A DNA stretch of 64,000 bases, taken from contig JAHEZL010000024.1 in assembly GCA_023251095.1 (NCBI GenBank), positions 1 through 64,000 of the forward strand, given 5' to 3'. Under the pieces are notes generated by a model, which was not told the DNA's origin, made no database searches, and was given only the letters and a program-made list of their open reading frames with translations. Source of the stretch: Flavobacteriales bacterium (lineage in GTDB: Bacteria; Bacteroidota; Bacteroidia; Flavobacteriales_C; GCA-002722245). Position numbers and translations under genes: made by a program. Positions 1 through 64,000 of this stretch are shown one piece after another. Each line of letters opens with the position of its first letter. Position 1 is the stretch's first letter.

Positions 1-159
1 GCGATCGGGCTTTTTGCCTTATGACGATTGATTGTTTTGCTCCTTTCTCTTTTTCCTTCTGTTTATTCTACGAACAAATCAATTTTTATTCGTTTGCACA
101 AACATAGGATGACGTAGAGGGCGCAATGACGAGTGTGCTTAGTGTGGCGAAGAGTTCCT

Positions 160-720
160 TTACTCAATCACAATCTGGTATTTATCCAGCACGCCAATAA
201 TTCCCGACAAAGAAAACTTAGCTTTTTTCACTTTATTTTTTTCCAGATCAATGGAGTAATTTCTCGCGGTGCGGAAATCCACTTTCTCTAAAACCGTTTG
301 CTGAAATATACTTCTGCTTAAATCGCAGTTTTCAAATATTGAACCGAACAAATCTGCATTGGAGAAATCAACTTCTCGCACGGAACACTCCTTAAATAGG
401 GTGTTTTTTATTTTCTTTTTGTGGAAGTTTGAATAATCGAGAATGCATTTTTCAAAATGAAAGGCAAGTAAAAAATCGTTGCATCTTGAAAAATCAATGC
501 CCAATACTTTACAGTTTTTTAGAGTGACGTCTTTCAAACCGGTGCCGTCCATTTTGGCATTGCTGAAGTTGCAATCTTCAAAGGTGCATTCTATAAATTC
601 TGCACTTGAAAAATTGCAATTAGAGAAATTACAATTGATAAAAGTACAAAGCTCAAATACTTCGTTCGACAAATATTTATCGGAATAATCTACTCTGGTA
701 AAGGTCTCGTTTTCTTGCAT
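160..720 (-). CDS. Pentapeptide-repeat protein
   Basis: 186 residues. Nearly the whole chain is built of five-residue repeats of the A(D/N)Lxx/CxF type, for example CNFSN, CTFED, VDFSN and ADLFG. In this family such repeats fold into a right-handed quadrilateral beta-helix. There is no signal peptide or membrane segment, so a cytoplasmic protein is likely. The start ATG lies 3 nt after the gltD stop, so the gene is probably transcribed as the last member of a gltB-gltD unit. Pentapeptide-repeat proteins include DNA-gyrase-protecting Qnr/MfpA types, but most have no known role and nothing here singles out gyrase binding. The fold assignment is firm; the function is unknown. Confidence 0.85.
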   Translation of the reverse strand: MQENETFTRVDYSDKYLSNEVFELCTFINCNFSNCNFSSAEFIECTFEDCNFSNAKMDGTGLKDVTLKNCKVLGIDFSRCNDFLLAFHFEKCILDYSNFHKKKIKNTLFKECSVREVDFSNADLFGSIFENCDLSRSIFQQTVLEKVDFRTARNYSIDLEKNKVKKAKFSLSGIIGVLDKYQIVIE

Positions 721-723
721 GTA

Positions 724-2211
724 TTAGCCTAAAGCGAGCAAAGATGCGTCTTTCGACTCCAAAGCACTTTCGCCCATCAGATAAGTATCGACAGCTTTTG
801 CGCATTCGCGACCTTCGCTGATGGCCCAAACCACCAGGGATTGACCTCTGCGCATATCGCCTGCGGCAAATACTTTTTCTACTGATGTTGCATAGTCTTT
901 TGTATTCGCTTTAACGTTGCTTCTTTCGTCGTAAACAACACCTAAAGAATCCAATAAACCTTTTTGATCAGGACCGAGGAAACCTGCGGCAATTGTGATC
1001 AATTCAGCTGGTAATATTTTTTCAGTACCAGGAATTTCGTTGAAAATATGTTTTCCCTGAGCGTCTTTCGTCCACTCAATTTCAGCGATTTTTAATCCGC
1101 TTAAATTCCCGTTTTTATCACCAACGAATTCTTTGGTCAGGATACTCCATTTTCTATCTGCACCTTCTTCATGTGAAGAAGAAGTACGCAAAATCAAAGG
1201 CCATTCCGGCCAAGGATTTCCTCCTGTACGGCCATCAGATGGTTTTGGAGCAATCTCCAATTGAGTAATAGATTTGGCGCCGTGACGGTTAGAAGTTCCA
1301 ACACAGTCGGAACCGGTATCACCACCACCAATCACCACTACATTTTTACCTGTAGCCAATATCTCTTCAACTTTTTCTCCTTTGTGATTTTCATGTTTCA
1401 ATTTAGAAACACGCGCATTGTTTTGCGACAAGAACTCCATGGCAGGATAAATTCCTTTGAACTCTCTTCCTGGAATTTGCACATCGCGTGGATTGGTTGC
1501 TCCACCAGCTAAAACAACAGCATCAAAATCTTTTAATAATTCTTCTTTAGTAATGTCAACGCCTACATTCACGCCACATTTAAAGATAATTCCTTCTTCA
1601 GTCATCACTTTAATTCTTCTCTCCACCACTTTTTTATCGAGCTTGAAATCAGGAATTCCAAAGCGTACTAAACCACCAGGTTTTTGAGCTCTTTCATACA
1701 CCACTACAAAGTGACCGGCTTTATTCAGTTGGTCGGCAGCAGCCAATCCAGCCGGACCGGAACCTACTACAACTACTTTTTTACCTGTTCTCTTAATGTT
1801 GGTATTTGGTTTTACCCAACCTTGTTTGAACGCTTCTTCAATAATGCTTTTCTCAATGTGCTCAATAGCTACAGGAGGTTTATTGATGCCTAAAACACAA
1901 GAACCTTCGCAGGGAGCCGGACAAATTCTTCCGGTGAACTCAGGGAAATTGTTGGTTTCGCTCAGAATATCGTAAGCCTCTTTCCATTCTTTGCGATACA
2001 CCGCATCGTTGAATTCAGGAATCACGTTGCCCAGCGGACAGCCATTGTGACAAAACGGAACGCCGCAGTTCATGCAGCGCGCAGCTTGTTCACGTGTTTT
2101 TTCCTCCGACATCGGTTTGTAAAACTCCGTGTAGTGTTTTATTCTTTCTGCCGGTTTTTCGTATTCCGGTAATTTTCTATCGTACTTTAAAAATCCGTCT
2201 GGCTGGCCCAT
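724..2211 (-). CDS. gltD: Glutamate synthase (NADPH) small subunit
   Basis: 495 residues, the usual length. The small subunit takes electrons from NAD(P)H through FAD and passes them via iron-sulfur clusters to the large subunit, for ammonia assimilation in the cytoplasm. Two cysteine groups near the N-terminus (RCMNCGVPFCHNGCP and ICPAPCEGSC) are the family's 4Fe-4S ligands. A Rossmann motif VVVGSGPAGLAAA (about residues 147-159) binds FAD, and a second, VVVIGGGDTGSD, binds NAD(P)H. The C-terminal VFAAGDMRRGQSLVVWA motif completes the FAD site. It lies 7 nt downstream of gltB, in the standard operon order. Confidence 0.97.
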   Translation of the reverse strand: MGQPDGFLKYDRKLPEYEKPAERIKHYTEFYKPMSEEKTREQAARCMNCGVPFCHNGCPLGNVIPEFNDAVYRKEWKEAYDILSETNNFPEFTGRICPAPCEGSCVLGINKPPVAIEHIEKSIIEEAFKQGWVKPNTNIKRTGKKVVVVGSGPAGLAAADQLNKAGHFVVVYERAQKPGGLVRFGIPDFKLDKKVVERRIKVMTEEGIIFKCGVNVGVDITKEELLKDFDAVVLAGGATNPRDVQIPGREFKGIYPAMEFLSQNNARVSKLKHENHKGEKVEEILATGKNVVVIGGGDTGSDCVGTSNRHGAKSITQLEIAPKPSDGRTGGNPWPEWPLILRTSSSHEEGADRKWSILTKEFVGDKNGNLSGLKIAEIEWTKDAQGKHIFNEIPGTEKILPAELITIAAGFLGPDQKGLLDSLGVVYDERSNVKANTKDYATSVEKVFAAGDMRRGQSLVVWAISEGRECAKAVDTYLMGESALESKDASLLALG

Positions 2212-2218
2212 ACTTCAA

Positions 2219-5200
2219 TTATTTTACAAGTTCTTTTTTCTCTTTTTTCTCTGCTTTTTTCTTTTCCATCACACGTTTGTAATCGCGTGGCATTACTTTT
2301 TTGAAATACTTCAACTCTTTGTCCCAGTTTTCCAAAATTGATTTCGCCACACCACTATCGGTGTATTGGAAATGCTCTTCTATCAAGGCTTTCAATTCAG
2401 CAGCATCATCCGCAGAAATGGCTTCGATATCAGCTAATTCATTGTTGAAATTTCCGGCAAATTCTTTCCATTTGTCCCAGATGTAAGCATATCCACCGCT
2501 CATACCTGCACCGAAGTTACGGCCGGTTTTACCCAACACCACGACTCTACCGCCTGTCATGTATTCAACGCCGTGGTCTCCAATACCTTCCACCACTGTA
2601 GTAACACCTGAGTTTCTTACGCAGAAACGCTCGCCCGCTTGTCCGCGGATAAACGCCTTCCCTGAAGTAGCTCCGTAAAAAGCAACGTTACCAATGATCA
2701 TATTGTCTTCAGCAACATACTTGGATTTTTTGTTTGGATAAATCACCAATTCAGCACCCGATAAGCCTTTTCCGAAATAATCGTTGGCTTCACCTTCTAC
2801 TGTGAAACGAACACCTGTTGTGGTGAAGGCCCCGAAGCTTTGTCCGGCTGAACCTACAAATTTAATATCAATGGTTCCGGCTGGTAAACCAACGCCGCCA
2901 TGAACTTTACAGATTTCGTTAGACAACATTGCACCTACCGAACGATCTGTATTGATGATTTTGAATTCTTGTTTAACCACTTTACCGCTTTCAATAGCAG
3001 GTTTAGCGATCTCCATTAATTTGCGGTCGATGATGTCGTGAATCTCGTGATCTTGCTCTTTTTGTTTGTAAGAACCAACACCCGCAGCAACATTCGGACG
3101 ATATAATAAAGGAGATAAATCTAAATTTTTGGTTTTCCAGTTCGGTTCATTGTATTTCACTTCCAACAGATCCGTTCTTCCCACCATTTCATCTACAGTT
3201 CTGAAGCCTAATTCAGCCATGATAGAACGAAGATCTTCTGCTACGAAAGTGAAATAGTTCACTACGTGATCAGGATTTCCTGTAAACAGTTTTCTCAATT
3301 CAGGATCTTGCGTGGCAACTCCAACCGGACAAGTATTCAAATGACACTTACGCATCATGATACAACCTGCAACCACTAAAGAAGCTGTAGCAATACCCCA
3401 TTCCTCTGCTCCTAATAAAGTAGCGATGGCGATATCACGACCGGTTCTTAATTGTCCGTCGGTTTGTACTGTGATACGACTTCTTAAATCGTTCAATAAT
3501 AAAGTCTGGTGTGTTTCAGCTAAACCTAGCTCCCATGGCAAACCAGCGTGACGGATAGAACTGATAGGAGAAGCTCCCGTTCCACCATCGTAACCTGCGA
3601 TGAGCACCACATCACCTTTTGCTTTGGCAACACCTGAAGCAATGGTTCCAACACCTGCTTCTGATACCAACTTAACGTTGATACGTGCAGCACGGTTGGC
3701 ATTTTTTAAATCGTAAATCAATTGCGCTAAATCCTCAATAGAGTATATATCGTGGTGAGGAGGAGGAGAAATCAATCCTACGCCCGGCGTACTGTGACGC
3801 ACACGTCCGATCCACTCATCTACTTTATGTCCCGGTAACTGTCCGCCTTCACCCGGTTTAGCACCTTGTGCAATTTTAATTTGTAATTCGTCGGCATTGG
3901 TTAAGTAATGCGCTGTTACTCCAAAACGGCCAGAAGCCACTTGTTTAATAGCACTTCTTTCCCAGTCGCCATTTGGTTTTTTAGCATAACGCGCTTCATC
4001 TTCACCACCTTCACCTGAGTTGGATTTACCGCCAATACGGTTCATCGCAATCGCCAGAGTGCTGTGCGCTTCGTAAGAAATAGAACCGAAAGACATCGCA
4101 CCTGTAGCGAAACGCTTGAAGATGCTTTCTTTTGATTCCACCTGATCCAAAGGAATTGGATTTCCTTTTTTCAGTTGCAGCATGCTACGCAAAGTCAAGG
4201 CTTGCTGACTTTGGTCGTTTATTTTTTGCGCAAATTGTTTGTAAACATTTACGTCGTTTGTTCTTGTTGCTTTTTGTAATAAAGAAATAGATTCAGGGTT
4301 GAACAAATGCGCTTCTCCTTTTCTTTTCCACTGATAGTAACCACCGATGAACAAGTGTTTGTCTAAGCTCGTATTTTGGAAAGCTCTTTTGTGACGGATC
4401 AAAACTTCTTTCGCCAGGTCATCAAAAGTCATCCCTTTGATACGGGAAACTGTTCCGCTGAAACATTTTTCAATAACAGCCGGACCGATTCCCAAAGCTT
4501 CAAAAATTTGAGCCCCTTGGTAAGACTGAACTGTTGAAATACCCATTTTGGAGAACACTTTCAGCAAACCGTAATTGATGGCTTTGTTGTAGTTACCCAA
4601 TAATTTTTTGATGTTGGTTTCTCCGTTTTCCAGTTCTTCTTCAAACATGGAACGGATGGTATCACCTGCCAAATATGCATTTACCGCGTTGGCACCGAAG
4701 CCAATCAAAGTCGCAAAATGGTGCACTTCAATAACGTCACCGGCTTCCACTACTAAACTTGTACGGGTTCTCAATCCTTTTTTAATCAAGTCGGAATGAA
4801 TAGCTCCAACGGCTAATAAAGAAGGAATTGGTGCTGTGTTGGCATCAACATTTCTATCGGAAATGATCAACACATTACAACCCATTAAAGTAGCACGTTC
4901 AGCGTTGGCGCATATTTCATCGATGGCATTTTCCAAAGTTCCCGGTCTGTCGGAAGCGCTGAAAATAGCATTGATGGTATAGGATTTAAATGAACCATCG
5001 TTCAGCTTGCGGAGTTTATCCAATTGTCCGTTCGACAATTGAGGATCATCCAAGTGAATTTGACGACAGTGCTCTGGCGTTTCGGCCAGTATATTTTTTT
5101 GTGAACCCAGGTTGGTGTAAAGCGACATGATCACTTTTTCACGGATAGGGTCGATTGGCGGGTTAGAAACCTGCGCAAACAATTGTTTGAAATAACTAGC

Positions 5201-6742
5201 TAAATGCTGGCTTTGTGAAGACAAAACTGCCAACGGAACGTCGGTTCCCATTGACCCCAGCGGCTCCATACCTTCTTTCGCCATTGGCTCAAGAATGGTA
5301 TTCAAATCCTCACGCGTAAATCCGTAAGCAATTTGTTTTTGCAACAACTCCATTCCTTTGGTTGGAGCGTTGGTTTTTTTCATCGGACGAGCCAAATCTT
5401 TCAAAGTCAATTTGTTCTCTTTCAACCATCTGCCGTATGGCTTGGCCGAACAAATCTCATCTTTCAATTCTTTATCAGAGATGATACGGCCTTTCTCCAA
5501 GTCCGCAACAAATATTTTACCTGGTTGCAAACGACCTTTTTCAATCACTTTCGATTCATCTACCGGCAATGAACCCGCTTCAGAAGACATGATCAAAGTA
5601 TCGTCGTCCAGTACGCAGTATCTTGACGGACGCAAACCGTTTCTATCCAGAGTAGCACCTACCACTTTACCATCGGTGAAAGAGATAGAAGCCGGACCAT
5701 CCCAAGGCTCCATGATAGAAGAATAGTATTCGTAGAAAGCGCGTTTTTCTTCACGCATTCCAGGATTTTGCTGCCATGCCTCAGGCACCAGCATCATCAT
5801 CACCTGCGCCATCGGGCGACCACCTAAGGTCAGGATCTCAACAACGTTATCTAAGTTAGATGAATCAGAACGGTTGATGTCGCAAATTGGCATCATCCAG
5901 TCGATTTCCTCCACGGTAAACAAAGTGCTTTCCAGCAATACTTGCTTAGAGCGCATCCAGTTTACGTTACCCTTGATGGTATTGATTTCACCGTTGTGAG
6001 CTATAAAACGGAAAGGCTGAGCCAATCTCCATTTAGCCGTAGTATTGGTAGAAAAACGGGAGTGAACCACTGCCATAGCAGAAGCAATCTCTTTCGTTTG
6101 CAAATCTTTGTAGTAAGGACGCAATTGGTTGGTACGCAGCTGACCTTTGTAAACGATTACTTTGTAAGAACTTGAAGTAATGTGGAAGCTGTCGTAAGTG
6201 TTTGGTAATTCGCGGTGGATATTTCGGTTGGCGTATTTTCTCAATACACACAATCTTCTTTCCAAGGCCTCAGGATCTTTGCTATCATTGAAAGTCAAAA
6301 ATATTTGCTCAACATGGGGCTCAACTCTTTTTGAAGTAGCACCCAACATTGAATTATCAGTAGGCACCACACGGAAAGCCAACACATTGAATCCTAAACG
6401 AACGGCATATTCCACAAAAAGGTCCTTGCAACGTTGCTGTTCATCGGCTTCTTTAGGAAAGAAAGTCATACAAACACCGTATTGTCCGGCCTCCGGCAAT
6501 TCAATTTTTTGCTTTTTCAGCTCATTTTTCAGGAAGTCGTGAGGCATTTGGATCAACACCCCTGCTCCGTCACCGGTTTCAGGTTCGCAACCACAACCAC
6601 CACGATGCTCCATGTTCTCCAACATGGCGATGGCATCCTGAATAATTTTATTGGATTTTTTGTTCTTAAGATTCGCTACAAACCCGATCCCGCAAGAGTC
6701 GTGCTCAAATGACGGGTGATACAATCCTTGATTCTCAATCAT
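2219..6742 (-). CDS. gltB: Glutamate synthase large subunit
   Basis: 1507 residues from the chosen start; it makes two glutamates from glutamine and 2-oxoglutarate. An upstream in-frame start at 6817 would add 25 residues with no family counterpart. The ATG at 6742 places the catalytic Cys at residue 17 (HDSCGIGF), which fits cleavage of a short propeptide to expose the N-terminal nucleophile. Domains in order: class II glutamine amidotransferase (about 17-430), central domain, FMN-binding synthase domain containing the 3Fe-4S cysteines in CIMMRKCHLNTCPVG (about 1125-1140), and a C-terminal glycine-rich beta-helix (about 1250-1440). It is the first gene of the gltB-gltD-pentapeptide unit. Confidence 0.97.
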   Translation of the reverse strand: MIENQGLYHPSFEHDSCGIGFVANLKNKKSNKIIQDAIAMLENMEHRGGCGCEPETGDGAGVLIQMPHDFLKNELKKQKIELPEAGQYGVCMTFFPKEADEQQRCKDLFVEYAVRLGFNVLAFRVVPTDNSMLGATSKRVEPHVEQIFLTFNDSKDPEALERRLCVLRKYANRNIHRELPNTYDSFHITSSSYKVIVYKGQLRTNQLRPYYKDLQTKEIASAMAVVHSRFSTNTTAKWRLAQPFRFIAHNGEINTIKGNVNWMRSKQVLLESTLFTVEEIDWMMPICDINRSDSSNLDNVVEILTLGGRPMAQVMMMLVPEAWQQNPGMREEKRAFYEYYSSIMEPWDGPASISFTDGKVVGATLDRNGLRPSRYCVLDDDTLIMSSEAGSLPVDESKVIEKGRLQPGKIFVADLEKGRIISDKELKDEICSAKPYGRWLKENKLTLKDLARPMKKTNAPTKGMELLQKQIAYGFTREDLNTILEPMAKEGMEPLGSMGTDVPLAVLSSQSQHLASYFKQLFAQVSNPPIDPIREKVIMSLYTNLGSQKNILAETPEHCRQIHLDDPQLSNGQLDKLRKLNDGSFKSYTINAIFSASDRPGTLENAIDEICANAERATLMGCNVLIISDRNVDANTAPIPSLLAVGAIHSDLIKKGLRTRTSLVVEAGDVIEVHHFATLIGFGANAVNAYLAGDTIRSMFEEELENGETNIKKLLGNYNKAINYGLLKVFSKMGISTVQSYQGAQIFEALGIGPAVIEKCFSGTVSRIKGMTFDDLAKEVLIRHKRAFQNTSLDKHLFIGGYYQWKRKGEAHLFNPESISLLQKATRTNDVNVYKQFAQKINDQSQQALTLRSMLQLKKGNPIPLDQVESKESIFKRFATGAMSFGSISYEAHSTLAIAMNRIGGKSNSGEGGEDEARYAKKPNGDWERSAIKQVASGRFGVTAHYLTNADELQIKIAQGAKPGEGGQLPGHKVDEWIGRVRHSTPGVGLISPPPHHDIYSIEDLAQLIYDLKNANRAARINVKLVSEAGVGTIASGVAKAKGDVVLIAGYDGGTGASPISSIRHAGLPWELGLAETHQTLLLNDLRSRITVQTDGQLRTGRDIAIATLLGAEEWGIATASLVVAGCIMMRKCHLNTCPVGVATQDPELRKLFTGNPDHVVNYFTFVAEDLRSIMAELGFRTVDEMVGRTDLLEVKYNEPNWKTKNLDLSPLLYRPNVAAGVGSYKQKEQDHEIHDIIDRKLMEIAKPAIESGKVVKQEFKIINTDRSVGAMLSNEICKVHGGVGLPAGTIDIKFVGSAGQSFGAFTTTGVRFTVEGEANDYFGKGLSGAELVIYPNKKSKYVAEDNMIIGNVAFYGATSGKAFIRGQAGERFCVRNSGVTTVVEGIGDHGVEYMTGGRVVVLGKTGRNFGAGMSGGYAYIWDKWKEFAGNFNNELADIEAISADDAAELKALIEEHFQYTDSGVAKSILENWDKELKYFKKVMPRDYKRVMEKKKAEKKEKKELVK

Positions 6743-6951
6743 ACTCAATCGATTCTTTAATAAAAATAAAACAGAAAAAGGACGGCGAATATACGCATTA
6801 TCGAAGAATAAACACAAGGAAAAAAGCGAAATGTTTAGGGCACGCTGTTAAAAAAGTTTAGGGGCATCTAAAAAATTAGAAGCTGCTGCTTTTGTAACCA
6901 ATCCATTTTTCCTGCATTGATGGAATAGTTAACCCTTAAAATTTCAACCCT

Positions 6952-8550
6952 ATGTCAGCAGAAAAACTCAGTCCACGCCAGCAAATGATAGGCATTATGT
7001 ATTTGGTTTTACTGGCCATGTTGGCTATGAATGCCTCCAAAGATTTACTGGATGCCTTCTTAAAATTAGAAAGCGGAATTGATCTCACAGCAAATAATTT
7101 TGTGGAAAATGTACAACCCATTTACGGAAAAATTGAAGCTGCAGCTGCCACCAATTCACCGAAAGCAAAAGAAACTTTGAAAAATTCAAGAATAGTAAAA
7201 AGTAAAATTCAGGAAATAAACACCTTGATCAATACGCATAAAAAATGGCTCATCGACAATACCGGCGGAGTAGATGAAAATGGAATTCCATTGGCAAAAG
7301 ACAATCAGGATGTAGGCGCCGAATACCTGATGACCAAAGGTAACGGCGAAGATTTACGAAAAAAAATTACCGCCTTAAAAACATACATCACGGGCTTGAT
7401 TGATAAGCAAGATACCTCCGTGCGACAAAGTATTTCTGCCCTCCTCGCTACCGATGAATACAAGGATTATGAAGGCAATAAAACATCGTGGGAAGCAGGA
7501 ATTTCGGAACATCTGCCTTTGGCGGCGGTAACAGCCAACCTCAGCAATATCCAATCCTACCTAAGAAATACTGAATCCATCACCATTAATTATTTGGCAG
7601 AAGAATTAATCATCGACACTTATAAAGTCAATAAAATTCAGGCTGCTACGATTGCGCAAAGCAGCTATGTGCTGAAAGGAGAAGAATACAAAGCGCAAAT
7701 ATTTTTAGCTGCATCCGACACCACCCAGCAACCCACCATTTTGGTAGGTGATTACGACAGTGATTTGTTTGGTAAAACCGGACAATTAAAATTCTTTTCG
7801 AAAGCCGATACCCTGAACATCAAAGATGGTTTTGGAAGCTATGCGAGTGCCGGAAACTCGGTGGGAGAACATATCTGGAAAGGGGTGGTGAGAATTCCAC
7901 ATCCCAACCCGAAACGCAAAGGAGAGTTTTTAACCTATCCTTTTGAAAATAAATACCTGGTGGCTCAGCCTTCAGCTGTAGTTTCATCGGATAAATTAAA
8001 CATCATGTACATGAAATTAGACAATGAAATGTCGATTTCGGTTCCGGGAATTTCGAGCGATAAAATCCGCGTGAGTGCTAATAAATGCAGCATTGCCAAA
8101 AAAGGAAACGGCCAGTTTGTTTTTACACCAAACGCTATCGGAAAAACAGATGTGCTGGTTCAGGCAGAAGTGAGTCCAGGCAGATGGGAAACCATGGGTA
8201 CTTATCCATGGATGATTAAAAAATTACCTAAGCCCGAAGTTATTATGGGCAATAAAGAAATTGGAGGTAAAACCAACAAAGCCGAAATATTGGGCATTGG
8301 GAAAATCAAAGCGAAATATTCCGATGATTTTCCTTTGAGTTCAACGCCTACTATACAAAGCTGTAAGGTATCCTTCGGAAAAGGAAGCGACATTGGTCAG
8401 GAAAAAGATGCTCCCGGCGGAATTTTCACCACTGCACAAATAAATGAGATAAGAGCTTTACGAAAAAACGACAATGTTTTTTTAATCATCGTTGTAAGAG
8501 GAGCCGACGGTATTACTTACACCATTAACAGAACCATGACCATCAATTAA
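6952..8550 (+). CDS. gldM: GldM-like gliding/T9SS protein
   Basis: 532 residues, close to the usual GldM length. GldM spans the inner membrane once and projects a long periplasmic rod. With GldL it forms the proton-driven motor that powers type IX secretion and gliding. The N-terminus carries the family signature: PRQQMIGIMYLVLLAMLAMN (residues 8-27) is the single membrane helix, followed by ASKDLLDAF. The rest is a predicted periplasmic chain of beta-rich domains. GldM genes normally sit in a gldKLMN operon, but here the neighbours are gltB (divergent) and an outer-membrane protein (convergent). It may therefore be a paralogue or a relocated copy. Family assignment is secure; whether it is the main T9SS GldM cannot be decided from this window. 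Confidence 0.9.
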   Translation: MSAEKLSPRQQMIGIMYLVLLAMLAMNASKDLLDAFLKLESGIDLTANNFVENVQPIYGKIEAAAATNSPKAKETLKNSRIVKSKIQEINTLINTHKKWLIDNTGGVDENGIPLAKDNQDVGAEYLMTKGNGEDLRKKITALKTYITGLIDKQDTSVRQSISALLATDEYKDYEGNKTSWEAGISEHLPLAAVTANLSNIQSYLRNTESITINYLAEELIIDTYKVNKIQAATIAQSSYVLKGEEYKAQIFLAASDTTQQPTILVGDYDSDLFGKTGQLKFFSKADTLNIKDGFGSYASAGNSVGEHIWKGVVRIPHPNPKRKGEFLTYPFENKYLVAQPSAVVSSDKLNIMYMKLDNEMSISVPGISSDKIRVSANKCSIAKKGNGQFVFTPNAIGKTDVLVQAEVSPGRWETMGTYPWMIKKLPKPEVIMGNKEIGGKTNKAEILGIGKIKAKYSDDFPLSSTPTIQSCKVSFGKGSDIGQEKDAPGGIFTTAQINEIRALRKNDNVFLIIVVRGADGITYTINRTMTIN

Positions 8551-8560
8551 ACCTTCCCCC

Positions 8561-8609
8561 AACTGCCTTGCCGGCAGAGAGGAGCATGATGTGGCAAGGC
8601 AGTTTTATT
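8561..8609 (+). terminator. Rho-independent terminator after gldM
   Basis: A 12-bp perfect stem, AACTGCCTTGCC (8561-8572) pairing with GGCAAGGCAGTT (8593-8604), followed by a T-rich run. It begins 10 nt after the gldM stop. The far arm abuts the end of the convergent barrel gene. Confidence 0.75.
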
Positions 8610-9378
8610 TATCTATTCTAACCGGAGTTTTTCCACGACGAATGATAGTACCACTATTTCTGTTATTTGAAGAGGAAGAAGATCCATTCCACTGAAAAGG
8701 GGGCGTTGTAGAAGAATCATCCGAAGCAACCGGCAAATGATTGATCGCGTTTTTTAAATTGAAAACTATGCCCAACTTAATAATAAGCATATTGCTGTTC
8801 GCCTTGTTAATGTTGTAATCAATCACATTATCTTTAGAGTTAAAAGAATGCAGATCTAAAAAATTAACATTGCTTCCGCTGTTGTACATTACTCCACAAT
8901 CCAAATAAAAATTATCGTTAACTCTATAAAAAGTACCAAAGCCTACTCCACAATTCACAGAGGCTGCATCCGTTAAATATTCACTTATACCTGACACTAT
9001 TCCTTCAGTATAATAACTGATAAATCCATAATGGCATTCCAGATAAGGACTCAATTTTTGAAAATTCTTCACTATTCTGGCTTCTAAAAAAACACCGCCA
9101 AAAGTATTGTTCACCTCATAACTGCCAAGGGGAGAAGACTGCGACCGTGTTCCATTATCCGAACCGTAAAAAGAAACACCCAAATCCAAAGAAAATGCAT
9201 TTTTAGGGTGAATAATATAATCAAAGCCAAAGCCTATTCCGGCTCCCGACAAATAGCCTTGTTTCTTCATATTAAACAAGGGATCCGATTGTATTGCACA
9301 CAAACTTGCTCTTAATTGTGCCACCGAAGTAGCAAACAATAGTAATGAACATCCGATTGTAAATAGTAATTTTTTCAT
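8605..9378 (-). CDS. Outer-membrane beta-barrel protein
   Basis: 257 residues with a clear signal peptide (MKKLLFTIGCSLLLFATSVAQ). The mature part alternates hydrophobic and polar residues and is rich in Gly and aromatics, as in small PorT/OmpW-like outer-membrane barrels of Bacteroidota. Examples are GAGIGFGFDYIIHP and a late strand MLIIKLGIVFNL. After the last strand comes a Ser/Asn-rich tail ending in basic residues, which is not typical of a barrel C-terminus. No ligand or partner can be inferred. It is transcribed convergently toward gldM and shares no operon with it. Confidence 0.65.
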   Translation of the reverse strand: MKKLLFTIGCSLLLFATSVAQLRASLCAIQSDPLFNMKKQGYLSGAGIGFGFDYIIHPKNAFSLDLGVSFYGSDNGTRSQSSPLGSYEVNNTFGGVFLEARIVKNFQKLSPYLECHYGFISYYTEGIVSGISEYLTDAASVNCGVGFGTFYRVNDNFYLDCGVMYNSGSNVNFLDLHSFNSKDNVIDYNINKANSNMLIIKLGIVFNLKNAINHLPVASDDSSTTPPFQWNGSSSSSNNRNSGTIIRRGKTPVRIDK

Positions 9379-9447
9379 AATGTATAATTTTATTTTGTGT
9401 ATTTATTACACCAACTACTGTGCCAGTAAACTTTAATTAAAGGATTT

Positions 9448-9478
9448 TTTGAGATTCATAAAGAATCATGTAGGTTTG
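9448..9478 (+). promoter_or_regulatory. Consensus Bacteroidota promoter
   Basis: TTTG at 9448-9451, a 19-nt spacer, then TAGGTTTG at 9471-9478, an exact TAnnTTTG -7 box. The GTG start of the methyltransferase begins at 9483, so transcription would start at or within a few bases of the start codon. Confidence 0.6.
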
Positions 9479-9482
9479 AAAA

Positions 9483-10268
9483 GTGCATTTACTAAAAACG
9501 GCAATAAAATATCTTATTTATTTAGTCAGGGCTAAATCGCGCTACAGCATTCACTCTCCCTTCATTTTTCAATTGTATTCCGACGTTATTCTATCCAAAA
9601 AACACTATTACCCTTTTGAAGAAATAGAAGGTGCGAGAAAAGCTTTACTAATGAACGAAGATGAAATTACCATTACTGATTTCGGCGCAGGATCAATGTT
9701 TGGCAACGGTCGCAAAAGAAAAATAAAAGACATCGCAAAGCGCGCAGCAAAGCCCGAAAAATTCGGAAAATTGTTTTTTCGTTTGGTAGATCATCTACAA
9801 CCAAAAAATATTGTGGAGCTGGGAACTTCGCTGGGCATGTCGACTTCCTATCTCGCCGCGGCCAATAAAAATGCCAATGTGCAAACGCTGGAAGGTTGTC
9901 CCGAAACCGCTAAAGTAGCCCGCAAAGTTTTTTCTTCTTTAAAGCTCAACAACATTCAAATTACGGTTGGAAATTTTGATGAGACTTTTCAAAGTGTACT
10001 GAATAAAACATCCTCTCTCGACTTTGTTTTCATCGACGGCAATCATCAATATGAACCTACTGTTCGCTACTTTGAACAATGTTTACCGCTTGTTCATGAA
10101 AACAGCATTTTAATTTTCGACGATATCCATTGGAGCGATGAAATGGAAAAAGCCTGGAAACAAATTCAAAGTCATCCGGAGGTGACAGCCACTGTCGACT
10201 TGTTTTTCATCGGACTCGTTTTTTTTAAGAAGGGGCAGGTGAAACAGGATTTTATTTTGCAGTTCTAG
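9483..10268 (+). CDS. Class I SAM-dependent methyltransferase
   Basis: 261 residues starting at GTG. A Rossmann methyltransferase core begins near residue 105: motif I is IVELGTSLGMSTSYLA, and the later FVFIDGNHQYEPTVRYFEQ and ILIFDDIHW segments match the acidic and post-motif regions of O-methyltransferase-like (Methyltransf_24) enzymes. The first 100 residues are basic and hydrophobic and specific to this subgroup. Substrate unknown; there is no pathway context, since the neighbours are a hairpin repeat and a cobalamin enzyme. The enzyme class is well supported, the reaction is not. Confidence 0.8.
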   Translation: MHLLKTAIKYLIYLVRAKSRYSIHSPFIFQLYSDVILSKKHYYPFEEIEGARKALLMNEDEITITDFGAGSMFGNGRKRKIKDIAKRAAKPEKFGKLFFRLVDHLQPKNIVELGTSLGMSTSYLAAANKNANVQTLEGCPETAKVARKVFSSLKLNNIQITVGNFDETFQSVLNKTSSLDFVFIDGNHQYEPTVRYFEQCLPLVHENSILIFDDIHWSDEMEKAWKQIQSHPEVTATVDLFFIGLVFFKKGQVKQDFILQF

Positions 10269-10279
10269 TCCACCCTATT

Positions 10280-10391
10280 CGTCATTGCGAAATTTTTGTA
10301 CTCAAAAATGAAGCAACCTCATCATCATTTTTTAGTTACTTACCCATCATAAGTTTGCTTCATTTTTGAGTACAAAAATTTCGCAATGACG
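10280..10391. repeat. Perfect 36-bp inverted repeat
   Basis: The left arm, 10280-10315, is the exact reverse complement of the right arm, 10356-10391, with a 40-nt loop. The outer ends read CGTCATTGCGA, the same end sequence as in the palindrome at 41664-41729. It lies between two genes on the same strand. It resembles a dispersed palindromic element more than a simple terminator, because no T-run follows the stem. Confidence 0.85.
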
Positions 10392-10461
10392 GAGTATGTG
10401 ATAAAATATTCTTTTTTTAAATTCTATTTTTCTATTTTAGTTTGAGAGGGGCAATCTTACA

Positions 10462-11013
10462 ATGAAAATATACACCAAGACAGGAGATTTAGGAGAAACA
10501 GGTTTGTACGGAGGCATGCGCTTATCAAAAAGCGACTTGCGTTTGGAAGCTTACGGAACACTGGATGAATTGAATTCTTATCTTGGATTGATTCGGGCTC
10601 TTAAAATTTCTTCCCAACAACAAAATCTCATCATTGATATTCAAACTGAATTGTTCACCATTGGTGCGCATCTCGCTTCGAGTCCCGATAAAAATTCGCT
10701 CCCGCTTCCCGAATTCAATGAAGAACTCGTCTCTGAATTAGAAAAAGCCATTGATCAAATGAACAAAACTTTGCCCGACATGAAACACTTTATTCTTCCG
10801 GGCGGAAACATCATCATATCACACATTCACGTATGCAGAGCGGTTTGCAGAAGGACGGAAAGAAGAATTGTAAAGTTAAATATGGAATGCCATCTGCATC
10901 CGCACATCATAAAATTATTAAACCGCTTATCCGACTATCTTTTTGTGCTGGCCCGAAAAACAGGCTTTGATGCAAAAGTGGTGGAACAAGCCTGGATCCC
11001 CATCAAAAAATAA
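10462..11013 (+). CDS. ATP:cob(I)alamin adenosyltransferase, PduO type
   Basis: 183 residues, normal for the family. The enzyme transfers the adenosyl group of ATP to cob(I)alamin to give coenzyme B12. The N-terminal ATP-binding signature is present as MKIYTKTGDLGETGLYGG, followed by RLEAYGTLDELNSYLGL. The RAVCRRTERRIV helix holds the conserved arginines and glutamate of the active site. No other B12 genes or B12-dependent enzymes are in the window, so it probably serves cobalamin salvage for an enzyme encoded elsewhere. Cytoplasmic. Confidence 0.93.
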   Translation: MKIYTKTGDLGETGLYGGMRLSKSDLRLEAYGTLDELNSYLGLIRALKISSQQQNLIIDIQTELFTIGAHLASSPDKNSLPLPEFNEELVSELEKAIDQMNKTLPDMKHFILPGGNIIISHIHVCRAVCRRTERRIVKLNMECHLHPHIIKLLNRLSDYLFVLARKTGFDAKVVEQAWIPIKK

Positions 11014-11131
11014 TTCCTCCGCAAACAGACGCCAACTGGCCTTTCACCGAATTATTTTCTTTTTTTCTTTGTAGTGTAAACAAAAAATCTATTTTTGCGT
11101 TTGAAACACAAGGACTTAAAACACTTTATAT

Positions 11132-11353
11132 ATGTACTGGACATTAGAATTAGCATCGTATTTAACAGACGCACCTTGGCCGGCTTCCAAAGATGAATTA
11201 ATTGATTATGCTCAACGTTCAGGAGCGCCAATGGAAGTAATTGAAAACTTACAAGAGATAGAAGACGAAGGAGAACCATACGAATCCATCGAAGAGATTT
11301 GGCCGGATTATCCTACAAAAGATGATTTCCTTTTTAATGAGGATGAATATTAA
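11132..11353 (+). CDS. Small conserved DUF2795 protein
   Basis: 73 residues, acidic, ending in the run KDDFLFNEDEY. The sequence (MYWTLELASYLTDAPWPASK at the start, RSGAPMEVIENLQEIEDEGE in the middle) is what I recall of a short DUF2795 protein kept at almost constant length across Bacteroidota. The role is unknown. The compact alpha-helical pattern and lack of signal or membrane segment suggest a cytoplasmic protein. It is followed 24 nt later by a strong terminator, so it appears to be a single-gene unit. Confidence 0.8.
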   Translation: MYWTLELASYLTDAPWPASKDELIDYAQRSGAPMEVIENLQEIEDEGEPYESIEEIWPDYPTKDDFLFNEDEY

Positions 11354-11377
11354 AAAATAAAATCACACATATTAAGA

Positions 11378-11408
11378 AGCCTTGTCGCAAAACGACAAGG
11401 CTTTTTTT
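11378..11408 (+). terminator. Rho-independent terminator
   Basis: A 10-bp perfect stem AGCCTTGTCG (11378-11387) / CGACAAGGCT (11393-11402), a 5-nt loop CAAAA, then a run of seven T. It ends the DUF2795 transcript. Confidence 0.92.
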
Positions 11409-11442
11409 ATTTCTTCAAAATCACAAAAACAAAAAATAGGGT

Positions 11443-11484
11443 AAAAATGGGTATTTGGGATGCCCGTCTGGCTGGATACTTTTG
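11443..11484 (+). promoter_or_regulatory. Module promoter, copy 1
   Basis: AAAAATGGGTATTTG at 11443-11457 contains the TTTG -33 box. After exactly 19 nt comes TACTTTTG (11477-11484), a TAnnTTTG -7 box. The same 15-mer, spacing and downstream leader (GCGCATTGAATG...) recur at 28407-28448, before another T9SS surface protein. Conservation of the AAAAATGGG part upstream of the -33 box suggests an operator in addition to the core promoter. Confidence 0.8.
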
Positions 11485-11520
11485 CGCATTGAATGTCTTA
11501 ACCTTATTAAACCGCAAAAA

Positions 11521-13425
11521 ATGAAAGCAAAAAAATTTTTACTCACCTTCATGATGGTTTCGCTGTCAACGCTATGCGCAACAGCCCAACCACTTATCAA
11601 ATGGAAAAAATCTTTTGGAGGAACATTGGCCGATGCCGCCCGCTGCATCGCCTCCGACGCTCAAGGAAATGTATATATCGCTGGGTACTTCCAAGGTACT
11701 GTTACCTTTCCTTTAGTTACAGGAAGTGTAACCCTATCATCAAAATACGCCTCCATGGATATTATGATGGCCAAACTGGATGCAAAAGGAAATATGCTAT
11801 GGGTAAGCACTATGAGTGGCGAGTCAGACGACTATGCTTCGGCAATTGCGGTTGATACAAGCGGAGTTTACCTGTTAGCAGATTTTGTAGGAAGTGTAAA
11901 TTTTTATACCGGAACAGGTGTAAAAACTTTAACCTCTTCGGGTGATCATGATGTGGCACTTTACCACGTTGATACTGATGGAAATTATAAATGGGCAGTT
12001 AAATTAGGCGGAAATGGTGTCGACATGGGACTTGCGCTTTCTATCAATGCCAATAATATTTATATAGGAGGAACTTTTACCGGAACTACCGATCTGGATC
12101 CGGGTACAGGACTAGCAAACTTTACTTCGAACGCTAACTCGGACGATGCGTTTGTATGCAAATTGAATAAATCAGGATCTTTCGTATGGGCTAAAACCTT
12201 TGGTACTGCTACCAATGAAACCATTTATGGTATGTCTATCGATGCTTCGGGAAATGTGTATACTACCGGTTCTTATTTCGGAACCATGGATTTTGATCCG
12301 GGTAGCAGCGTAGCTAATCAAGTTGCAAAAGGCAGTCAAGACATATTTGTTTCTAAATTAAATGCTTCCGGTGATTATGTATGGGCGAAGAGTTTTGGGG
12401 GTACGAGTGTCGACATTGGAAAAGCGATTGATATTGATCTCAATGGAAATGTGTTACTGATGGCCCACTACAATGGCAACGTTAATTTCGGAACTGATGC
12501 AAATTTTACATCAAAAGGGAGCTACGACATATTTATAGGTAAATTGGATTCAACAGGTGCATTTATATGGGGAAGAACTTTGGGCGGCGCCACTACTGAA
12601 TATGCTTATGGCATTAAGGCCGATAAAGATGGCAATGTATATTCTTACGGAATTTTTTCCAGCACTGTAGATTTCGATCCGGGTATAGCAGTTAGCAATT
12701 ATACTTCTCCGGGAAGCAATGGCATTTTTGTACATAAGATGAATAGCAAAGGAGAATTCTCATGGGTATCCACCATGGGAGGTACAATACAAGCATTGCA
12801 TTATGGTGGAAATCTGGCGCTGGCTGCCGCACCCGATAATGTTTACATCTGTGGTAAGTTTGCAGGATATTATTTCCTACCCAATAATGGAAGTGATGAT
12901 GCTTTTGTAGTAAAAGTAGGTTCCTGCACCGAAGCGATTGATGTTAGCATCACCACAAAAAGTCAAATTGATGGAGGGGGTATAAGTGTTGGTCAGGAGG
13001 GAGCTATTGACTATCGCTGGTACAAATGCAATGATCTTTCCGGTGGAGTGATTGGCGGAAATTATCAAACTATATATCCTGTTAATTATGGAAGTTATCA
13101 AGTGGTTGTAAATATGGAAGGTTGTTTAGATACTTCGGCCTGCGTTGCATATACTAAAGACGTTACGGGTGTAACCGAATTCAGTTCAATAAATAACAGT
13201 ATTAATATGTACCCTAATCCGGCAAATCAAAATATTTTGACATTAGGTTTATCAATCAATGCAGAGGTCAAGATATCTGATGCTCAAGGAAGATTAATTC
13301 ATAGTGCCTATTTCGAAAAAGGGGATCATCTTGTTGATGTTTCTACTTTCACCAATGGTGTTTATATGGTTCGTTTTACAGGAGAAAATGTAACTACTAC
13401 AAGGATTTTGGTGGTAAACAGGTAA
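11521..13425 (+). CDS. T9SS-exported beta-propeller repeat protein
   Basis: 634 residues from the ATG at 11521. A longer start at 11455 would overlap the promoter and block the signal peptide. Signal peptide MKAKKFLLTFMMVSLSTLCA, then about seven repeats of 50-70 residues (about 25-470) of SBBP/YVTN-like type: D-x-GNVY-x-x-G-x-F-x-GT-x-DFDPG ... DxFVxKLNxxGxFxWAKxxGG. These probably fold as a propeller. A short Cys-containing domain follows (about 475-555). The C-terminal 75 residues match a type A T9SS sorting domain (MYPNPANQN ... KISDAQGRLI ... FTNGVYMVRF). Secreted or surface-anchored; ligand unknown. Its leader and signal peptide are near-identical to those of the gene at 28486, showing shared ancestry of the 5' ends. 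Confidence 0.88.
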   Translation: MKAKKFLLTFMMVSLSTLCATAQPLIKWKKSFGGTLADAARCIASDAQGNVYIAGYFQGTVTFPLVTGSVTLSSKYASMDIMMAKLDAKGNMLWVSTMSGESDDYASAIAVDTSGVYLLADFVGSVNFYTGTGVKTLTSSGDHDVALYHVDTDGNYKWAVKLGGNGVDMGLALSINANNIYIGGTFTGTTDLDPGTGLANFTSNANSDDAFVCKLNKSGSFVWAKTFGTATNETIYGMSIDASGNVYTTGSYFGTMDFDPGSSVANQVAKGSQDIFVSKLNASGDYVWAKSFGGTSVDIGKAIDIDLNGNVLLMAHYNGNVNFGTDANFTSKGSYDIFIGKLDSTGAFIWGRTLGGATTEYAYGIKADKDGNVYSYGIFSSTVDFDPGIAVSNYTSPGSNGIFVHKMNSKGEFSWVSTMGGTIQALHYGGNLALAAAPDNVYICGKFAGYYFLPNNGSDDAFVVKVGSCTEAIDVSITTKSQIDGGGISVGQEGAIDYRWYKCNDLSGGVIGGNYQTIYPVNYGSYQVVVNMEGCLDTSACVAYTKDVTGVTEFSSINNSINMYPNPANQNILTLGLSINAEVKISDAQGRLIHSAYFEKGDHLVDVSTFTNGVYMVRFTGENVTTTRILVVNR

Positions 13426-13453
13426 TGGAAATAATCTCCCAATACTTCTGAAT

Positions 13454-13484
13454 AAAACCCTCCCCGCCGCGTGGAGGGTTTTTT
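13454..13484 (+). terminator. Rho-independent terminator
   Basis: AAAACCCTCC (13454-13463) pairs with GGAGGGTTTT (13473-13482) and continues into T. A near-copy lies at 26799-26832 in the corresponding position of the second module. Confidence 0.9.
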
Positions 13485-13540
13485 GTTTCCTGTTGAGTTT
13501 TCATAAATAATTGTATTTTTAGGCAGCATCATAATCTAAT

Positions 13541-13884
13541 TATTGCTGCCATTGATCAGGGAGCGCTTTCTTCTATTTTTCCCCATTCCGTTTCTGCTAT
13601 TATCATCTATGATTTACAAAGGAAAAACCAACCTGTATTTCAGTAAAAACTGCAGAGAAGTATTGGATGAAAAAAGCCATCACTGAATTGTTTTCTATGC
13701 AGCATTAAATTTGTAGTAACGATGAAGTACAAAAATTCAGTGGGTGAATTTTTCTGGATGATGAACAGCATTATAATATTGAAAAAAAAAATTAAAATTC
13801 ATTCCGGTAACTGTGGTTTCATATATGAATAACATTGATGTGCATCAACTCATCAATGTATCTGAAACCAACGGGTTAATATAA
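13541..13884 (+). pseudogene. Collapsed remnant of a LuxR-type regulator pair
   Basis: This stretch aligns base by base with the intact regulator pair at 26903-28362, with large pieces missing. 13541-13692 matches the N-terminal part of the first gene (CCATTGATCAGGG, TTTCAGTAAAAAC and GCAGAGAAGT are shared). 13700-13828 matches the PAS-like part of the second gene (TTAAATTTGTAGTAACGATG and more). 13829-13884 matches its last codons and stop. The start codon region, about 835 bp spanning the join, and about 255 bp covering the second HTH are deleted. The upstream sequence with the ATAATTGTATTTTTA element (13506-13520) is also shared. There is no open frame. From 13885 to the hairpin at 13984 I see nothing else. 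Confidence 0.9.
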
Positions 13885-13983
13885 ACTGCCAAAAGCTATG
13901 AAGCCCCCAAACTAAACTTGAAATAGCCCAAAGTTATATGCCCGCACAAAATATTCAAGTATTGGTCAATAAAAATTAAAAAA

Positions 13984-14016
13984 CGCTTTCGCTCTGGTAT
14001 GACCTGAGCGAAAGCG
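13984..14016 (-). terminator. Terminator of the giant T9SS gene
   Basis: An 11-bp stem, CGCTTTCGCTC (13984-13994) with GAGCGAAAGCG (14006-14016). Read on the minus strand the stem is followed by TTTTTTAATTTTT. It lies about 70 nt after the stop of the 4129-residue gene. Confidence 0.85.
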
Positions 14017-14083
14017 ATAAATTATATTCTCTGGAGTGGACCTTTGAAAAAAACGAATTGAAAAGATTTGTAGAATAACACCT

Positions 14084-17000
14084 TTACAATAAAACCACTC
14101 TTTTCACCACCGAATTTTTTCCAGATTGAATGTGCACCAGATAAACTCCCGGCACCTGATTCACCAGAATTAAATTTCTTTGGTTATTGGCCAGCACCCT
14201 TTCTTCAAGCACCATTCCAGTGATATTAATCACCCGAACAAATGACGATTCTTCGGAGGAATACACAGTAATATTAGTTCCTTTTTCGTCAGACGGATTT
14301 GGGAAAATCAACACTGCCAAATTATTTGAATCAACAGCATCCACCTCTAGCTGCGATGACGGAGCCAGCATACCAGCCAGAGATATTTCATAAGTCATGG
14401 TGCAAAACTCATCCAGCAATTCAGGATCGTTGCCTTCTTCCGCAGGCGAAAAACCTAAATAAGCTGTGTTGTTGTTTTTACTTCTGTCGTGAATCAATTG
14501 TCCGTCATATTCCTCAATGCTCCAATCGGCCACCAAATTGGTTTCTGTTGCGGAGAGTTTAACATCTTCATTGGCGTTAATCTGATCGAAGGTTCGGGCA
14601 ACATTCCACAAACGGGTTTCAAAAATTTCACCGATAAATGCCTTATCGGAATTATCATATCCGGTATATAGATAGTTATTGGATTTTTTAAACAATCCCC
14701 AACCAACCGGAACAGCTTTCACTCCTGTTGTTTTTCCATCCAAAATAAATGTGATATACCCCTTGTTTCTAACAACTGCAATGTGATGACACAAACCATC
14801 GTCGATGGCAGGGAAAGAATTAGCGGTTAAATTGTACCAACCATTGCCCACAGAAGTATTCATTTGCAATACCATACCACCCTGGCCTCCCAGTCCGGTG
14901 TATAGCACCAATAAATACCCACCGCTGGCTCTGCCCGAAATCACTGCACCTCCACGATCTCCGGTATTGAATTTCACTTTTGCTTCAATAGTAAAATCAC
15001 CTTCATTAAACTCGTATGCATTGATAAAACCAGATGTGATAGCATTGTCTTTTCGTTGAAAGTTTGCTGCATTATAAGTTGGACAATCATTTTTAAGATT
15101 TAACGATACAACAGCAGGTAAAGACGAACAACCATTTTGAGATATGCCACTTACACTAACAGTAGAATTACTCATTACTCGCTTAGTAAACTGGTGTCCG
15201 CTAATATTGTCGGGAGTCCAGGTTATATTACTAAAACGCGAATCATCATTTTTCCATTCCACAGCATCATAGAATTCGGCTACATATTTATTAAAAGACT
15301 TGTCATAAGCAAAATTCCCTTTTCCTTCGGTAAGAGGAAAACGCAAGTATAAATGCTGATCACCAATAGAGTAACCCATTGCCAGATTTTGTATGAAAAG
15401 AGAATTCAACTCAGCAGTATATAATCTGAAATCACGAATACTGCCTTTCATGCTTCTTTGTGAAAAACACCCTCCGATACTCAATGAATAGGTATCGAAG
15501 CCAGTTCGGTTATTCACATTAGTACGCGACACTTGTGTGCCATTGATATAAATTGCACGATAAGGATTTTGCACATCACCAAATACAAAAAGAAGATGCG
15601 TCCATTTACCAAAATATGGTGTAAAATCAACTGCATCGCTGTACGTAGAACTAGTATTGTATCCCGATTGCAAATACAATTTTTTAGTGGCACCCGATAC
15701 GTAAGAAGCAGTACCATCAAACATACTTCCGGCACTAAAAATGGTAGCTTCACCAGATACATCAGCATCCAGCTTCACCCACAATGAATAGCTCAGCACC
15801 TGATTATTGGCAGGAATTTTCATACTCGTATTAACAATGCTCCCTGCATTTCCATTGAAATAAGGAAAACGTTCGGCAAACAACTCAATTGTTTTTCCAA
15901 CACAAACAGACGAAGCTTCTGTTACCTGTAAAATTTCCTGGTTGATGAGATTCACCTGAGTGCTTCGCTGTGTGCTGCAACCATTAGTAATCCCAACAGG
16001 CATTACTGTTACCGTGAAAGCAGAAGGCTGGTTAATTCTTCCCAATACAATACGGGAACCATAATTTTCAATAATATTCTGGTTGTTATTCCACGTATAA
16101 AGAAAGCCTTTCCACGAGACTCCTGTTGCATTGATAGGAAGCTGTTTTTTATTCGCACTTAAATCATTCAGCACAAATCCATTTCCTTCATCCATCATCC
16201 AATACGACACTAAATTGGGTTCATTCCCATTCAACTTTTTTGTATAGTCGGCCTGAATTTCGGCAGCAGTTTTACCCACACTCCAAATACTCATGTCATC
16301 TATTCCACCCTGAAAGCGACCCCATTCATTCCCACCTAAATTCGGACTCAGATGAGGGATGTTTGTTGAAGCAGCCCACTGACCTTTCAATACTCCATCC
16401 ATATACAATGCAGGAGCTCCGTTAAGGTAAACTAATGCCACATGATGCCAGCCAGAAATATTACTAGTGAAATTAGTCTCTCTTACATTATTCGGTCCTG
16501 ATAGTTTTTCGTGAACCTGAATACCATTGGTACCACAAGCAATTCCTACACCCGTATGTCCGGTTCCCCAGTAAGTTGCTCCTTCTGCCGCACCCACAAC
16601 ATAAGGATATCGTGCCTGTCCGCTGCTAACCAATGGCTTTGTCGGATTCATCCAGAATTCCAATGTGAAATTGGATTTCAAGTCTACATAATCCGAACGG
16701 CTGATAGCAGAATTCACACCATCAAAATTCAGGTAAGTCCGCTGATCAGCAGTAAGGCTGATCACAGATTTATCATTATCAACACAAACATTGGTTTCGG
16801 CAGGCAGTGATACGTTCACAAAATTCACCAAAGTAAAATTTTTGCTTGCCGAGGTAGACGTACAACCTTTATTAGTAACACGTACAGCATAAGTACCTGA
16901 TTCAGAAATCACAATACTATTTGAATTTGCTCCTGCGATATTCACTGTGTTTTTAAGCCACTGATAAGTAGCTCCCTGCGCAAAAGGAACACTGGCCGTT

Positions 17001-20000
17001 ACCGTTTCTCCTGAACACAATACAGGAGAACTAAAACTCAATGCAACATCAACAACTCCTTTCACAGTATGACTATTGCTTGCGACATATTGTTTGTAGG
17101 CACATTCATCCCTATTCAATACTTCATAATGAACTACATCATTCGGAAAAAGATAGCCCGAATAAAAATAGGATGAGCCCGACTTCTGCACTAGTTTAGA
17201 ATTCACATACCAATTCACATCGGGATTACTGCCCTGATTCTTCATTACCGCATAATATCCAAGCAGGTTGGCAGATGTATAAACTTTCACATTGGAAATA
17301 GAAGTTGATGCCATGGCTATTACACGCATATTTGCAAACGGAGCAATAGCGCTGGTGTGCACCAAAACATTATTTACAAAATATCTGATATTATTTTTTT
17401 CAACTGAAATTCTCAACACAGTACCGCTAACAGGAAGAGGCAAGGAACGTATCAGCTTTCCTTTTTCTTCAATTAAAAAACTCTGGTTAATGATCCAAAA
17501 GCCCAGAGGTATTTCTGTCTCTTGCTTTTCATAGGCAGAAGTACAAAATCCAATCATACGTGTTCCCCCCAGCTGATCATTAAATGTATATTCTACGCCT
17601 CCTGTTGAAATTGCTTCAGCACTATATCCAATAGCTGTGAATGTAGAACCCTTACTCCTGAGCTCATTATTAGGCCCTACAGTTCCGTTTTGTACATTGG
17701 TCCAGGTAATTGGAGTAATGCCCGGACCATTACAAACAGATGAAGAATTCGCCATATCCACAAAAAGTTTTGCCTCAGGAACAATAAGAGTTCTCTCCAG
17801 TTTTACAGCAGATGCAAATATTTTATTTTCACAGGTATTGTCGGATATATAAGCCAGCTTTACCTCATCCTGAGGAGCAAGCACACTATTAAATATATGA
17901 TTGACACCCGTAAAATCCTTGGCAAGAATTCCGTTAACATACCATTTTGCTCTTCCAGGCTGATTGTCTAAACCCGTTAACACAAAACTTTTGCTCTTTC
18001 GGGTGATCACTTTTATGGAGAGCGGAAAAGTATTGTTATATACAGCCACATCCACGTACAAAGGACCCGTCACCTTTCTGCTGGAGTTATGAACTAGCAC
18101 CTTATTGATATAATAAACCACTCTACCCGATTCTAAACCGACATGCAACAAATCTCCTGATTTATTGGAAGCAATGTTTTTTACCAATACTCCGGCTTCA
18201 TAAATGCTCAACACACCTGATTCATTTCTAACAAAAGTATAGTTGCTGCCGGTATAACTATTGCTGTTATTACCAGCATAACTCAAACCAATGGCATAAG
18301 TATTCAATTGCACCGGCATTTGAACATATTGATTTACAGAAAGTGAAGCCAGTGATACAGCACCTGCATTCCAGGAATTAGAGGAATTTGATTTTTTAAT
18401 CACTCCTCCCACAGTATCCACATTTACCCTGTTGGTCCATTTGGGTGCTGCATCTCCTTCATCGCATATTTGATTGTCAGGTTGCACCTCCAGTATATAA
18501 TCTCTGGCAGGCTCTCTCACAAGAGAAAGAGAAGCCTTGGCGGTAAATTTATCGCCACAAATATGACTGGTAGTTATTTCAGCAAAAACAGGATTAGTAT
18601 TACTTCCCGGCCAGCTGAGAGATGAAACATTTCCTGCAATTGTTCCCTGATTGTTGTACCATCGCAAACTATATGGCGCGGTAAGATTGGTTACATTTGC
18701 GGTAAACGCAATCATTCTTTTTCTAATCAACTTCACATCCCCACAGGATTTTGCTTTACTGCCAAAAAAAACATTGACCCACAACCTTGAAGTTACTCCG
18801 TTTAACTGGTGAATTTTAGTTGAGTTTTTATAAAACGCAATCACATTTCCATTTCTGGAGATTTTTAAAGTATCATCTGCTTTTATATTAAAGGAAGGAA
18901 TCGACGACTGCATTCCATTAAACCATATCTCAGCACGGGTTAGAAAAAAAGCAAAACTATATCGTAATTCAGCTGGCGGTCCATCACCTGCCACAATCGG
19001 CAATTCCGACAAGGCCAATATAAAATCATCACCTCCCTTGGCTACATAAAATAAAGTTCCGTCTCCGTCTAAATAATGAAGAGATGTTCCTTTTGCTTGA
19101 TCAGCAGTTGAAGTAATAATATTGCCCGCGCTGTTTACTGTAGTACCTTTCACGGGAGTCCACAGCACAGTATATTCCTCATTTATAATTTCACACATTG
19201 TAGAGGGAGTAGCCTCTACCGTTACTACAGGTGTTTCAAACTTCATAACACCAAAGGGTTTTGAAGTAACTGAACATCCCGAAACATCGGAAACCACCAC
19301 ATGATATAATCCCGAATCAGCGACATCTACATACGCCCCTCCTGTTTTAAACACTTCAGTGCCTTTGTACCAAACCGCAGTTTGTCCGGTAGCGAGATAA
19401 GTATTCAATCGTAAAGTTTCACCGGTACAAAGCACATGCGCTTTATCAGACGTAATCCATGCATTTTGAATTTCATAAGGCACTTCATTACTGATCACCA
19501 ATGGATTGGAACTCACCAATCTTATTTTGTAATCCTTTCCTCCCGCAATGGCACTATCCAATACAATAGCAAACACCGTATCACTTATTGCAGAATTAAT
19601 ATGTCCAAGATATTTTGGATGAGTGAAACTTCCTTTATCATCCGACAATTGTAAAACGAAAGCATTGTCGCTAGCAAAATTTCCATTCACGCGATAGGTA
19701 AATGCCAAAGGATTAACTCTGCATAATGTAGCATTGGCCATGGTATCCAAAATTACCGTTGGCGGATTTACACTTATATTTTCACCATTATCATTAGCGA
19801 TAAATCTTGGTGACGAACTTTTTACCCGCACACGATAACCTGTTCCAGGAGTGAGCACATTTGGAAGCACACCCAAAATAGTTCCCTGCCCTGTATTTTG
19901 CAAAGTACCTATCACTAACGGATGGGAAAAAGAACCATTCTTATCAGAAAGTTCTGCCGTGAAAACATTCTCTGAATCAAAACTGAATTTAGTAACATAT

Positions 20001-23000
20001 GGAATTTGAATACTGCTTCCGGCATTGTATACCAAAGGAGAAATTTTTCCGGTGAACAACGGAGAAATAGTAATATCTTCTCCATTATCACCTCCAGTTA
20101 TCTCGGGAGAAGTGGACAATACACGAACACGATATTGTGTTCCAGGATTCACAAAATCAGGAAGAGTAACGGTTACTTTTCCAGAATTGTATCCGGTAAA
20201 AGTTGCTAAAACTATAGGCTGAACAAAAGTTCCATTCTCATCCGACAGCTGAATTACAAATTGATTATCGCTATTAAATCCTCCTTTTGCCGAATAGTAA
20301 ATATCCATAGGATCACTTACCGTATACTGCAATGGAGAAATACTGTACGTGAAAATTTCCTGCGGCGCAATAGTTATTTCATTAGTAATTGACATACCAA
20401 CCACAGCAGGACTTGCTCCCACTACTCTCACCTTATAATGCACTCCGTTTGCTATAGACACTGGAAGGGTTCCCGCTATACTTCCCGAAGAAGTAGCCTT
20501 GGCAGTACCAATCACTGTTGGATTTGCAAAAGAACCATTTTCATCAGAAAGCTGTAATGAAAAAACATTGCCTGTATTGAATTTCAATAAAGTTTCGTAA
20601 GCAATATAAATCTGATCGCCTTTGTTATACTGTGTTTGCAAAGGATTCATTGTAAACAGACTTCCTATACTGATATTTTCACCATTGTCACTTCCTATTG
20701 TAGCTGGCGTGCTTGCTGTAACACGAACCCTATATTGGGTGGACCACGTTACCCCATTTGGAATTGTTACAGGATAAGTAGCAGAAGCTGTTCCCGCAAA
20801 AGAACCCAATACAACAGGAGAAAGAAAAGATCCCTGAGCATCCGACAATTCTACTTTAAACACATTATTACTTTGCACATTGCCATGCAAAACAAAAGGA
20901 ACATTTAAGGTGGATCCTTCCAGATAAGTTAAAGGATTAATTTTTTTGGTTTCAATTTCAGGAGCTTTGATGGTAATGTATTCTCCATTGTCAAAACCTT
21001 CGTAAGCCGGAGCCGATGAAATCACACGTACTCTGTATGAATTTCCTGGTGTAACATTAAAAGGAATTGTCACTACAATATTTCCCGTGAGCATATTTCC
21101 CGCTAAAGCGCCTAAGTTTCGTGCCGCATCAAAACTTCCGTTTTCATCGGACAGCTGCGCAGTATATACATTACCAGCTCCTACACAACGCTTGGCGGTG
21201 AATGGAACATTCATCACATCGCCCAGATAATAATTGAGAGGGTTAACACTATTCGCTTGTAAAAATTTATAGGTTTCCGGATCGCTGTATATCTTGTAAT
21301 CGGCATAAGCGCCGGAAGTATTGTAAAACAAATGATACAATCCATCTTCTACTTTAAATGCGCGGACAATTGAACTGAGTGGAAAAGCATTTTCGTTGGT
21401 TTTATTTCCCTGCAAATCGGTTTCCACCATCCAGGTTCCAGTGGTGCTCATCGCTTTATCACCCGACAAAGGAGATTGAGAACCACCATACATCGTGAGC
21501 TTATTGTCGGTTTTAGTGACATGCGTAATCTTATCATCGCCACTTCCGCCAAAGCGGTAACTTTTGGTGACGACTAAAGACGCACTCATCTCGAAACACC
21601 AATAATCATAGCCACCTCTGCCCGCAACAGTAATATCATTGCCTATGCCTGATTTCACGTTGGCATACAAACGATAAGTTCCGTCGGACATCCTTATGAA
21701 ATCAACAAACTCGGTGAAATCAGTCTGATAATTTAATCCGCCAATGGTTCTGTCCCATTGCTGAGTTCCATCACGATTGATTCTTACCATCCAGATGTAC
21801 TTACCACCTCTGTTGATATCGTGCTGATTGGTGCGGTCACCTATGTTATAAATGCCGTTCAGATTATCAATAGTACCGAGCAAAAGCACTGTACCATCCG
21901 GCATCTCCATTATTTTTTTCAAATTATCATAGGCAAGACTACCATATATTTTATCCCACTGAAGTGTGCCATCAGCTGCAATTTTGACTACCCAGTAATC
22001 ATCCAGCCCCACACCCACGTATTTCACAACTACTTTTCCATTAGGCAGGTGAATTAAAGGTTCTCCTTTTTCCAGACAGATATTTAGTTCGCTGGACAAA
22101 TAAGTTTCCGAAGTACCACCGATGTAATATCCTCCGTCAGCTGCAGGAGTAATAGTAGTGAGGACATCATTCCAAAATCCGCGATATGATTTTTCCCATT
22201 GCTTTGTTCCATTGCCGCTTACTTTAAGCACCCAGTAGTCGGCATCAGCTTTAGCCTTGTCATGCTGGAGATACCAATCGCCACAGGAAGGTGTACAGAA
22301 ACAAGCTCCATTTGATTGCGAGTGATCTCCCGAAGGATCGGAATGTGTAGTACCTGCAATTAAAAATCCTCCATCCGGTGTTTGAATGATTTTACTTCCA
22401 ATGTCATCGCGGTTTCCTCCATAGGTTTTTTCCCATTCAATACCTCCGCAATCGTTCAGCTTCACCAAACAAAAGTCGTAATTTTTTGACCCTATCATCA
22501 TATAACTCCCATCAGTGAGTTTCAATACATCACGTACCTGGAAATCTCCTGAAGCTGTAATTGATTTTGTGTTGATGGTTTCAAATTCACGGATGCCTTT
22601 GGCTTTATTGCTAAGGCCTAAGTTTTTTGTTCCGTTGAAAGCCTGAATCCTGTAAAAATATTCCACACCGAAATTAGAGCTCGCATCGAGATAATAAACA
22701 CTGTTGGCAGGTATTGTAGCCACCACCGAATAAGTACCATTAAGTGTTGACGAGCGCAATACATTATAAGATGTTTCATTTTCAGCATTGTCGACCCACG
22801 TGAGCCACAACTTTGAAACCGTAGTATTGACAATCAATCCGCTAGGTGCCGTAGCACTTACCTCTACCGTTTGTTTACCCGTACCGGTACAACCCCTATG
22901 ATCGGTGACAACTAAATTATATGCATAAGTTCCCGGAACCTGAGTTCCGCTGAACGTAGCATTTCCTTTGTTAATAGCACTCAGTATAGTAGATGGATTC

Positions 23001-26000
23001 CATGTATAGGTAGGGAAAACTCCGGTTCCACCCTGAGCAGCAGCACTAATATTTATAGCCTCATCTTTACTTACTTCAGCAGTGGATTCGGTAACACTAA
23101 TTGGATTTACGTTGATCATCACATTATTAGATCCAACACAACCTGAAGTCAGATCCTTAACTACAAAAGTGAATCCGTAATTACCTGGGTTTATAATATT
23201 TACCGTTGGGTTTGAAATTTTAGTATTACTTAAATAACTAACAGCAGAAGATGGAGATGCAGCCCATGAATATTGTTTTCCATTTGCAGGAGCCATTCCG
23301 ATTTGTATCGGTGTGCCCGGACAAATATTGAAATTTCCTCCCTGAGCATAAGCACTATGAAAAGTATAAGTTACTTCACGCTCATCCATTACAGTGATTT
23401 TCACCCCATCATAATGAACAGCCTGAATACTGAAGGTCTCTGTATAAGGGAAAACTGTAGAGGAATTAAAATAATCAAGTGTCGTTTTATTCATCTCCCA
23501 CGAACCACTTTTACTTCCCACAATGCGGAAATTAATCACACATTTTGTTTCTTTTAATGACACGGTAAATTCCGGCTTTGTTCCGTTCCAACAAGTAGTA
23601 GAAAGAGAAAACTTATCCACTTTTCCCGAACAACCAATCGGACCTTTACCCGCTACTACTTTAACCTTTGTAACATTATTCATGATAGAAGTACCTGAAT
23701 TTGGCGCTGTAAATTCAATAAGATAAGTTCCTTCCTGTTTAAAATTCACCTTCTGTACTCCGCAAGTATTACTTTGCATTTCGGGATTGCATTCACCCAA
23801 ATCAAAATCCCAATAACAGGTACTAGCATCCATATGTGGCTTAAATTTCATATCGATGGTAGCGATGGTATTCATACCCACTTCAATAAAAGGATCAGGT
23901 TCAGGATCACATACATTTTGCCCCCAATACCAACTCATCCAGCATTCCCCTTCCTTCCACGGAATGCCATTTATCACAAAAGAAGAAATCGGCTGTTTTT
24001 CAATGATGGTAATGGTTTGTGATGCACTTTTACAGCCGGAACTAGTGCAAATTTCAAGGGTAACAGTATAAGTCCCGCTGGCATAATAAGTATGTCTTGG
24101 CGAAACATCGACAGAAGAGAATCCATCACCAAAACTCCAGTTATAGGATGCGTCAAAATGATCCACGCCCATGGTTAAATCGGTAAAAGTTACCGACTCG
24201 TTTACTTCGGAAGGATTGTTTTCAATAGAGAAATTAACCTGGGTGCTGGTGGACATGGAACGGCGTACTATCACCTCCGATAATTTTACCTTTCGACTAA
24301 TAAAATAATTTTTATCGATGATGGTCAATGTAATGTCCTTCGGACCATCTGTCGACCATGACACCGTTGGATTTTTTTTATGAAACTCATCCTTTCCGCA
24401 TACTACTCCTTCTCCAAAATCCCATCTGTAAGCCAATACATCGCTGGCCAATATTCCTCCTAAAATCGGACTGAAAGTCACAAATTCATAAGTCCCCGGA
24501 TATTGCACATGCGCAAAAAGATCCACTGTTGTAGTATAGGAAGGTTCTCCTACATAAATCTTCTTATACGCCCTATTCACTGGCTCATTCAAAAAGCCCG
24601 AATTATCATAAATCGGCCCATTAAACAAGAGACATACAACATCCTGCTTCCCTTTGCTTCCAAAAGAAACAGGATCAGAGTCCGTATAAGGATCGCTTAC
24701 AGGATACTTTTCCATTGAAGGATTAAGAATACCTATATAACGGTATAGATAATTGTAATTTGTACCACTAAAGTTTTTATTCAGACTGAAGTTGATCTCT
24801 TCGTTAACAAAAACAATTTCCTTATCTGAAGCCAATTCAAAAACAGCTGTTTCACTACCGGGATTTGATGCCAGTTTGCATGGTATACAAGAACCTCCGC
24901 AATCCACCGACTCCTCATCTGCATCCTTAACGCCATTTGAACAATGGGATGAGTACTCTTTGTAAGGACAGTATTCGCCCAGCTTATAATTATTTTGCAC
25001 GAGGTCGGCATTGGTCCAGTCGGGAGCTAAAAAAGGAAGGTAATTGCCATTTTTAAAATTTTCACTAAACCGTCCGTAACGATCAGGATAATCCGGACCG
25101 CTCCATACTCTTGAACTATTCTCTCCTATGGTACATCCCGACAATCCACTATTGAGATTACCTACATAATTTCCTTCTCCATTAAAGAGTGCCGAACCTG
25201 ACGATCCTGGAGCAGTAACACCATCACCATTCCACTGTATGTAATACCAATATTTGTTTTCTTTGGCAACACTTAACAGATTGAACTGACTTATTTTTGG
25301 CAGGCCTGAAGCTTCAAAGGAGCTAAAATCCATAGTCATTGTTGCCTTGTAGGTAGTGGATATTCTTTTTAAGGTTGAAGCAGGATGATGCACTCCTACT
25401 TTCAAATCTCCATCGGGCAACGAAGGTTTATCCGAAGCATCCCATCCAGCATAGCACACCTTGTAACTCATGGGAGGCTTATCATGTAATCTTAACAAAA
25501 GATAATCTCCGTTTACCCCATTAGGGGTTTGATCAAAAATTAAACGATCAGCACCACTAATGTAATGTACTGCATTAGGATCAATAGTATTTTCATAACA
25601 AGTTGATGATTCATAATCCACTAAAAACACACTGGTAGACAGCGATGCAATCGCATCTTTTACACAATGCTCGGAAGACGCAAAATACGGTGTTCCATCC
25701 CTTAATGAATTATTTAAAAATGTTCCTGAGCAATGTTTCGAATATTGACCCGATGATAAAAAAAGCCACAGCGCTGAAGACCTCACCATTTTATCGTAAT
25801 TTTCCATGCTCTGATTACAGATGGCATTGTCGGTACACGCATCGATTTCTGAAGCAGTGTTACTATATGCGATTTTATACACTCCAACAAAATCCGCTAC
25901 TACAGTGGACACAACAACATCAGCCTTTTCAGTAATACCAGCTGGCTCAAGGTATTCAATGGTCACCGTATTTCCAGTTACCGGTTTTATCGCATAGGCT

Positions 26001-26473
26001 CCACCGCTTTCATTGGCTTCACTACTCAGCGGACCAACACTCATCGTTTTGTTATCGTTATATAAATAAATCTCTCCTCGTTCAGGAACATGGAAAGAAG
26101 AAAAATGAAGCTGCAGTCCATACGCATAGGACACATGAAAAGAATAACGATACACCTTATCGCCATTGGACAACACATTAACATGTCCATCCTTCAAAAG
26201 ATTCACTTCTACCTGATTGTTGTAGCCCCATATGCCTCCGCTTCTGCAATCGGTGTGTTCACTGGTTTCAATAACCTTTTTCAGGGAATCAATATCCAGC
26301 TCGGGCAATTTGTACAAAGGGACAGCACTTGTATTTTGCAACTCTATATTGAAAAAAGAAGGAGGATTTTTTTTATCAGTTTGAGAAAAAGACATTAGTC
26401 CTGAAAACATCAAAACAATAAATAATAAAAATCCCATTGCGCGGTTTCCGCATTGATAAGTCAACTGGTTCAT
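14084..26473 (-). CDS. Giant T9SS protein: trypsin-like protease plus adhesin domains
   Basis: 4129 residues. Start ATG at 26473, 20 nt downstream of a TATATTTG -7 box; N-terminal hydrophobic segment at about 13-30 ending SFSQ. Domains in order: a prodomain-like region (about 35-215); a trypsin/lysyl-endopeptidase-like domain (about 228-480) with His in SSEHC (near 268), Asp in GDYLLLRL (near 322) and Ser in GSSGSALF (near 423); PKD domains (clearest about 744-824, YNWSFGDG); SprB-like segments; a fibronectin III domain (about 1205-1290); a DGGFLIAGT-type propeller (about 1300-1735); six tandem repeats (about 1742-2335); Ig-like regions; three LamG/concanavalin-like domains (about 3240-3430, 3535-3730, 3800-4000); and a type A sorting domain (IFPNPSDEKG ... 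QVPGVYLVHI) at the end. Cell-surface protease/adhesin is the likely role; substrate unknown. It lies between decayed module parts on the opposite strand. Confidence 0.9.
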   Translation of the reverse strand: MNQLTYQCGNRAMGFLLFIVLMFSGLMSFSQTDKKNPPSFFNIELQNTSAVPLYKLPELDIDSLKKVIETSEHTDCRSGGIWGYNNQVEVNLLKDGHVNVLSNGDKVYRYSFHVSYAYGLQLHFSSFHVPERGEIYLYNDNKTMSVGPLSSEANESGGAYAIKPVTGNTVTIEYLEPAGITEKADVVVSTVVADFVGVYKIAYSNTASEIDACTDNAICNQSMENYDKMVRSSALWLFLSSGQYSKHCSGTFLNNSLRDGTPYFASSEHCVKDAIASLSTSVFLVDYESSTCYENTIDPNAVHYISGADRLIFDQTPNGVNGDYLLLRLHDKPPMSYKVCYAGWDASDKPSLPDGDLKVGVHHPASTLKRISTTYKATMTMDFSSFEASGLPKISQFNLLSVAKENKYWYYIQWNGDGVTAPGSSGSALFNGEGNYVGNLNSGLSGCTIGENSSRVWSGPDYPDRYGRFSENFKNGNYLPFLAPDWTNADLVQNNYKLGEYCPYKEYSSHCSNGVKDADEESVDCGGSCIPCKLASNPGSETAVFELASDKEIVFVNEEINFSLNKNFSGTNYNYLYRYIGILNPSMEKYPVSDPYTDSDPVSFGSKGKQDVVCLLFNGPIYDNSGFLNEPVNRAYKKIYVGEPSYTTTVDLFAHVQYPGTYEFVTFSPILGGILASDVLAYRWDFGEGVVCGKDEFHKKNPTVSWSTDGPKDITLTIIDKNYFISRKVKLSEVIVRRSMSTSTQVNFSIENNPSEVNESVTFTDLTMGVDHFDASYNWSFGDGFSSVDVSPRHTYYASGTYTVTLEICTSSGCKSASQTITIIEKQPISSFVINGIPWKEGECWMSWYWGQNVCDPEPDPFIEVGMNTIATIDMKFKPHMDASTCYWDFDLGECNPEMQSNTCGVQKVNFKQEGTYLIEFTAPNSGTSIMNNVTKVKVVAGKGPIGCSGKVDKFSLSTTCWNGTKPEFTVSLKETKCVINFRIVGSKSGSWEMNKTTLDYFNSSTVFPYTETFSIQAVHYDGVKITVMDEREVTYTFHSAYAQGGNFNICPGTPIQIGMAPANGKQYSWAASPSSAVSYLSNTKISNPTVNIINPGNYGFTFVVKDLTSGCVGSNNVMINVNPISVTESTAEVSKDEAINISAAAQGGTGVFPTYTWNPSTILSAINKGNATFSGTQVPGTYAYNLVVTDHRGCTGTGKQTVEVSATAPSGLIVNTTVSKLWLTWVDNAENETSYNVLRSSTLNGTYSVVATIPANSVYYLDASSNFGVEYFYRIQAFNGTKNLGLSNKAKGIREFETINTKSITASGDFQVRDVLKLTDGSYMMIGSKNYDFCLVKLNDCGGIEWEKTYGGNRDDIGSKIIQTPDGGFLIAGTTHSDPSGDHSQSNGACFCTPSCGDWYLQHDKAKADADYWVLKVSGNGTKQWEKSYRGFWNDVLTTITPAADGGYYIGGTSETYLSSELNICLEKGEPLIHLPNGKVVVKYVGVGLDDYWVVKIAADGTLQWDKIYGSLAYDNLKKIMEMPDGTVLLLGTIDNLNGIYNIGDRTNQHDINRGGKYIWMVRINRDGTQQWDRTIGGLNYQTDFTEFVDFIRMSDGTYRLYANVKSGIGNDITVAGRGGYDYWCFEMSASLVVTKSYRFGGSGDDKITHVTKTDNKLTMYGGSQSPLSGDKAMSTTGTWMVETDLQGNKTNENAFPLSSIVRAFKVEDGLYHLFYNTSGAYADYKIYSDPETYKFLQANSVNPLNYYLGDVMNVPFTAKRCVGAGNVYTAQLSDENGSFDAARNLGALAGNMLTGNIVVTIPFNVTPGNSYRVRVISSAPAYEGFDNGEYITIKAPEIETKKINPLTYLEGSTLNVPFVLHGNVQSNNVFKVELSDAQGSFLSPVVLGSFAGTASATYPVTIPNGVTWSTQYRVRVTASTPATIGSDNGENISIGSLFTMNPLQTQYNKGDQIYIAYETLLKFNTGNVFSLQLSDENGSFANPTVIGTAKATSSGSIAGTLPVSIANGVHYKVRVVGASPAVVGMSITNEITIAPQEIFTYSISPLQYTVSDPMDIYYSAKGGFNSDNQFVIQLSDENGTFVQPIVLATFTGYNSGKVTVTLPDFVNPGTQYRVRVLSTSPEITGGDNGEDITISPLFTGKISPLVYNAGSSIQIPYVTKFSFDSENVFTAELSDKNGSFSHPLVIGTLQNTGQGTILGVLPNVLTPGTGYRVRVKSSSPRFIANDNGENISVNPPTVILDTMANATLCRVNPLAFTYRVNGNFASDNAFVLQLSDDKGSFTHPKYLGHINSAISDTVFAIVLDSAIAGGKDYKIRLVSSNPLVISNEVPYEIQNAWITSDKAHVLCTGETLRLNTYLATGQTAVWYKGTEVFKTGGAYVDVADSGLYHVVVSDVSGCSVTSKPFGVMKFETPVVTVEATPSTMCEIINEEYTVLWTPVKGTTVNSAGNIITSTADQAKGTSLHYLDGDGTLFYVAKGGDDFILALSELPIVAGDGPPAELRYSFAFFLTRAEIWFNGMQSSIPSFNIKADDTLKISRNGNVIAFYKNSTKIHQLNGVTSRLWVNVFFGSKAKSCGDVKLIRKRMIAFTANVTNLTAPYSLRWYNNQGTIAGNVSSLSWPGSNTNPVFAEITTSHICGDKFTAKASLSLVREPARDYILEVQPDNQICDEGDAAPKWTNRVNVDTVGGVIKKSNSSNSWNAGAVSLASLSVNQYVQMPVQLNTYAIGLSYAGNNSNSYTGSNYTFVRNESGVLSIYEAGVLVKNIASNKSGDLLHVGLESGRVVYYINKVLVHNSSRKVTGPLYVDVAVYNNTFPLSIKVITRKSKSFVLTGLDNQPGRAKWYVNGILAKDFTGVNHIFNSVLAPQDEVKLAYISDNTCENKIFASAVKLERTLIVPEAKLFVDMANSSSVCNGPGITPITWTNVQNGTVGPNNELRSKGSTFTAIGYSAEAISTGGVEYTFNDQLGGTRMIGFCTSAYEKQETEIPLGFWIINQSFLIEEKGKLIRSLPLPVSGTVLRISVEKNNIRYFVNNVLVHTSAIAPFANMRVIAMASTSISNVKVYTSANLLGYYAVMKNQGSNPDVNWYVNSKLVQKSGSSYFYSGYLFPNDVVHYEVLNRDECAYKQYVASNSHTVKGVVDVALSFSSPVLCSGETVTASVPFAQGATYQWLKNTVNIAGANSNSIVISESGTYAVRVTNKGCTSTSASKNFTLVNFVNVSLPAETNVCVDNDKSVISLTADQRTYLNFDGVNSAISRSDYVDLKSNFTLEFWMNPTKPLVSSGQARYPYVVGAAEGATYWGTGHTGVGIACGTNGIQVHEKLSGPNNVRETNFTSNISGWHHVALVYLNGAPALYMDGVLKGQWAASTNIPHLSPNLGGNEWGRFQGGIDDMSIWSVGKTAAEIQADYTKKLNGNEPNLVSYWMMDEGNGFVLNDLSANKKQLPINATGVSWKGFLYTWNNNQNIIENYGSRIVLGRINQPSAFTVTVMPVGITNGCSTQRSTQVNLINQEILQVTEASSVCVGKTIELFAERFPYFNGNAGSIVNTSMKIPANNQVLSYSLWVKLDADVSGEATIFSAGSMFDGTASYVSGATKKLYLQSGYNTSSTYSDAVDFTPYFGKWTHLLFVFGDVQNPYRAIYINGTQVSRTNVNNRTGFDTYSLSIGGCFSQRSMKGSIRDFRLYTAELNSLFIQNLAMGYSIGDQHLYLRFPLTEGKGNFAYDKSFNKYVAEFYDAVEWKNDDSRFSNITWTPDNISGHQFTKRVMSNSTVSVSGISQNGCSSLPAVVSLNLKNDCPTYNAANFQRKDNAITSGFINAYEFNEGDFTIEAKVKFNTGDRGGAVISGRASGGYLLVLYTGLGGQGGMVLQMNTSVGNGWYNLTANSFPAIDDGLCHHIAVVRNKGYITFILDGKTTGVKAVPVGWGLFKKSNNYLYTGYDNSDKAFIGEIFETRLWNVARTFDQINANEDVKLSATETNLVADWSIEEYDGQLIHDRSKNNNTAYLGFSPAEEGNDPELLDEFCTMTYEISLAGMLAPSSQLEVDAVDSNNLAVLIFPNPSDEKGTNITVYSSEESSFVRVINITGMVLEERVLANNQRNLILVNQVPGVYLVHIQSGKNSVVKRVVLL
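19470..21250 (-). repeat. Six tandem ~100-residue repeats inside the giant protein
   Basis: Protein-level repeats (residues about 1742-2335). Each unit starts (V/I)(N/S)PLxY, then a small hydrophobic strand, FxxxNxFxxQLSDENGSF, a Gly/Thr-rich strand, PGTxYRVRVxSSxP and (D)NGExI(T/S)I. The sixth unit is the most diverged and lacks the DNGE motif. The units differ enough in DNA sequence to be old duplications. The pattern suggests an all-beta extracellular domain that extends the protein like a stalk. Confidence 0.9.
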
Positions 26474-26492
26474 GTAGTAAAAATTAGGGCGG

Positions 26493-26500
26493 CAAATATA
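26493..26500 (-). promoter_or_regulatory. -7 box of the giant gene
   Basis: Read on the minus strand this is TATATTTG, an exact TAnnTTTG, 20 nt upstream of the ATG. No convincing TTTG -33 box lies at the expected distance (TCTT is found instead). Confidence 0.5.
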
Positions 26501-26564
26501 CTATTCGCGAAAGTTTTAAAAGAGACATTATCGCAAATACTTTGTCTCCTGATGAAAATCGAGT

Positions 26565-26606
26565 AAAAATGGGTATGTCATATTTCTCCATCCGACAGGT
26601 TTCTTG
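26565..26606 (+). promoter_or_regulatory. Decayed module promoter, copy 2
   Basis: AAAAATGGGTATGTC at 26565-26579 matches the 15-mer of the other two module promoters except at the last bases, where TTTG is lost. The following sequence still aligns loosely with 28422-28450 but has no TAnnTTTG. It probably no longer works as a promoter. It lies 39 nt before the stub at 26645. Confidence 0.65.
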
Positions 26607-26644
26607 CTTTTTTTCACTGCACATCAAAAAAGAATCGTCCTATC

Positions 26645-26776
26645 ATGGGTTCATACATGGAAACATCAGGGCGTCAAATTGTTTCCAACACAGAATTAAG
26701 TCAGGGAGTATATTTCTGCACCATTCATGACGCACAAAGCGCTCAAAACAAAACAGTTAAGTTTATTGTTGAATAA
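26645..26776 (+). pseudogene. C-terminal stub of a lost T9SS surface protein
   Basis: 43 codons in frame to a stop. The end, ELSQGVYFCTIHD ... KTVKFIVE, is nearly the same as the sorting-domain end of the protein at 28486-34899 (QLSQGVYLCTMYD ... ETIKFVVE). Signal peptide and body are absent; only about 40 nt separate the dead promoter from the stub. It is therefore an internal-deletion remnant, not a small gene. The rest of 26474-26902 holds the giant gene's promoter, the dead promoter, this stub and a terminator. Confidence 0.85.
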
Positions 26777-26798
26777 TTATTTCTGCCATTTTCTTTGA

Positions 26799-26832
26799 AC
26801 AAAACCCTCCACCCCGGAGGGTTTTGTTTTTT
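26799..26832 (+). terminator. Rho-independent terminator after the stub
   Basis: CAAAACCCTCC (26800-26810) pairs with GGAGGGTTTTG (26816-26826) around a short loop and runs into TTTTTTG. It is a near-copy of the terminator at 13454. Confidence 0.88.
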
Positions 26833-26902
26833 GTTTCCTGTTGGGTTTTCACAAATAATTGTATTTTTACGCAGCTTCACAACCTGATTATTACTACCCC
26901 CT

Positions 26903-27574
26903 ATGAACTTAGCTGTAACAAAAAATACAGACTTATCTTCTTTTATAACCGCCATTGATCAGGGGGTACTTTCTTCCATTTTTTCCCATTCCGTTTCCGC
27001 CATTATTATTTACGACTTACATAAAAAATGCAATCTGTATTTCAGTAAAAACAGCAGAGAAGTTTTGGGTGAAATAATTCATCATAAATTATTTGCTGAA
27101 AACGAATATTTATTGAATCTGGTGGCCAAACCCTATAACAAAAAAGTAGCGGATCTAATTAATTGGAAAGAGGCCAGCAACCATGAAAAAACACAACTTC
27201 GGTATTCCATCAATCTACCTATAAAATCAGGAGAAGAAACAAAAATTTTACTCACACGCTACTTGTATTTGCCCAACGAAAAAGATGTTGTATTGATTTT
27301 CATCACCAATTTAACCGATGAAACACCCTTCCATTCCATAATTTTTACGGTAGAAAAACAAAAAAACAGTGAGGAATATGAACTATTATTCAAAAACTCT
27401 GTTTCTACATCAATCGCCGACAACTCACTATCTCCGAGGGAAAAAGAAGTTTTGCAATTGATTCATTCCGGCTTAAACAGCAAGCAGATTGGAGAGCAAC
27501 TAGGCATTAGCATAAATACCGTTAGCACCATCCGCAAAAACATCAAAAAGAAAAACAAGAAAAGGGAAGAATGA
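26903..27574 (+). CDS. LuxR-HTH regulator with PAS-like N-terminus (pair 1, first gene)
   Basis: 223 residues. The N-terminal part (about 15-140) has the alternating pattern of a PAS-like sensor domain (SVSAIIIYDL, NLYFSKNSREVLGE). A LuxR/GerE-type helix-turn-helix sits at about 172-215: LSPREKEVLQLIHSGL, then KQIGEQLGISINTVSTIRKN. There is no receiver domain, no kinase domain and no membrane segment, so it is likely a cytoplasmic one-component regulator. The stop overlaps the next start by 4 nt (ATGA), so the two are translationally coupled. The same two-gene arrangement recurs at 35508-36999 and, decayed, at 13541-13884. Ligand unknown. Upstream, ATAATTGTATTTTTA (26856-26870) is kept in the decayed copy and may be its promoter. 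Confidence 0.85.
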   Translation: MNLAVTKNTDLSSFITAIDQGVLSSIFSHSVSAIIIYDLHKKCNLYFSKNSREVLGEIIHHKLFAENEYLLNLVAKPYNKKVADLINWKEASNHEKTQLRYSINLPIKSGEETKILLTRYLYLPNEKDVVLIFITNLTDETPFHSIIFTVEKQKNSEEYELLFKNSVSTSIADNSLSPREKEVLQLIHSGLNSKQIGEQLGISINTVSTIRKNIKKKNKKREE

Positions 27575-28362
27575 AGCCGTTTAGCCAAAATAAAATTCAT
27601 AAAACAATCGATAAATTGTATGATCGGTTTTTCAGTCTGGATACGAAAGACGATGAAAAGATAGATTATGAAGAAGAATTAAAAAATCCATATTTTAAAA
27701 TGCTCCCCGAAGCAATTCACGTTTTCAATTTACTCACCAAAAAACTGGTGTATATAAGTCCGAATTACAAAGACGTAACCGATTGGACTGCTGAAGAAAT
27801 GGCAAAAGGAGGGCCTGAATTTATGTTGAGTTTAATACATCCCGATCACGCCAAAATATATAACGACCATATATTATTATCGATGTTTCGGCAGTTCTCG
27901 GCACACGCTATTAGCAATGATGTATCCAGTATTAAATTTGTAGTAACGATGAAGTACAAAAATTCAGTGGGTGAATTTTTCTGGATGAGGAACAGCATAA
28001 TGGTATTGAAAACCAAATTAAAATTCATGCCGGTAACTATGGTTTCATATCTAAATAACATTGATCACTTTAAGCAAGATGAAGCCATTACATTAACCAC
28101 TTTAAAAAAAGATGAAAGGGGTAATTTTAAAGCCGTAAAATCACAACGCTTTTACAATTTCGACACCAGAGTGAGCTTAACAAAAAAAGAATTGTCGGTG
28201 CTTTATCTTTTAAAAACCAACAATTCCACCGACGAAATCGCACAGGAGCTTCACCTCAGCAAACGCACTGTTTACAATTATCGAAATAGTTTGCTAAAAA
28301 AAATGCAAGTGAATAATGTACACCAGCTCATCAACGTATCTGAAAGCAACGGATTAATATAA
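27571..28362 (+). CDS. LuxR-HTH regulator with PAS domain (pair 1, second gene)
   Basis: 263 residues. Helical N-terminus, then a PAS domain (about 45-165: AIHVFNLLTKKLVYISPNYK, IHPDHAKIYNDH, FFWMRNSIMV), which resembles PAS_3-type folds. C-terminal LuxR-type HTH at about 203-252: LTKKELSVLYLL, DEIAQELHLSKRTVYNYRNS. It differs clearly from the first gene of the pair in the recognition helix (SKRTVYNYRNSLLKK against SINTVSTIRKNIKKK), so the two may read different DNA or form a heterodimer. It is followed 44 nt later by the promoter of the 2137-residue T9SS protein, which it may control; that link is inferred from position only. Confidence 0.87.
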   Translation: MKPFSQNKIHKTIDKLYDRFFSLDTKDDEKIDYEEELKNPYFKMLPEAIHVFNLLTKKLVYISPNYKDVTDWTAEEMAKGGPEFMLSLIHPDHAKIYNDHILLSMFRQFSAHAISNDVSSIKFVVTMKYKNSVGEFFWMRNSIMVLKTKLKFMPVTMVSYLNNIDHFKQDEAITLTTLKKDERGNFKAVKSQRFYNFDTRVSLTKKELSVLYLLKTNNSTDEIAQELHLSKRTVYNYRNSLLKKMQVNNVHQLINVSESNGLI

Positions 28363-28406
28363 TTTACTTTTTCCTCTCCTTAAATTCACAGGAAGTAAAA
28401 TCACCC

Positions 28407-28448
28407 AAAAATGGGTATTTGTCATCCTTTATTCCCTCGATAGTTTTG
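28407..28448 (+). promoter_or_regulatory. Module promoter, copy 3
   Basis: AAAAATGGGTATTTG (28407-28421) including TTTG, 19 nt, then TAGTTTTG (28441-28448). It is identical in the 15-mer and spacing to 11443-11484. The leader between the promoter and the ATG at 28486 is nearly the same as in copy 1. Confidence 0.82.
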
Positions 28449-28485
28449 CGCATTGAATGACTTAACCATTATTAAATCGCAAAAA

Positions 28486-31400
28486 ATGAAAGCAAAAAAA
28501 ATTTTACTCACCCTCATGATGGTCTGGCTGACATCGCTTTATGCCGTCGCCCAGGCAGAGCTGAAACTCATTGTTACAGCTCCCAATTTTCAGAGTTTTA
28601 TTGCGGGAGATTTAACCGCATTTAAAGGAACTGATCTTACCAAAAGTTTCACTGTACGGAATACTGGTAACGCTTCTTTTACAGGAGTAATTTCCTACAC
28701 CGACACTTACGGATCTGCCCTTAGTTTACAGGATGTAGTAGTTACTTATGAAAACGGAAGCGTCCCAGCCGGAACTACTTTTTCATGGAAAACCACAGGA
28801 AATGCTACCTTAAAAGGAACACTCACTTCAGGTACTATTTACGAATTAGTGGTAACCAATTTACCCGTGAGCGTGGGCGCCAACAAAGGTTTAATTTTTA
28901 CCAGAAAAGTGAGGGTCACCGATTGTATTGATGACATTGTAAAAGGAAAATCCAATGTTGATTTAAAAGTGTGCGACAGCAAAAGCGCCAATTGCATTGA
29001 AATGGAAGATGCATGGCAAGCGGGTACCACACGATTGATACAAAGAATTTCAAAAGCAAAAAGCGAATTTATTGATGTAATGGACGTGGCCGTGTCAAGT
29101 CACGATTTTTGTGCCTACAACCCTAAAAACCCTACTCCCGCCAGCGGATTTCGCAAAGTGAGTTATTTCACAAAAATGCATAATTCCACTTCGGGAGAAA
29201 TTGTAAAAGATTTTTATCTAAATATTGCATCAGGAAGTGCCGAAGAAATTCCACTCAGCAGTGTAAAAATTTATAAAGCAATTTATAATAGTACTACCAA
29301 ACAATATGTTAGCACAGGTTCTCCTTTAGCAATCACCGCTGTGCCTCACCCTAAATATGGTTGGGCCGTTACAAGATCCAGCACCCGATGTTTTTCAGAT
29401 GCTATCGCCAATGCCTATTATCCCTTAGGAAATATTAAAGGAAATGACATGTACTACATTGAATTCAAAGTATACAATTGTCAACCTACCATTGATTTAA
29501 AAAACTTCACTACTTCTTCTTACGACGGGTGGAGTACGTCGTGGATGGGCAAAGACGATTGCGATGCCGACCTGACTTCGGCTACAACAATTACAGCAAA
29601 AAATACTACGGCCAATCCACTCACCAATCCCGATGTTGCCAACACTACCTTTTATTTCAATCACGTGATTTGCGGTGCATGTTATGGTGATTATGTGGAC
29701 AATGCCGCTACTTATGTTGAGCGCGTATCAACACTTCAAATGAACGAAACCGCAAACTGCAGAATCGACAACTTATTTGTAAACAATGCCTATGCATTTT
29801 TAGGAACCAGCTATTCCGACGGAGTAAATTATCAGGCCGATAATGCACGATTGGTTATTGTTTTAAAATTAGAAGGCGGACTCAGTTATTACCAGGGAAC
29901 AGGCACCGGAGGATATTATCCTTTCCTGCAATTCAGAAATGCCGATGGCAAAAACTGGAAACCCATAAATACTGCAGGTACAGCGGTTGGTTATGGCATT
30001 CCAACAAATGAATTGCCTAAATACGATTACAAAAAAATTAAAATGTTTGAGTTTAAAATGACGGAGCTCTACGCCATGTATCCAAAACTGGCACAAAGTT
30101 CTTTTGATGAGAAACAGCAGATTTTGTACGACTACATCAACTCTGCCGACATTGCTTATTCCCTCACCGGAAATTGCTCCGACCCTAATAGAGAAGAACG
30201 TCCGAATTACTCCGTTGAAATGTATTTAGTGGCTGATGCATCTTGCGGAAATCCTTTGGTAATGCCCTCTTTCAAAATCACACGTGATGCCAACATCATG
30301 TGTCCGGGTTGTATGTTCCCCGGTGGTGCAGGCCGTTTCGCGAAAATGACACGATTGACTTACGGTAAAACTGATAACAACGACAACGGTTTAGCCGACG
30401 ACGGAAGTGCTTTGCTGGCTGCTACAGTAAACACATTAAATTCGGATAACAATCCCGATAATAACATCCGCACAAAGTTTGGAATCATCGGCGACCGTGT
30501 GCAGATGAACACCAAATATTATTTAACTTCTTCCGAATCGTGCAACGGAATTACTTTCGACGATAAGATGATTGGTGATTTGAAATATTCTTATTTAAGA
30601 ATGTCCTTTCCAAATGACACTTTTAAAGTGGATAAATCAAATCCGTTAAAAGTGATCATCAGCAGCGCCGGAATCAATTATACTTTCCACGTTCCCGCTA
30701 CGGCAATGCTTACACAAAGCACAACGGCAACATCTCTTTTTGAAGTAAATTTAAATACGATCAGCACTTATAAAGATGCTGCATCACCTAAACTTCCTGC
30801 CAATTTCCGTTTCAAATCATTTGATGAAATTGAAATTGAATTCTTCATGGACATACAATACAATGTAAAAACAAAAGATGCTTATGAAGAAGTTAGTTTT
30901 CAAAACATGCCTTACTTTTCTTCTACTCCCATTGCGCTGTATGTACGCGATTTCCCGCAATTTACCTGCGATCCTAAATTAGGACCGGTAGTAAAAGATT
31001 CGGCAGGAAAAGTGATAGAGTATATCAAACCTCCTTTCACCACTCCTTTGTACAAAAACACCTGGTTGAATTGCGAAGGCTATGAAGCTATTTTCAATCT
31101 CGTTGGAATTCAGCAGGATTACTGGTATAACGATGGGTTTGGCTCTTATGCAAAAGATAAATCATGTGATAAAGGACGTTTACTTTCTTTCTTCTCATCG
31201 ATAGGGAATTACAATTTCCCTAAACTTTTCGCAAACGAATTTCGTCCCGCTCCAATGATTGAAGCTGTGGATGTTTTAACACCTGAAGGATATAAATTCA
31301 TTAAAATCGACAGAGGAATTTCTGATGCCGGAAAAACTACTCCGATGTATTACACCGGCGGCACATACTCAGGTGTAGGCGTTCAAAATGCGCCTTCAAC

Positions 31401-34400
31401 AACTGCAGTAATCGACGGGATTTCTTATACTTTATCGCATTTATCGATTCCAAATATTTATACTCCTATCACGGATATAGATGCCATCAACGGCACCAAT
31501 AAAAATGCAATGCGACAAATTGATGAGCATTTGCTGGATTATGTTTGGGTAACCAACGAAGCGATATGCGATCTGATTCCAAGCGGAAAAGATTACACGC
31601 CAACACAACCTACCGATACTTCTGCCTTAGGAAAACAATACCGCTTCAAAGCTTTCTTTGATTTGGATCCTATCAGTCAGTATGACGTGATGGTTTCTCA
31701 AAATCCTGGAAATCCATATGAAACACCGGTAAATCAACTCACCAGCACTTTGAGTTCAACCGGAATTGTAGCAGTAACCACCAGCAAATTCAATCTTGAT
31801 TTCAGCTTGAACAACGGCAGCAACGGTTCTCCTGCAAAATTCCCTTTTGTTACTTTAACTTATGATCAAACTATTTTCAGTTCGGTTTTAGTAAGCTCTC
31901 TTTTACCAAAAGAAGTAACAGAAGTGAACAAAGTTGTAAACGGTGATTTCGTGAGTATTTTGTATCAAATAGATCCTCAAAACACCAATATCGCAAATAC
32001 TATCAATCTTGAAAAATCTGTTACCCTGAGCATCAAAGGTTCTTTGGCAAAATGCTTTAACGATCCAAACAATCCAGCAACTTTTGAAGTTGGATTCGGT
32101 TGGGATTGTAACGCATGGCCTACTGATTTTGATAACCTTAACGACTTGTGTTACTACTCAACAGAAGATGTGAAAGCTTACTCTATCACTTCAGGAATCT
32201 TAGGAAATGTAACGGCGAAAAGCGTTAGCGAAAGTTGTATCAATCCAAAAATTCATTACATCCATACTTTAACAAGTACTGGATCAGAAGTGAATAAAGT
32301 GAAATACGACATTGATTTCCCTGATGGTTTAACTTTAGATACAACCAGTATCGTGGTGAAATACGGCGCTAAAATTTTAGCTAAACCTCTTGATTTTGCT
32401 ATCAAAAACAACAGTACTCCAGCCAACAGCGAATTGTATGCGTTGAGCCTTAAAGACACGGTGTTTAAAGTTGCTCCTTTTGCAGGTGCAGTTGTGCAGG
32501 GTGCGCGAAATGAAATCATCACTGTGGAATTTGATGTGAAGGTGGCCAGCGGTTGCGACATTTATGTAGCTACTTCAAAAACCATTATCAAATCTTCAGG
32601 ATTTGCTTTCTGCGGCAATGAGTTGGATGACATTGATTCTATCACTCCTGCCTACAAAATTTGTCCGGATGTATTCACTGTATACATCAAAGGCGGATCA
32701 GTAATTTGCGGAAATGAAAACATGAGCGCGCCAATTGTATTGAAAGCAATTGTTCCCGATTCATTAGGAAATTGTTTCACCAAACCATTGACTTATGAGT
32801 GGACACAAGTGCCTTCATCAACAGTACTTGGTATTACTGATTCTTTAAAAGTTCAGCCGAATGCAAACACCACTTATCAAGTAACGGTAAATGATGCCAA
32901 CGGAAGAACAGGTACTGCGCAACACACCATAAAAATTGGTTATGAATACGAAATCGGTGATGTGAACTGGGTGTGCGGAAGCAGCAACAAAAACCTTTGT
33001 ATTCCTATTAATGCAACGGTTCCCGTGAGAAACGGAATTATTGGAATGGACTTCACACTGCGTTACGACAAAAGATATCTGGCTCCGGTAACATCGGTTA
33101 GCGCAAGTAACTTAGGAAAAGTAGTGGTGTTTAAAAACTACCCGGGAACTTATGCCATCAGCGTCAACACCAATCCAACGGTAGAAACTGATCCAAACAT
33201 CGCATACGCCAACATCAGTATTTATTACACTAGTAATTTAACGAAACCGAATGTTCCGCAATTTACGGATTCAGGCTTGGTAATTTGTGTGCCCTTTACC
33301 ATTGTTGGAAATCCTGGATCTGGAACTTCCATTGATTTAACGATGCGCGAAATGACAGAGTCGTATACTTATTTTGAACGACCTGTTTGCTGGGACAAAG
33401 GAACATTTAAAGTTACGGGAACAGGCACTTTTGCAGGGGCTTTGGAATATTATCAGCCTTACAGCAAAAGCGGTGCGACTTTAAATTACGCCGGATTGAA
33501 TCAAAATAATTCTATTGTAACAGGAGCCCGTAATACCATTACTGTATTGGATTCCTGCGGAGGTAAGGTGATTGGTCAGTACAGTGGAACCAACAACAGC
33601 AATAGCTTTAATGTGCCATTAAGCTCATTGAAAAATGTAGTGAAAATTTCACGCGACATCAACAACAAGGTAACTCTGGGTGCTGATGTCAGCAACGGCT
33701 TACTCAATTTTGTAAATGCCCGAGATACACGCGCCATGGAATACATCACTACTTTGAACACCACAAGTTGTGTGGATCAACTGTTGATGAGCAGCTGTCC
33801 GAATGTGTTTGTTCCAACAGCAACACAAATGATTGCTGCCGACGTGAACATGAGCGACTCCGTACGCGCCAACGACATCACGCAATTGCAAAGAAGACTG
33901 GTGAACGAAATCAAAGAATTCAAACAAGTGCAAAACACAAAAGGATTGCCTTCTTTGGATTGGAGATTTATTGATCCGGCCATTATTTCTACCAATGCTG
34001 ATTTTACTCTTTCAACGAAATTCCCTTTCAGTGATGGTAAAGTCCGTTATTGGAGAGACAACGTGCCTAATGTTCCTGAATGCCTAAGTGTTGAAGAGCA
34101 ATGTGCCAACACTCCGAAAAAAGTTTTCAGAGGAATTTTATTGGGTGATGTGGTGAACTACACCAGCAATTATTACACTTCAAATGTTTACCTGAAAACG
34201 GAAGATCCAAACAAAACTTTAAGTCCGTTTACCTTTAGCATCAACCTGCAAAAAGCAGAACAATTAAATGCTACGGATTATAAAGTTGCTGTAACGTATT
34301 TCACGCCGGACAACGATAAAGCTTTCGGTTTCGACTTAGGTTTGCAATACAATCCCGACAGCTTGAAAGTTGTGGATATGCAAGAAGATGTTAGCATTTC

Positions 34401-34899
34401 ATCAGGCGGCAGATTTGTTTGGAACGACGATGCCGAAAACTCTTACATCCGTTCTACTAACTACACCCCCGGTGAATGGTCATCACGGGGAACATGTTAC
34501 TACCTCATTGTTAGAAAATTCACGGGAGGATCATTAACCTCTGCCGATTTAAAAGCAGGTTATGGAATGATCAACGGAGATTGGGCGAACGTTGAAGTGA
34601 TGGGAAGCAGTGCTGCAGGCACTACTAAAATCTCTAACGACAACGGCTTCAAATTCGTGATCCAACCGAATCCGATGAAAGATGTCTCCATAGTGGAATA
34701 TAACTTCAGTGCCAACGATGCAAAAAACAAAATTGAAATCACGAATGTACTGGGACAAAAAATTGCGGTATACTCTAATCTGACTACAAAAGGACAGATT
34801 AATTTAAATCGCAATCAATTGAGTCAGGGCGTATACCTCTGCACCATGTATGACGCGACAACCAACCATTCGGAAACAATTAAATTTGTAGTGGAATAA
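28486..34899 (+). CDS. Large T9SS surface protein with cohesin-like and dockerin-like segments
   Basis: 2137 residues from the ATG at 28486, chosen because it gives the signal peptide MKAKKILLTLMMVWLTSLYA and matches the sister gene at 11521. The first 1400 residues are Cys-containing beta-rich domains of DUF11/conserved-repeat style (FTVRNTGNASFTGVISYTD near the start). Then come a PKD/Ig-like domain (about 1405-1488), a cohesin-like domain (about 1489-1645: VRNGIIGMDFTLRYDKRYLA), a dockerin-like calcium-loop helix (about 1783-1818: ADVNMSDSVRANDITQLQRR), a second cohesin-like domain (about 1912-2042: AFGFDLGLQYNPDSLKVVDM), and a type A sorting domain (IQPNPMKDVS ... LSQGVYLCTM). Probably a cell-surface structural protein or adhesin. 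Cohesin and dockerin calls are from pattern only. Confidence 0.85.
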   Translation: MKAKKILLTLMMVWLTSLYAVAQAELKLIVTAPNFQSFIAGDLTAFKGTDLTKSFTVRNTGNASFTGVISYTDTYGSALSLQDVVVTYENGSVPAGTTFSWKTTGNATLKGTLTSGTIYELVVTNLPVSVGANKGLIFTRKVRVTDCIDDIVKGKSNVDLKVCDSKSANCIEMEDAWQAGTTRLIQRISKAKSEFIDVMDVAVSSHDFCAYNPKNPTPASGFRKVSYFTKMHNSTSGEIVKDFYLNIASGSAEEIPLSSVKIYKAIYNSTTKQYVSTGSPLAITAVPHPKYGWAVTRSSTRCFSDAIANAYYPLGNIKGNDMYYIEFKVYNCQPTIDLKNFTTSSYDGWSTSWMGKDDCDADLTSATTITAKNTTANPLTNPDVANTTFYFNHVICGACYGDYVDNAATYVERVSTLQMNETANCRIDNLFVNNAYAFLGTSYSDGVNYQADNARLVIVLKLEGGLSYYQGTGTGGYYPFLQFRNADGKNWKPINTAGTAVGYGIPTNELPKYDYKKIKMFEFKMTELYAMYPKLAQSSFDEKQQILYDYINSADIAYSLTGNCSDPNREERPNYSVEMYLVADASCGNPLVMPSFKITRDANIMCPGCMFPGGAGRFAKMTRLTYGKTDNNDNGLADDGSALLAATVNTLNSDNNPDNNIRTKFGIIGDRVQMNTKYYLTSSESCNGITFDDKMIGDLKYSYLRMSFPNDTFKVDKSNPLKVIISSAGINYTFHVPATAMLTQSTTATSLFEVNLNTISTYKDAASPKLPANFRFKSFDEIEIEFFMDIQYNVKTKDAYEEVSFQNMPYFSSTPIALYVRDFPQFTCDPKLGPVVKDSAGKVIEYIKPPFTTPLYKNTWLNCEGYEAIFNLVGIQQDYWYNDGFGSYAKDKSCDKGRLLSFFSSIGNYNFPKLFANEFRPAPMIEAVDVLTPEGYKFIKIDRGISDAGKTTPMYYTGGTYSGVGVQNAPSTTAVIDGISYTLSHLSIPNIYTPITDIDAINGTNKNAMRQIDEHLLDYVWVTNEAICDLIPSGKDYTPTQPTDTSALGKQYRFKAFFDLDPISQYDVMVSQNPGNPYETPVNQLTSTLSSTGIVAVTTSKFNLDFSLNNGSNGSPAKFPFVTLTYDQTIFSSVLVSSLLPKEVTEVNKVVNGDFVSILYQIDPQNTNIANTINLEKSVTLSIKGSLAKCFNDPNNPATFEVGFGWDCNAWPTDFDNLNDLCYYSTEDVKAYSITSGILGNVTAKSVSESCINPKIHYIHTLTSTGSEVNKVKYDIDFPDGLTLDTTSIVVKYGAKILAKPLDFAIKNNSTPANSELYALSLKDTVFKVAPFAGAVVQGARNEIITVEFDVKVASGCDIYVATSKTIIKSSGFAFCGNELDDIDSITPAYKICPDVFTVYIKGGSVICGNENMSAPIVLKAIVPDSLGNCFTKPLTYEWTQVPSSTVLGITDSLKVQPNANTTYQVTVNDANGRTGTAQHTIKIGYEYEIGDVNWVCGSSNKNLCIPINATVPVRNGIIGMDFTLRYDKRYLAPVTSVSASNLGKVVVFKNYPGTYAISVNTNPTVETDPNIAYANISIYYTSNLTKPNVPQFTDSGLVICVPFTIVGNPGSGTSIDLTMREMTESYTYFERPVCWDKGTFKVTGTGTFAGALEYYQPYSKSGATLNYAGLNQNNSIVTGARNTITVLDSCGGKVIGQYSGTNNSNSFNVPLSSLKNVVKISRDINNKVTLGADVSNGLLNFVNARDTRAMEYITTLNTTSCVDQLLMSSCPNVFVPTATQMIAADVNMSDSVRANDITQLQRRLVNEIKEFKQVQNTKGLPSLDWRFIDPAIISTNADFTLSTKFPFSDGKVRYWRDNVPNVPECLSVEEQCANTPKKVFRGILLGDVVNYTSNYYTSNVYLKTEDPNKTLSPFTFSINLQKAEQLNATDYKVAVTYFTPDNDKAFGFDLGLQYNPDSLKVVDMQEDVSISSGGRFVWNDDAENSYIRSTNYTPGEWSSRGTCYYLIVRKFTGGSLTSADLKAGYGMINGDWANVEVMGSSAAGTTKISNDNGFKFVIQPNPMKDVSIVEYNFSANDAKNKIEITNVLGQKIAVYSNLTTKGQINLNRNQLSQGVYLCTMYDATTNHSETIKFVVE

Positions 34900-34913
34900 T
34901 TTTCTTTCAGCAG

Positions 34914-34948
34914 TTAAAAAAGGCGATCTCAAAAGGGTCGCCTTTTTT
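34914..34948 (+). terminator. Rho-independent terminator
   Basis: AAAAAGGCGA (34917-34926) pairs with TCGCCTTTTT (34938-34947), 18 nt after the stop of the 2137-residue gene, and continues in T. Confidence 0.88.
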
Positions 34949-35020
34949 CTTGTAGAGACGCAAAATTTTGCGTCTCAGGATGTGATTTTCCGTCTCCGGA
35001 AAATCTTCCGTCTCTACAAG
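34949..35020. repeat. Palindromic GTAGAGACG element
   Basis: Outer arms CTTGTAGAGACG (34949-34960) and CGTCTCTACAAG (35009-35020) are perfect complements. Inside are a second hairpin, GAGACGCAAAATTTTGCGTCTC (34955-34976), and a smaller one around TTTTCCGTCTCCGGAAAA. Nested hairpins between two genes suggest a dispersed repeat. It lies directly behind the terminator. Confidence 0.8.
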
Positions 35021-35077
35021 ACGCATACCCTAAAATGATATTTAATTTTTTAATCCTACTTTTGATTTACCTATTCT

Positions 35078-35506
35078 ATGAACTTATTTACTCTTTTCTG
35101 TTTCAGCGCAATGCTGTTGTTTTCCCCTTTTAAAGCGGAAGAAATTCACGTAATTAAAGTGACTATTAATGGCTTAAAAAATAGCGAAGGCACTGTGTAC
35201 TATTCTCTATTTAATAATGCAGAAGGTTTTCCCGAAAACCCTCTGAAAGCCTTCCGCATAGGCACTCTTAAAATCAATAATAAAAGTGCACAAATTACTT
35301 TTTCCAATATTCCTAAAGGAGACTACGGATTTGCTTGTTTTCACGATGCCAATGAAAATAAAGAACTGGATAAAAATATGTTTGGCTATCCCCTGGAATC
35401 CTTTGGTACATCGAATAACGCAAAAGGAACCTTCGGTCCGCCCAGCTTTGCCGATGCAAAAATTACCGTGAATAAAAACACCACACTAACCATTACTGTT
35501 TATTGA
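35078..35506 (+). CDS. DUF2141 secreted protein
   Basis: 142 residues. A hydrophobic N-terminus (LFCFSAMLLFSPFKA) serves as a signal peptide. The body matches the DUF2141 pattern: VTINGLKNSEGTVYYSLFN, IPKGDYGFACFHDANENKEL and a C-terminal GPPSFADAKITV. Members are small secreted or periplasmic proteins of unknown role. A TACTTTTG -7 box lies at 35057-35064. The gene is followed after 1 nt by the TTG start of a LuxR-type regulator, so the three genes 35078-36999 are probably one operon. This separates the second regulator pair from a directly adjacent large surface gene. Confidence 0.85.
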   Translation: MNLFTLFCFSAMLLFSPFKAEEIHVIKVTINGLKNSEGTVYYSLFNNAEGFPENPLKAFRIGTLKINNKSAQITFSNIPKGDYGFACFHDANENKELDKNMFGYPLESFGTSNNAKGTFGPPSFADAKITVNKNTTLTITVY

Positions 35507-35507
35507 A

Positions 35508-36200
35508 TTGAAAACGATAAAAAAAATAAAAAAACCAACGAATCATTCAGAAGAAACTCTGGATTTAATTCAGCAATTGGAACAAGGCTCCTTCTCTTCT
35601 ATTTACTCCTTGTCGATGTCGGTGATTGCCATTTACGACAATGAAAACAGAAATTATGTTTACCTGGGCAGCAATGCGAAAGACGTTTTGGGAGAAGAAC
35701 TATACACTCAAATGCACTGGGAAAATCAATACTTTTTAAACTTATGCAGCAAAAAATACCGACCCCAAATTGAAAAAATGCTGGCGGTACTTTCTGATGA
35801 AAAATACTCAGGTATTGATCCACGCGACTTTCGCTTTTCGGTGAATCTTCCAGTCACGGTGAAGGACAGTGAGCACATCTTCCTGACACGGATTTCGCGC
35901 CTTCCAGAAAAAAAAATGCTACTTCTTACAATTTCCGACTTTACTAATTTGAGCAACTTCTCTTCCATTATTCTCACCATTGAAAAGAAACTGGAAGAAA
36001 ATAACTATGTGCTTTTTGATAAAAAAGAATTTCCTCTGCACAATAGCGCATCCCTGCTTTCTCCGAGGGAAACACAAATTAATGAATTGGTGAAACAAGG
36101 AAAAAAAAGCAAGGAGATCAGCGATGCGCTTCAGCTCAGTATTCACACGGTGGCCACTATTCGTAGAAACATTCAAAAAAAACTGCATTCCCATGAGTAA
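35508..36200 (+). CDS. LuxR-HTH regulator with PAS-like N-terminus (pair 2, first gene)
   Basis: 230 residues using a TTG start at 35508, 1 nt after the preceding stop. The next ATG would remove the segment (LIQQLEQGSFSSIYSLSMSV) that matches the paralogue at 26903, so TTG is preferred. PAS-like N-terminal part (about 25-150) and LuxR HTH (about 178-222: LSPRETQINELVKQG, KEISDALQLSIHTVATIRRN). Collinear with the first gene of pair 1 throughout but strongly diverged, so this is an older duplication than the one that gave the remnant at 13541. Cytoplasmic; ligand unknown. Confidence 0.83.
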   Translation: MKTIKKIKKPTNHSEETLDLIQQLEQGSFSSIYSLSMSVIAIYDNENRNYVYLGSNAKDVLGEELYTQMHWENQYFLNLCSKKYRPQIEKMLAVLSDEKYSGIDPRDFRFSVNLPVTVKDSEHIFLTRISRLPEKKMLLLTISDFTNLSNFSSIILTIEKKLEENNYVLFDKKEFPLHNSASLLSPRETQINELVKQGKKSKEISDALQLSIHTVATIRRNIQKKLHSHE

Positions 36201-36999
36201 AAAATCTAATTCTTATTTGCAGACAATTGGAAAACTGACCAATCATTTTTTTTCCATGGATCGCAGAGATGTTGATTTAAACTCTTTCAATCGTTTCGAT
36301 TTATATCAAAATAAAAACACCAAACACCTTTTAAATTTAACAGCCGAAACCTTTCTTATTTTCAATCACTTTACTTTGCAGTTTGAGCATATCAGTCCGA
36401 ATTTCTCGGAAATTTGCGGCATCAGTATTCCCGAAATGAAGGAAAAGTGTGCCGACGGACTGTCGCATCTCATGGTGCCCGAACATCTTGAATTGTACAA
36501 CAAAGAAGTTTTGCCCGAAATGTTTCGCATGTACCGCAATTACGCATTGATCGGCAAATTAAAAGACATAAAATTTTCATTCACGCTTAAAATGCAGCGC
36601 CCCGATGGCCGCGTTATCTGGACCCTGAACCACATGAGCGTCATCGAAACTTTTTTGCTAAGCATACCTCATCTTAGCGTGATGTTCGTTTCTGACATTT
36701 CACATTTTAAAAATGATGAGGTCGTTAATTTTACTGTTTTCAAAAAAGCTTCTGACGGACAGTTTAAACCCGTAAACTCAAAGAGGTTTTACAATTTTGA
36801 GAAAACAGAAAGCTTTGGTAAAAAGGAAATGACAGTGCTTCATTTGTTGGGGAGCGGACTGAACACCAAGGACATAGCCAATGAACTGTCCATCAGTGTT
36901 GAAACCGTTTACAACCACCGGAAAAGTCTTCTCAAAAAAACCGGTGCCTCCAACGTACACCATCTGATACAAATGGCCAGTATTGACGGACTTTATTAA
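36193..36999 (+). CDS. LuxR-HTH regulator with PAS domain (pair 2, second gene)
   Basis: 268 residues from ATG 36193, which overlaps the end of the previous gene by 8 nt. An upstream in-frame start at 36124 would add 23 residues inside that gene, with no paralogue match. PAS domain with LIFNHFTLQFEHISPNFSEI and a later RVIWTLNHMSVI strand; LuxR HTH at about 208-258 (FGKKEMTVLHLLGSGL, KDIANELSISVETVYNHRKS). It aligns end to end with the gene at 27571. Pairing, order and overlap are conserved between the two units, which supports joint function of the two proteins. Confidence 0.86.
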   Translation: MSKKSNSYLQTIGKLTNHFFSMDRRDVDLNSFNRFDLYQNKNTKHLLNLTAETFLIFNHFTLQFEHISPNFSEICGISIPEMKEKCADGLSHLMVPEHLELYNKEVLPEMFRMYRNYALIGKLKDIKFSFTLKMQRPDGRVIWTLNHMSVIETFLLSIPHLSVMFVSDISHFKNDEVVNFTVFKKASDGQFKPVNSKRFYNFEKTESFGKKEMTVLHLLGSGLNTKDIANELSISVETVYNHRKSLLKKTGASNVHHLIQMASIDGLY

Positions 37000-37066
37000 A
37001 GCTCTATCGTTAAAAATGCGCCATAATGGCACAAATCTTAAAAGGTTTAATTTTTGTCAAATCGGG

Positions 37067-37098
37067 TTCGTTATTCTTTATTAATTAAAGTAAATTTG
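37067..37098 (+). promoter_or_regulatory. Probable secA promoter
   Basis: TAAATTTG at 37091-37098 is an exact TAnnTTTG, 25 nt upstream of the secA ATG. The -33 position holds TTCG (37067-37070) at 20-nt spacing, a weak match. Confidence 0.45.
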
Positions 37099-37123
37099 AA
37101 CTCCTTTAAAAAAAATACGCCTC

Positions 37124-40100
37124 ATGATTAAAACAATAGAGAAAATTTTCACCGCACTTTTTGGTAAAAAATCCGATCGCGATATAAAAGAAATAATGCC
37201 TCTTGTTGAGAAAGTTAAAGAGGAATACGCCAAGCTTTCCTCCTTATCCAACGATGAACTGCGCGCAAAAACGCCCGAACTGAAAAAACGAATTGCTGAT
37301 CAGTTTGCCGAAGAAGAAAAAGAAATTCAAGCGCTTAAATCAGCATCGGATGAGCCGGGCCTGAGCGTTGAAGAAAAAGAAAGAAACTACGCGGCTATTG
37401 ATGCCCTGGTTAAAAAAATAGATGAAAAAATTGAAGTTGCTCTGTTAGAAGTTCTTCCCGAAGCCTTTGCCGTTGTTAAAGAAACTGCCCGCCGTTTCAC
37501 TGAGAACGAAGAAGTTGAAGTAACAGCAAATGATTTCGATAAAGAAGTAGCTACCAGAAAAGACAACGTTGAAATTGAAGGCGACAAAGCCATTTATTTC
37601 AACTCCTGGACCACCGGAGGAAATGAAGTTAAATGGGACATGGTCCACTACGATGTACAGCTCATTGGAGGGATAAACTTACACAGCGGGAAAATTTCGG
37701 AAATGGGTACAGGGGAAGGAAAAACCCTCGTTGCCACCTTGCCTGTTTACCTCAATGCCCTTGCAGGCAAAGGAGTTCATTTAGTAACAGTGAACGATTA
37801 CCTTGCAAAAAGAGACTGTGAATGGATGGCGCCTTTGTTTGAGTTTCATGGATTGAGCATCGACTGTATCGATAAATACGAATCACATTCCGAAGGAAGA
37901 AAAAGAGCTTACAGATGTGACATCACTTACGGAACCAACAACGAATTCGGTTTTGATTACCTGAGAGACAACATGGCTACCAGTCTGGATCAGCTAGTGC
38001 AACGCAAACACCATTTCGCCATTGTGGATGAGGTGGATTCTGTTTTGATTGACGACGCAAGAACTCCGCTCATCATCTCAGGTGCTTCCAAACAAAAACA
38101 AAACATGCAATTCAACGAACTTAAACCTTTCGTTGAAAAATTAGTAGCTGCACAAAAAGCTTATGTGACCAAAGCATTGGCCGATGCAAAAAAATTATTA
38201 ACCGAAGGAAATAAAGACGACGGTGGTGTTGCCCTTTTAAGAGCATACCGCGGTTTACCAAAAAATAAAGCCCTCATTAAATTTTTAAGTGAGCCGGGCA
38301 TCAAACAACAATTGCAAAAAACCGAAAATGCGCACATGCAGGAGCACGGTAAGCTGATGCGCGTTGCCGACTCTGAATTGTTTTTTGTGATCGACGATAA
38401 ACACAACTCCATTGAACTCACCGAAAAAGGAATTGATCACCTCGCGCAATTTGTTGAGGATCGCGACTTTTTTGTGATGACTGATCTGGGTTCAGAAGTG
38501 GCGAAAATTGAAAATTCTGCTTTAAGCGATAAAGAGAAAAGAGCTACAAAAGAAGCTTTCATCAAGGATTACGGCGTGAAAGCCGATCGTATCCATACCA
38601 TGAATCAACTCCTAAAAGCTTACACTCTTTTTGAAAAAGATACAGAATATGTGATCATTGAAAACCAAGTGAAAATCGTTGACGAACAAACCGGTCGTAT
38701 CATGGACGGCCGACGTTGGAGCGATGGATTACACCAAGCTGTTGAAGCAAAAGAAAATGTAAAAATTGAAGCTACTACACAAACGCATGCGAGCATCACG
38801 CTTCAAAATTATTTCAGAATGTACCACAAATTGTGTGGTATGACAGGTACTGCAGAAACCGAAGCGCAGGAGTTATGGGACATCTACAAACTGGATGTAA
38901 CCAGCATTCCAACCAACCGTCCGGTGACCAGAAAAGACATGCAGGACAAAGTTTACAAAACACAACGTGAAAAATACAACGCTGTGATTGAAGAAATTGT
39001 TGAAATCACAAAAGCAGGAAGACCCGTATTGGTGGGAACTACCTCCGTTGAGATTTCTGAGTTGCTAAGCAGAATGCTTCAGATGAGAGGCATCAAACAC
39101 AATATCCTCAATGCGAAACGCCATCAACAGGAAGCGCAAATTGTTAAGGAAGCCGGACAATCGGCAATGGTGACCATCGCAACAAACATGGCGGGAAGGG
39201 GAACGGATATTAAGCTTTCCGAGGAAGTACGTAACGCAGGCGGATTGGCGATTGTGGGAACAGAGCGTCATGATTCACGTAGGGTGGACAGACAGTTACG
39301 CGGACGTGCCGGCCGACAAGGTGACCCGGGAACTTCACAGTTTTTTGTTTCATTGGAAGATCAATTGATGCGTCGTTTCGGTTCCGAAAGAATTGCCCGC
39401 ATCATGGACAAAATGGGCTACAAGGAAGGCGAAGTGATTCAGGCAGGAATGATCACAACTTCTATTGAACGTGCTCAGAAAAAAGTAGAAGAAAATAATT
39501 TTGGTATCCGTAAAAGATTACTGGAATACGATAACGTAATGAATGCACAACGTGAAGTAATTTACAAAAGACGTCGCAATGCATTGAACGGTGAAAGATT
39601 AAGTGTTGATATTTCCAACCTCTTGCTAGACCTGGTGGAAAATGTGATTGAGGCTTCGCTGGGAACCAAAGATTACGAAGGCTTTAACATGGAACTCATC
39701 AGAGTTTTTGCATTGGAATCTCCTTTCACAAAAGAAGAATTCCAATCGATGAAAGGAGAAGATATGTTTGCGAAACTATCTTCACTGATTTTAAAAATGT
39801 ACGAAGAGAAAAAAGAAAGACTGCGCAACCAGGCCTGGCCGGTGATTAAAAATGTTTTTGAAACGCAGGGACAACAGTTCATCAACATCGCTATTCCTTT
39901 TTCCAATGACGGTCAGCATGTATTCCAGATTGCCGTGAATCTCAAAAAAGCTTACGAAACACAGGGAAGAGAAATTCGCTCAGCCTTTGAAAAAAATATT
40001 GTTTTATTCAACATAGATGAAGCGTGGAGAGAGCATTTGCGTGAAATGGACGACTTGCGCAACAACGTGCAAAATGCATCTATTGAACAAAAAGATCCTT

Positions 40101-40426
40101 TACTGATTTACAAATTTGAATCTTTCAACATCTTCAAACAGATGGTGAATAAAATGAATGGAGAAATAGGTTCTTTCCTTTTCAAGGCCGAAATCATGCA
40201 AAACCAGGGAGCGCAACAACCGGTGCAGGTGCGTGAAGCAGCAAGAGAAGAATTACCCGATAAAAATTTAAAAACCAGTCATCAGGACGCAGCCGAACTG
40301 GATCGTCCGCAAAAACCAAAACAAGAGCCTGCAAAAGCTGAAGTTAAGGTAGGGAGAAACGATCCTTGTCCGTGCGGAAGCGGCAAAAAATTCAAACAAT
40401 GCCATGGCAAAATGGAAGTTGCTTAA
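37124..40426 (+). CDS. secA: Preprotein translocase ATPase SecA
   Basis: 1100 residues, longer than the roughly 900 of Escherichia coli but usual for Bacteroidota. SecA drives export of signal-peptide proteins through SecYEG. Walker A is [14 protein letters not shown] (near residue 195), Walker B/DEAD-like is [20 protein letters not shown] (near 300), and the motor's arginine-finger region is [17 protein letters not shown]. The C-terminus carries the zinc-binding motif [14 protein letters not shown], preceded by a charged linker. The extra length lies mainly in an insertion after the DEAD motif (about 325-440) with a Lys/Ala-rich helical stretch. Single-gene unit with its own terminator. All T9SS cargo in this window would pass through it first. 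Confidence 0.98.
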
Positions 40427-40446
40427 GCATTAACAACTCATAAAAA

Positions 40447-40489
40447 CAAAAAGGAGAATAATGGTAATTCATTGTTCTCCTTTTGTTTT
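40447..40489 (+). terminator. secA terminator
   Basis: CAAAAAGGAGAA (from 40447) pairs with TTCTCCTTTTG across an imperfect inner stem (ATG/CAT), followed by TTTTA. It is 21 nt after the secA stop. Confidence 0.8.
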
Positions 40490-40568
40490 AAGCATTGTTC
40501 ACAAATTAATTCCTTTTCCTTAGCGCATATAGGTTATCTTCACCTCAATCTCCATTTAAACAGCTTAG

Positions 40569-41651
40569 ATGATAACAGATAAATACAAATTCTCTAAAGA
40601 CATCAACCCGAAATTCTTTACTACTCTGAAAGAGCGTGTGAATGCATATTTCGAGAAAAATGAAATTTCTAAATACGGAAATTTCAATATGGCAATGAAA
40701 TCGGTAGTCATGTTGTCGCTTTATTTTTTGCCTTTCATTTTAATTCTTTCAGGTATAATAACTCATCCTTTTCTCGTTATTCTTTTATGGATAGTGATGG
40801 GCTTTGGAATGGCGGGAATAGGCTTATCTATCATGCACGACGGAAATCACGGTGCTTTTTCAAAAAATAAATTCATCAATAAAATCACCGGCCTCACCGC
40901 CAATTTAGTGGGTGGAAATGCCAAGCTGTGGAAACTGCAGCACAATGTATTGCACCACACTTATACCAATGTGCACAATGCCGATGAAGATATCGACGGA
41001 CCTTCTTTCCTGAGATTTTCTCCCCACCATGAAAAAAAAGCTATTCATAAGTATCAGCATTTATATGCCTTCTTCGCTTACGGATTAATGACACTGGGCT
41101 GGGCCGGCTGGTCGGATCACAAACAAGCACTTCATTTTAAAAATAAAGGACTGATCAAATCCAATAAATTTTTAAAAGAAATCATTGTTCTCACCCTATG
41201 GAAAATATTCTATTTCGCTTACCTGATTGCCTTACCTATTTTTGTTTTTGATGTTTCGGTTTGGATGGTATTGATTGGTTTTTTCATCATGCACTTTGTG
41301 TGCGGCTTAACGCTGAGTTTAATTTTTCAGCTCGCGCATATTGTACCGATGAATGAATTTCCAACACCGAATGAAAAAGGGATGATTGAAAACAGCTGGG
41401 CCATTCATCAATTGCAAACCACCGCAAATTTTTCTCCTAAAAGCCGTTTGTTTTCTTGGTATATCGGCGGATTGAATTATCAGATTGAACATCATTTATT
41501 TGCGAATATCTGTCACGTGCATTACCGAAAAATTTCTAAAATAGTGAAGGAAACTGCACTTGAATTTGAATTGCCCTATCATTCGCAAGGGAATTTTTTT
41601 AGCGCAGTTGGCAGTCATTACACAATGCTGAAACATTTAGGAAGGGCATAA
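40569..41651 (+). CDS. Membrane fatty acid desaturase
   Basis: 360 residues. Integral-membrane di-iron desaturase with the three histidine boxes: HDGNH (about 90-94), HNVLHH (about 125-130) and QIEHH (about 303-307). The Q in the last box is typical of front-end/acyl-lipid (delta-5/6 style) desaturases. Hydrophobic pairs at about 45-85 and 205-260 provide the membrane spans. There is no fused cytochrome b5 domain, so an external electron donor is needed. Likely role: introducing double bonds into membrane lipid acyl chains. Regioselectivity cannot be told from sequence alone. Confidence 0.88.
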   Translation: MITDKYKFSKDINPKFFTTLKERVNAYFEKNEISKYGNFNMAMKSVVMLSLYFLPFILILSGIITHPFLVILLWIVMGFGMAGIGLSIMHDGNHGAFSKNKFINKITGLTANLVGGNAKLWKLQHNVLHHTYTNVHNADEDIDGPSFLRFSPHHEKKAIHKYQHLYAFFAYGLMTLGWAGWSDHKQALHFKNKGLIKSNKFLKEIIVLTLWKIFYFAYLIALPIFVFDVSVWMVLIGFFIMHFVCGLTLSLIFQLAHIVPMNEFPTPNEKGMIENSWAIHQLQTTANFSPKSRLFSWYIGGLNYQIEHHLFANICHVHYRKISKIVKETALEFELPYHSQGNFFSAVGSHYTMLKHLGRA

Positions 41652-41663
41652 ACATTATTAGTA

Positions 41664-41729
41664 CGTCATTGCAAGGAACGAAGCAATCGTATCAACCTTT
41701 ATGAGATTGCTTCGTTCCTCGCAATGACG
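41664..41729. repeat. Palindromic CGTCATTGC element
   Basis: A 25-nt left arm (41664-41688) is complementary to the right arm (41705-41729) with one mismatch; 16-nt loop. Ends CGTCATTGC match those of 10280-10391. The core GGAACGAAGCAATC differs from that copy. Confidence 0.85.
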
Positions 41730-41744
41730 CAGTTAGCCTAAAAA

Positions 41745-41780
41745 CAAAGCATCCTATGATGATTCCACCACAGGATGCTT
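41745..41780 (-). terminator. Terminator of the beta-helix T9SS gene
   Basis: AAGCATCCT (41747-41755) pairs with AGGATGCTT (41772-41780). Read on the minus strand the stem leads into TGTTTTTAGG. It is 26 nt after the stop of the gene at 41806. Confidence 0.75.
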
Positions 41781-41805
41781 CGATCCCTCTCCCCTACTTA
41801 TCCAC

Positions 41806-44799
41806 CTAGTTTTTTACAATTTTTTTAAGGTCAACCCAATTGTTTCCTTGTAGTTTTAAAACGTACATCCCTTCACTTAAGTTGCTGATATTAATTGATG
41901 AATTTTGCGTTTTAATGTTTCCTTGCATCACCAATTTTCCTTGCTGATCATAAAGTGAATAGGAATATTCTTTATCGGAAATCAGAAATACATTGTCTGT
42001 TGCAACAGTAGGATAAACTGTCACAGCAGATGTAGTCAACTGTTTCAGTCCTGTTGCTGCATCTACAATCTGACAAAGTGAAAATTCAGAAGTGCTGTTA
42101 GATGCATCGGTAGCCAGCGCACTCACATAGCCGCCAACAGATAAAGAAATAGTAAACGACTTAAAGAAACCTGCATCACCCGAGCTATTGGTAGTCACGG
42201 TTTCCGTTCCGATTAAAGTTTGTCCTTCTCCATTTCCTGATACATCGCAAGCAGAATTATAAAAATACTGCAGCTTATAAGTTGCATTTGGTTTAGAGTT
42301 AAGCGTTCCTGAAACCACGATATCATTGGCTGTTGCATAGGCTCCATCCAACTGCGGAAAATTCTGATTGTCGTTAGGGCCACTGTCGGCATCCATATTA
42401 TCATTGCTGTTAGGTGCATCATCCCAACCAATGTCAATTCCCATTTCATCGTTGTTGTATATTAAATTAGAAAGTAATGCATTTCCTTTACCAACGCCTT
42501 GTTGCAAAACAACACCATGACTTTTATTATTGGCAATCACGTTGCCCTCATTCGCATTCCAACCACCAATTGTATTATCATGACTGGCTCCCATAATAAC
42601 AATTCCTCCACAAGGATTGCCACTCACACCATTACCAATGCTGGCTGATTGCGCAGCGTCTGTTCCGATATAATTGGATTGAATGATATTGCTGTAAGCA
42701 TTGTCCATCCATATTCCTCCTTCATCAGTAGAGTTTGCTGCAATAACATTGGCGCTGATGGTATTGTCGTGAGTGCTGTCGGCCAAATTAATTCCTGCTC
42801 TTCCATTTCCCAAAGCTGTACTCCCATTTACTGCAACGCCAATATAGTTGCCAAGCACCGAATTGTGATGCGACTGCTTTCCAGCAATGGAAACGCCAAC
42901 GCTTGCTCCTCCGGAAATTAAATTTCGTTCAGCACTAGTGCTACCTCCAATGACGTTGAAATAAGAGGAATCCTGAATGTCAATTCCATAATTGGATCCT
43001 AAGGCGGCCAATGCCCCGGTTTTTTTTGATCCGATATAATTCCCTATCACAGTATTACTATCGCCTTTAATAATAGTGATGCCACCAACAATTAAATTTC
43101 GTGCTGCATTGGTAGCACCACCAACTGTAACGCCACCAGTGTGATCAATAGTTATTCCTCCCGAAGTATATTTAGTGGTTCCATCAACAGCAATGCCTAA
43201 AAAACAACCTTCCACACTATTTTGTCCTTCGCCTTTGGAATAGCCTGGTTCATAGGTAAAGAAAATGTCGCCTTGTCGAAAAGCAATTCCACGAACTCTG
43301 TTCTTAGCGCTATGAAAAGACAAAGCAGGTGCACCACCATTTCCACCGGCATATATCAACACATTAATCACCGTGTTCAATCCCTGATCAAAATTATTGG
43401 TGTTTACAGAAGAGCCGGTTTGCGTGTATCCATTGATATCAACCGGATAAAATATTTCAGGAAAGGCTGAAGTTGGAGAAATTGTTTTTAAACCAGTACC
43501 TGTGATGCCAAAATTAATGGGCAATGCAATAGTATCGTAGCCTTTATAGGTTGGTCGGGCGTTAGATTCTTCCAAGGCTGCACGAAGCGTACAGGTAGTT
43601 GCTCCCACAATTTTACAAACCCCATCACCAGGAGTTGCATCACTTTGATTTCCGATAGCATTCACCGTAAACGAACTCACAATTTTTTTTGTAAACTGCA
43701 ATTGAATTCTTAGTAAATCCCTGTCGTAAGTTCCGCTGTTCCACTTGGTGTAGTATAAGTAAGGCGTTTGACCACACTGCTCAAAATTTCGCGTGGTATC
43801 ACTATGATCAATCAATGAAGGATAATACAATCCGCCAACAGCCCATGAAGAAGGAGCTGACATGATGTATTGGCGCGGCGACCAAGTAATCAAATCTTCC
43901 GACACCGAAAAGTAAAATCCATATTGATTGGTGCTTCCGTTATAATCACCGTTGGTATAATCAACCAACATATATTTTCCTAAATAAGTATTGTAGGTTA
44001 AACTCGCGCACATTTTTCCAATTTGATCTCGTGCAACAGGAGCTAAAATTTTATCGGCTACATTGTACCCCGTTTCGGTGTATGGATTCACAAACTGAAC
44101 ATTAAATCCTGATCCATCCCAACCCCTCCAACTCTTAGGATCGCTTAAATCATTGGTGCGTATTAAGCCTGCTCCCCAATCTTGCAAACCATGTGCTTCT
44201 ATCTGAATAAACTTATAATAATATCCAGCCTTTTTTATAATGTTTGATCCACCAAAAAAACCATAAGGCGTATGTGTTGTAGGGTAAGTATCCTTATAAG
44301 GTGAAGCTGCCACTAAGTTAGAGGGGGCAGTTGTATGAGTGTAAGTTTTACCGCTATCGGCCGATGTTGCATACGTAATTGAATTGTACCAGCAATTGGT
44401 CCAGGTACCACAAGGAGTAAATTCATTGTGCACCAAGGCATGTATGTTAACACCGTCATTCGTATAGGTGGACATGATCCACTCGTTATTGTCGAAATCC
44501 GAAGCATTGGTACCGCCATGAGAAGTCATAACAGGAGTACAATCTTTCGTCAATGAAGAAAAATCACTTCCAGTCATTCTCCATGAAGTATAATGCGAAG
44601 CAATTAAATTTATTTTTCCGGAAGCATCGCGAAAAGCACGAGCCGGCACATCGGGAATATCAATGGTATTGCAATTTTGTGCCGAGTAATCAAATACGGT
44701 GGTAGCACTTCCAATGGTAGTGACTGTTCCGGGATATTCAATTTGGGCATAAAGAGAAAAAGATCCTAATGCCAATGCAGAGAGTAGCAGTTTTTTCAT
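41806..44799 (-). CDS. T9SS protein: propeller-like domain plus parallel beta-helix
   Basis: 997 residues. Signal peptide MKKLLLSALALGSFSLYAQ. Residues about 30-370 resemble a five-bladed glycosidase-like propeller (YYFSVSEDLITWSPRQYIMS, GKYMLVDYTNGDYNG), but no catalytic set can be named. A CSLREA-like start (GDGVCKIVGATTCTLRAALE, about 390-412) leads into a right-handed parallel beta-helix (about 440-790) with repeated NxIxGNxIG and GGVTVGG units. The end has a type A sorting domain (VYPTVATDNV ... NLSEGMYVLKL). Predicted cell-surface or secreted, perhaps polysaccharide-binding or degrading. The GDGxCxxxxxxCTLRAAL motif supports the CSLREA family call. Confidence 0.83.
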   Translation of the reverse strand: MKKLLLSALALGSFSLYAQIEYPGTVTTIGSATTVFDYSAQNCNTIDIPDVPARAFRDASGKINLIASHYTSWRMTGSDFSSLTKDCTPVMTSHGGTNASDFDNNEWIMSTYTNDGVNIHALVHNEFTPCGTWTNCWYNSITYATSADSGKTYTHTTAPSNLVAASPYKDTYPTTHTPYGFFGGSNIIKKAGYYYKFIQIEAHGLQDWGAGLIRTNDLSDPKSWRGWDGSGFNVQFVNPYTETGYNVADKILAPVARDQIGKMCASLTYNTYLGKYMLVDYTNGDYNGSTNQYGFYFSVSEDLITWSPRQYIMSAPSSWAVGGLYYPSLIDHSDTTRNFEQCGQTPYLYYTKWNSGTYDRDLLRIQLQFTKKIVSSFTVNAIGNQSDATPGDGVCKIVGATTCTLRAALEESNARPTYKGYDTIALPINFGITGTGLKTISPTSAFPEIFYPVDINGYTQTGSSVNTNNFDQGLNTVINVLIYAGGNGGAPALSFHSAKNRVRGIAFRQGDIFFTYEPGYSKGEGQNSVEGCFLGIAVDGTTKYTSGGITIDHTGGVTVGGATNAARNLIVGGITIIKGDSNTVIGNYIGSKKTGALAALGSNYGIDIQDSSYFNVIGGSTSAERNLISGGASVGVSIAGKQSHHNSVLGNYIGVAVNGSTALGNGRAGINLADSTHDNTISANVIAANSTDEGGIWMDNAYSNIIQSNYIGTDAAQSASIGNGVSGNPCGGIVIMGASHDNTIGGWNANEGNVIANNKSHGVVLQQGVGKGNALLSNLIYNNDEMGIDIGWDDAPNSNDNMDADSGPNDNQNFPQLDGAYATANDIVVSGTLNSKPNATYKLQYFYNSACDVSGNGEGQTLIGTETVTTNSSGDAGFFKSFTISLSVGGYVSALATDASNSTSEFSLCQIVDAATGLKQLTTSAVTVYPTVATDNVFLISDKEYSYSLYDQQGKLVMQGNIKTQNSSINISNLSEGMYVLKLQGNNWVDLKKIVKN

Positions 44800-44850
44800 T
44801 CAAAAAGAATTACGATTTGTGACAGTGATACGTGGAAACGAAAAAAGAGT

Positions 44851-45507
44851 TTACTTTTTCTTGATGAGGATCAAGTCATTACCCCCCTCAATCTCCTTAA
44901 GGACTTCCACAGCGCATGATTTTTCAAAAAAGGAAATCATTTGCTCATTTCTCCTGGTAAATTCGTTTTCAATATTTACTGTATTGAAAAGAATGGTTCC
45001 TTGTGCTGCAATTAAATTTACAAGATTCTCTAAAAATTCAGGAGAAGAAAATTTTTGAGGAGTTTCTCTATCGATGAATAAATCTACGAGGATAAAATCG
45101 TAGTTGGATTTATTTTCTTTCACAAAAGCAAAAGCATCCGCCACCACAATTTCGAGTTGAGAAAACGCATCTACTTTAAAATATTTTTTGGCGATGTCCA
45201 CTACCACCGGATCAATTTCAATGGCAGTGATTTTTCCTTCGTTTTTAAATTTCTTGCGCAAAGTTTCAATGACCGAACCTGCGCCCATTCCCAACACGAG
45301 AATATTATTAAAATTCCTGACTTTCTTTTTTCCGATATGAATGAATCCCTCTGCCAATGCACTTTGCAAAGCACCATAAGAATAATTGACGTTTTTGGTA
45401 TCAAGCATCAATTTACCCTTGTGCCAGTTCAATTCCAGCTGACCATTAATTTTTGATTGGTATACTCTTCCTTCTTTAGGAACGGAGCGCGTAAATATTT
45501 TTTTCAT
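44851..45507 (-). CDS. Spermidine-synthase-like methyltransferase-fold protein
   Basis: 218 residues. It has the Rossmann core of the spermidine synthase superfamily: ILVLGMGAGSVIETLRKKF (nucleotide motif), ITAIEIDPVVVDIAKKYF, VVADAFAFV and FILVDLFID. It is shorter than true SpeE (about 280) and lacks a clear copy of the putrescine-binding region, so it may be a methyltransferase-like relative, as in many genomes. Cytoplasmic. It stands alone between two T9SS genes on the same strand, with no evident functional link. Confidence 0.78.
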   Translation of the reverse strand: MKKIFTRSVPKEGRVYQSKINGQLELNWHKGKLMLDTKNVNYSYGALQSALAEGFIHIGKKKVRNFNNILVLGMGAGSVIETLRKKFKNEGKITAIEIDPVVVDIAKKYFKVDAFSQLEIVVADAFAFVKENKSNYDFILVDLFIDRETPQKFSSPEFLENLVNLIAAQGTILFNTVNIENEFTRRNEQMISFFEKSCAVEVLKEIEGGNDLILIKKK

Positions 45508-45533
45508 TGACGAAACAAAGGTAACAGATACTC

Positions 45534-46739
45534 TTATTGTTTCACTATTTTTTGTACGCTTGTCTCTTTACCTTGATGAATTGTAAGGAAATACAGACCG
45601 CTATTAAGATTTGCAACATCAATTTTCGTTTGTAATTGGGTTAACTGCTGTTGGAAAACAATTTGTCCTACACAATTGCTAAGACTTAACATTGTAGAAT
45701 TTTCAATGTTATTTAACCCAATAGTTACTGTTTCAGTCATTGGATTTGGAAAAAGTTTTAACTCAAAAGCACTAAGTTCAATAGAATTAATTCCCGACGA
45801 AATACTTCCTCCCGCACTAATTCCTATGTCTTCAACATCGCTAACTGGACCTGAGCCAGTAGTTAACATAAAATCATTCGTGCCGTCGCTATTCATAATT
45901 TTTATATGATGAGCAGAGGTATACAATAGCGAAGCGATTTTTCCATTAGGCAAAGTTATCGGTGAATTATCGTTGGTAAACGAGCTTTTTACCACTGTTG
46001 GTGATCCTCCTCCTGAAGCAATTTTCCAAACACGTTCTGCATCAGTTTCAGCCTCAAAATAAATATTTCCATCAGAATCATAAGTAGGCGATTTTACCTG
46101 GGACGCAGAATTCACAGTGATAGTAGAGGCTACCGTTACCAAGCCCGTTGCATTAATTCCTATTTGCTGAATGGCGGCAATAGGATAAGTGCTGTTCGCT
46201 GCTTCAAAAATTATTTTTGTTTCATCATAGGATAAATAAGGAGAAAGATAATAGCTGTAGGTATTGGCTGAAGCAGTTAATTCTACTGAAGTCCATACGT
46301 TACCTGATTTTGTAATTTTAAATATGTCCCTGTCATGCGTTCCATCTTGTACAAAAACAATTGTTTTTCCGTCATTTGAAATCTGCATGATTCCTTCGGC
46401 GTGAAAGGCATTTCCCTGACCATCTCTTGGAACTTCAAATCCTGTGAAATCAGTTTTACAAATTGTGATGGCTTCATAACCATCTATATTATCGGCAAAT
46501 CTTTCGCTTTGAAAAACATAATAATTTCCAGTGTGTGATATAGAAATTGGACCTTGATGTTTCCCCGCATAGGAAGCATGCGCATCCAAAGAATCGCTGA
46601 TTTTAGTGTATGTAACAGGCAAAGAAGTGTTCACCTTCCAATATTCCTGAACAGAATTATTCAATGCAGTAAACACAATTTGTTGAGCAAACATAGAGCT
46701 TGTACAAGTTACTAAGAACAGTAGTAATCCTTTTTTCAT
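45534..46739 (-). CDS. T9SS protein with PD40/WD40-like propeller
   Basis: 401 residues from ATG 46739, which gives the signal peptide MKKGLLLFLVTCTSSMFAQQ. Longer in-frame starts up to 46883 would run into the divergent gene. The body has TolB-like PD40 blades: ISNDGKTIVFVQDGTHDRDI, YLSYDETKIIFEAANS, SPTYDSDGNIYFEAETDAER. The C-terminus is a type A T9SS sorting domain (LFPNPMTETVT ... NLNSGLYFLTI). Predicted secreted or surface-bound, probably a protein-interaction propeller. Its promoter region is shared with the divergent gene at 46849. Confidence 0.85.
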   Translation of the reverse strand: MKKGLLLFLVTCTSSMFAQQIVFTALNNSVQEYWKVNTSLPVTYTKISDSLDAHASYAGKHQGPISISHTGNYYVFQSERFADNIDGYEAITICKTDFTGFEVPRDGQGNAFHAEGIMQISNDGKTIVFVQDGTHDRDIFKITKSGNVWTSVELTASANTYSYYLSPYLSYDETKIIFEAANSTYPIAAIQQIGINATGLVTVASTITVNSASQVKSPTYDSDGNIYFEAETDAERVWKIASGGGSPTVVKSSFTNDNSPITLPNGKIASLLYTSAHHIKIMNSDGTNDFMLTTGSGPVSDVEDIGISAGGSISSGINSIELSAFELKLFPNPMTETVTIGLNNIENSTMLSLSNCVGQIVFQQQLTQLQTKIDVANLNSGLYFLTIHQGKETSVQKIVKQ

Positions 46740-46848
46740 AATTAAAATTTTTGTCTCATTACGTTTCCATTTGCTATTTGGTTCCAAATATCTAGAACCT
46801 AAATATATATTGCTCCGTAAGACGCTCAAATTAACAGCAAAAAACACA

Positions 46849-49464
46849 TTGAAAAGATCATTACTCCTCATATTTTTCAGCATTGGAATTTTAAGCTTTA
46901 GTTCAGCTCAGGAAATTTGCAACAATGGCATTGACGACGACGGTGATTTGTTGATTGACCTTAACGATTCTGTAGAATGTTTCTGCAGTATTGAAAAAAA
47001 ATATGATTTTATTTCTTCTATTATTCCCAATCCTTCTTTTGAGCAAATGGACAGTTGTCCAACGTGGGATTCACAAGTGGATCGTGCCACCGGTTGGAAG
47101 CAAGCCACCAACGCAACTTCAGATTATTTTGTAAGAGGTTGCAAATACAATCAATCTCACATATTCCGACATCCTGTGCCCGACGGTAATGCTTTTGTAG
47201 GCGGTGCTATTTCGAAAGGTTTTCAGGAATACGTAGGCTCCTGTCTTTTGTCTCCAATGCTTGCCGGCATCGAATACACCATGCAATTTAACATTGCTCT
47301 TTACGCTACCGATGGTGGTGTGGACACTTTGAGGAAAAAAACTTTTGGTCCTATCGACATGACCATTTTCGGATTTCCAACTTGTCCGCAATTTCCTGTT
47401 TACGCAGATTCGGCAAAATTAAATGACTTGTTTCTTTGTCCACAAGATCAGGGTTGGAAAGAAATAGGGAAAGTAACATACATTCCTGATAGTAACTGGT
47501 CAATAGCCACCATTGTTTTTACTCCTGTTTTTGATGTAGGCGCTATTATGCTTGGCTCGCCTTGCACCTTACCTGCCGATTATCCTGTCGCCTGGAATTC
47601 AGAAGACATTTATGCTTATGCTTTATTCGATAATTTAATTTTAAATAAATCTTCCATTTTCGTTGCTTCTCAGGTAATTGACAGCAGTGGATCCATTTGC
47701 AGAAATAATTTAAAATTAACAGCACATCCAACGCCTGCTTCAGGCCTTTATCAATGGTATAAAGAAGGAATTGCTTTACCCGGTGAAACCGATACTATTA
47801 TTGCGCTTTCATCAAAAGGTTATGGCACAGGTAAATATACCTTTGTTTTAATACTCGATTCTGTGCTTCACAATTGCTCTGTTTCTTCTTTCATTGTGGA
47901 TGCTCCTCAATATAGCACAATCACTTCTTTTTCGGTGAATGATCCCGACAATTGTAAACCACACACCGCTCTGTTTACAGGCACAGGCTCGTTAAACGCA
48001 AGTTGTCGTTGGAACTTTGGAGATGGCGACAGTTCTGCTATTTGCAACGCCAGTCATCTATTTCAAAAAGCAGGAATTTTTGATGTGAAATTATCGGTAA
48101 TTAGTCCGCAAGGATGTATCACCGACAGCAGCATCACCTCCATGGTTACAGTATATGACAATCCCGGAATCAGCTATTCTATCGACGATCGCGACGGATG
48201 TTATCCGCATACCGTAAACATTACCAACAATAGTACTTTAAGTGCTTTTTGCTCTTGGACTTTTGGAGATGGAAGCACTTCTAACAAATGTGATCCTTCG
48301 CATATTTATAGTATCCCAGGGGTTTACGACGGGAAGTTAACAGTTACGTCTGCCAACGGATGTATAAAAGATTCTACTATTTCAGCAATGGTAGAAGTTT
48401 ACGATTATCCCATGGTAAATTATTCTGTCAGCAACGCCAACAACTGTGCAAACACCCCATTAAATTTTATCAATAATTCAACTTTAGCCAACAATTGTTT
48501 TTGGAATTTTGGAGATGGCACTACGTCCAACAATTGCAATCCTTCACACACCTATGCCACACAAGGAAATTATGCCATTACACTTTCTGTTACATCTGCT
48601 AACGGCTGCGTACATGATACTACGTATTCTCAATTATTAGTTGTTAATGCTGCACCAAGCGCAGCCTTTGATACCATTCCAGCAGGTTGTTCTCCCTTAA
48701 GTGCAACTTTTCAAAACACTTCATCAGGTGCAAATACTTATCTCTGGAATTTTTCGTCGGAAAATCTGTCAACATCCACTGATGTAAATCCAAGTACACA
48801 ATTGATAAATAGCGGAAGTACGAATTCATTCAACAAAGTGGAATTGATAGCAAGTGCAAACGGATGCAGCGACACTGTTTTTCAAAACGTACTGGTTTAC
48901 AATACGCCTGTTGCAGATTTTTCTTTCTCTCCTACCAAATATTTTTTACCCTCTAATGACCCGGTGACTTTTAGCAACCAAAGCACCAATTCCATTGCTT
49001 ATGCATGGAGCTTCGGAGATGGCAATATAAACACTGAAAAAAATCCTTCTTACGTTTATTCAACTGTTGGAACTTATCCCATAATATTAATTGCCTCCAA
49101 TAGCATGAACTGCACAGATACAATGGAAAAATCCATCATTGTAAAAGAAAGCGGAAGCATTGAATTTCCTACTGCTTTTATTCCAAATAAAGAAGGATCA
49201 AACGGTGGAAAATATGATATTTCCGATATAAAAAACGATGTGTTTTTCCCTAAATACAAATCCATTTCCGAATACCATCTCATGATTTTTAACCGCTGGG
49301 GCGAATTAATTTTTGAAAGCAAGGATATCAATACCGGATGGGACGGATATTACAAAGAAACTATATGCCAGGCCGATGTTTATGTGTGGAAAGTAGAAGT
49401 TAGATTTGAAGACAAGGAAGGAGATAAATTTCAAAAATCGGGAGCGGTGACTTTATTAAGATGA
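46849..49464 (+). CDS. PKD-repeat protein with type B T9SS (CHU_C) sorting domain
   Basis: 871 residues from a TTG at 46849, chosen because it begins a standard signal peptide (KRSLLLIFFSIGILSFSSAQ). The earlier TTG at 46771 would put 26 extra polar residues in front, and no ATG is suitably placed. After the EICNNGIDDDGDLLIDLND calcium-loop-like segment comes a lectin-like domain (about 45-270). Then at least five PKD domains follow, with WNFGDGDS, WTFGDGST, WNFGDGTT and WSFGDGNI cores (about 370-790). The last 95 residues are the gliding-motility C-terminal type B domain (FPTAFIPNKEGSN ... YHLMIFNRWGELIFES ... GWDGYYK). It overlaps the next gene, a PorP/SprF-like protein, by 4 nt. Confidence 0.87.
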   Translation: MKRSLLLIFFSIGILSFSSAQEICNNGIDDDGDLLIDLNDSVECFCSIEKKYDFISSIIPNPSFEQMDSCPTWDSQVDRATGWKQATNATSDYFVRGCKYNQSHIFRHPVPDGNAFVGGAISKGFQEYVGSCLLSPMLAGIEYTMQFNIALYATDGGVDTLRKKTFGPIDMTIFGFPTCPQFPVYADSAKLNDLFLCPQDQGWKEIGKVTYIPDSNWSIATIVFTPVFDVGAIMLGSPCTLPADYPVAWNSEDIYAYALFDNLILNKSSIFVASQVIDSSGSICRNNLKLTAHPTPASGLYQWYKEGIALPGETDTIIALSSKGYGTGKYTFVLILDSVLHNCSVSSFIVDAPQYSTITSFSVNDPDNCKPHTALFTGTGSLNASCRWNFGDGDSSAICNASHLFQKAGIFDVKLSVISPQGCITDSSITSMVTVYDNPGISYSIDDRDGCYPHTVNITNNSTLSAFCSWTFGDGSTSNKCDPSHIYSIPGVYDGKLTVTSANGCIKDSTISAMVEVYDYPMVNYSVSNANNCANTPLNFINNSTLANNCFWNFGDGTTSNNCNPSHTYATQGNYAITLSVTSANGCVHDTTYSQLLVVNAAPSAAFDTIPAGCSPLSATFQNTSSGANTYLWNFSSENLSTSTDVNPSTQLINSGSTNSFNKVELIASANGCSDTVFQNVLVYNTPVADFSFSPTKYFLPSNDPVTFSNQSTNSIAYAWSFGDGNINTEKNPSYVYSTVGTYPIILIASNSMNCTDTMEKSIIVKESGSIEFPTAFIPNKEGSNGGKYDISDIKNDVFFPKYKSISEYHLMIFNRWGELIFESKDINTGWDGYYKETICQADVYVWKVEVRFEDKEGDKFQKSGAVTLLR

Positions 49465-50465
49465 TAAAAACATACACCTATATATTTGCTTTGATGTTTT
49501 TTGTTTTTACTTCTGCAAAAGCACAAGATCCTCAGTTTTCGCAATTTTATGTTTCTTCCTCCTATTTAAATCCTGCTTTTGCAGGAGAAACAAAAGGAGG
49601 AAAAATAGTGCTTCAGGACAGATTACAATGGCCCTCCATTCCCGGCGCATATAAATCATTTAACTGTGCTTACGATCAAAATCTTCGTCGCATCAACGGC
49701 GGATTAGGGTTCATTGTAACGCACTCGCAAGCTGGCCCGGGAGGATATCAGTTCACTAATTTTTCTGCCTTGTATTCGCACAGTATTCGCCTGAATGAAA
49801 GCTGGTATGCTCGGGCGGGATTTCAAATTGGGGAAAGCATAAGAGATATCAATGTTAACCAATTAACCTTTAGCTCTCAGCTTTACAACGGAGGAAATAT
49901 TCCTAATGAAGTATTGCAGAATTATGAAAAAAAATATTTTTTGGATTTGTCATCCGGTGTATTGATTTATTCCAAAAAAGCCTGGTTTGGATTTGCAGCA
50001 CATCACCTGAACAAACCCAATGAATCTTTATTAAAAGATCAAAGCCCGCTTCCAATAAAATATTCTCTGCATGGCGGTTTGAGATATACTTTAGAAAAAG
50101 TGAAAAAAGAGGAAAGAGATTTGGTTTTTGCTTTTAATTATAAAACACAAGCCTTATTTGATCAGCTGGATTTAGGAGTTTATTATGATAGAAAACCTAT
50201 TATGTTCGGATTATGGTATAGAGGAATTCCTGTTTTTAAATCTTATCAACTAGGCTATACTAACAACGATGCATTAATCATTATGCTAGGCTATTCAACC
50301 AAAGGATTTCGAGTTGGGTATAGTTATGACCTTACCATTTCTAAACTATATGGGAATACTTTAGGTGCACATGAGCTTTCACTTGTTTTTGAGTTTGTCA
50401 ACTACGCCAAAAACACAGATAGCGGTAAAAAAAGATTAAAAAACATTCCTTGTCCGAGTTTTTAA
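49461..50465 (+). CDS. PorP/SprF-family outer-membrane protein
   Basis: 334 residues. Signal peptide to about residue 21 (SAKAQ), then the family hallmark DPQFSQFYVSSSYLNPAFAG, followed by repeated amphipathic strands of a barrel (GGLGFIVTHSQAG, FQIGESI, GFRVGYSYDLTISKL). PorP/SprF proteins are outer-membrane partners of T9SS; those next to type B cargo are needed to secrete or anchor that cargo. The 4-nt overlap with the upstream CHU_C-domain gene indicates a dedicated pair. The 3' end meets the convergent reductase with only 3 nt between stops and no terminator. Confidence 0.9.
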   Translation: MIKTYTYIFALMFFVFTSAKAQDPQFSQFYVSSSYLNPAFAGETKGGKIVLQDRLQWPSIPGAYKSFNCAYDQNLRRINGGLGFIVTHSQAGPGGYQFTNFSALYSHSIRLNESWYARAGFQIGESIRDINVNQLTFSSQLYNGGNIPNEVLQNYEKKYFLDLSSGVLIYSKKAWFGFAAHHLNKPNESLLKDQSPLPIKYSLHGGLRYTLEKVKKEERDLVFAFNYKTQALFDQLDLGVYYDRKPIMFGLWYRGIPVFKSYQLGYTNNDALIIMLGYSTKGFRVGYSYDLTISKLYGNTLGAHELSLVFEFVNYAKNTDSGKKRLKNIPCPSF

Positions 50466-50468
50466 AAA

Positions 50469-51227
50469 CTATATTTTACCAAAGAATTCAATATGTACTT
50501 TTTCTTTTGGTAAGGCCAGATTCGCCAGAATTTCTTTGCAGGCTAAATTCATTTCCGACGGTCCGCAAACAAAAACTTTATAATCTTCGGGAAGAGGCGG
50601 AGCAAAAACATTTTTCAGCAAGCGCTCATTAATACGGCCTTCCCATATATTTTCATTTTTTAAAAGATTCAAAGGTTTGGTTTGTCTGCTCAACACATGT
50701 TGTACTTTCAGGCGATCGGGATGTTGTTTAGCAAAGGCCATAATTTCTTTTCCGAAAATAATATTGTCGTCGTCTCTGTTCCCGTACACCAGGTGAATTT
50801 TACTTTTAGGTTCAGTCACCAAAACCGACTGCAACATGGAATGCATAGGTGCAATACCACTTCCGGCAGCAATGAGGTAATATATTTTTTCAACTTCGGG
50901 ATTCAGTTCAATACAAAATTTTCCGCGCGGTGTGGTAACATCCAAAGCATCTCCAACCTTCAATTCATTGTTGGCATAATTGGAAGTGATGCCTTCTCCA
51001 ACGCGTTTCACCGTTAATTGCAAAGGAATATCCGCCACTGAAGAGCTACTGATAGAATAACTTCTTTTGTGTTCCTGTCCCTTCACCACATATTTTACCA
51101 CAACAAATTGTCCGGGATGAAATTTAAATTGCTCTTTTAATTCAGAAGGAAGCTCAAACTCAATAACCACGTTGTCGGGAACAGATCTATCGAGAGAAAT
51201 AATTTTTAAATTAGAAAAAGCCGCCAT
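50469..51227 (-). CDS. Ferredoxin/flavodoxin-NADP reductase-like oxidoreductase
   Basis: 252 residues. FAD-binding beta-barrel with the flavin motif RSYSISSS (about 55-62), then an NAD(P)-binding domain: YYLIAAGSGIAPMHSML, VYGNRDDDNIIF and VFVCGPSEMN. It matches the reductase half of PaaE/Hmp-type proteins but stops where those continue into a plant-type 2Fe-2S ferredoxin domain. It therefore probably acts as a free reductase passing electrons to a separate carrier. Cytoplasmic. Partner unknown; a desaturase lies in the window but 9 kb away. Confidence 0.85.
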   Translation of the reverse strand: MAAFSNLKIISLDRSVPDNVVIEFELPSELKEQFKFHPGQFVVVKYVVKGQEHKRSYSISSSSVADIPLQLTVKRVGEGITSNYANNELKVGDALDVTTPRGKFCIELNPEVEKIYYLIAAGSGIAPMHSMLQSVLVTEPKSKIHLVYGNRDDDNIIFGKEIMAFAKQHPDRLKVQHVLSRQTKPLNLLKNENIWEGRINERLLKNVFAPPLPEDYKVFVCGPSEMNLACKEILANLALPKEKVHIEFFGKI

Positions 51228-51284
51228 AGAAAGGTGTTTATTCTGTATTACGAAAAGAAACGAAAAGGTTTCAAAAGCACAATA

Positions 51285-52826
51285 TTACCCCGCCCAACTT
51301 CCCCTATCCAAACTTCTATACTGAATCGCTTCTGCTAAATGTTGCTGCTCAATATTTTCCGAAGCATCTAAATCAGCAATAGTGCGCGATACTTTTAAAA
51401 TTCTGTCGTAAGCACGGGCCGATAAATCCAGCTTTTCCATGGCTGTTTTTAAAAGCGATTTGCAGCCCGGATCCAAATGACAAAAATCTTTGATGTGTCG
51501 CGGCTGCATCTGCGCATTGCAATGCACACCTTCATCGGAAGTATAACGCTGCTGCTGAATTTCACGCGCTGAAATTACTCTGTCGCGAATTATTAAACTG
51601 GATTCGGTAGTTCGTTGCACCGTTAATTCATCAAAAGAAACCGGTGTTACTTCCACATGCAAATCGATGCGATCCATCATCGGTCCGGAAATTTTATTGA
51701 GATAGCGCTGCACATCTCCTGGATTGCAAACACATTCTTTATCGGGGTGATTGTAAAATCCGCAGGGGCAGGGATTCATAGAGGCAATCAACATAAACGA
51801 CGCAGGATATTGCACATCAAATTTTGCGCGGGCGATGCTCACCACGCGATCTTCCAACGGTTGACGCATTACTTCCAAAGCAGTTCTTTTGAACTCGGGC
51901 AATTCATCTAAAAATAAAACACCGTTGTGCGCGAGAGAAATTTCTCCGGGCTTTGGAAAAGTTCCGCCACCCACCAACGCCACATCGGAGATGGTATGAT
52001 GCGGATTTCTGAAGGGGCGCAGAGAAACCAGCCCCCTGCTGCCTTTCAGCCTTCCGGCCACCGAATGAATTTTAGTGGTTTCCAAAGCTTCGTGTAAACT
52101 GAGTGGAGGAAGGATAGTTGGCAAACGCTTGGCCAACATGGTTTTCCCCGATCCAGGCGGACCGATGAGAATCACATTGTGTCCGCCTGCAGCCGCGATT
52201 TCCAGCGATCTCTTTACATTTTCCTGCCCCTTCACTTCATTGAAATCAAATTCAACAATGCTTTGTTCCGACAAAAAATGGAGGCGCGTATCAAAAGTGA
52301 GCGGTGCTTTTCTTTCACTTTTAAGCACAAAAAAATCAATTACTTCTTTGATGTTTTTCATGGCGTAAACATTCAAGCCATCTACAATAGCCGCTTCTTC
52401 ACCATTTTCCTCCGGAAGGATAATGCCGGTATAACCCTGCTGTCGTGCTTTAATCGCAATGGGCAAAACACCCTTTATCGGCTGCAAAGTTCCATCCAGC
52501 GACAACTCCCCCAACAAAATATACTTTTGCAATTCATCCGTTTCAATCTGGCCGGAAGCCGCCAGAATGCCCAAAGCAATCGTGAGATCATAAGAAGAAC
52601 CTTCTTTCTTAATATCGGCGGGCGCCATATTCACAATGATTTTTTTTCCCGGCATGCGATAACCGTTGTGTTTGAGGGCGGATTCAATGCGCACCTGACT
52701 TTCTTTAACAGCATTATCGGGCAAGCCGACTAAAAAAAATTTCGTCCCCGGCATTACGTTTACTTCAACAGTAATAACAGTGGCGTCTATACCCGTTACG
52801 GTACATCCAAAAGTTTTGATCAACAT
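51285..52826 (-). CDS. comM: YifB/ComM-family AAA+ ATPase
   Basis: 513 residues, typical. An N-terminal Lon-like fold (GIDATVITVEVNVMPGTKFF start), then a Mg-chelatase-type AAA+ module: Walker A ILIGPPGSGKTMLAKRLP (about 213-230), Walker B VLFLDELPEF, and a Zn-like cysteine group NPCPCGFYNHPDKECVC. A C-terminal Mg_chelatase_C region (LSARAYDRILKVSRTIADLD) follows. ComM is a branch-migration helicase that helps integrate DNA during natural transformation; whether this organism is competent is unknown. Confidence 0.92.
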   Translation of the reverse strand: MLIKTFGCTVTGIDATVITVEVNVMPGTKFFLVGLPDNAVKESQVRIESALKHNGYRMPGKKIIVNMAPADIKKEGSSYDLTIALGILAASGQIETDELQKYILLGELSLDGTLQPIKGVLPIAIKARQQGYTGIILPEENGEEAAIVDGLNVYAMKNIKEVIDFFVLKSERKAPLTFDTRLHFLSEQSIVEFDFNEVKGQENVKRSLEIAAAGGHNVILIGPPGSGKTMLAKRLPTILPPLSLHEALETTKIHSVAGRLKGSRGLVSLRPFRNPHHTISDVALVGGGTFPKPGEISLAHNGVLFLDELPEFKRTALEVMRQPLEDRVVSIARAKFDVQYPASFMLIASMNPCPCGFYNHPDKECVCNPGDVQRYLNKISGPMMDRIDLHVEVTPVSFDELTVQRTTESSLIIRDRVISAREIQQQRYTSDEGVHCNAQMQPRHIKDFCHLDPGCKSLLKTAMEKLDLSARAYDRILKVSRTIADLDASENIEQQHLAEAIQYRSLDRGSWAG

Positions 52827-52967
52827 AAAATGAATTTTGTGAAACGGTTTAGGTTTCTTTGTTTAGTTGCAGTAAAAATAATCTTTTAATCGGTTTCCCT
52901 ATCTTAAGGTTTGGTATTTTTTCCTATTTTTAGCCAAATGATAATCCGCAACTAAAATTTTATTGCA

Positions 52968-53405
52968 ATGAACAAACTTCTGCTTGCCCTTTTATTATTG
53001 ACAGCTCCAATGATTTCCTTCGCTCAGGAAGGATCATTATCCTGTTATGAAAAATACGCGAAAAAATTTACCGAAAGAGGCGCCTTCATCGTTGAAGACG
53101 GATGGCACGAAGACATCATCATCACTATCCGTAAAGGAGCCACCGCTGAATGTATTCCCGGGAAAGTGAAAGTTGAAAAAGGTGTGGTTGTAGCGATGTA
53201 CAGAAGATTTTCCGACGGAACCTACGAAGAAACGCCAATGGTAAAAACATACAAACACAAAGAAGAAATGACCATTACGGCCGGCAGCGGAATTTCAAAA
53301 TCAATGCTGACCACCGAAGATGAAATCATCAATGTTGTTTTCACCAAACACATTAAACCACCTAAAAAGAAATTTGCTGCGGCCACCGATCCTGATGATT
53401 TATAA
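52968..53405 (+). CDS. Secreted protein of unknown function
   Basis: 145 residues with signal peptide MNKLLLALLLLTAPMISFAQ. Mature part of about 125 residues, Lys/Glu-rich, with one Cys pair (SLSCYEKY, ATAECIPG) that could form a disulfide, and a basic tail (PPKKKFAAATDPDDL). I recognise no domain. It is 3 nt upstream of the nitronate monooxygenase gene, so they are probably cotranscribed, but a secreted protein and a cytoplasmic flavoenzyme have no obvious shared task. Confidence 0.75.
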   Translation: MNKLLLALLLLTAPMISFAQEGSLSCYEKYAKKFTERGAFIVEDGWHEDIIITIRKGATAECIPGKVKVEKGVVVAMYRRFSDGTYEETPMVKTYKHKEEMTITAGSGISKSMLTTEDEIINVVFTKHIKPPKKKFAAATDPDDL

Positions 53406-53408
53406 ATC

Positions 53409-54356
53409 ATGACAGAAAACGCATTTGCTCAATCTTTAGGAATAAAATATCCTGTAATCATGGCGCCTATGTTTCTGGTGTCGAATGCTAAAATGATCAT
53501 TGCTGCCCTGGAAAGTGGCATTAGCGCTGCTGTTCCGGCTTTAAATTACAGAAGCGACGAGGAATTCCGCAAAGCCATTCAGGAAATAAGAAGCAAAACC
53601 AGCCAACCTTTCGGCGTTAATTTAATTGTGAATAAATCCAATTTTAAACTGGATACCCAATTGAAAACCTGCCTGGAAATGAAAGTGGCTTTTATTATTA
53701 CCTCTCTGGGCAGTCCGGAAGAAGTCATTAAAAAATGCAAACCACAAGGCATCAAAGTTTACTGCGATGTAGTGGATTTAAAATATGCACAGAAGGTAGA
53801 AGCATTGGGTGCCGACGGGCTCATTGCTGTTAACTCGAATGCAGGCGGACACTGCGGACCAATGAAACCCGAAGAACTGATTCCTCTGCTCAAAAAAAAT
53901 TGCAAAATCCCTGTGATCTCTGCGGGTGGTGTGGCAACGCATGAGGAATACAAAAAAGCTTTGGCGCTGGGTGCCGACGGACTTTCCATAGGTACTGTTT
54001 TTATTGCCAGCGATGAGAGTCCGGTGAGTGCCGATTATAAAAATGCATTGATCCAATTTGGCGCTAAAGATATTGTGCTGACAGATAAACTTTCGGGATC
54101 TCACTTAACGGTGATCAACACACCTTATGTACAAGGCCTGGGAACAAAAGTCAACTGGCTTGAAAAAATGCTCAAGAAAAATAAATGGCTCAAAAAATAT
54201 GTGAAGTTATTTGTGGCTTTGCGTGGTATGAAAGCCATTGAAAAAGCTGCGTTTGGCGCTACTTATCAAACGGTATGGTGTGCCGGCCCGAGCATTGAAC
54301 ACATTCATTCTATTCGTCCGGTAAAAGATATTGTGAAGGACCTGGTGGGAGAATAA
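53409..54356 (+). CDS. Nitronate monooxygenase-family flavoprotein
   Basis: 315 residues, usual length. FMN-dependent TIM barrel of the NMO/2-nitropropane dioxygenase family: YPVIMAPMFLVSNAKMI at the N-terminus, NSNAGGHCGP around the FMN/active-site loop, and ISAGGVATHEEYKKALALGA for phosphate binding. The family oxidises alkyl nitronates; some members are enoyl-ACP reductases (FabK), and the sequence alone does not separate these with certainty. Cytoplasmic. Confidence 0.87.
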   Translation: MTENAFAQSLGIKYPVIMAPMFLVSNAKMIIAALESGISAAVPALNYRSDEEFRKAIQEIRSKTSQPFGVNLIVNKSNFKLDTQLKTCLEMKVAFIITSLGSPEEVIKKCKPQGIKVYCDVVDLKYAQKVEALGADGLIAVNSNAGGHCGPMKPEELIPLLKKNCKIPVISAGGVATHEEYKKALALGADGLSIGTVFIASDESPVSADYKNALIQFGAKDIVLTDKLSGSHLTVINTPYVQGLGTKVNWLEKMLKKNKWLKKYVKLFVALRGMKAIEKAAFGATYQTVWCAGPSIEHIHSIRPVKDIVKDLVGE

Positions 54357-54396
54357 TTTTCGCTAAAACTATTTTGACACTATAAAACCTTTCATC

Positions 54397-55149
54397 GTGA
54401 AAACCCTGATTGTACTTGTTAGCACCTTACTTGCTTATCAATTTTCTTTCGCACAACATTCCGACAAGCCGGAAGTATTTAACGCTGCTGATTATCCTTT
54501 AGACAAATACCAGATTAAACTGGATTCGGCGATTTTCATGAACTATAAAATTGAATTCCGACAAATAAAATCCCTAACGGTAAAAAGTCTGGATAGTACT
54601 ACCGCAGCCTGTAAAGCATGGGTCATTATTCGCAACAAGGGAAAAATCACCAAACAACTTTATTTCAAAAACATTGAGGCTTTAGGCGCCTGCTCAGGCA
54701 TTTTTATTCCTGAAGTTCAACCCAAAGAAAACTATTTCATGTTTTCAAAATTCGGCGATTATGATGGCGTGCTTTATATTTTGGATGCCTCAGGAAAACT
54801 GACTGAAAAATCTGGAGGCGCTTTTTATCTGTCGCAGAATAAACGTTATTTATTTTCTCCTTATCATTCGGATCTTTCGGGATTAACGGTGTACGACCTA
54901 GAGAAAAACCGTGTTTTGTACTCTTTTGATCTAGAGCAACCTGTTGAAAGCTGGTATTTTCAGGATGAGACTTATTTTGGCGTAATCAGAACCACTGAAA
55001 AGCTGTACACAAAAATTAAAATTGCAAGTTTTGATTTAAGCAGCAATCAAATTACTTTTTCCACCGTCGACAGGAACTATCCGAAAAGTGAAAACAAACT
55101 GGAAATTCACAACGATTACAGTCAGAAGGATTGTGATTGCGGGAAATGA
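54397..55149 (+). CDS. Secreted protein of unknown function, GTG start
   Basis: 250 residues from GTG 54397. Signal peptide of about 20 residues (TLIVLVSTLLAYQFSFAQ). The rest has propeller-like beta pattern (YDGVLYILDASGKLTEKSGG, LSGLTVYDLEKNRVLYSF) without a recognised family. It ends in KDCDCGK. No sorting domain, so periplasmic is likely. It lies 40 nt after the nitronate monooxygenase gene on the same strand and convergent with the DsbD-like gene, 1 nt apart. Confidence 0.7.
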   Translation: MKTLIVLVSTLLAYQFSFAQHSDKPEVFNAADYPLDKYQIKLDSAIFMNYKIEFRQIKSLTVKSLDSTTAACKAWVIIRNKGKITKQLYFKNIEALGACSGIFIPEVQPKENYFMFSKFGDYDGVLYILDASGKLTEKSGGAFYLSQNKRYLFSPYHSDLSGLTVYDLEKNRVLYSFDLEQPVESWYFQDETYFGVIRTTEKLYTKIKIASFDLSSNQITFSTVDRNYPKSENKLEIHNDYSQKDCDCGK

Positions 55150-55150
55150 A

Positions 55151-57250
55151 TTACTTCCTGTTCAAATCATACTTCACTTTTCCTTCCTTCAAAAATTTGA
55201 GAAAATCTTCGGGTGATTTTGCAGTTTGATAAGCAATAGGAGTATTCAGCAAAAGCTCGTCGTTGTTCATTAACACATAAAAAGGCTGACTGTTTCCATT
55301 GAACCAGCATTTTTGAATATCAGCATTTTTTTGTGCGAGCGTAGTAATTTTTTTGCCATCGAATTTAGATACATAATGCTCGTAAGTAGGAAGCTCAATG
55401 GTTCTTTCGTCTACATATAAAGAAATAACAACATAATCTCCTTTAAGCATTTTAAGCACCTCCGGATCGGTCCACACGTTATCTTCCACCTTTCTGCAAT
55501 TGGTGCAGCCCAAGCCCGTAAAATCAAGAAGAACCGGTTTGCCCAGTTGCGCTGCCACAGCCATTCCTTCTTCATATTCAAAAAAAGCATTTATGCCTAG
55601 CGGCGCGTGTAACACATCACTGTATTTAGGTTTAATGTTCCAGTCGGCAGTGCTTTCATCTTTCGCGAGAATATTAAAATCATGCGTGCTCATCGGAGGC
55701 AATATTCCGCTTAACAACTTAAGCGGGGCGCCTAATAACCCGGGGATCATATAAATAACAAAACCAAAAGTAGCAATGATAAAACCCAAACGGGGAACAG
55801 TGATATGTTTTACTTCCGAATCGTGTGCAAATTTGATCCATCCTAAAAGATAACAACCCATCAAAGTGAAGATGACTATCCATAAACCAATATAAATATC
55901 GCGGTCTAAAATTCCCCAATGCTCCGTTAAATCAGCTGTACTTAAAAATTTAAGTGCGAGTGCCAATTCAATAAAACCAAAAACAACTTTTACCGAATTG
56001 AGCCATGCGCCCGATTTTGGTAAGGAACGCATCCATGAAGGAAAGAAAGCAAATAAAGTAAAGGGCAGAGCTACTGCTGTAGAAAAGCCAAGCATCCCGA
56101 TCAAAGGATGAATGAATTCTCCTTTAGAAGATTCAACTAAAATGCTTGCTACTAAAGGACCGGTACAGGAAAAAGAAACTAAAACCGTAGTGAGTGCCAT
56201 GAAAAACACTCCGATAAATCCGCCTTTATCCGCCTTACTGTCGGCCTTATTAATCCAGGAACTTGGCAAAGCCAGTTCAAATAATCCAAAGAAAGATGCC
56301 GCAAAAACAAGAAAAACAAAGAAGAAAATCAGATTAGGAATCCAGTGCGTAGCCAGCAGATTTCCCATATCAGGATTACCGAATACTGTTCCGAACATCA
56401 AATAAATAAAGACAATACTCAATCCGAAAAAAACAGCTTTTAAACGTCCCCTTCTTTTTGATTCGGCGTCATTCATAAAGAAAGTTACTGTCATCGGAAT
56501 CATCGGAAACATACACGGAGTAATCAAAGCCAATATCCCTACTCCGAATGCCAGCAAAAATAACAACCAATAAGATTCCTCCTTTTGTTGAAATTTCGAG
56601 CCGCAGGCCTTATCACTGAAACGGTATTTTTTAATGTCGAGTCCGGCTGCATTTACAAAAGTGGCGCTTCCCTTCGCAACACCGTCACAACAAATTTTTA
56701 CAGTATCTTTTTTTCCGGTTGTGAGCACAGGTGTTTTTGCTGGAGGAATGGCAGCAGAAGAGGCTTTAACGGTTTTCATCCCTGCACAATCCGTACTTCC
56801 TTTTACATCAAAAGAAAAATTTCTCAAATCGGGAGGCAGACATTGATGATCATCGCAGCACATGTATTCCAGCTCTCCGGAAATTTTAATTGCTTTGTCA
56901 TTAATGAGTTGTACTTCCTGAATAAAATAGACTTCTCCTTCGTGATAGGCCAGCTGCATGGAAAAAGCCGAATCATAAAAAGTATGCGCTGCGGGTTCTT
57001 TTACTTTTCCAATGATTTTGTAAGTCCCTTCATTAAAGGTAAATCGGGTGGGAACCGGTCCGCCATCCGCAATGTTTTGCGAATACAAATGCCAGCCCTT
57101 ATCCACTTTTGCATGAAATATCAATTCATAAACACAATCGCTTTTTTTGCGTGCTTTGAACTGCCATTTAACGGGATCATGAATTTGTGAGAAAGCTGCG
57201 AACGATTGCAGTAAGATAATTAGCGGAAGGAAGATTTTAAATTTGCTCAT
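55151..57250 (-). CDS. DsbD-type thiol:disulfide interchange protein
   Basis: 699 residues from ATG 57250; a start at 57292 would add 14 residues before the signal peptide. Order: signal peptide (IFLPLIILLQSFAAFSQ), N-terminal periplasmic DsbD-alpha-like domain with CC (YMCCDDHQC), an eight-helix membrane domain with the two redox cysteines in ITPCMFPMIPMTVTFF and SFSCTGPLVASILVES, and a C-terminal thioredoxin domain (GLGCTNCRKVEDNVW). It carries electrons from cytoplasmic thioredoxin to periplasmic proteins, for disulfide repair and cytochrome c maturation. The active site is CTNC rather than the more common CVAC. Confidence 0.92.
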   Translation of the reverse strand: MSKFKIFLPLIILLQSFAAFSQIHDPVKWQFKARKKSDCVYELIFHAKVDKGWHLYSQNIADGGPVPTRFTFNEGTYKIIGKVKEPAAHTFYDSAFSMQLAYHEGEVYFIQEVQLINDKAIKISGELEYMCCDDHQCLPPDLRNFSFDVKGSTDCAGMKTVKASSAAIPPAKTPVLTTGKKDTVKICCDGVAKGSATFVNAAGLDIKKYRFSDKACGSKFQQKEESYWLLFLLAFGVGILALITPCMFPMIPMTVTFFMNDAESKRRGRLKAVFFGLSIVFIYLMFGTVFGNPDMGNLLATHWIPNLIFFFVFLVFAASFFGLFELALPSSWINKADSKADKGGFIGVFFMALTTVLVSFSCTGPLVASILVESSKGEFIHPLIGMLGFSTAVALPFTLFAFFPSWMRSLPKSGAWLNSVKVVFGFIELALALKFLSTADLTEHWGILDRDIYIGLWIVIFTLMGCYLLGWIKFAHDSEVKHITVPRLGFIIATFGFVIYMIPGLLGAPLKLLSGILPPMSTHDFNILAKDESTADWNIKPKYSDVLHAPLGINAFFEYEEGMAVAAQLGKPVLLDFTGLGCTNCRKVEDNVWTDPEVLKMLKGDYVVISLYVDERTIELPTYEHYVSKFDGKKITTLAQKNADIQKCWFNGNSQPFYVLMNNDELLLNTPIAYQTAKSPEDFLKFLKEGKVKYDLNRK

Positions 57251-57345
57251 ATTTTTTACCTGTCTCCAAGATAAAACAAATGAATGATTCAACAGCTAAA
57301 TGAGCGTCAAAATTGGTTAAAAAGAAAAATTGTTTCTGGAAATAT

Positions 57346-57660
57346 TTAGAATAATCCGACTTTATAAATGGCTACGATGGGAATCATTACCTCTCCTTTC
57401 AAGGAAACATTTTGCTCAGTAACCGCCCAAATGGTAGCCTCTACTTTATATCTGTTACCCTGGTAGGATTTGAAATATAATTTCACGTTGGATTTATTGG
57501 TAGCGCCCATGGCTGCAGCTCTGTTCAAATCAATGTATCGTTGTAATTGCTCCTCCTTTGTGGTTAAAACATCAGCGCTGTTGAATCTCAATAATTTGAC
57601 TTGTTCTTTATCAACCAACTGAGCGCTTGGGGCTGATCCTGAAGATTTTTGAGCTGTCAT
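57346..57660 (-). CDS. Small conserved protein, unknown function
   Basis: 104 residues. No signal peptide or membrane segment. A Ser/Ala-rich start, then RFNSADVLTTKEEQLQRYIDLNRAAAMG and a beta-rich C-terminal half (VKLYFKSYQG, YKVEATIWAVTEQNVSLKG, IPIVAIYKVGLF). It reads like a small cytoplasmic protein; no family name can be given. It lies 51 nt downstream of the PH-domain gene, probably the last or next-to-last gene of the pabB-tilS cluster. Confidence 0.65.
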   Translation of the reverse strand: MTAQKSSGSAPSAQLVDKEQVKLLRFNSADVLTTKEEQLQRYIDLNRAAAMGATNKSNVKLYFKSYQGNRYKVEATIWAVTEQNVSLKGEVMIPIVAIYKVGLF

Positions 57661-57711
57661 ATGCTATTCTTTTAAGTTCTGTTAGTGTGTAAATATAAAA
57701 AACCTTGCGGG

Positions 57712-58212
57712 TTATACTTTAGCTGTTTGAATTTGTTTCTCAATAGCTGCACATAATTCTTTAGCCTTCTGACTCCCAATGCAATATTTTAATCCATCCC
57801 TATCCGTCAACAACACAGCCTGACTCCCTTTGGTGAAAAATTTAATGGTTCCTTTCATATGCAAATTGTATACTGCGCGGTGCATCATAAAACGCGGATA
57901 GATGGTCACCTGAGCACTTACAATACTGCTCAAATCGATTTTTACTCTTCGGGCCATCCAAAAACCATCGAGCACTATACTTCCCGGACTTACCACTGTA
58001 CTGATGTGCAACACCAAAAGCAATAAAGCGGAAATTACCAGCGCCGTAGTACCTAATATAAAAAATAATTCCTTCGTTTCGTCATCGGCAGCCGAAAAAT
58101 GATACAAGGAAAAACAGCCGGTTGCAATCACCAAACGAATCAGCAAATGCATTTTATTGGTGCCGAGATACTGTTTTTCTTCAAATAAAATCTGGTCGCT
58201 CATAGTGCTCAT
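57712..58212 (-). CDS. Membrane protein with bacterial PH-like domain
   Basis: 166 residues. Two membrane helices at about 25-40 and 50-72 (FFILGTTALVISALLLLVLH), then a small beta-rich domain with a final amphipathic helix (KELCAAIEKQIQ), as in YdbS/YdbT-like bacterial PH-domain proteins. The start overlaps the tilS stop by 4 nt, so translation is coupled. No function is known. Confidence 0.65.
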   Translation of the reverse strand: MSTMSDQILFEEKQYLGTNKMHLLIRLVIATGCFSLYHFSAADDETKELFFILGTTALVISALLLLVLHISTVVSPGSIVLDGFWMARRVKIDLSSIVSAQVTIYPRFMMHRAVYNLHMKGTIKFFTKGSQAVLLTDRDGLKYCIGSQKAKELCAAIEKQIQTAKV

Positions 58213-59516
58213 TTAATGTGTGCAAGATATACTTTTTTTGTCTTTTGGCCAATCTTGAATCGGTCGTCAATACGATGTCCCATTAGCCAAACAATATCAC
58301 TTCCCGACTCCAGTATCCAAACGTTTTCTTTATCGGCCAGTGAAAATTTATGGTTCACAAAATAATCGCTCAGCTTCATTTTTCCTTTCATCCCAAAAGG
58401 GAAAAAGAAATCGCCTTTTTTCCATTTCCTGAGTTTGAGGGGGAACTTCAGTTTATCGTAATCCAGTAGTGCAACGGAAGGGTCCTTAGAAAATTTTATA
58501 GCCTTATTGCTTTTCACTTTAACCTCCATAGTGAAAGGAGCCGTGATGCTCTCTGCCGTTTCCAGCAAATATTCGTGTTCTTCTTTTGCCACGGGAGTAA
58601 GAATCCATTCTTTCCTGTCTTTGATGAGTCGGCAATGATTGCCTAAAAATTGTTTGCCTGAAGTGGCATCGGCCGATTCCAGAATGTCTTCCAACTGAGA
58701 ATGAGAAAATCCGAAATCCATCAAAGCCTCGCGAAACAAAGCGATTTTGTGTGGATCGGCAATAGTGGTTTTCACCACAAATTTCCATCCTCCGTCAAAA
58801 GCAGCATTCACCAAAAAATCTCTTTTTTCTTTGGTGTAAATGCTCTGCACATTTTTTATTCTTTGTTCACTGTGCGCAAAGGTTTGATACAAGCCGGGAT
58901 TGATGGATTTTAAAATCGGAATCACATGATGGCGAATGTTGTTGCGGGCATATTTATCTTCCTTATTGCTGGAATCTTCTTTCCATTTCAATTTATTTTT
59001 TGTGGCGTAAGTCAGAATTTCTTCCCGAGTTGCAAAGAGTAGCGGACGAATGACATTGCCATGTGCAGGCGCCATTCCTGTTAAACCCATGATACCGGTG
59101 CCACGGGTAAAATTGAGCAGAACAGTTTCTATCTGATCATCGAGGTGATGTGCCACAACGATTTTGCTGTATTCATGCTCGGCACACAATTGATTGAACC
59201 AATCGTAACGCAATTCACGTGCGGCCATTTGTGTGGAAACACCTCTGTTTTTAGCGTATTCAGCGGTACTGAAAGTATTCACGTAAATATCCAGCTTCAA
59301 AGATTTCGCGAGCTTGCGCACAAATTTTTCTTCCTCATCGGATTCCTTTCCGCGCAATGAAAAATTGCAATGACCAATTGCAATTTTATATCCTTCACTG
59401 TGTAACAAATGCAATAAAACAATGGAATCTACGCCGCCACTTACAGCAACCAACAGTGAATCGTTTTTAGAGATCAGTTGATGCTCCTCTATATATTTTT
59501 TGAAATTATTTTGCAT
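58209..59516 (-). CDS. tilS: tRNA(Ile)-lysidine synthase
   Basis: 435 residues. It modifies C34 of the CAU-anticodon tRNA-Ile to lysidine, so that the tRNA reads AUA; essential in most bacteria. The PP-loop ATP motif SGGVDS is at residues 26-31, followed by HHLDDQIETVLLNFTRGTG and a C-terminal TilS domain (FPLKLRKWKKGDFFFPFGMK). The 5' end overlaps pabB by 11 nt and the 3' end overlaps the PH-domain gene by 4 nt. Confidence 0.95.
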   Translation of the reverse strand: MQNNFKKYIEEHQLISKNDSLLVAVSGGVDSIVLLHLLHSEGYKIAIGHCNFSLRGKESDEEEKFVRKLAKSLKLDIYVNTFSTAEYAKNRGVSTQMAARELRYDWFNQLCAEHEYSKIVVAHHLDDQIETVLLNFTRGTGIMGLTGMAPAHGNVIRPLLFATREEILTYATKNKLKWKEDSSNKEDKYARNNIRHHVIPILKSINPGLYQTFAHSEQRIKNVQSIYTKEKRDFLVNAAFDGGWKFVVKTTIADPHKIALFREALMDFGFSHSQLEDILESADATSGKQFLGNHCRLIKDRKEWILTPVAKEEHEYLLETAESITAPFTMEVKVKSNKAIKFSKDPSVALLDYDKLKFPLKLRKWKKGDFFFPFGMKGKMKLSDYFVNHKFSLADKENVWILESGSDIVWLMGHRIDDRFKIGQKTKKVYLAHIK

Positions 59517-60789
59517 TTTTCAAGACTTTAAAAAGCACTTCCGCTTTGGTTAAACATTCTTCATATTCCTGCTCTGCATCACAGTTTGCAGTGATGGCGC
59601 TTCCTACAGAAACAGAAACATATTTTTTTGTGGCGTTGTAGACCACGCTGCGGATGACAACATTAAAATCAAAATTATTGTTTTCATCAATATAACCCAC
59701 CGCTCCTGAATAGAGACCTCTTTTCATAGATTCATATTGCTCAATCAACTGCATCGCGCTCACCTTTGGCGCGCCCGTCATAGAGCCCATGGGAAAACAT
59801 TTTTTGATGATTTCCAGAGCTTCTTTTTTTTCCTCTACTTCACAAGATACGGTAGAAATCATTTGGTGCCATTGCGGAAAAGTATGAATGCCAAAAAGCT
59901 CGTCAACCTTTACCGTTCCTGCTATTGCCACTGTCGACAAATCATTCCGCACCAGATCCACTATCATTACATTTTCACTTTTTTCTTTTGCGCTTTCTGA
60001 AAGTGCTTTGATGTTAGCTTCATCTTCTGCAGCATTGGCGCCTCTTTTAGCAGTTCCTTTTATCGGTTGAGAAAAAACTTTTCGGTCTTCTTTTTTCAAA
60101 AATCTTTCGGGAGAAGCGCACAACAAATAATTGTCGTTCATTTTCAAAAAACAGGAAAAAGGTGTTGGCGATTTTTTCATCATTTCTTGAAACACTGATT
60201 CTACATTGATTGTAGCGTTTTCGACAAAATATTCCTGACAAAAATTTACTTCGTAAATATCTCCTCGGTGAATGTGATTTTTAAGTTGATTGACTGTCTC
60301 GATATATTTTTCTTTGGAGATCCGGGCTGTTAATTCCAGAGATTTTCCAACAGAAAATTCAGAATTTGCTTTTGATAAATTGGAAACAATGTCAGCTGTA
60401 AATTCAGCATCTTCATCAAAATATTCCAACTGTAATTTATCTTTTGAAATGCGTACAATCAATTTCGGCTGAAAGAAAAAATAATCGGGAAAATCGCTAC
60501 CATCGTGATTTTCCGAGGTCAGGTCTTCAATTTCATTTTTGAGATCATAGCCGAAAAATCCAAAAATATGATCGGCATATTTTTTCAATTGTGAGATTTC
60601 CCAAAAAGCATTTTTCGCTTTTCCGCTCACGGATTGTTTATCGCCAATAGCCAGTACGCTAACAAAACCCGAAGCAACGGAAGAAGGATTGAGCAACAAA
60701 GAAATATCCTGAAGAGCAGCAACATGGAGCAAATGATCCATATTGTTGTTCCAGGTGATAATTTCTATTTTCCTTTTGTCCCTGTTCAT
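59506..60789 (-). CDS. pabB: Aminodeoxychorismate synthase component I
   Basis: 427 residues, chorismate-binding family. Key segments: RGDIYEVNFCQEYF, QPIKGTAKRG, MIVDLVRNDLSTVA, HTFPQWHQMISTVSCE, and the catalytic MGSMTGAPKVSAMQLI. It makes aminodeoxychorismate from chorismate for folate synthesis. The TrpE alternative is less likely: PIKGTAKRG has Lys where TrpE has Ala (PIAGT), as in PabB and salicylate-type enzymes. No amidotransferase partner (pabA) is in the window. It overlaps tilS. Confidence 0.88.
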   Translation of the reverse strand: MNRDKRKIEIITWNNNMDHLLHVAALQDISLLLNPSSVASGFVSVLAIGDKQSVSGKAKNAFWEISQLKKYADHIFGFFGYDLKNEIEDLTSENHDGSDFPDYFFFQPKLIVRISKDKLQLEYFDEDAEFTADIVSNLSKANSEFSVGKSLELTARISKEKYIETVNQLKNHIHRGDIYEVNFCQEYFVENATINVESVFQEMMKKSPTPFSCFLKMNDNYLLCASPERFLKKEDRKVFSQPIKGTAKRGANAAEDEANIKALSESAKEKSENVMIVDLVRNDLSTVAIAGTVKVDELFGIHTFPQWHQMISTVSCEVEEKKEALEIIKKCFPMGSMTGAPKVSAMQLIEQYESMKRGLYSGAVGYIDENNNFDFNVVIRSVVYNATKKYVSVSVGSAITANCDAEQEYEECLTKAEVLFKVLKNAK

Positions 60790-60806
60790 GCAGGGATAAA
60801 ATTACT

Positions 60807-62111
60807 TTATTCTTTGATTAATCTTGTGCTTTCAGCGCCAACTTTAATTATGTACAAACCCTCTGCAAAATTTGAAAAATCAAAAGTATGCTGCTGTACA
60901 ATTGTTTGTTCCAATACTTTAGCCCCAATACTATTGTAAATCTGCACTGCTACGGGTTGATTGATAGTCGGGAAACTCAACGTAACACGATCGGAAGAAG
61001 GATTGGGATACACAGATATTTTTTCTGAAAATTCATTTTCTTTGATACCAACTCCGCCAAAAAGCTTTGCGAAATTTCGGGAAAAACTGTTAGGTGGTGT
61101 GGTAGTACAAGATAAATCCTTATTGATCGACCAGGTCATCATTCCTCCCAAACTGGCCGTTGCTGAAGGATTGTATAAAGTATAGGATCCCGTTTGCGGA
61201 CCCACTCCCAATAAATATTTAACGGCAGCTCTTACTGTAGTGGTATCGGTATATTTTCCGCCGGCAGTGCTACAGGAAGGCAAACCAACGCCTACTTTTC
61301 GTGCAGGCAAACCATCAAAATGTTCTGATTGTCCGCCCGACAAATTAACGTCAAACCCCAAAATTACGGCTTCCGTCAATCCAACAATAAAATCGGCAGT
61401 CATAGGATAAACCAGCGATCCATCGGCAGCTCTTGCGCTTCCGGCATTGTACAACTGAACCATCAGCATATCCAAATCATTGCGCAAAGCATCAATGATG
61501 GGCAAATAATTTCCATTACCACTAGTATTGATAGCGCCTTGTACATAAAGGATTTCGGGAGCCATGGTTAAAAAACATCTTTTGGAATGAGTACTTTGAT
61601 AATGCTGCAAAATTTGTTTTGTAGCATCAATAATATTGATCAGCGCCGAATCGCTGGGATTGGCTAAAGTGATATTTGAAAAAGCAAGGGAACTGGTTTC
61701 CAAATCCAGGTCAATACCATCAAAAGGATAGAGATCTAAAATTTTATTCATCGTAGTGATGAAAGTATCTTTCGATAAATAGTCGGGCAAATAAACAGCA
61801 TCGGCAGCCCCGCCAATACTTAATAAAACAACTCTGTTTTGATTGTGTAAAGTGTTGATATCGTTTTTAAATGCGGTGGAAGAACTGTAAAACCAGGGAA
61901 CAGTAAATTCCATATTACACATCGACGACCCTTTGGTAGTCGCAAAAGAAACTTCAATAACATTGTAATTCGGATTGATTTGCGCCAGTTTTACATTTTG
62001 GTTCCATGCCTCCCAATAGCCCACCAGCGCAGGATAAGGAAATTGTTGTGCATTTAAATTTGAAAACAGGGAAAGGAATAGCAACAGAGTTGCGTAAGTA
62101 GTTTTTTTCAT
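60807..62111 (-). CDS. Secreted GH18 chitinase-like protein with T9SS sorting domain
   Basis: 434 residues. Signal peptide MKKTTYATLLLFLSLFSNLNAQ. The GH18 barrel starts GYWEAWNQNVKLAQINPNYN; the catalytic motif is FDGIDLDLE (DGxDxDxE, near residue 130), complete with the acid/base Glu. MAPEILYVQG and MMTWSINKDLSC are the later barrel strands. The C-terminus (about 360-434) is a type A sorting domain (VYPNPSSDRVTLSF ... NFAEGLYIIKV). Likely an extracellular chitinase or related N-acetylglucosaminidase. It ends 17 nt before pabB on the same strand, but they are unlikely to be functionally linked. Confidence 0.9.
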   Translation of the reverse strand: MKKTTYATLLLFLSLFSNLNAQQFPYPALVGYWEAWNQNVKLAQINPNYNVIEVSFATTKGSSMCNMEFTVPWFYSSSTAFKNDINTLHNQNRVVLLSIGGAADAVYLPDYLSKDTFITTMNKILDLYPFDGIDLDLETSSLAFSNITLANPSDSALINIIDATKQILQHYQSTHSKRCFLTMAPEILYVQGAINTSGNGNYLPIIDALRNDLDMLMVQLYNAGSARAADGSLVYPMTADFIVGLTEAVILGFDVNLSGGQSEHFDGLPARKVGVGLPSCSTAGGKYTDTTTVRAAVKYLLGVGPQTGSYTLYNPSATASLGGMMTWSINKDLSCTTTPPNSFSRNFAKLFGGVGIKENEFSEKISVYPNPSSDRVTLSFPTINQPVAVQIYNSIGAKVLEQTIVQQHTFDFSNFAEGLYIIKVGAESTRLIKE

Positions 62112-62201
62112 ACAATCGCTTTTAGTAGTAGTGGTAGCTAATGATATGAAATAGGGATCAGAAAATAAAATTAAAGTGCGGTTTGGATTACAAATCGAAG
62201 G

Positions 62202-63203
62202 CTACTTTTCTACGATACCTTTTAGTGCCTTTACCCAGCTGTCGGTGCTGTTCAGGCTCTCTACCAATTGCACTTTTTCGCCTCCGTTTTGATGGAAAAT
62301 TTCATTGTATTCTTGTCCGATTTCAACGATGGTTTCCAAACAATCGGCTACAAAAGCAGGGGAAAAGAAGAGTAATTTTTTGGCGCCCACTTTGGCTAAA
62401 TTCACTAGCTCAACATCAGCGAAAGGCTGAATCCATGGATCTTTTCCTAATCTCGATTGAAATACCACCATGTATTTATCTTCCGGAATATTCATTTTTG
62501 CACTTACCAAACGTGCTGTTTCGTAACATGAAGAACGATAGCAGTATTTTCTATCGTCGCCACATTGTGAAATACAAGCCTCTTTTGTACAACCTTTGAC
62601 TTTACAGCCTTTGGTGATGTGCCTTTCCGGCAAACCGTGAAAACTAAAAACCACTTTGTCAAACTCTTTCCAGTTGTGTTTTAAACCTTGCTCTGCAACG
62701 CAGGAAATATAACCTTCATCATCAAAAAAGCGATTCACAAAACGAACTGTTGGAATAGTTTCCCATTTGCTCACCAACTCCAAAACCTTTTGTGTAGTGC
62801 TACCTGTAGAAGATGAAGCGTATTGAGGATACAAAGGAACAACCACTAATTCTTCCAAAGGCATTTTTTCCAATTCTGCTAAAACACCAGCCAGAGAAGG
62901 GTTTTGGTAACGCATCGCAAATTTTACGAGGTAACCTTCGCCCATTTCTTTTTGTAATTTTTTCGCTAATTCAGTGGTGTGATATAAAAGCGGAGATCCT
63001 TTCTCTGTCCACACTTTTTTATAAATCTGTGTTGAATTGTTCAATCGCGCAGGAATGATAATGCCATTCACCAAAATGGATCTTTTCAAAGAAGGATAAT
63101 CAATAACACGAGGGTCATTGAGGAATTCTTTGAGATATCGTTTGACATCTCCTTTTTCAGGAGCGTCGGGAGTACCGAGTTGGATGAGGAGAATGGCTTT
63201 CAT
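62202..63203 (-). CDS. hemH: Ferrochelatase
   Basis: 333 residues from ATG 63203; a TTG two codons earlier is less likely. It inserts Fe(II) into protoporphyrin IX (or coproporphyrin III in some lineages). AILLIQLGTPDAPEKGDVKRYL at the N-terminus, the metal-site His in FSFHGLPERH (near 187), and the C-terminal ETIVEIGQEYNE segment are present. After HGLPERH there is a Cys-rich stretch with six Cys in C-x4-C-x4-C-x3-C-x6-C-x4-C spacing, which could bind a metal or a 2Fe-2S cluster. No other heme genes adjoin it. Confidence 0.93.
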   Translation of the reverse strand: MKAILLIQLGTPDAPEKGDVKRYLKEFLNDPRVIDYPSLKRSILVNGIIIPARLNNSTQIYKKVWTEKGSPLLYHTTELAKKLQKEMGEGYLVKFAMRYQNPSLAGVLAELEKMPLEELVVVPLYPQYASSSTGSTTQKVLELVSKWETIPTVRFVNRFFDDEGYISCVAEQGLKHNWKEFDKVVFSFHGLPERHITKGCKVKGCTKEACISQCGDDRKYCYRSSCYETARLVSAKMNIPEDKYMVVFQSRLGKDPWIQPFADVELVNLAKVGAKKLLFFSPAFVADCLETIVEIGQEYNEIFHQNGGEKVQLVESLNSTDSWVKALKGIVEK

Positions 63204-63286
63204 ATACAATGCGAAAATAAGGAAATTGTCTGAACCTTGATGGACTTGATTTAAGGATGAAACGATTTTTTAGGGAACGGTTCACA

Positions 63287-63432
63287 CGCTCCGTTAAGTT
63301 TTCAACTTAACGGAATTTTTTCTTGAAGCTTTCAGCTTCGGTTTATTCAAGAACTATTTAAAATTAATAAGAAGCTGAAAGCTTCAAGAAAAGATGCCGC
63401 GAAGTTACGCTATCGCTAAACTTCGCGGAGCG
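63287..63432. repeat. Compound palindrome of three hairpins
   Basis: Hairpin 1: CCGTTAAGTT/AACTTAACGG (63291-63313). Middle: 22-bp perfect arms 63318-63339 and 63371-63392. Hairpin 3: CCGCGAAGTT/AACTTCGCGG (63397-63428). The outer sequences CGCTCCGTTAAGTT (63287) and AACTTCGCGGAGCG (ends 63432) are themselves complementary with two mismatches. It lies between hemH and a small membrane protein gene; no coding sequence here. Confidence 0.85.
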
Positions 63433-63450
63433 AGTGGCGGTTGACGCAAG

Positions 63451-63723
63451 TTATTGAAAATTAGAAATGATAATGAAATAACCCACAAACAATAAAATAA
63501 CTACAGCATGAATTAATGCTGCTATTGTGTTTCTTTTACTTTTATCAAAGGGGAAGTGTAAATTTTTAATCAATAAAAACACACTTAAAAATGGCAATAC
63601 CAACCAAAGAAAAATTAATGGATTTGGAGCACAGGGACCACCTGGATCAGAAGCTAAAAACCACAATAAAATAAAAGCAACTCCATAAAAAACAAGAGTG
63701 GGTAACGCTTTTTTCATTCCCAT
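63451..63723 (-). CDS. Small three-helix membrane protein
   Basis: 90 residues from ATG 63723, whose A is the last base of the lpdA stop codon (TAATG), so it is coupled to lpdA. Upstream in-frame starts up to 63804 would lie inside lpdA. Three hydrophobic helices: LPTLVFYGVAFILLWFLAS, LIFLWLVLPFLSVFLLI and ALIHAVVILLFVGYFIIIS. No recognised family; unknown function. Confidence 0.65.
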   Translation of the reverse strand: MGMKKALPTLVFYGVAFILLWFLASDPGGPCAPNPLIFLWLVLPFLSVFLLIKNLHFPFDKSKRNTIAALIHAVVILLFVGYFIIISNFQ

Positions 63724-64000
63724 TAAATATGTAACGCCCTTTTCCCCGTCGCATCCAACGCAGCCTCTTTCAATGATTCCGTAAAAGTAGGATGTGCATG
63801 GCAAATGCGGGAAATATCTTCGGCAGAAGCACGGAATTCCATAGCCACCACCGCTTCAGCGATCATATCAGCTACACGCGGTCCAATCATGTGAACACCT
63901 AAAATCTCGTCTGTATCTTTGTGAGCAAGTACTTTTACAAAACCGAATTCAGCGTCCATACTGGCACGGGCGCGACCACTTGCTTTGAAAGGGAAGTTTC
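63723..64000 (-). CDS. lpdA: Dihydrolipoyl dehydrogenase, C-terminal fragment (cut by window edge)
   Basis: The last 91 codons are visible; the 5' end lies past 64000. The sequence holds the dimerisation domain signature of lipoamide dehydrogenase: [37 protein letters not shown] and [19 protein letters not shown], which includes the active-site His-x4-Glu of the partner subunit (HPTFTE). E3 component of 2-oxo acid dehydrogenase complexes. Confidence 0.93.

Follow-up and report, generated by a model that had tools for sequence, protein, structure and literature searches.

T9SS surface-protein units with paired PAS-GerE regulators in a lineage-specific island of a Flavobacteriales bacterium

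The window analyzed here, a stretch of 64,000 nucleotides from a Flavobacteriales bacterium (GCA_023251095.1, contig JAHEZL010000024.1, positions 1 to 64,000), carries an island that is a lineage-specific set of T9SS surface-protein units. Each unit combines a dedicated promoter, a giant secreted protein, and a terminator with two PAS-GerE regulators whose genes are translationally coupled. Taken as a whole, the locus is probably best explained as a T9SS island in which one unit, A, was duplicated and its copies decayed in a complementary manner, and in which the regulator pairs would activate their own surface genes via the heptamer ATGGGTA. The component parts are of known kinds, and it is their combination and the locus-specific heptamer promoter that are new; a literature search for a locus joining a T9SS adhesin to a PAS-LuxR pair returned no matching paper. 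To our knowledge, how Bacteroidota choose T9SS surface proteins for display is poorly known. Here, a compact unit brings a predicted operator together with its sensor-type regulators and a giant secreted product, two species provide the states before and after decay, and in one unit a promoter and a signal peptide have clearly outlived the protein they once served. The predicted operator is short, occurs within a full promoter nowhere but at this locus, and is directly testable.

Extent of the island and structure of its units

The island (11357-37014 of the window, 25.7 kb) was found in two of the five species of the genus that were compared, namely the window species and G003. The left and right flanks are directly joined in G004 and G002 (window 11357 to 37014/37083), and in G001 the same two flank genes lie side by side, leaving an empty site at this position in three congeners. 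Between the same flank genes, G003 has an undecayed two-unit layout which, read in the orientation of the window, consists of surface gene A, reg1, reg2, reg2', surface gene B, a DUF2141 gene, and pair 2, that is, unit A with pair 1 and unit B with the DUF2141 gene and pair 2. Its unit A encodes a 2139-residue T9SS protein, unit B a 2138-residue paralogue, and reg2' is an additional reg2-like gene in unit A. The original prediction had proposed a search of relatives for other versions of the locus, and this two-unit layout and the three empty sites are what the search returned; G003 is the single sister genome carrying the island. Among the genomes searched, full-length homologues of the regulators at more than 30% identity were found, besides the window species, in G003 only, the same match being contig JAPLEZ010000142.1 of a Bacteroidetes MAG. 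A comparison with Rfam gave no match to a structured RNA at the locus.

Three copies of the layout can be followed through the window, with all of their features on the plus strand. The first, A1, encodes a 634-residue SBBP β-propeller protein with a T9SS sorting tail (11521-13425; Pfam Por_Secre_tail, 4e-11; SBBP, 1.1e-8), which also has a LipL53-like SBBP match (1.3e-27) that lies under that model's curated cut-off. Sorting domains above the curated cut-off were obtained with both PF18962 and TIGR04183 for the genes at 11521 and 28486, and with PF18962 for the gene at 14084. The signal peptide of the A1 protein is of the A/B family, and its mature body is unrelated to A and B. In a self-comparison of the leaders of copies 1 and 3, which span 11443-11592 and 28407-28556, respectively, 11443-11573 and 28407-28538 are 84% identical, and the homology stops at the end of the signal peptide. 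The two copies have only the promoter, the 5' UTR, and the signal peptide in common, and from there to just past the stop codon the A1 sequence, comprising the SBBP propeller and the T9SS tail, is unrelated to copy 3. Downstream of A1 lie a terminator-like hairpin of the unit-A type (13454-13486) and the dead remnant of a regulator pair (13487-13881), marked by three large deletions, frameshifts, and the loss of the start codon. The similarity claimed earlier between 13541-13884 and 26903-28362 is indeed present, as self-comparison aligns 13449-13839 with 26796-28065 in several blocks that are 80-91% identical, with E-values between 8e-21 and 1e-50; in a gapped alignment, the deletions amount to ~55 bp including the reg1 start codon, ~800 bp over the reg1/reg2 junction, and ~260 bp of reg2, and there are extra frameshifts. 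Copy 1 had been described as a surface gene that has lost its regulators, which is correct for the pair, decayed through deletions and frameshifts, but the body of the gene is no homologue of that in copy 3.

The second copy, A2, agrees with its earlier description as live regulators behind a dead promoter and a 43-codon stub. Judged by sequence, its promoter (26565-26606) has lost its function, with the core ATGGGTAT retained and the −33 and −7 elements gone, and nearly the whole body of the surface gene is missing, while the pair at 26903-28362 is intact. The C-terminal stub (26645-26776) had been predicted to resemble the end of the copy-3 gene, and 26651-26773 does match residues 2097-2137, the last 41, of the copy-3 protein at 44% amino acid identity. 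Together with the terminator-like hairpin behind it (26801-26832, unit-A type), however, the stub is 68% identical to copy A of G003 versus 55% to copy 3 of the window, and 26692-28360 is matched by the 3' end of G003 A plus its pair. By these comparisons, the stub, its terminator, and the A1 remnant are all of the unit-A type. Between A1 and A2, a gene on the minus strand (14084-26473) encodes a T9SS protein of 4129 residues that contains PKD and Laminin_G_3 domains. The genus offers no close relative of this protein or of the propeller body of A1; the best matches are at about 30-39% amino acid identity and mostly in other families. Between the dead A1 regulators and the 4129-residue gene, a remnant of a DUF4846 C-terminus (13923-14079) is 78% identical to an intact gene elsewhere (G000:C32:88177-89136).

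The third copy, unit B, encodes a T9SS-sorted surface protein of 2137 residues (28486-34899; Por_Secre_tail, 1.1e-7), for the remainder of which no Pfam domain and no homologue of solved structure was matched. It is 88% identical in amino acid sequence to G003 B and 65% to G003 A. A viral origin was considered for this protein and rejected, as no relative was present in viral contigs. The gene is followed by a terminator-like hairpin (34922-34949) unlike that of unit A and by a gene for a DUF2141 protein (35078-35506; Pfam, 1.5e-36), which stands in front of pair 2. The original prediction was right that copy 3 keeps its surface gene and wrong that it has no regulators of its own: a second intact pair (35508-36999), 82-90% identical between the window and G003, adjoins it behind the DUF2141 gene, and the idea of one regulator pair shared by both surface genes is therefore not supported.

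Regulator pairs and the predicted operator

Pair 1 consists of reg1 (26903-27574; 223 residues; PAS-like domain and GerE HTH; GerE, 1.2e-13) and reg2 (27571-28362; 263 residues; putative PAS domain and GerE HTH; GerE, 1.2e-13), joined by an ATGA overlap, and pair 2 of reg1b (35508-36200; 230 residues; GerE, 5.6e-11; 35% identical to reg1) and reg2b (36193-36999; 268 residues; GerE, 3.5e-13; 36% identical to reg2). The two pairs align over their full length at about 35% identity, and the C-terminal GerE HTH is above the Pfam cut-off in all four proteins. The N-termini appear PAS-like in structural models, with VqmA and the Bacteroides LuxR protein 3clo as best matches: the top fold match of the reg1 AF2 model (pLDDT 81) is VqmA 7dwm (E 2e-3), and reg2 matches 3clo (E 1.3e-8) and VqmA 6kju. 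Confidence in the models is moderate (pLDDT 81 and 69), and for reg2 and reg2b the Pfam match to PAS_3 is weak and under the cut-off. No receiver domain was matched by Pfam in the regulators, and the NCBIfam response-regulator matches cover essentially the HTH alone, which is 42% identical over 45 columns to that of DNA-bound NarL (1je8). Between the window and G003, dS is 1.5-2.4 for pair 1 and 1.0-1.6 for flanking genes, so the two versions of pair 1 may not be simple orthologues but hidden paralogues.

As had been predicted, the promoter occurs in three copies, of which two contain the exact 15-mer AAAAATGGGTATTTG (at 11443 and 28407) and one a decayed form, AAAAATGGGTATGTC (at 26565). The live A1 promoter (11443-11484) comprises AAAAATGGGTATTTG, with the ATGGGTA heptamer and the TTTG −33 box, a 19-nt spacer, and the −7 element TACTTTTG, and the live B promoter (28407-28448) comprises CACCCAA-AA-ATGGGTA, TTTG, a spacer of the same length, and TAGTTTTG. 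The pair of elements TTTG/TAnnTTTG is a described Bacteroidota promoter (PMC6847099; PMC9723704). All four live promoters follow the layout ATGGGTA, TTTG, exactly 19 nt, TA(C/G)TTTTG, save that the B promoter of G003 has TATG in place of TTTG; the length of the spacer is constant while its sequence drifts, and the −7 element is constant. The 12-mer AAAAATGGGTAT is identical in five of five promoters of the two species, whereas only 11-20 of the 51 positions upstream of it (22-39%) are alike in ungapped comparisons, orthologues included. In the 3.59-Mb genome, AAAATGGGTATTT has three copies, all within the window, two at promoters and the third inside a coding ORF (4537, minus strand), and the pattern ATGGGTANTTG-N17-21-TAnnTTTG has exactly two matches, both at the island (reversed control, 0). 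In G003, AAAAATGGGTATNT occurs at only two sites, both in its island, and the congeners lacking the island have 0, 0, and 1. A genome-wide regulon for the motif was rejected because of this confinement of the full promoter to the island.

The NarL/NarP heptamer consensus is TACYYMT (PMC4886647). The heptamer of the five promoters, ATGGGTA, reads TACCCAT on the opposite strand and fits this consensus perfectly, although a match to a heptamer at any single site is a weak test. NarL sites have a 7-2-7 inverted arrangement. The B promoters of both species, with CACCCAA-AA-ATGGGTA, loosely conform to it, and the A promoters have one good half-site, the right one. It is a speculation from these sequences that the pairs may tell the surface genes apart by the left half-site, in which the A and B promoters differ.

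From this arrangement we infer that the pairs regulate the surface genes, the most economical reading being a ligand-responsive activator directly beside the −33 box, with binding, ligand, and sign of regulation all presumed. Each pair, probably as a dimer, would sense a small ligand or a redox or light signal via its PAS domains and bind ATGGGTA abutting the −33 box, thereby bringing sigma-ABfr RNA polymerase to the surface genes with which it shares the island. Pair 1 would now act in trans on the A1 promoter and perhaps on that of B, which would also be the target of pair 2. The 12-mer could instead be the site of an unrelated regulator, or simply serve a good promoter as its upstream element, with the neighboring regulators acting elsewhere. 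Other PAS-LuxR genes of the class would fit this, as no such promoter was seen in the ~20 neighborhoods of distant members inspected, but we consider it rather unlikely, because the motif is limited to the island in both species bearing it, apart from the copy in the coding ORF, and suits the DNA-binding family of the regulators. Some of the distant PAS-LuxR genes (L119, L155, L158, and L160) are beside or near genes whose C-termini, judged by eye, resemble T9SS sorting tails. One of these loci, L155:9650-11269 in the distant class member G123, is a tandem PAS-LuxR pair between two similar genes of 269-270 residues, with a further gene bearing a T9SS-like tail nearby, and is possibly an independent paired-regulator unit.

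Several known systems come close to the island. The island regulators have a C-terminal LuxR/GerE HTH and a predicted N-terminal PAS-like fold in common with PAS-GerE one-component regulators (VqmA 6ide/6ugl/7dwm; Bacteroides LuxR 3clo), but they differ in forming an unequal pair that is encoded by a single coupled operon beside the proposed target, and are 13-18% identical to the solved structures. The perfect heptamer and the loose 7-2-7 arrangement of the B promoters recall NarL/NarP operators, whereas the regulators have no receiver domain, the A promoters offer a single good half-site, and the operator role is a prediction here. The −33 and −7 elements and the 19-nt spacer are exactly those of sigma-ABfr promoters, from which the island differs in having an activator-type heptamer abutting −33.

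Probable duplication and body replacement, and the pace of surface change

The sequence comparisons give good support to a history in which one unit was duplicated, a body was replaced, and the copies decayed in complementary fashion. The A1 remnant and the live pair of the window differ at 39 of 306 sites (12.7%), and each differs from pair 1 of G003 at about 35-36%, which places the duplication after the split from G003. What was duplicated is unit A, or a part of it that includes no less than the terminator and the pair. By codon position 1, 2, and 3, the differences number 6, 9, and 24, and the excess at third positions means that the copy was under constraint for much of its life and decayed later. 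In the window lineage, unit A thus doubled into A1, which retained the promoter, 5' UTR, and signal peptide, acquired the present, unrelated propeller body, and suffered decay of its regulators, and A2, which lost its body and retained live regulators, with the 4129-residue gene now lying between them. The two whole units at the same place in G003 and the empty sites in three congeners support the earlier proposal of duplication followed by complementary decay. As in other tandem duplications with complementary degeneration, the regulators survive in one duplicate and the promoter with its surface slot in the other, but here the surviving slot has a new body instead of the ancestral one.

Alternatively, the ancestral locus may already have had three units (propeller, A, and B) before the split, and recombination between leaders may have deleted the propeller unit from G003. 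Copy A of G003 meets the left flank exactly at the junction of copy 1 in the window (G003 7239-8419 versus window 10403-11592), just as such recombination would give, and yet an ancestral copy 1 should branch outside the other pairs, whereas its remnant is 12.7% from the live pair of the window and about 35% from G003; unless gene conversion has homogenized the two, this makes the three-unit ancestor unlikely. Far less credible still is a chimeric assembly of near-identical repeats. The window genome is a draft of 43 contigs, but the copies are just 79-91% alike, the flanks are collinear with G003 for ~7 kb per side, and the remnant has several independent deletions.

The original suggestion was that the locus might be a source of surface variation. 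This holds only in a slow sense, as one body has been replaced between species under a retained promoter and signal peptide. Surface protein B, 88% identical between the window and G003 with dN/dS of about 0.09, is under strong purifying selection, and rapid antigenic variation is not supported. A contingency locus that makes surface variants quickly, by gene conversion or cassette exchange at the common leaders, would account for a leader that is kept while the body is swapped exactly at the end of the signal peptide, and the grouping of the leaders by species at three 5'-UTR sites hints weakly at conversion. At five further informative sites, however, the leaders group by orthology, so that the first grouping is too slight to claim gene conversion, and there are only two live leaders. 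No inverted repeat of at least 30 nt was found at the promoters and no recombinase among the locus genes examined, nor were an invertible segment, silent cassettes, or simple-sequence repeats seen at the locus. With body B so well conserved, we regard a contingency locus as very improbable, and the locus is one of slow, between-species replacement of surface proteins, not a fast variation system.

A more general idea, which we put forward tentatively and hold to be improbable as it stands, is that of a surface-display slot. Its shell, a private promoter with the 5' UTR and the signal peptide, controlled by a paired PAS-LuxR sensor encoded locally, would be kept while unrelated T9SS bodies are swapped over evolutionary time. 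Both live proteins have the signal peptide and sorting tail of T9SS type A cargo (TIGR04183/PF18962), a class that includes SBBP propellers, and are predicted to be displayed at the surface; what sets B apart from known cargo of this type is the unmatched remainder of its 2137 residues.

About 3 kb to the left of the island, 6952-8550 encodes a GldM-like T9SS component with three GldM domains (Pfam, 1e-26); its G003 orthologue consists of two open frames, and another GldM-like gene occurs elsewhere in these genomes (35-38% identity). Palindromic or repeated elements lie in or near intergenic gaps at 10280-10391, 34945-35022, 41664-41729, and 63304-63406. The first of these also matches sites in G002 and the second sites in G003, so these two resemble repeats dispersed across the genus.
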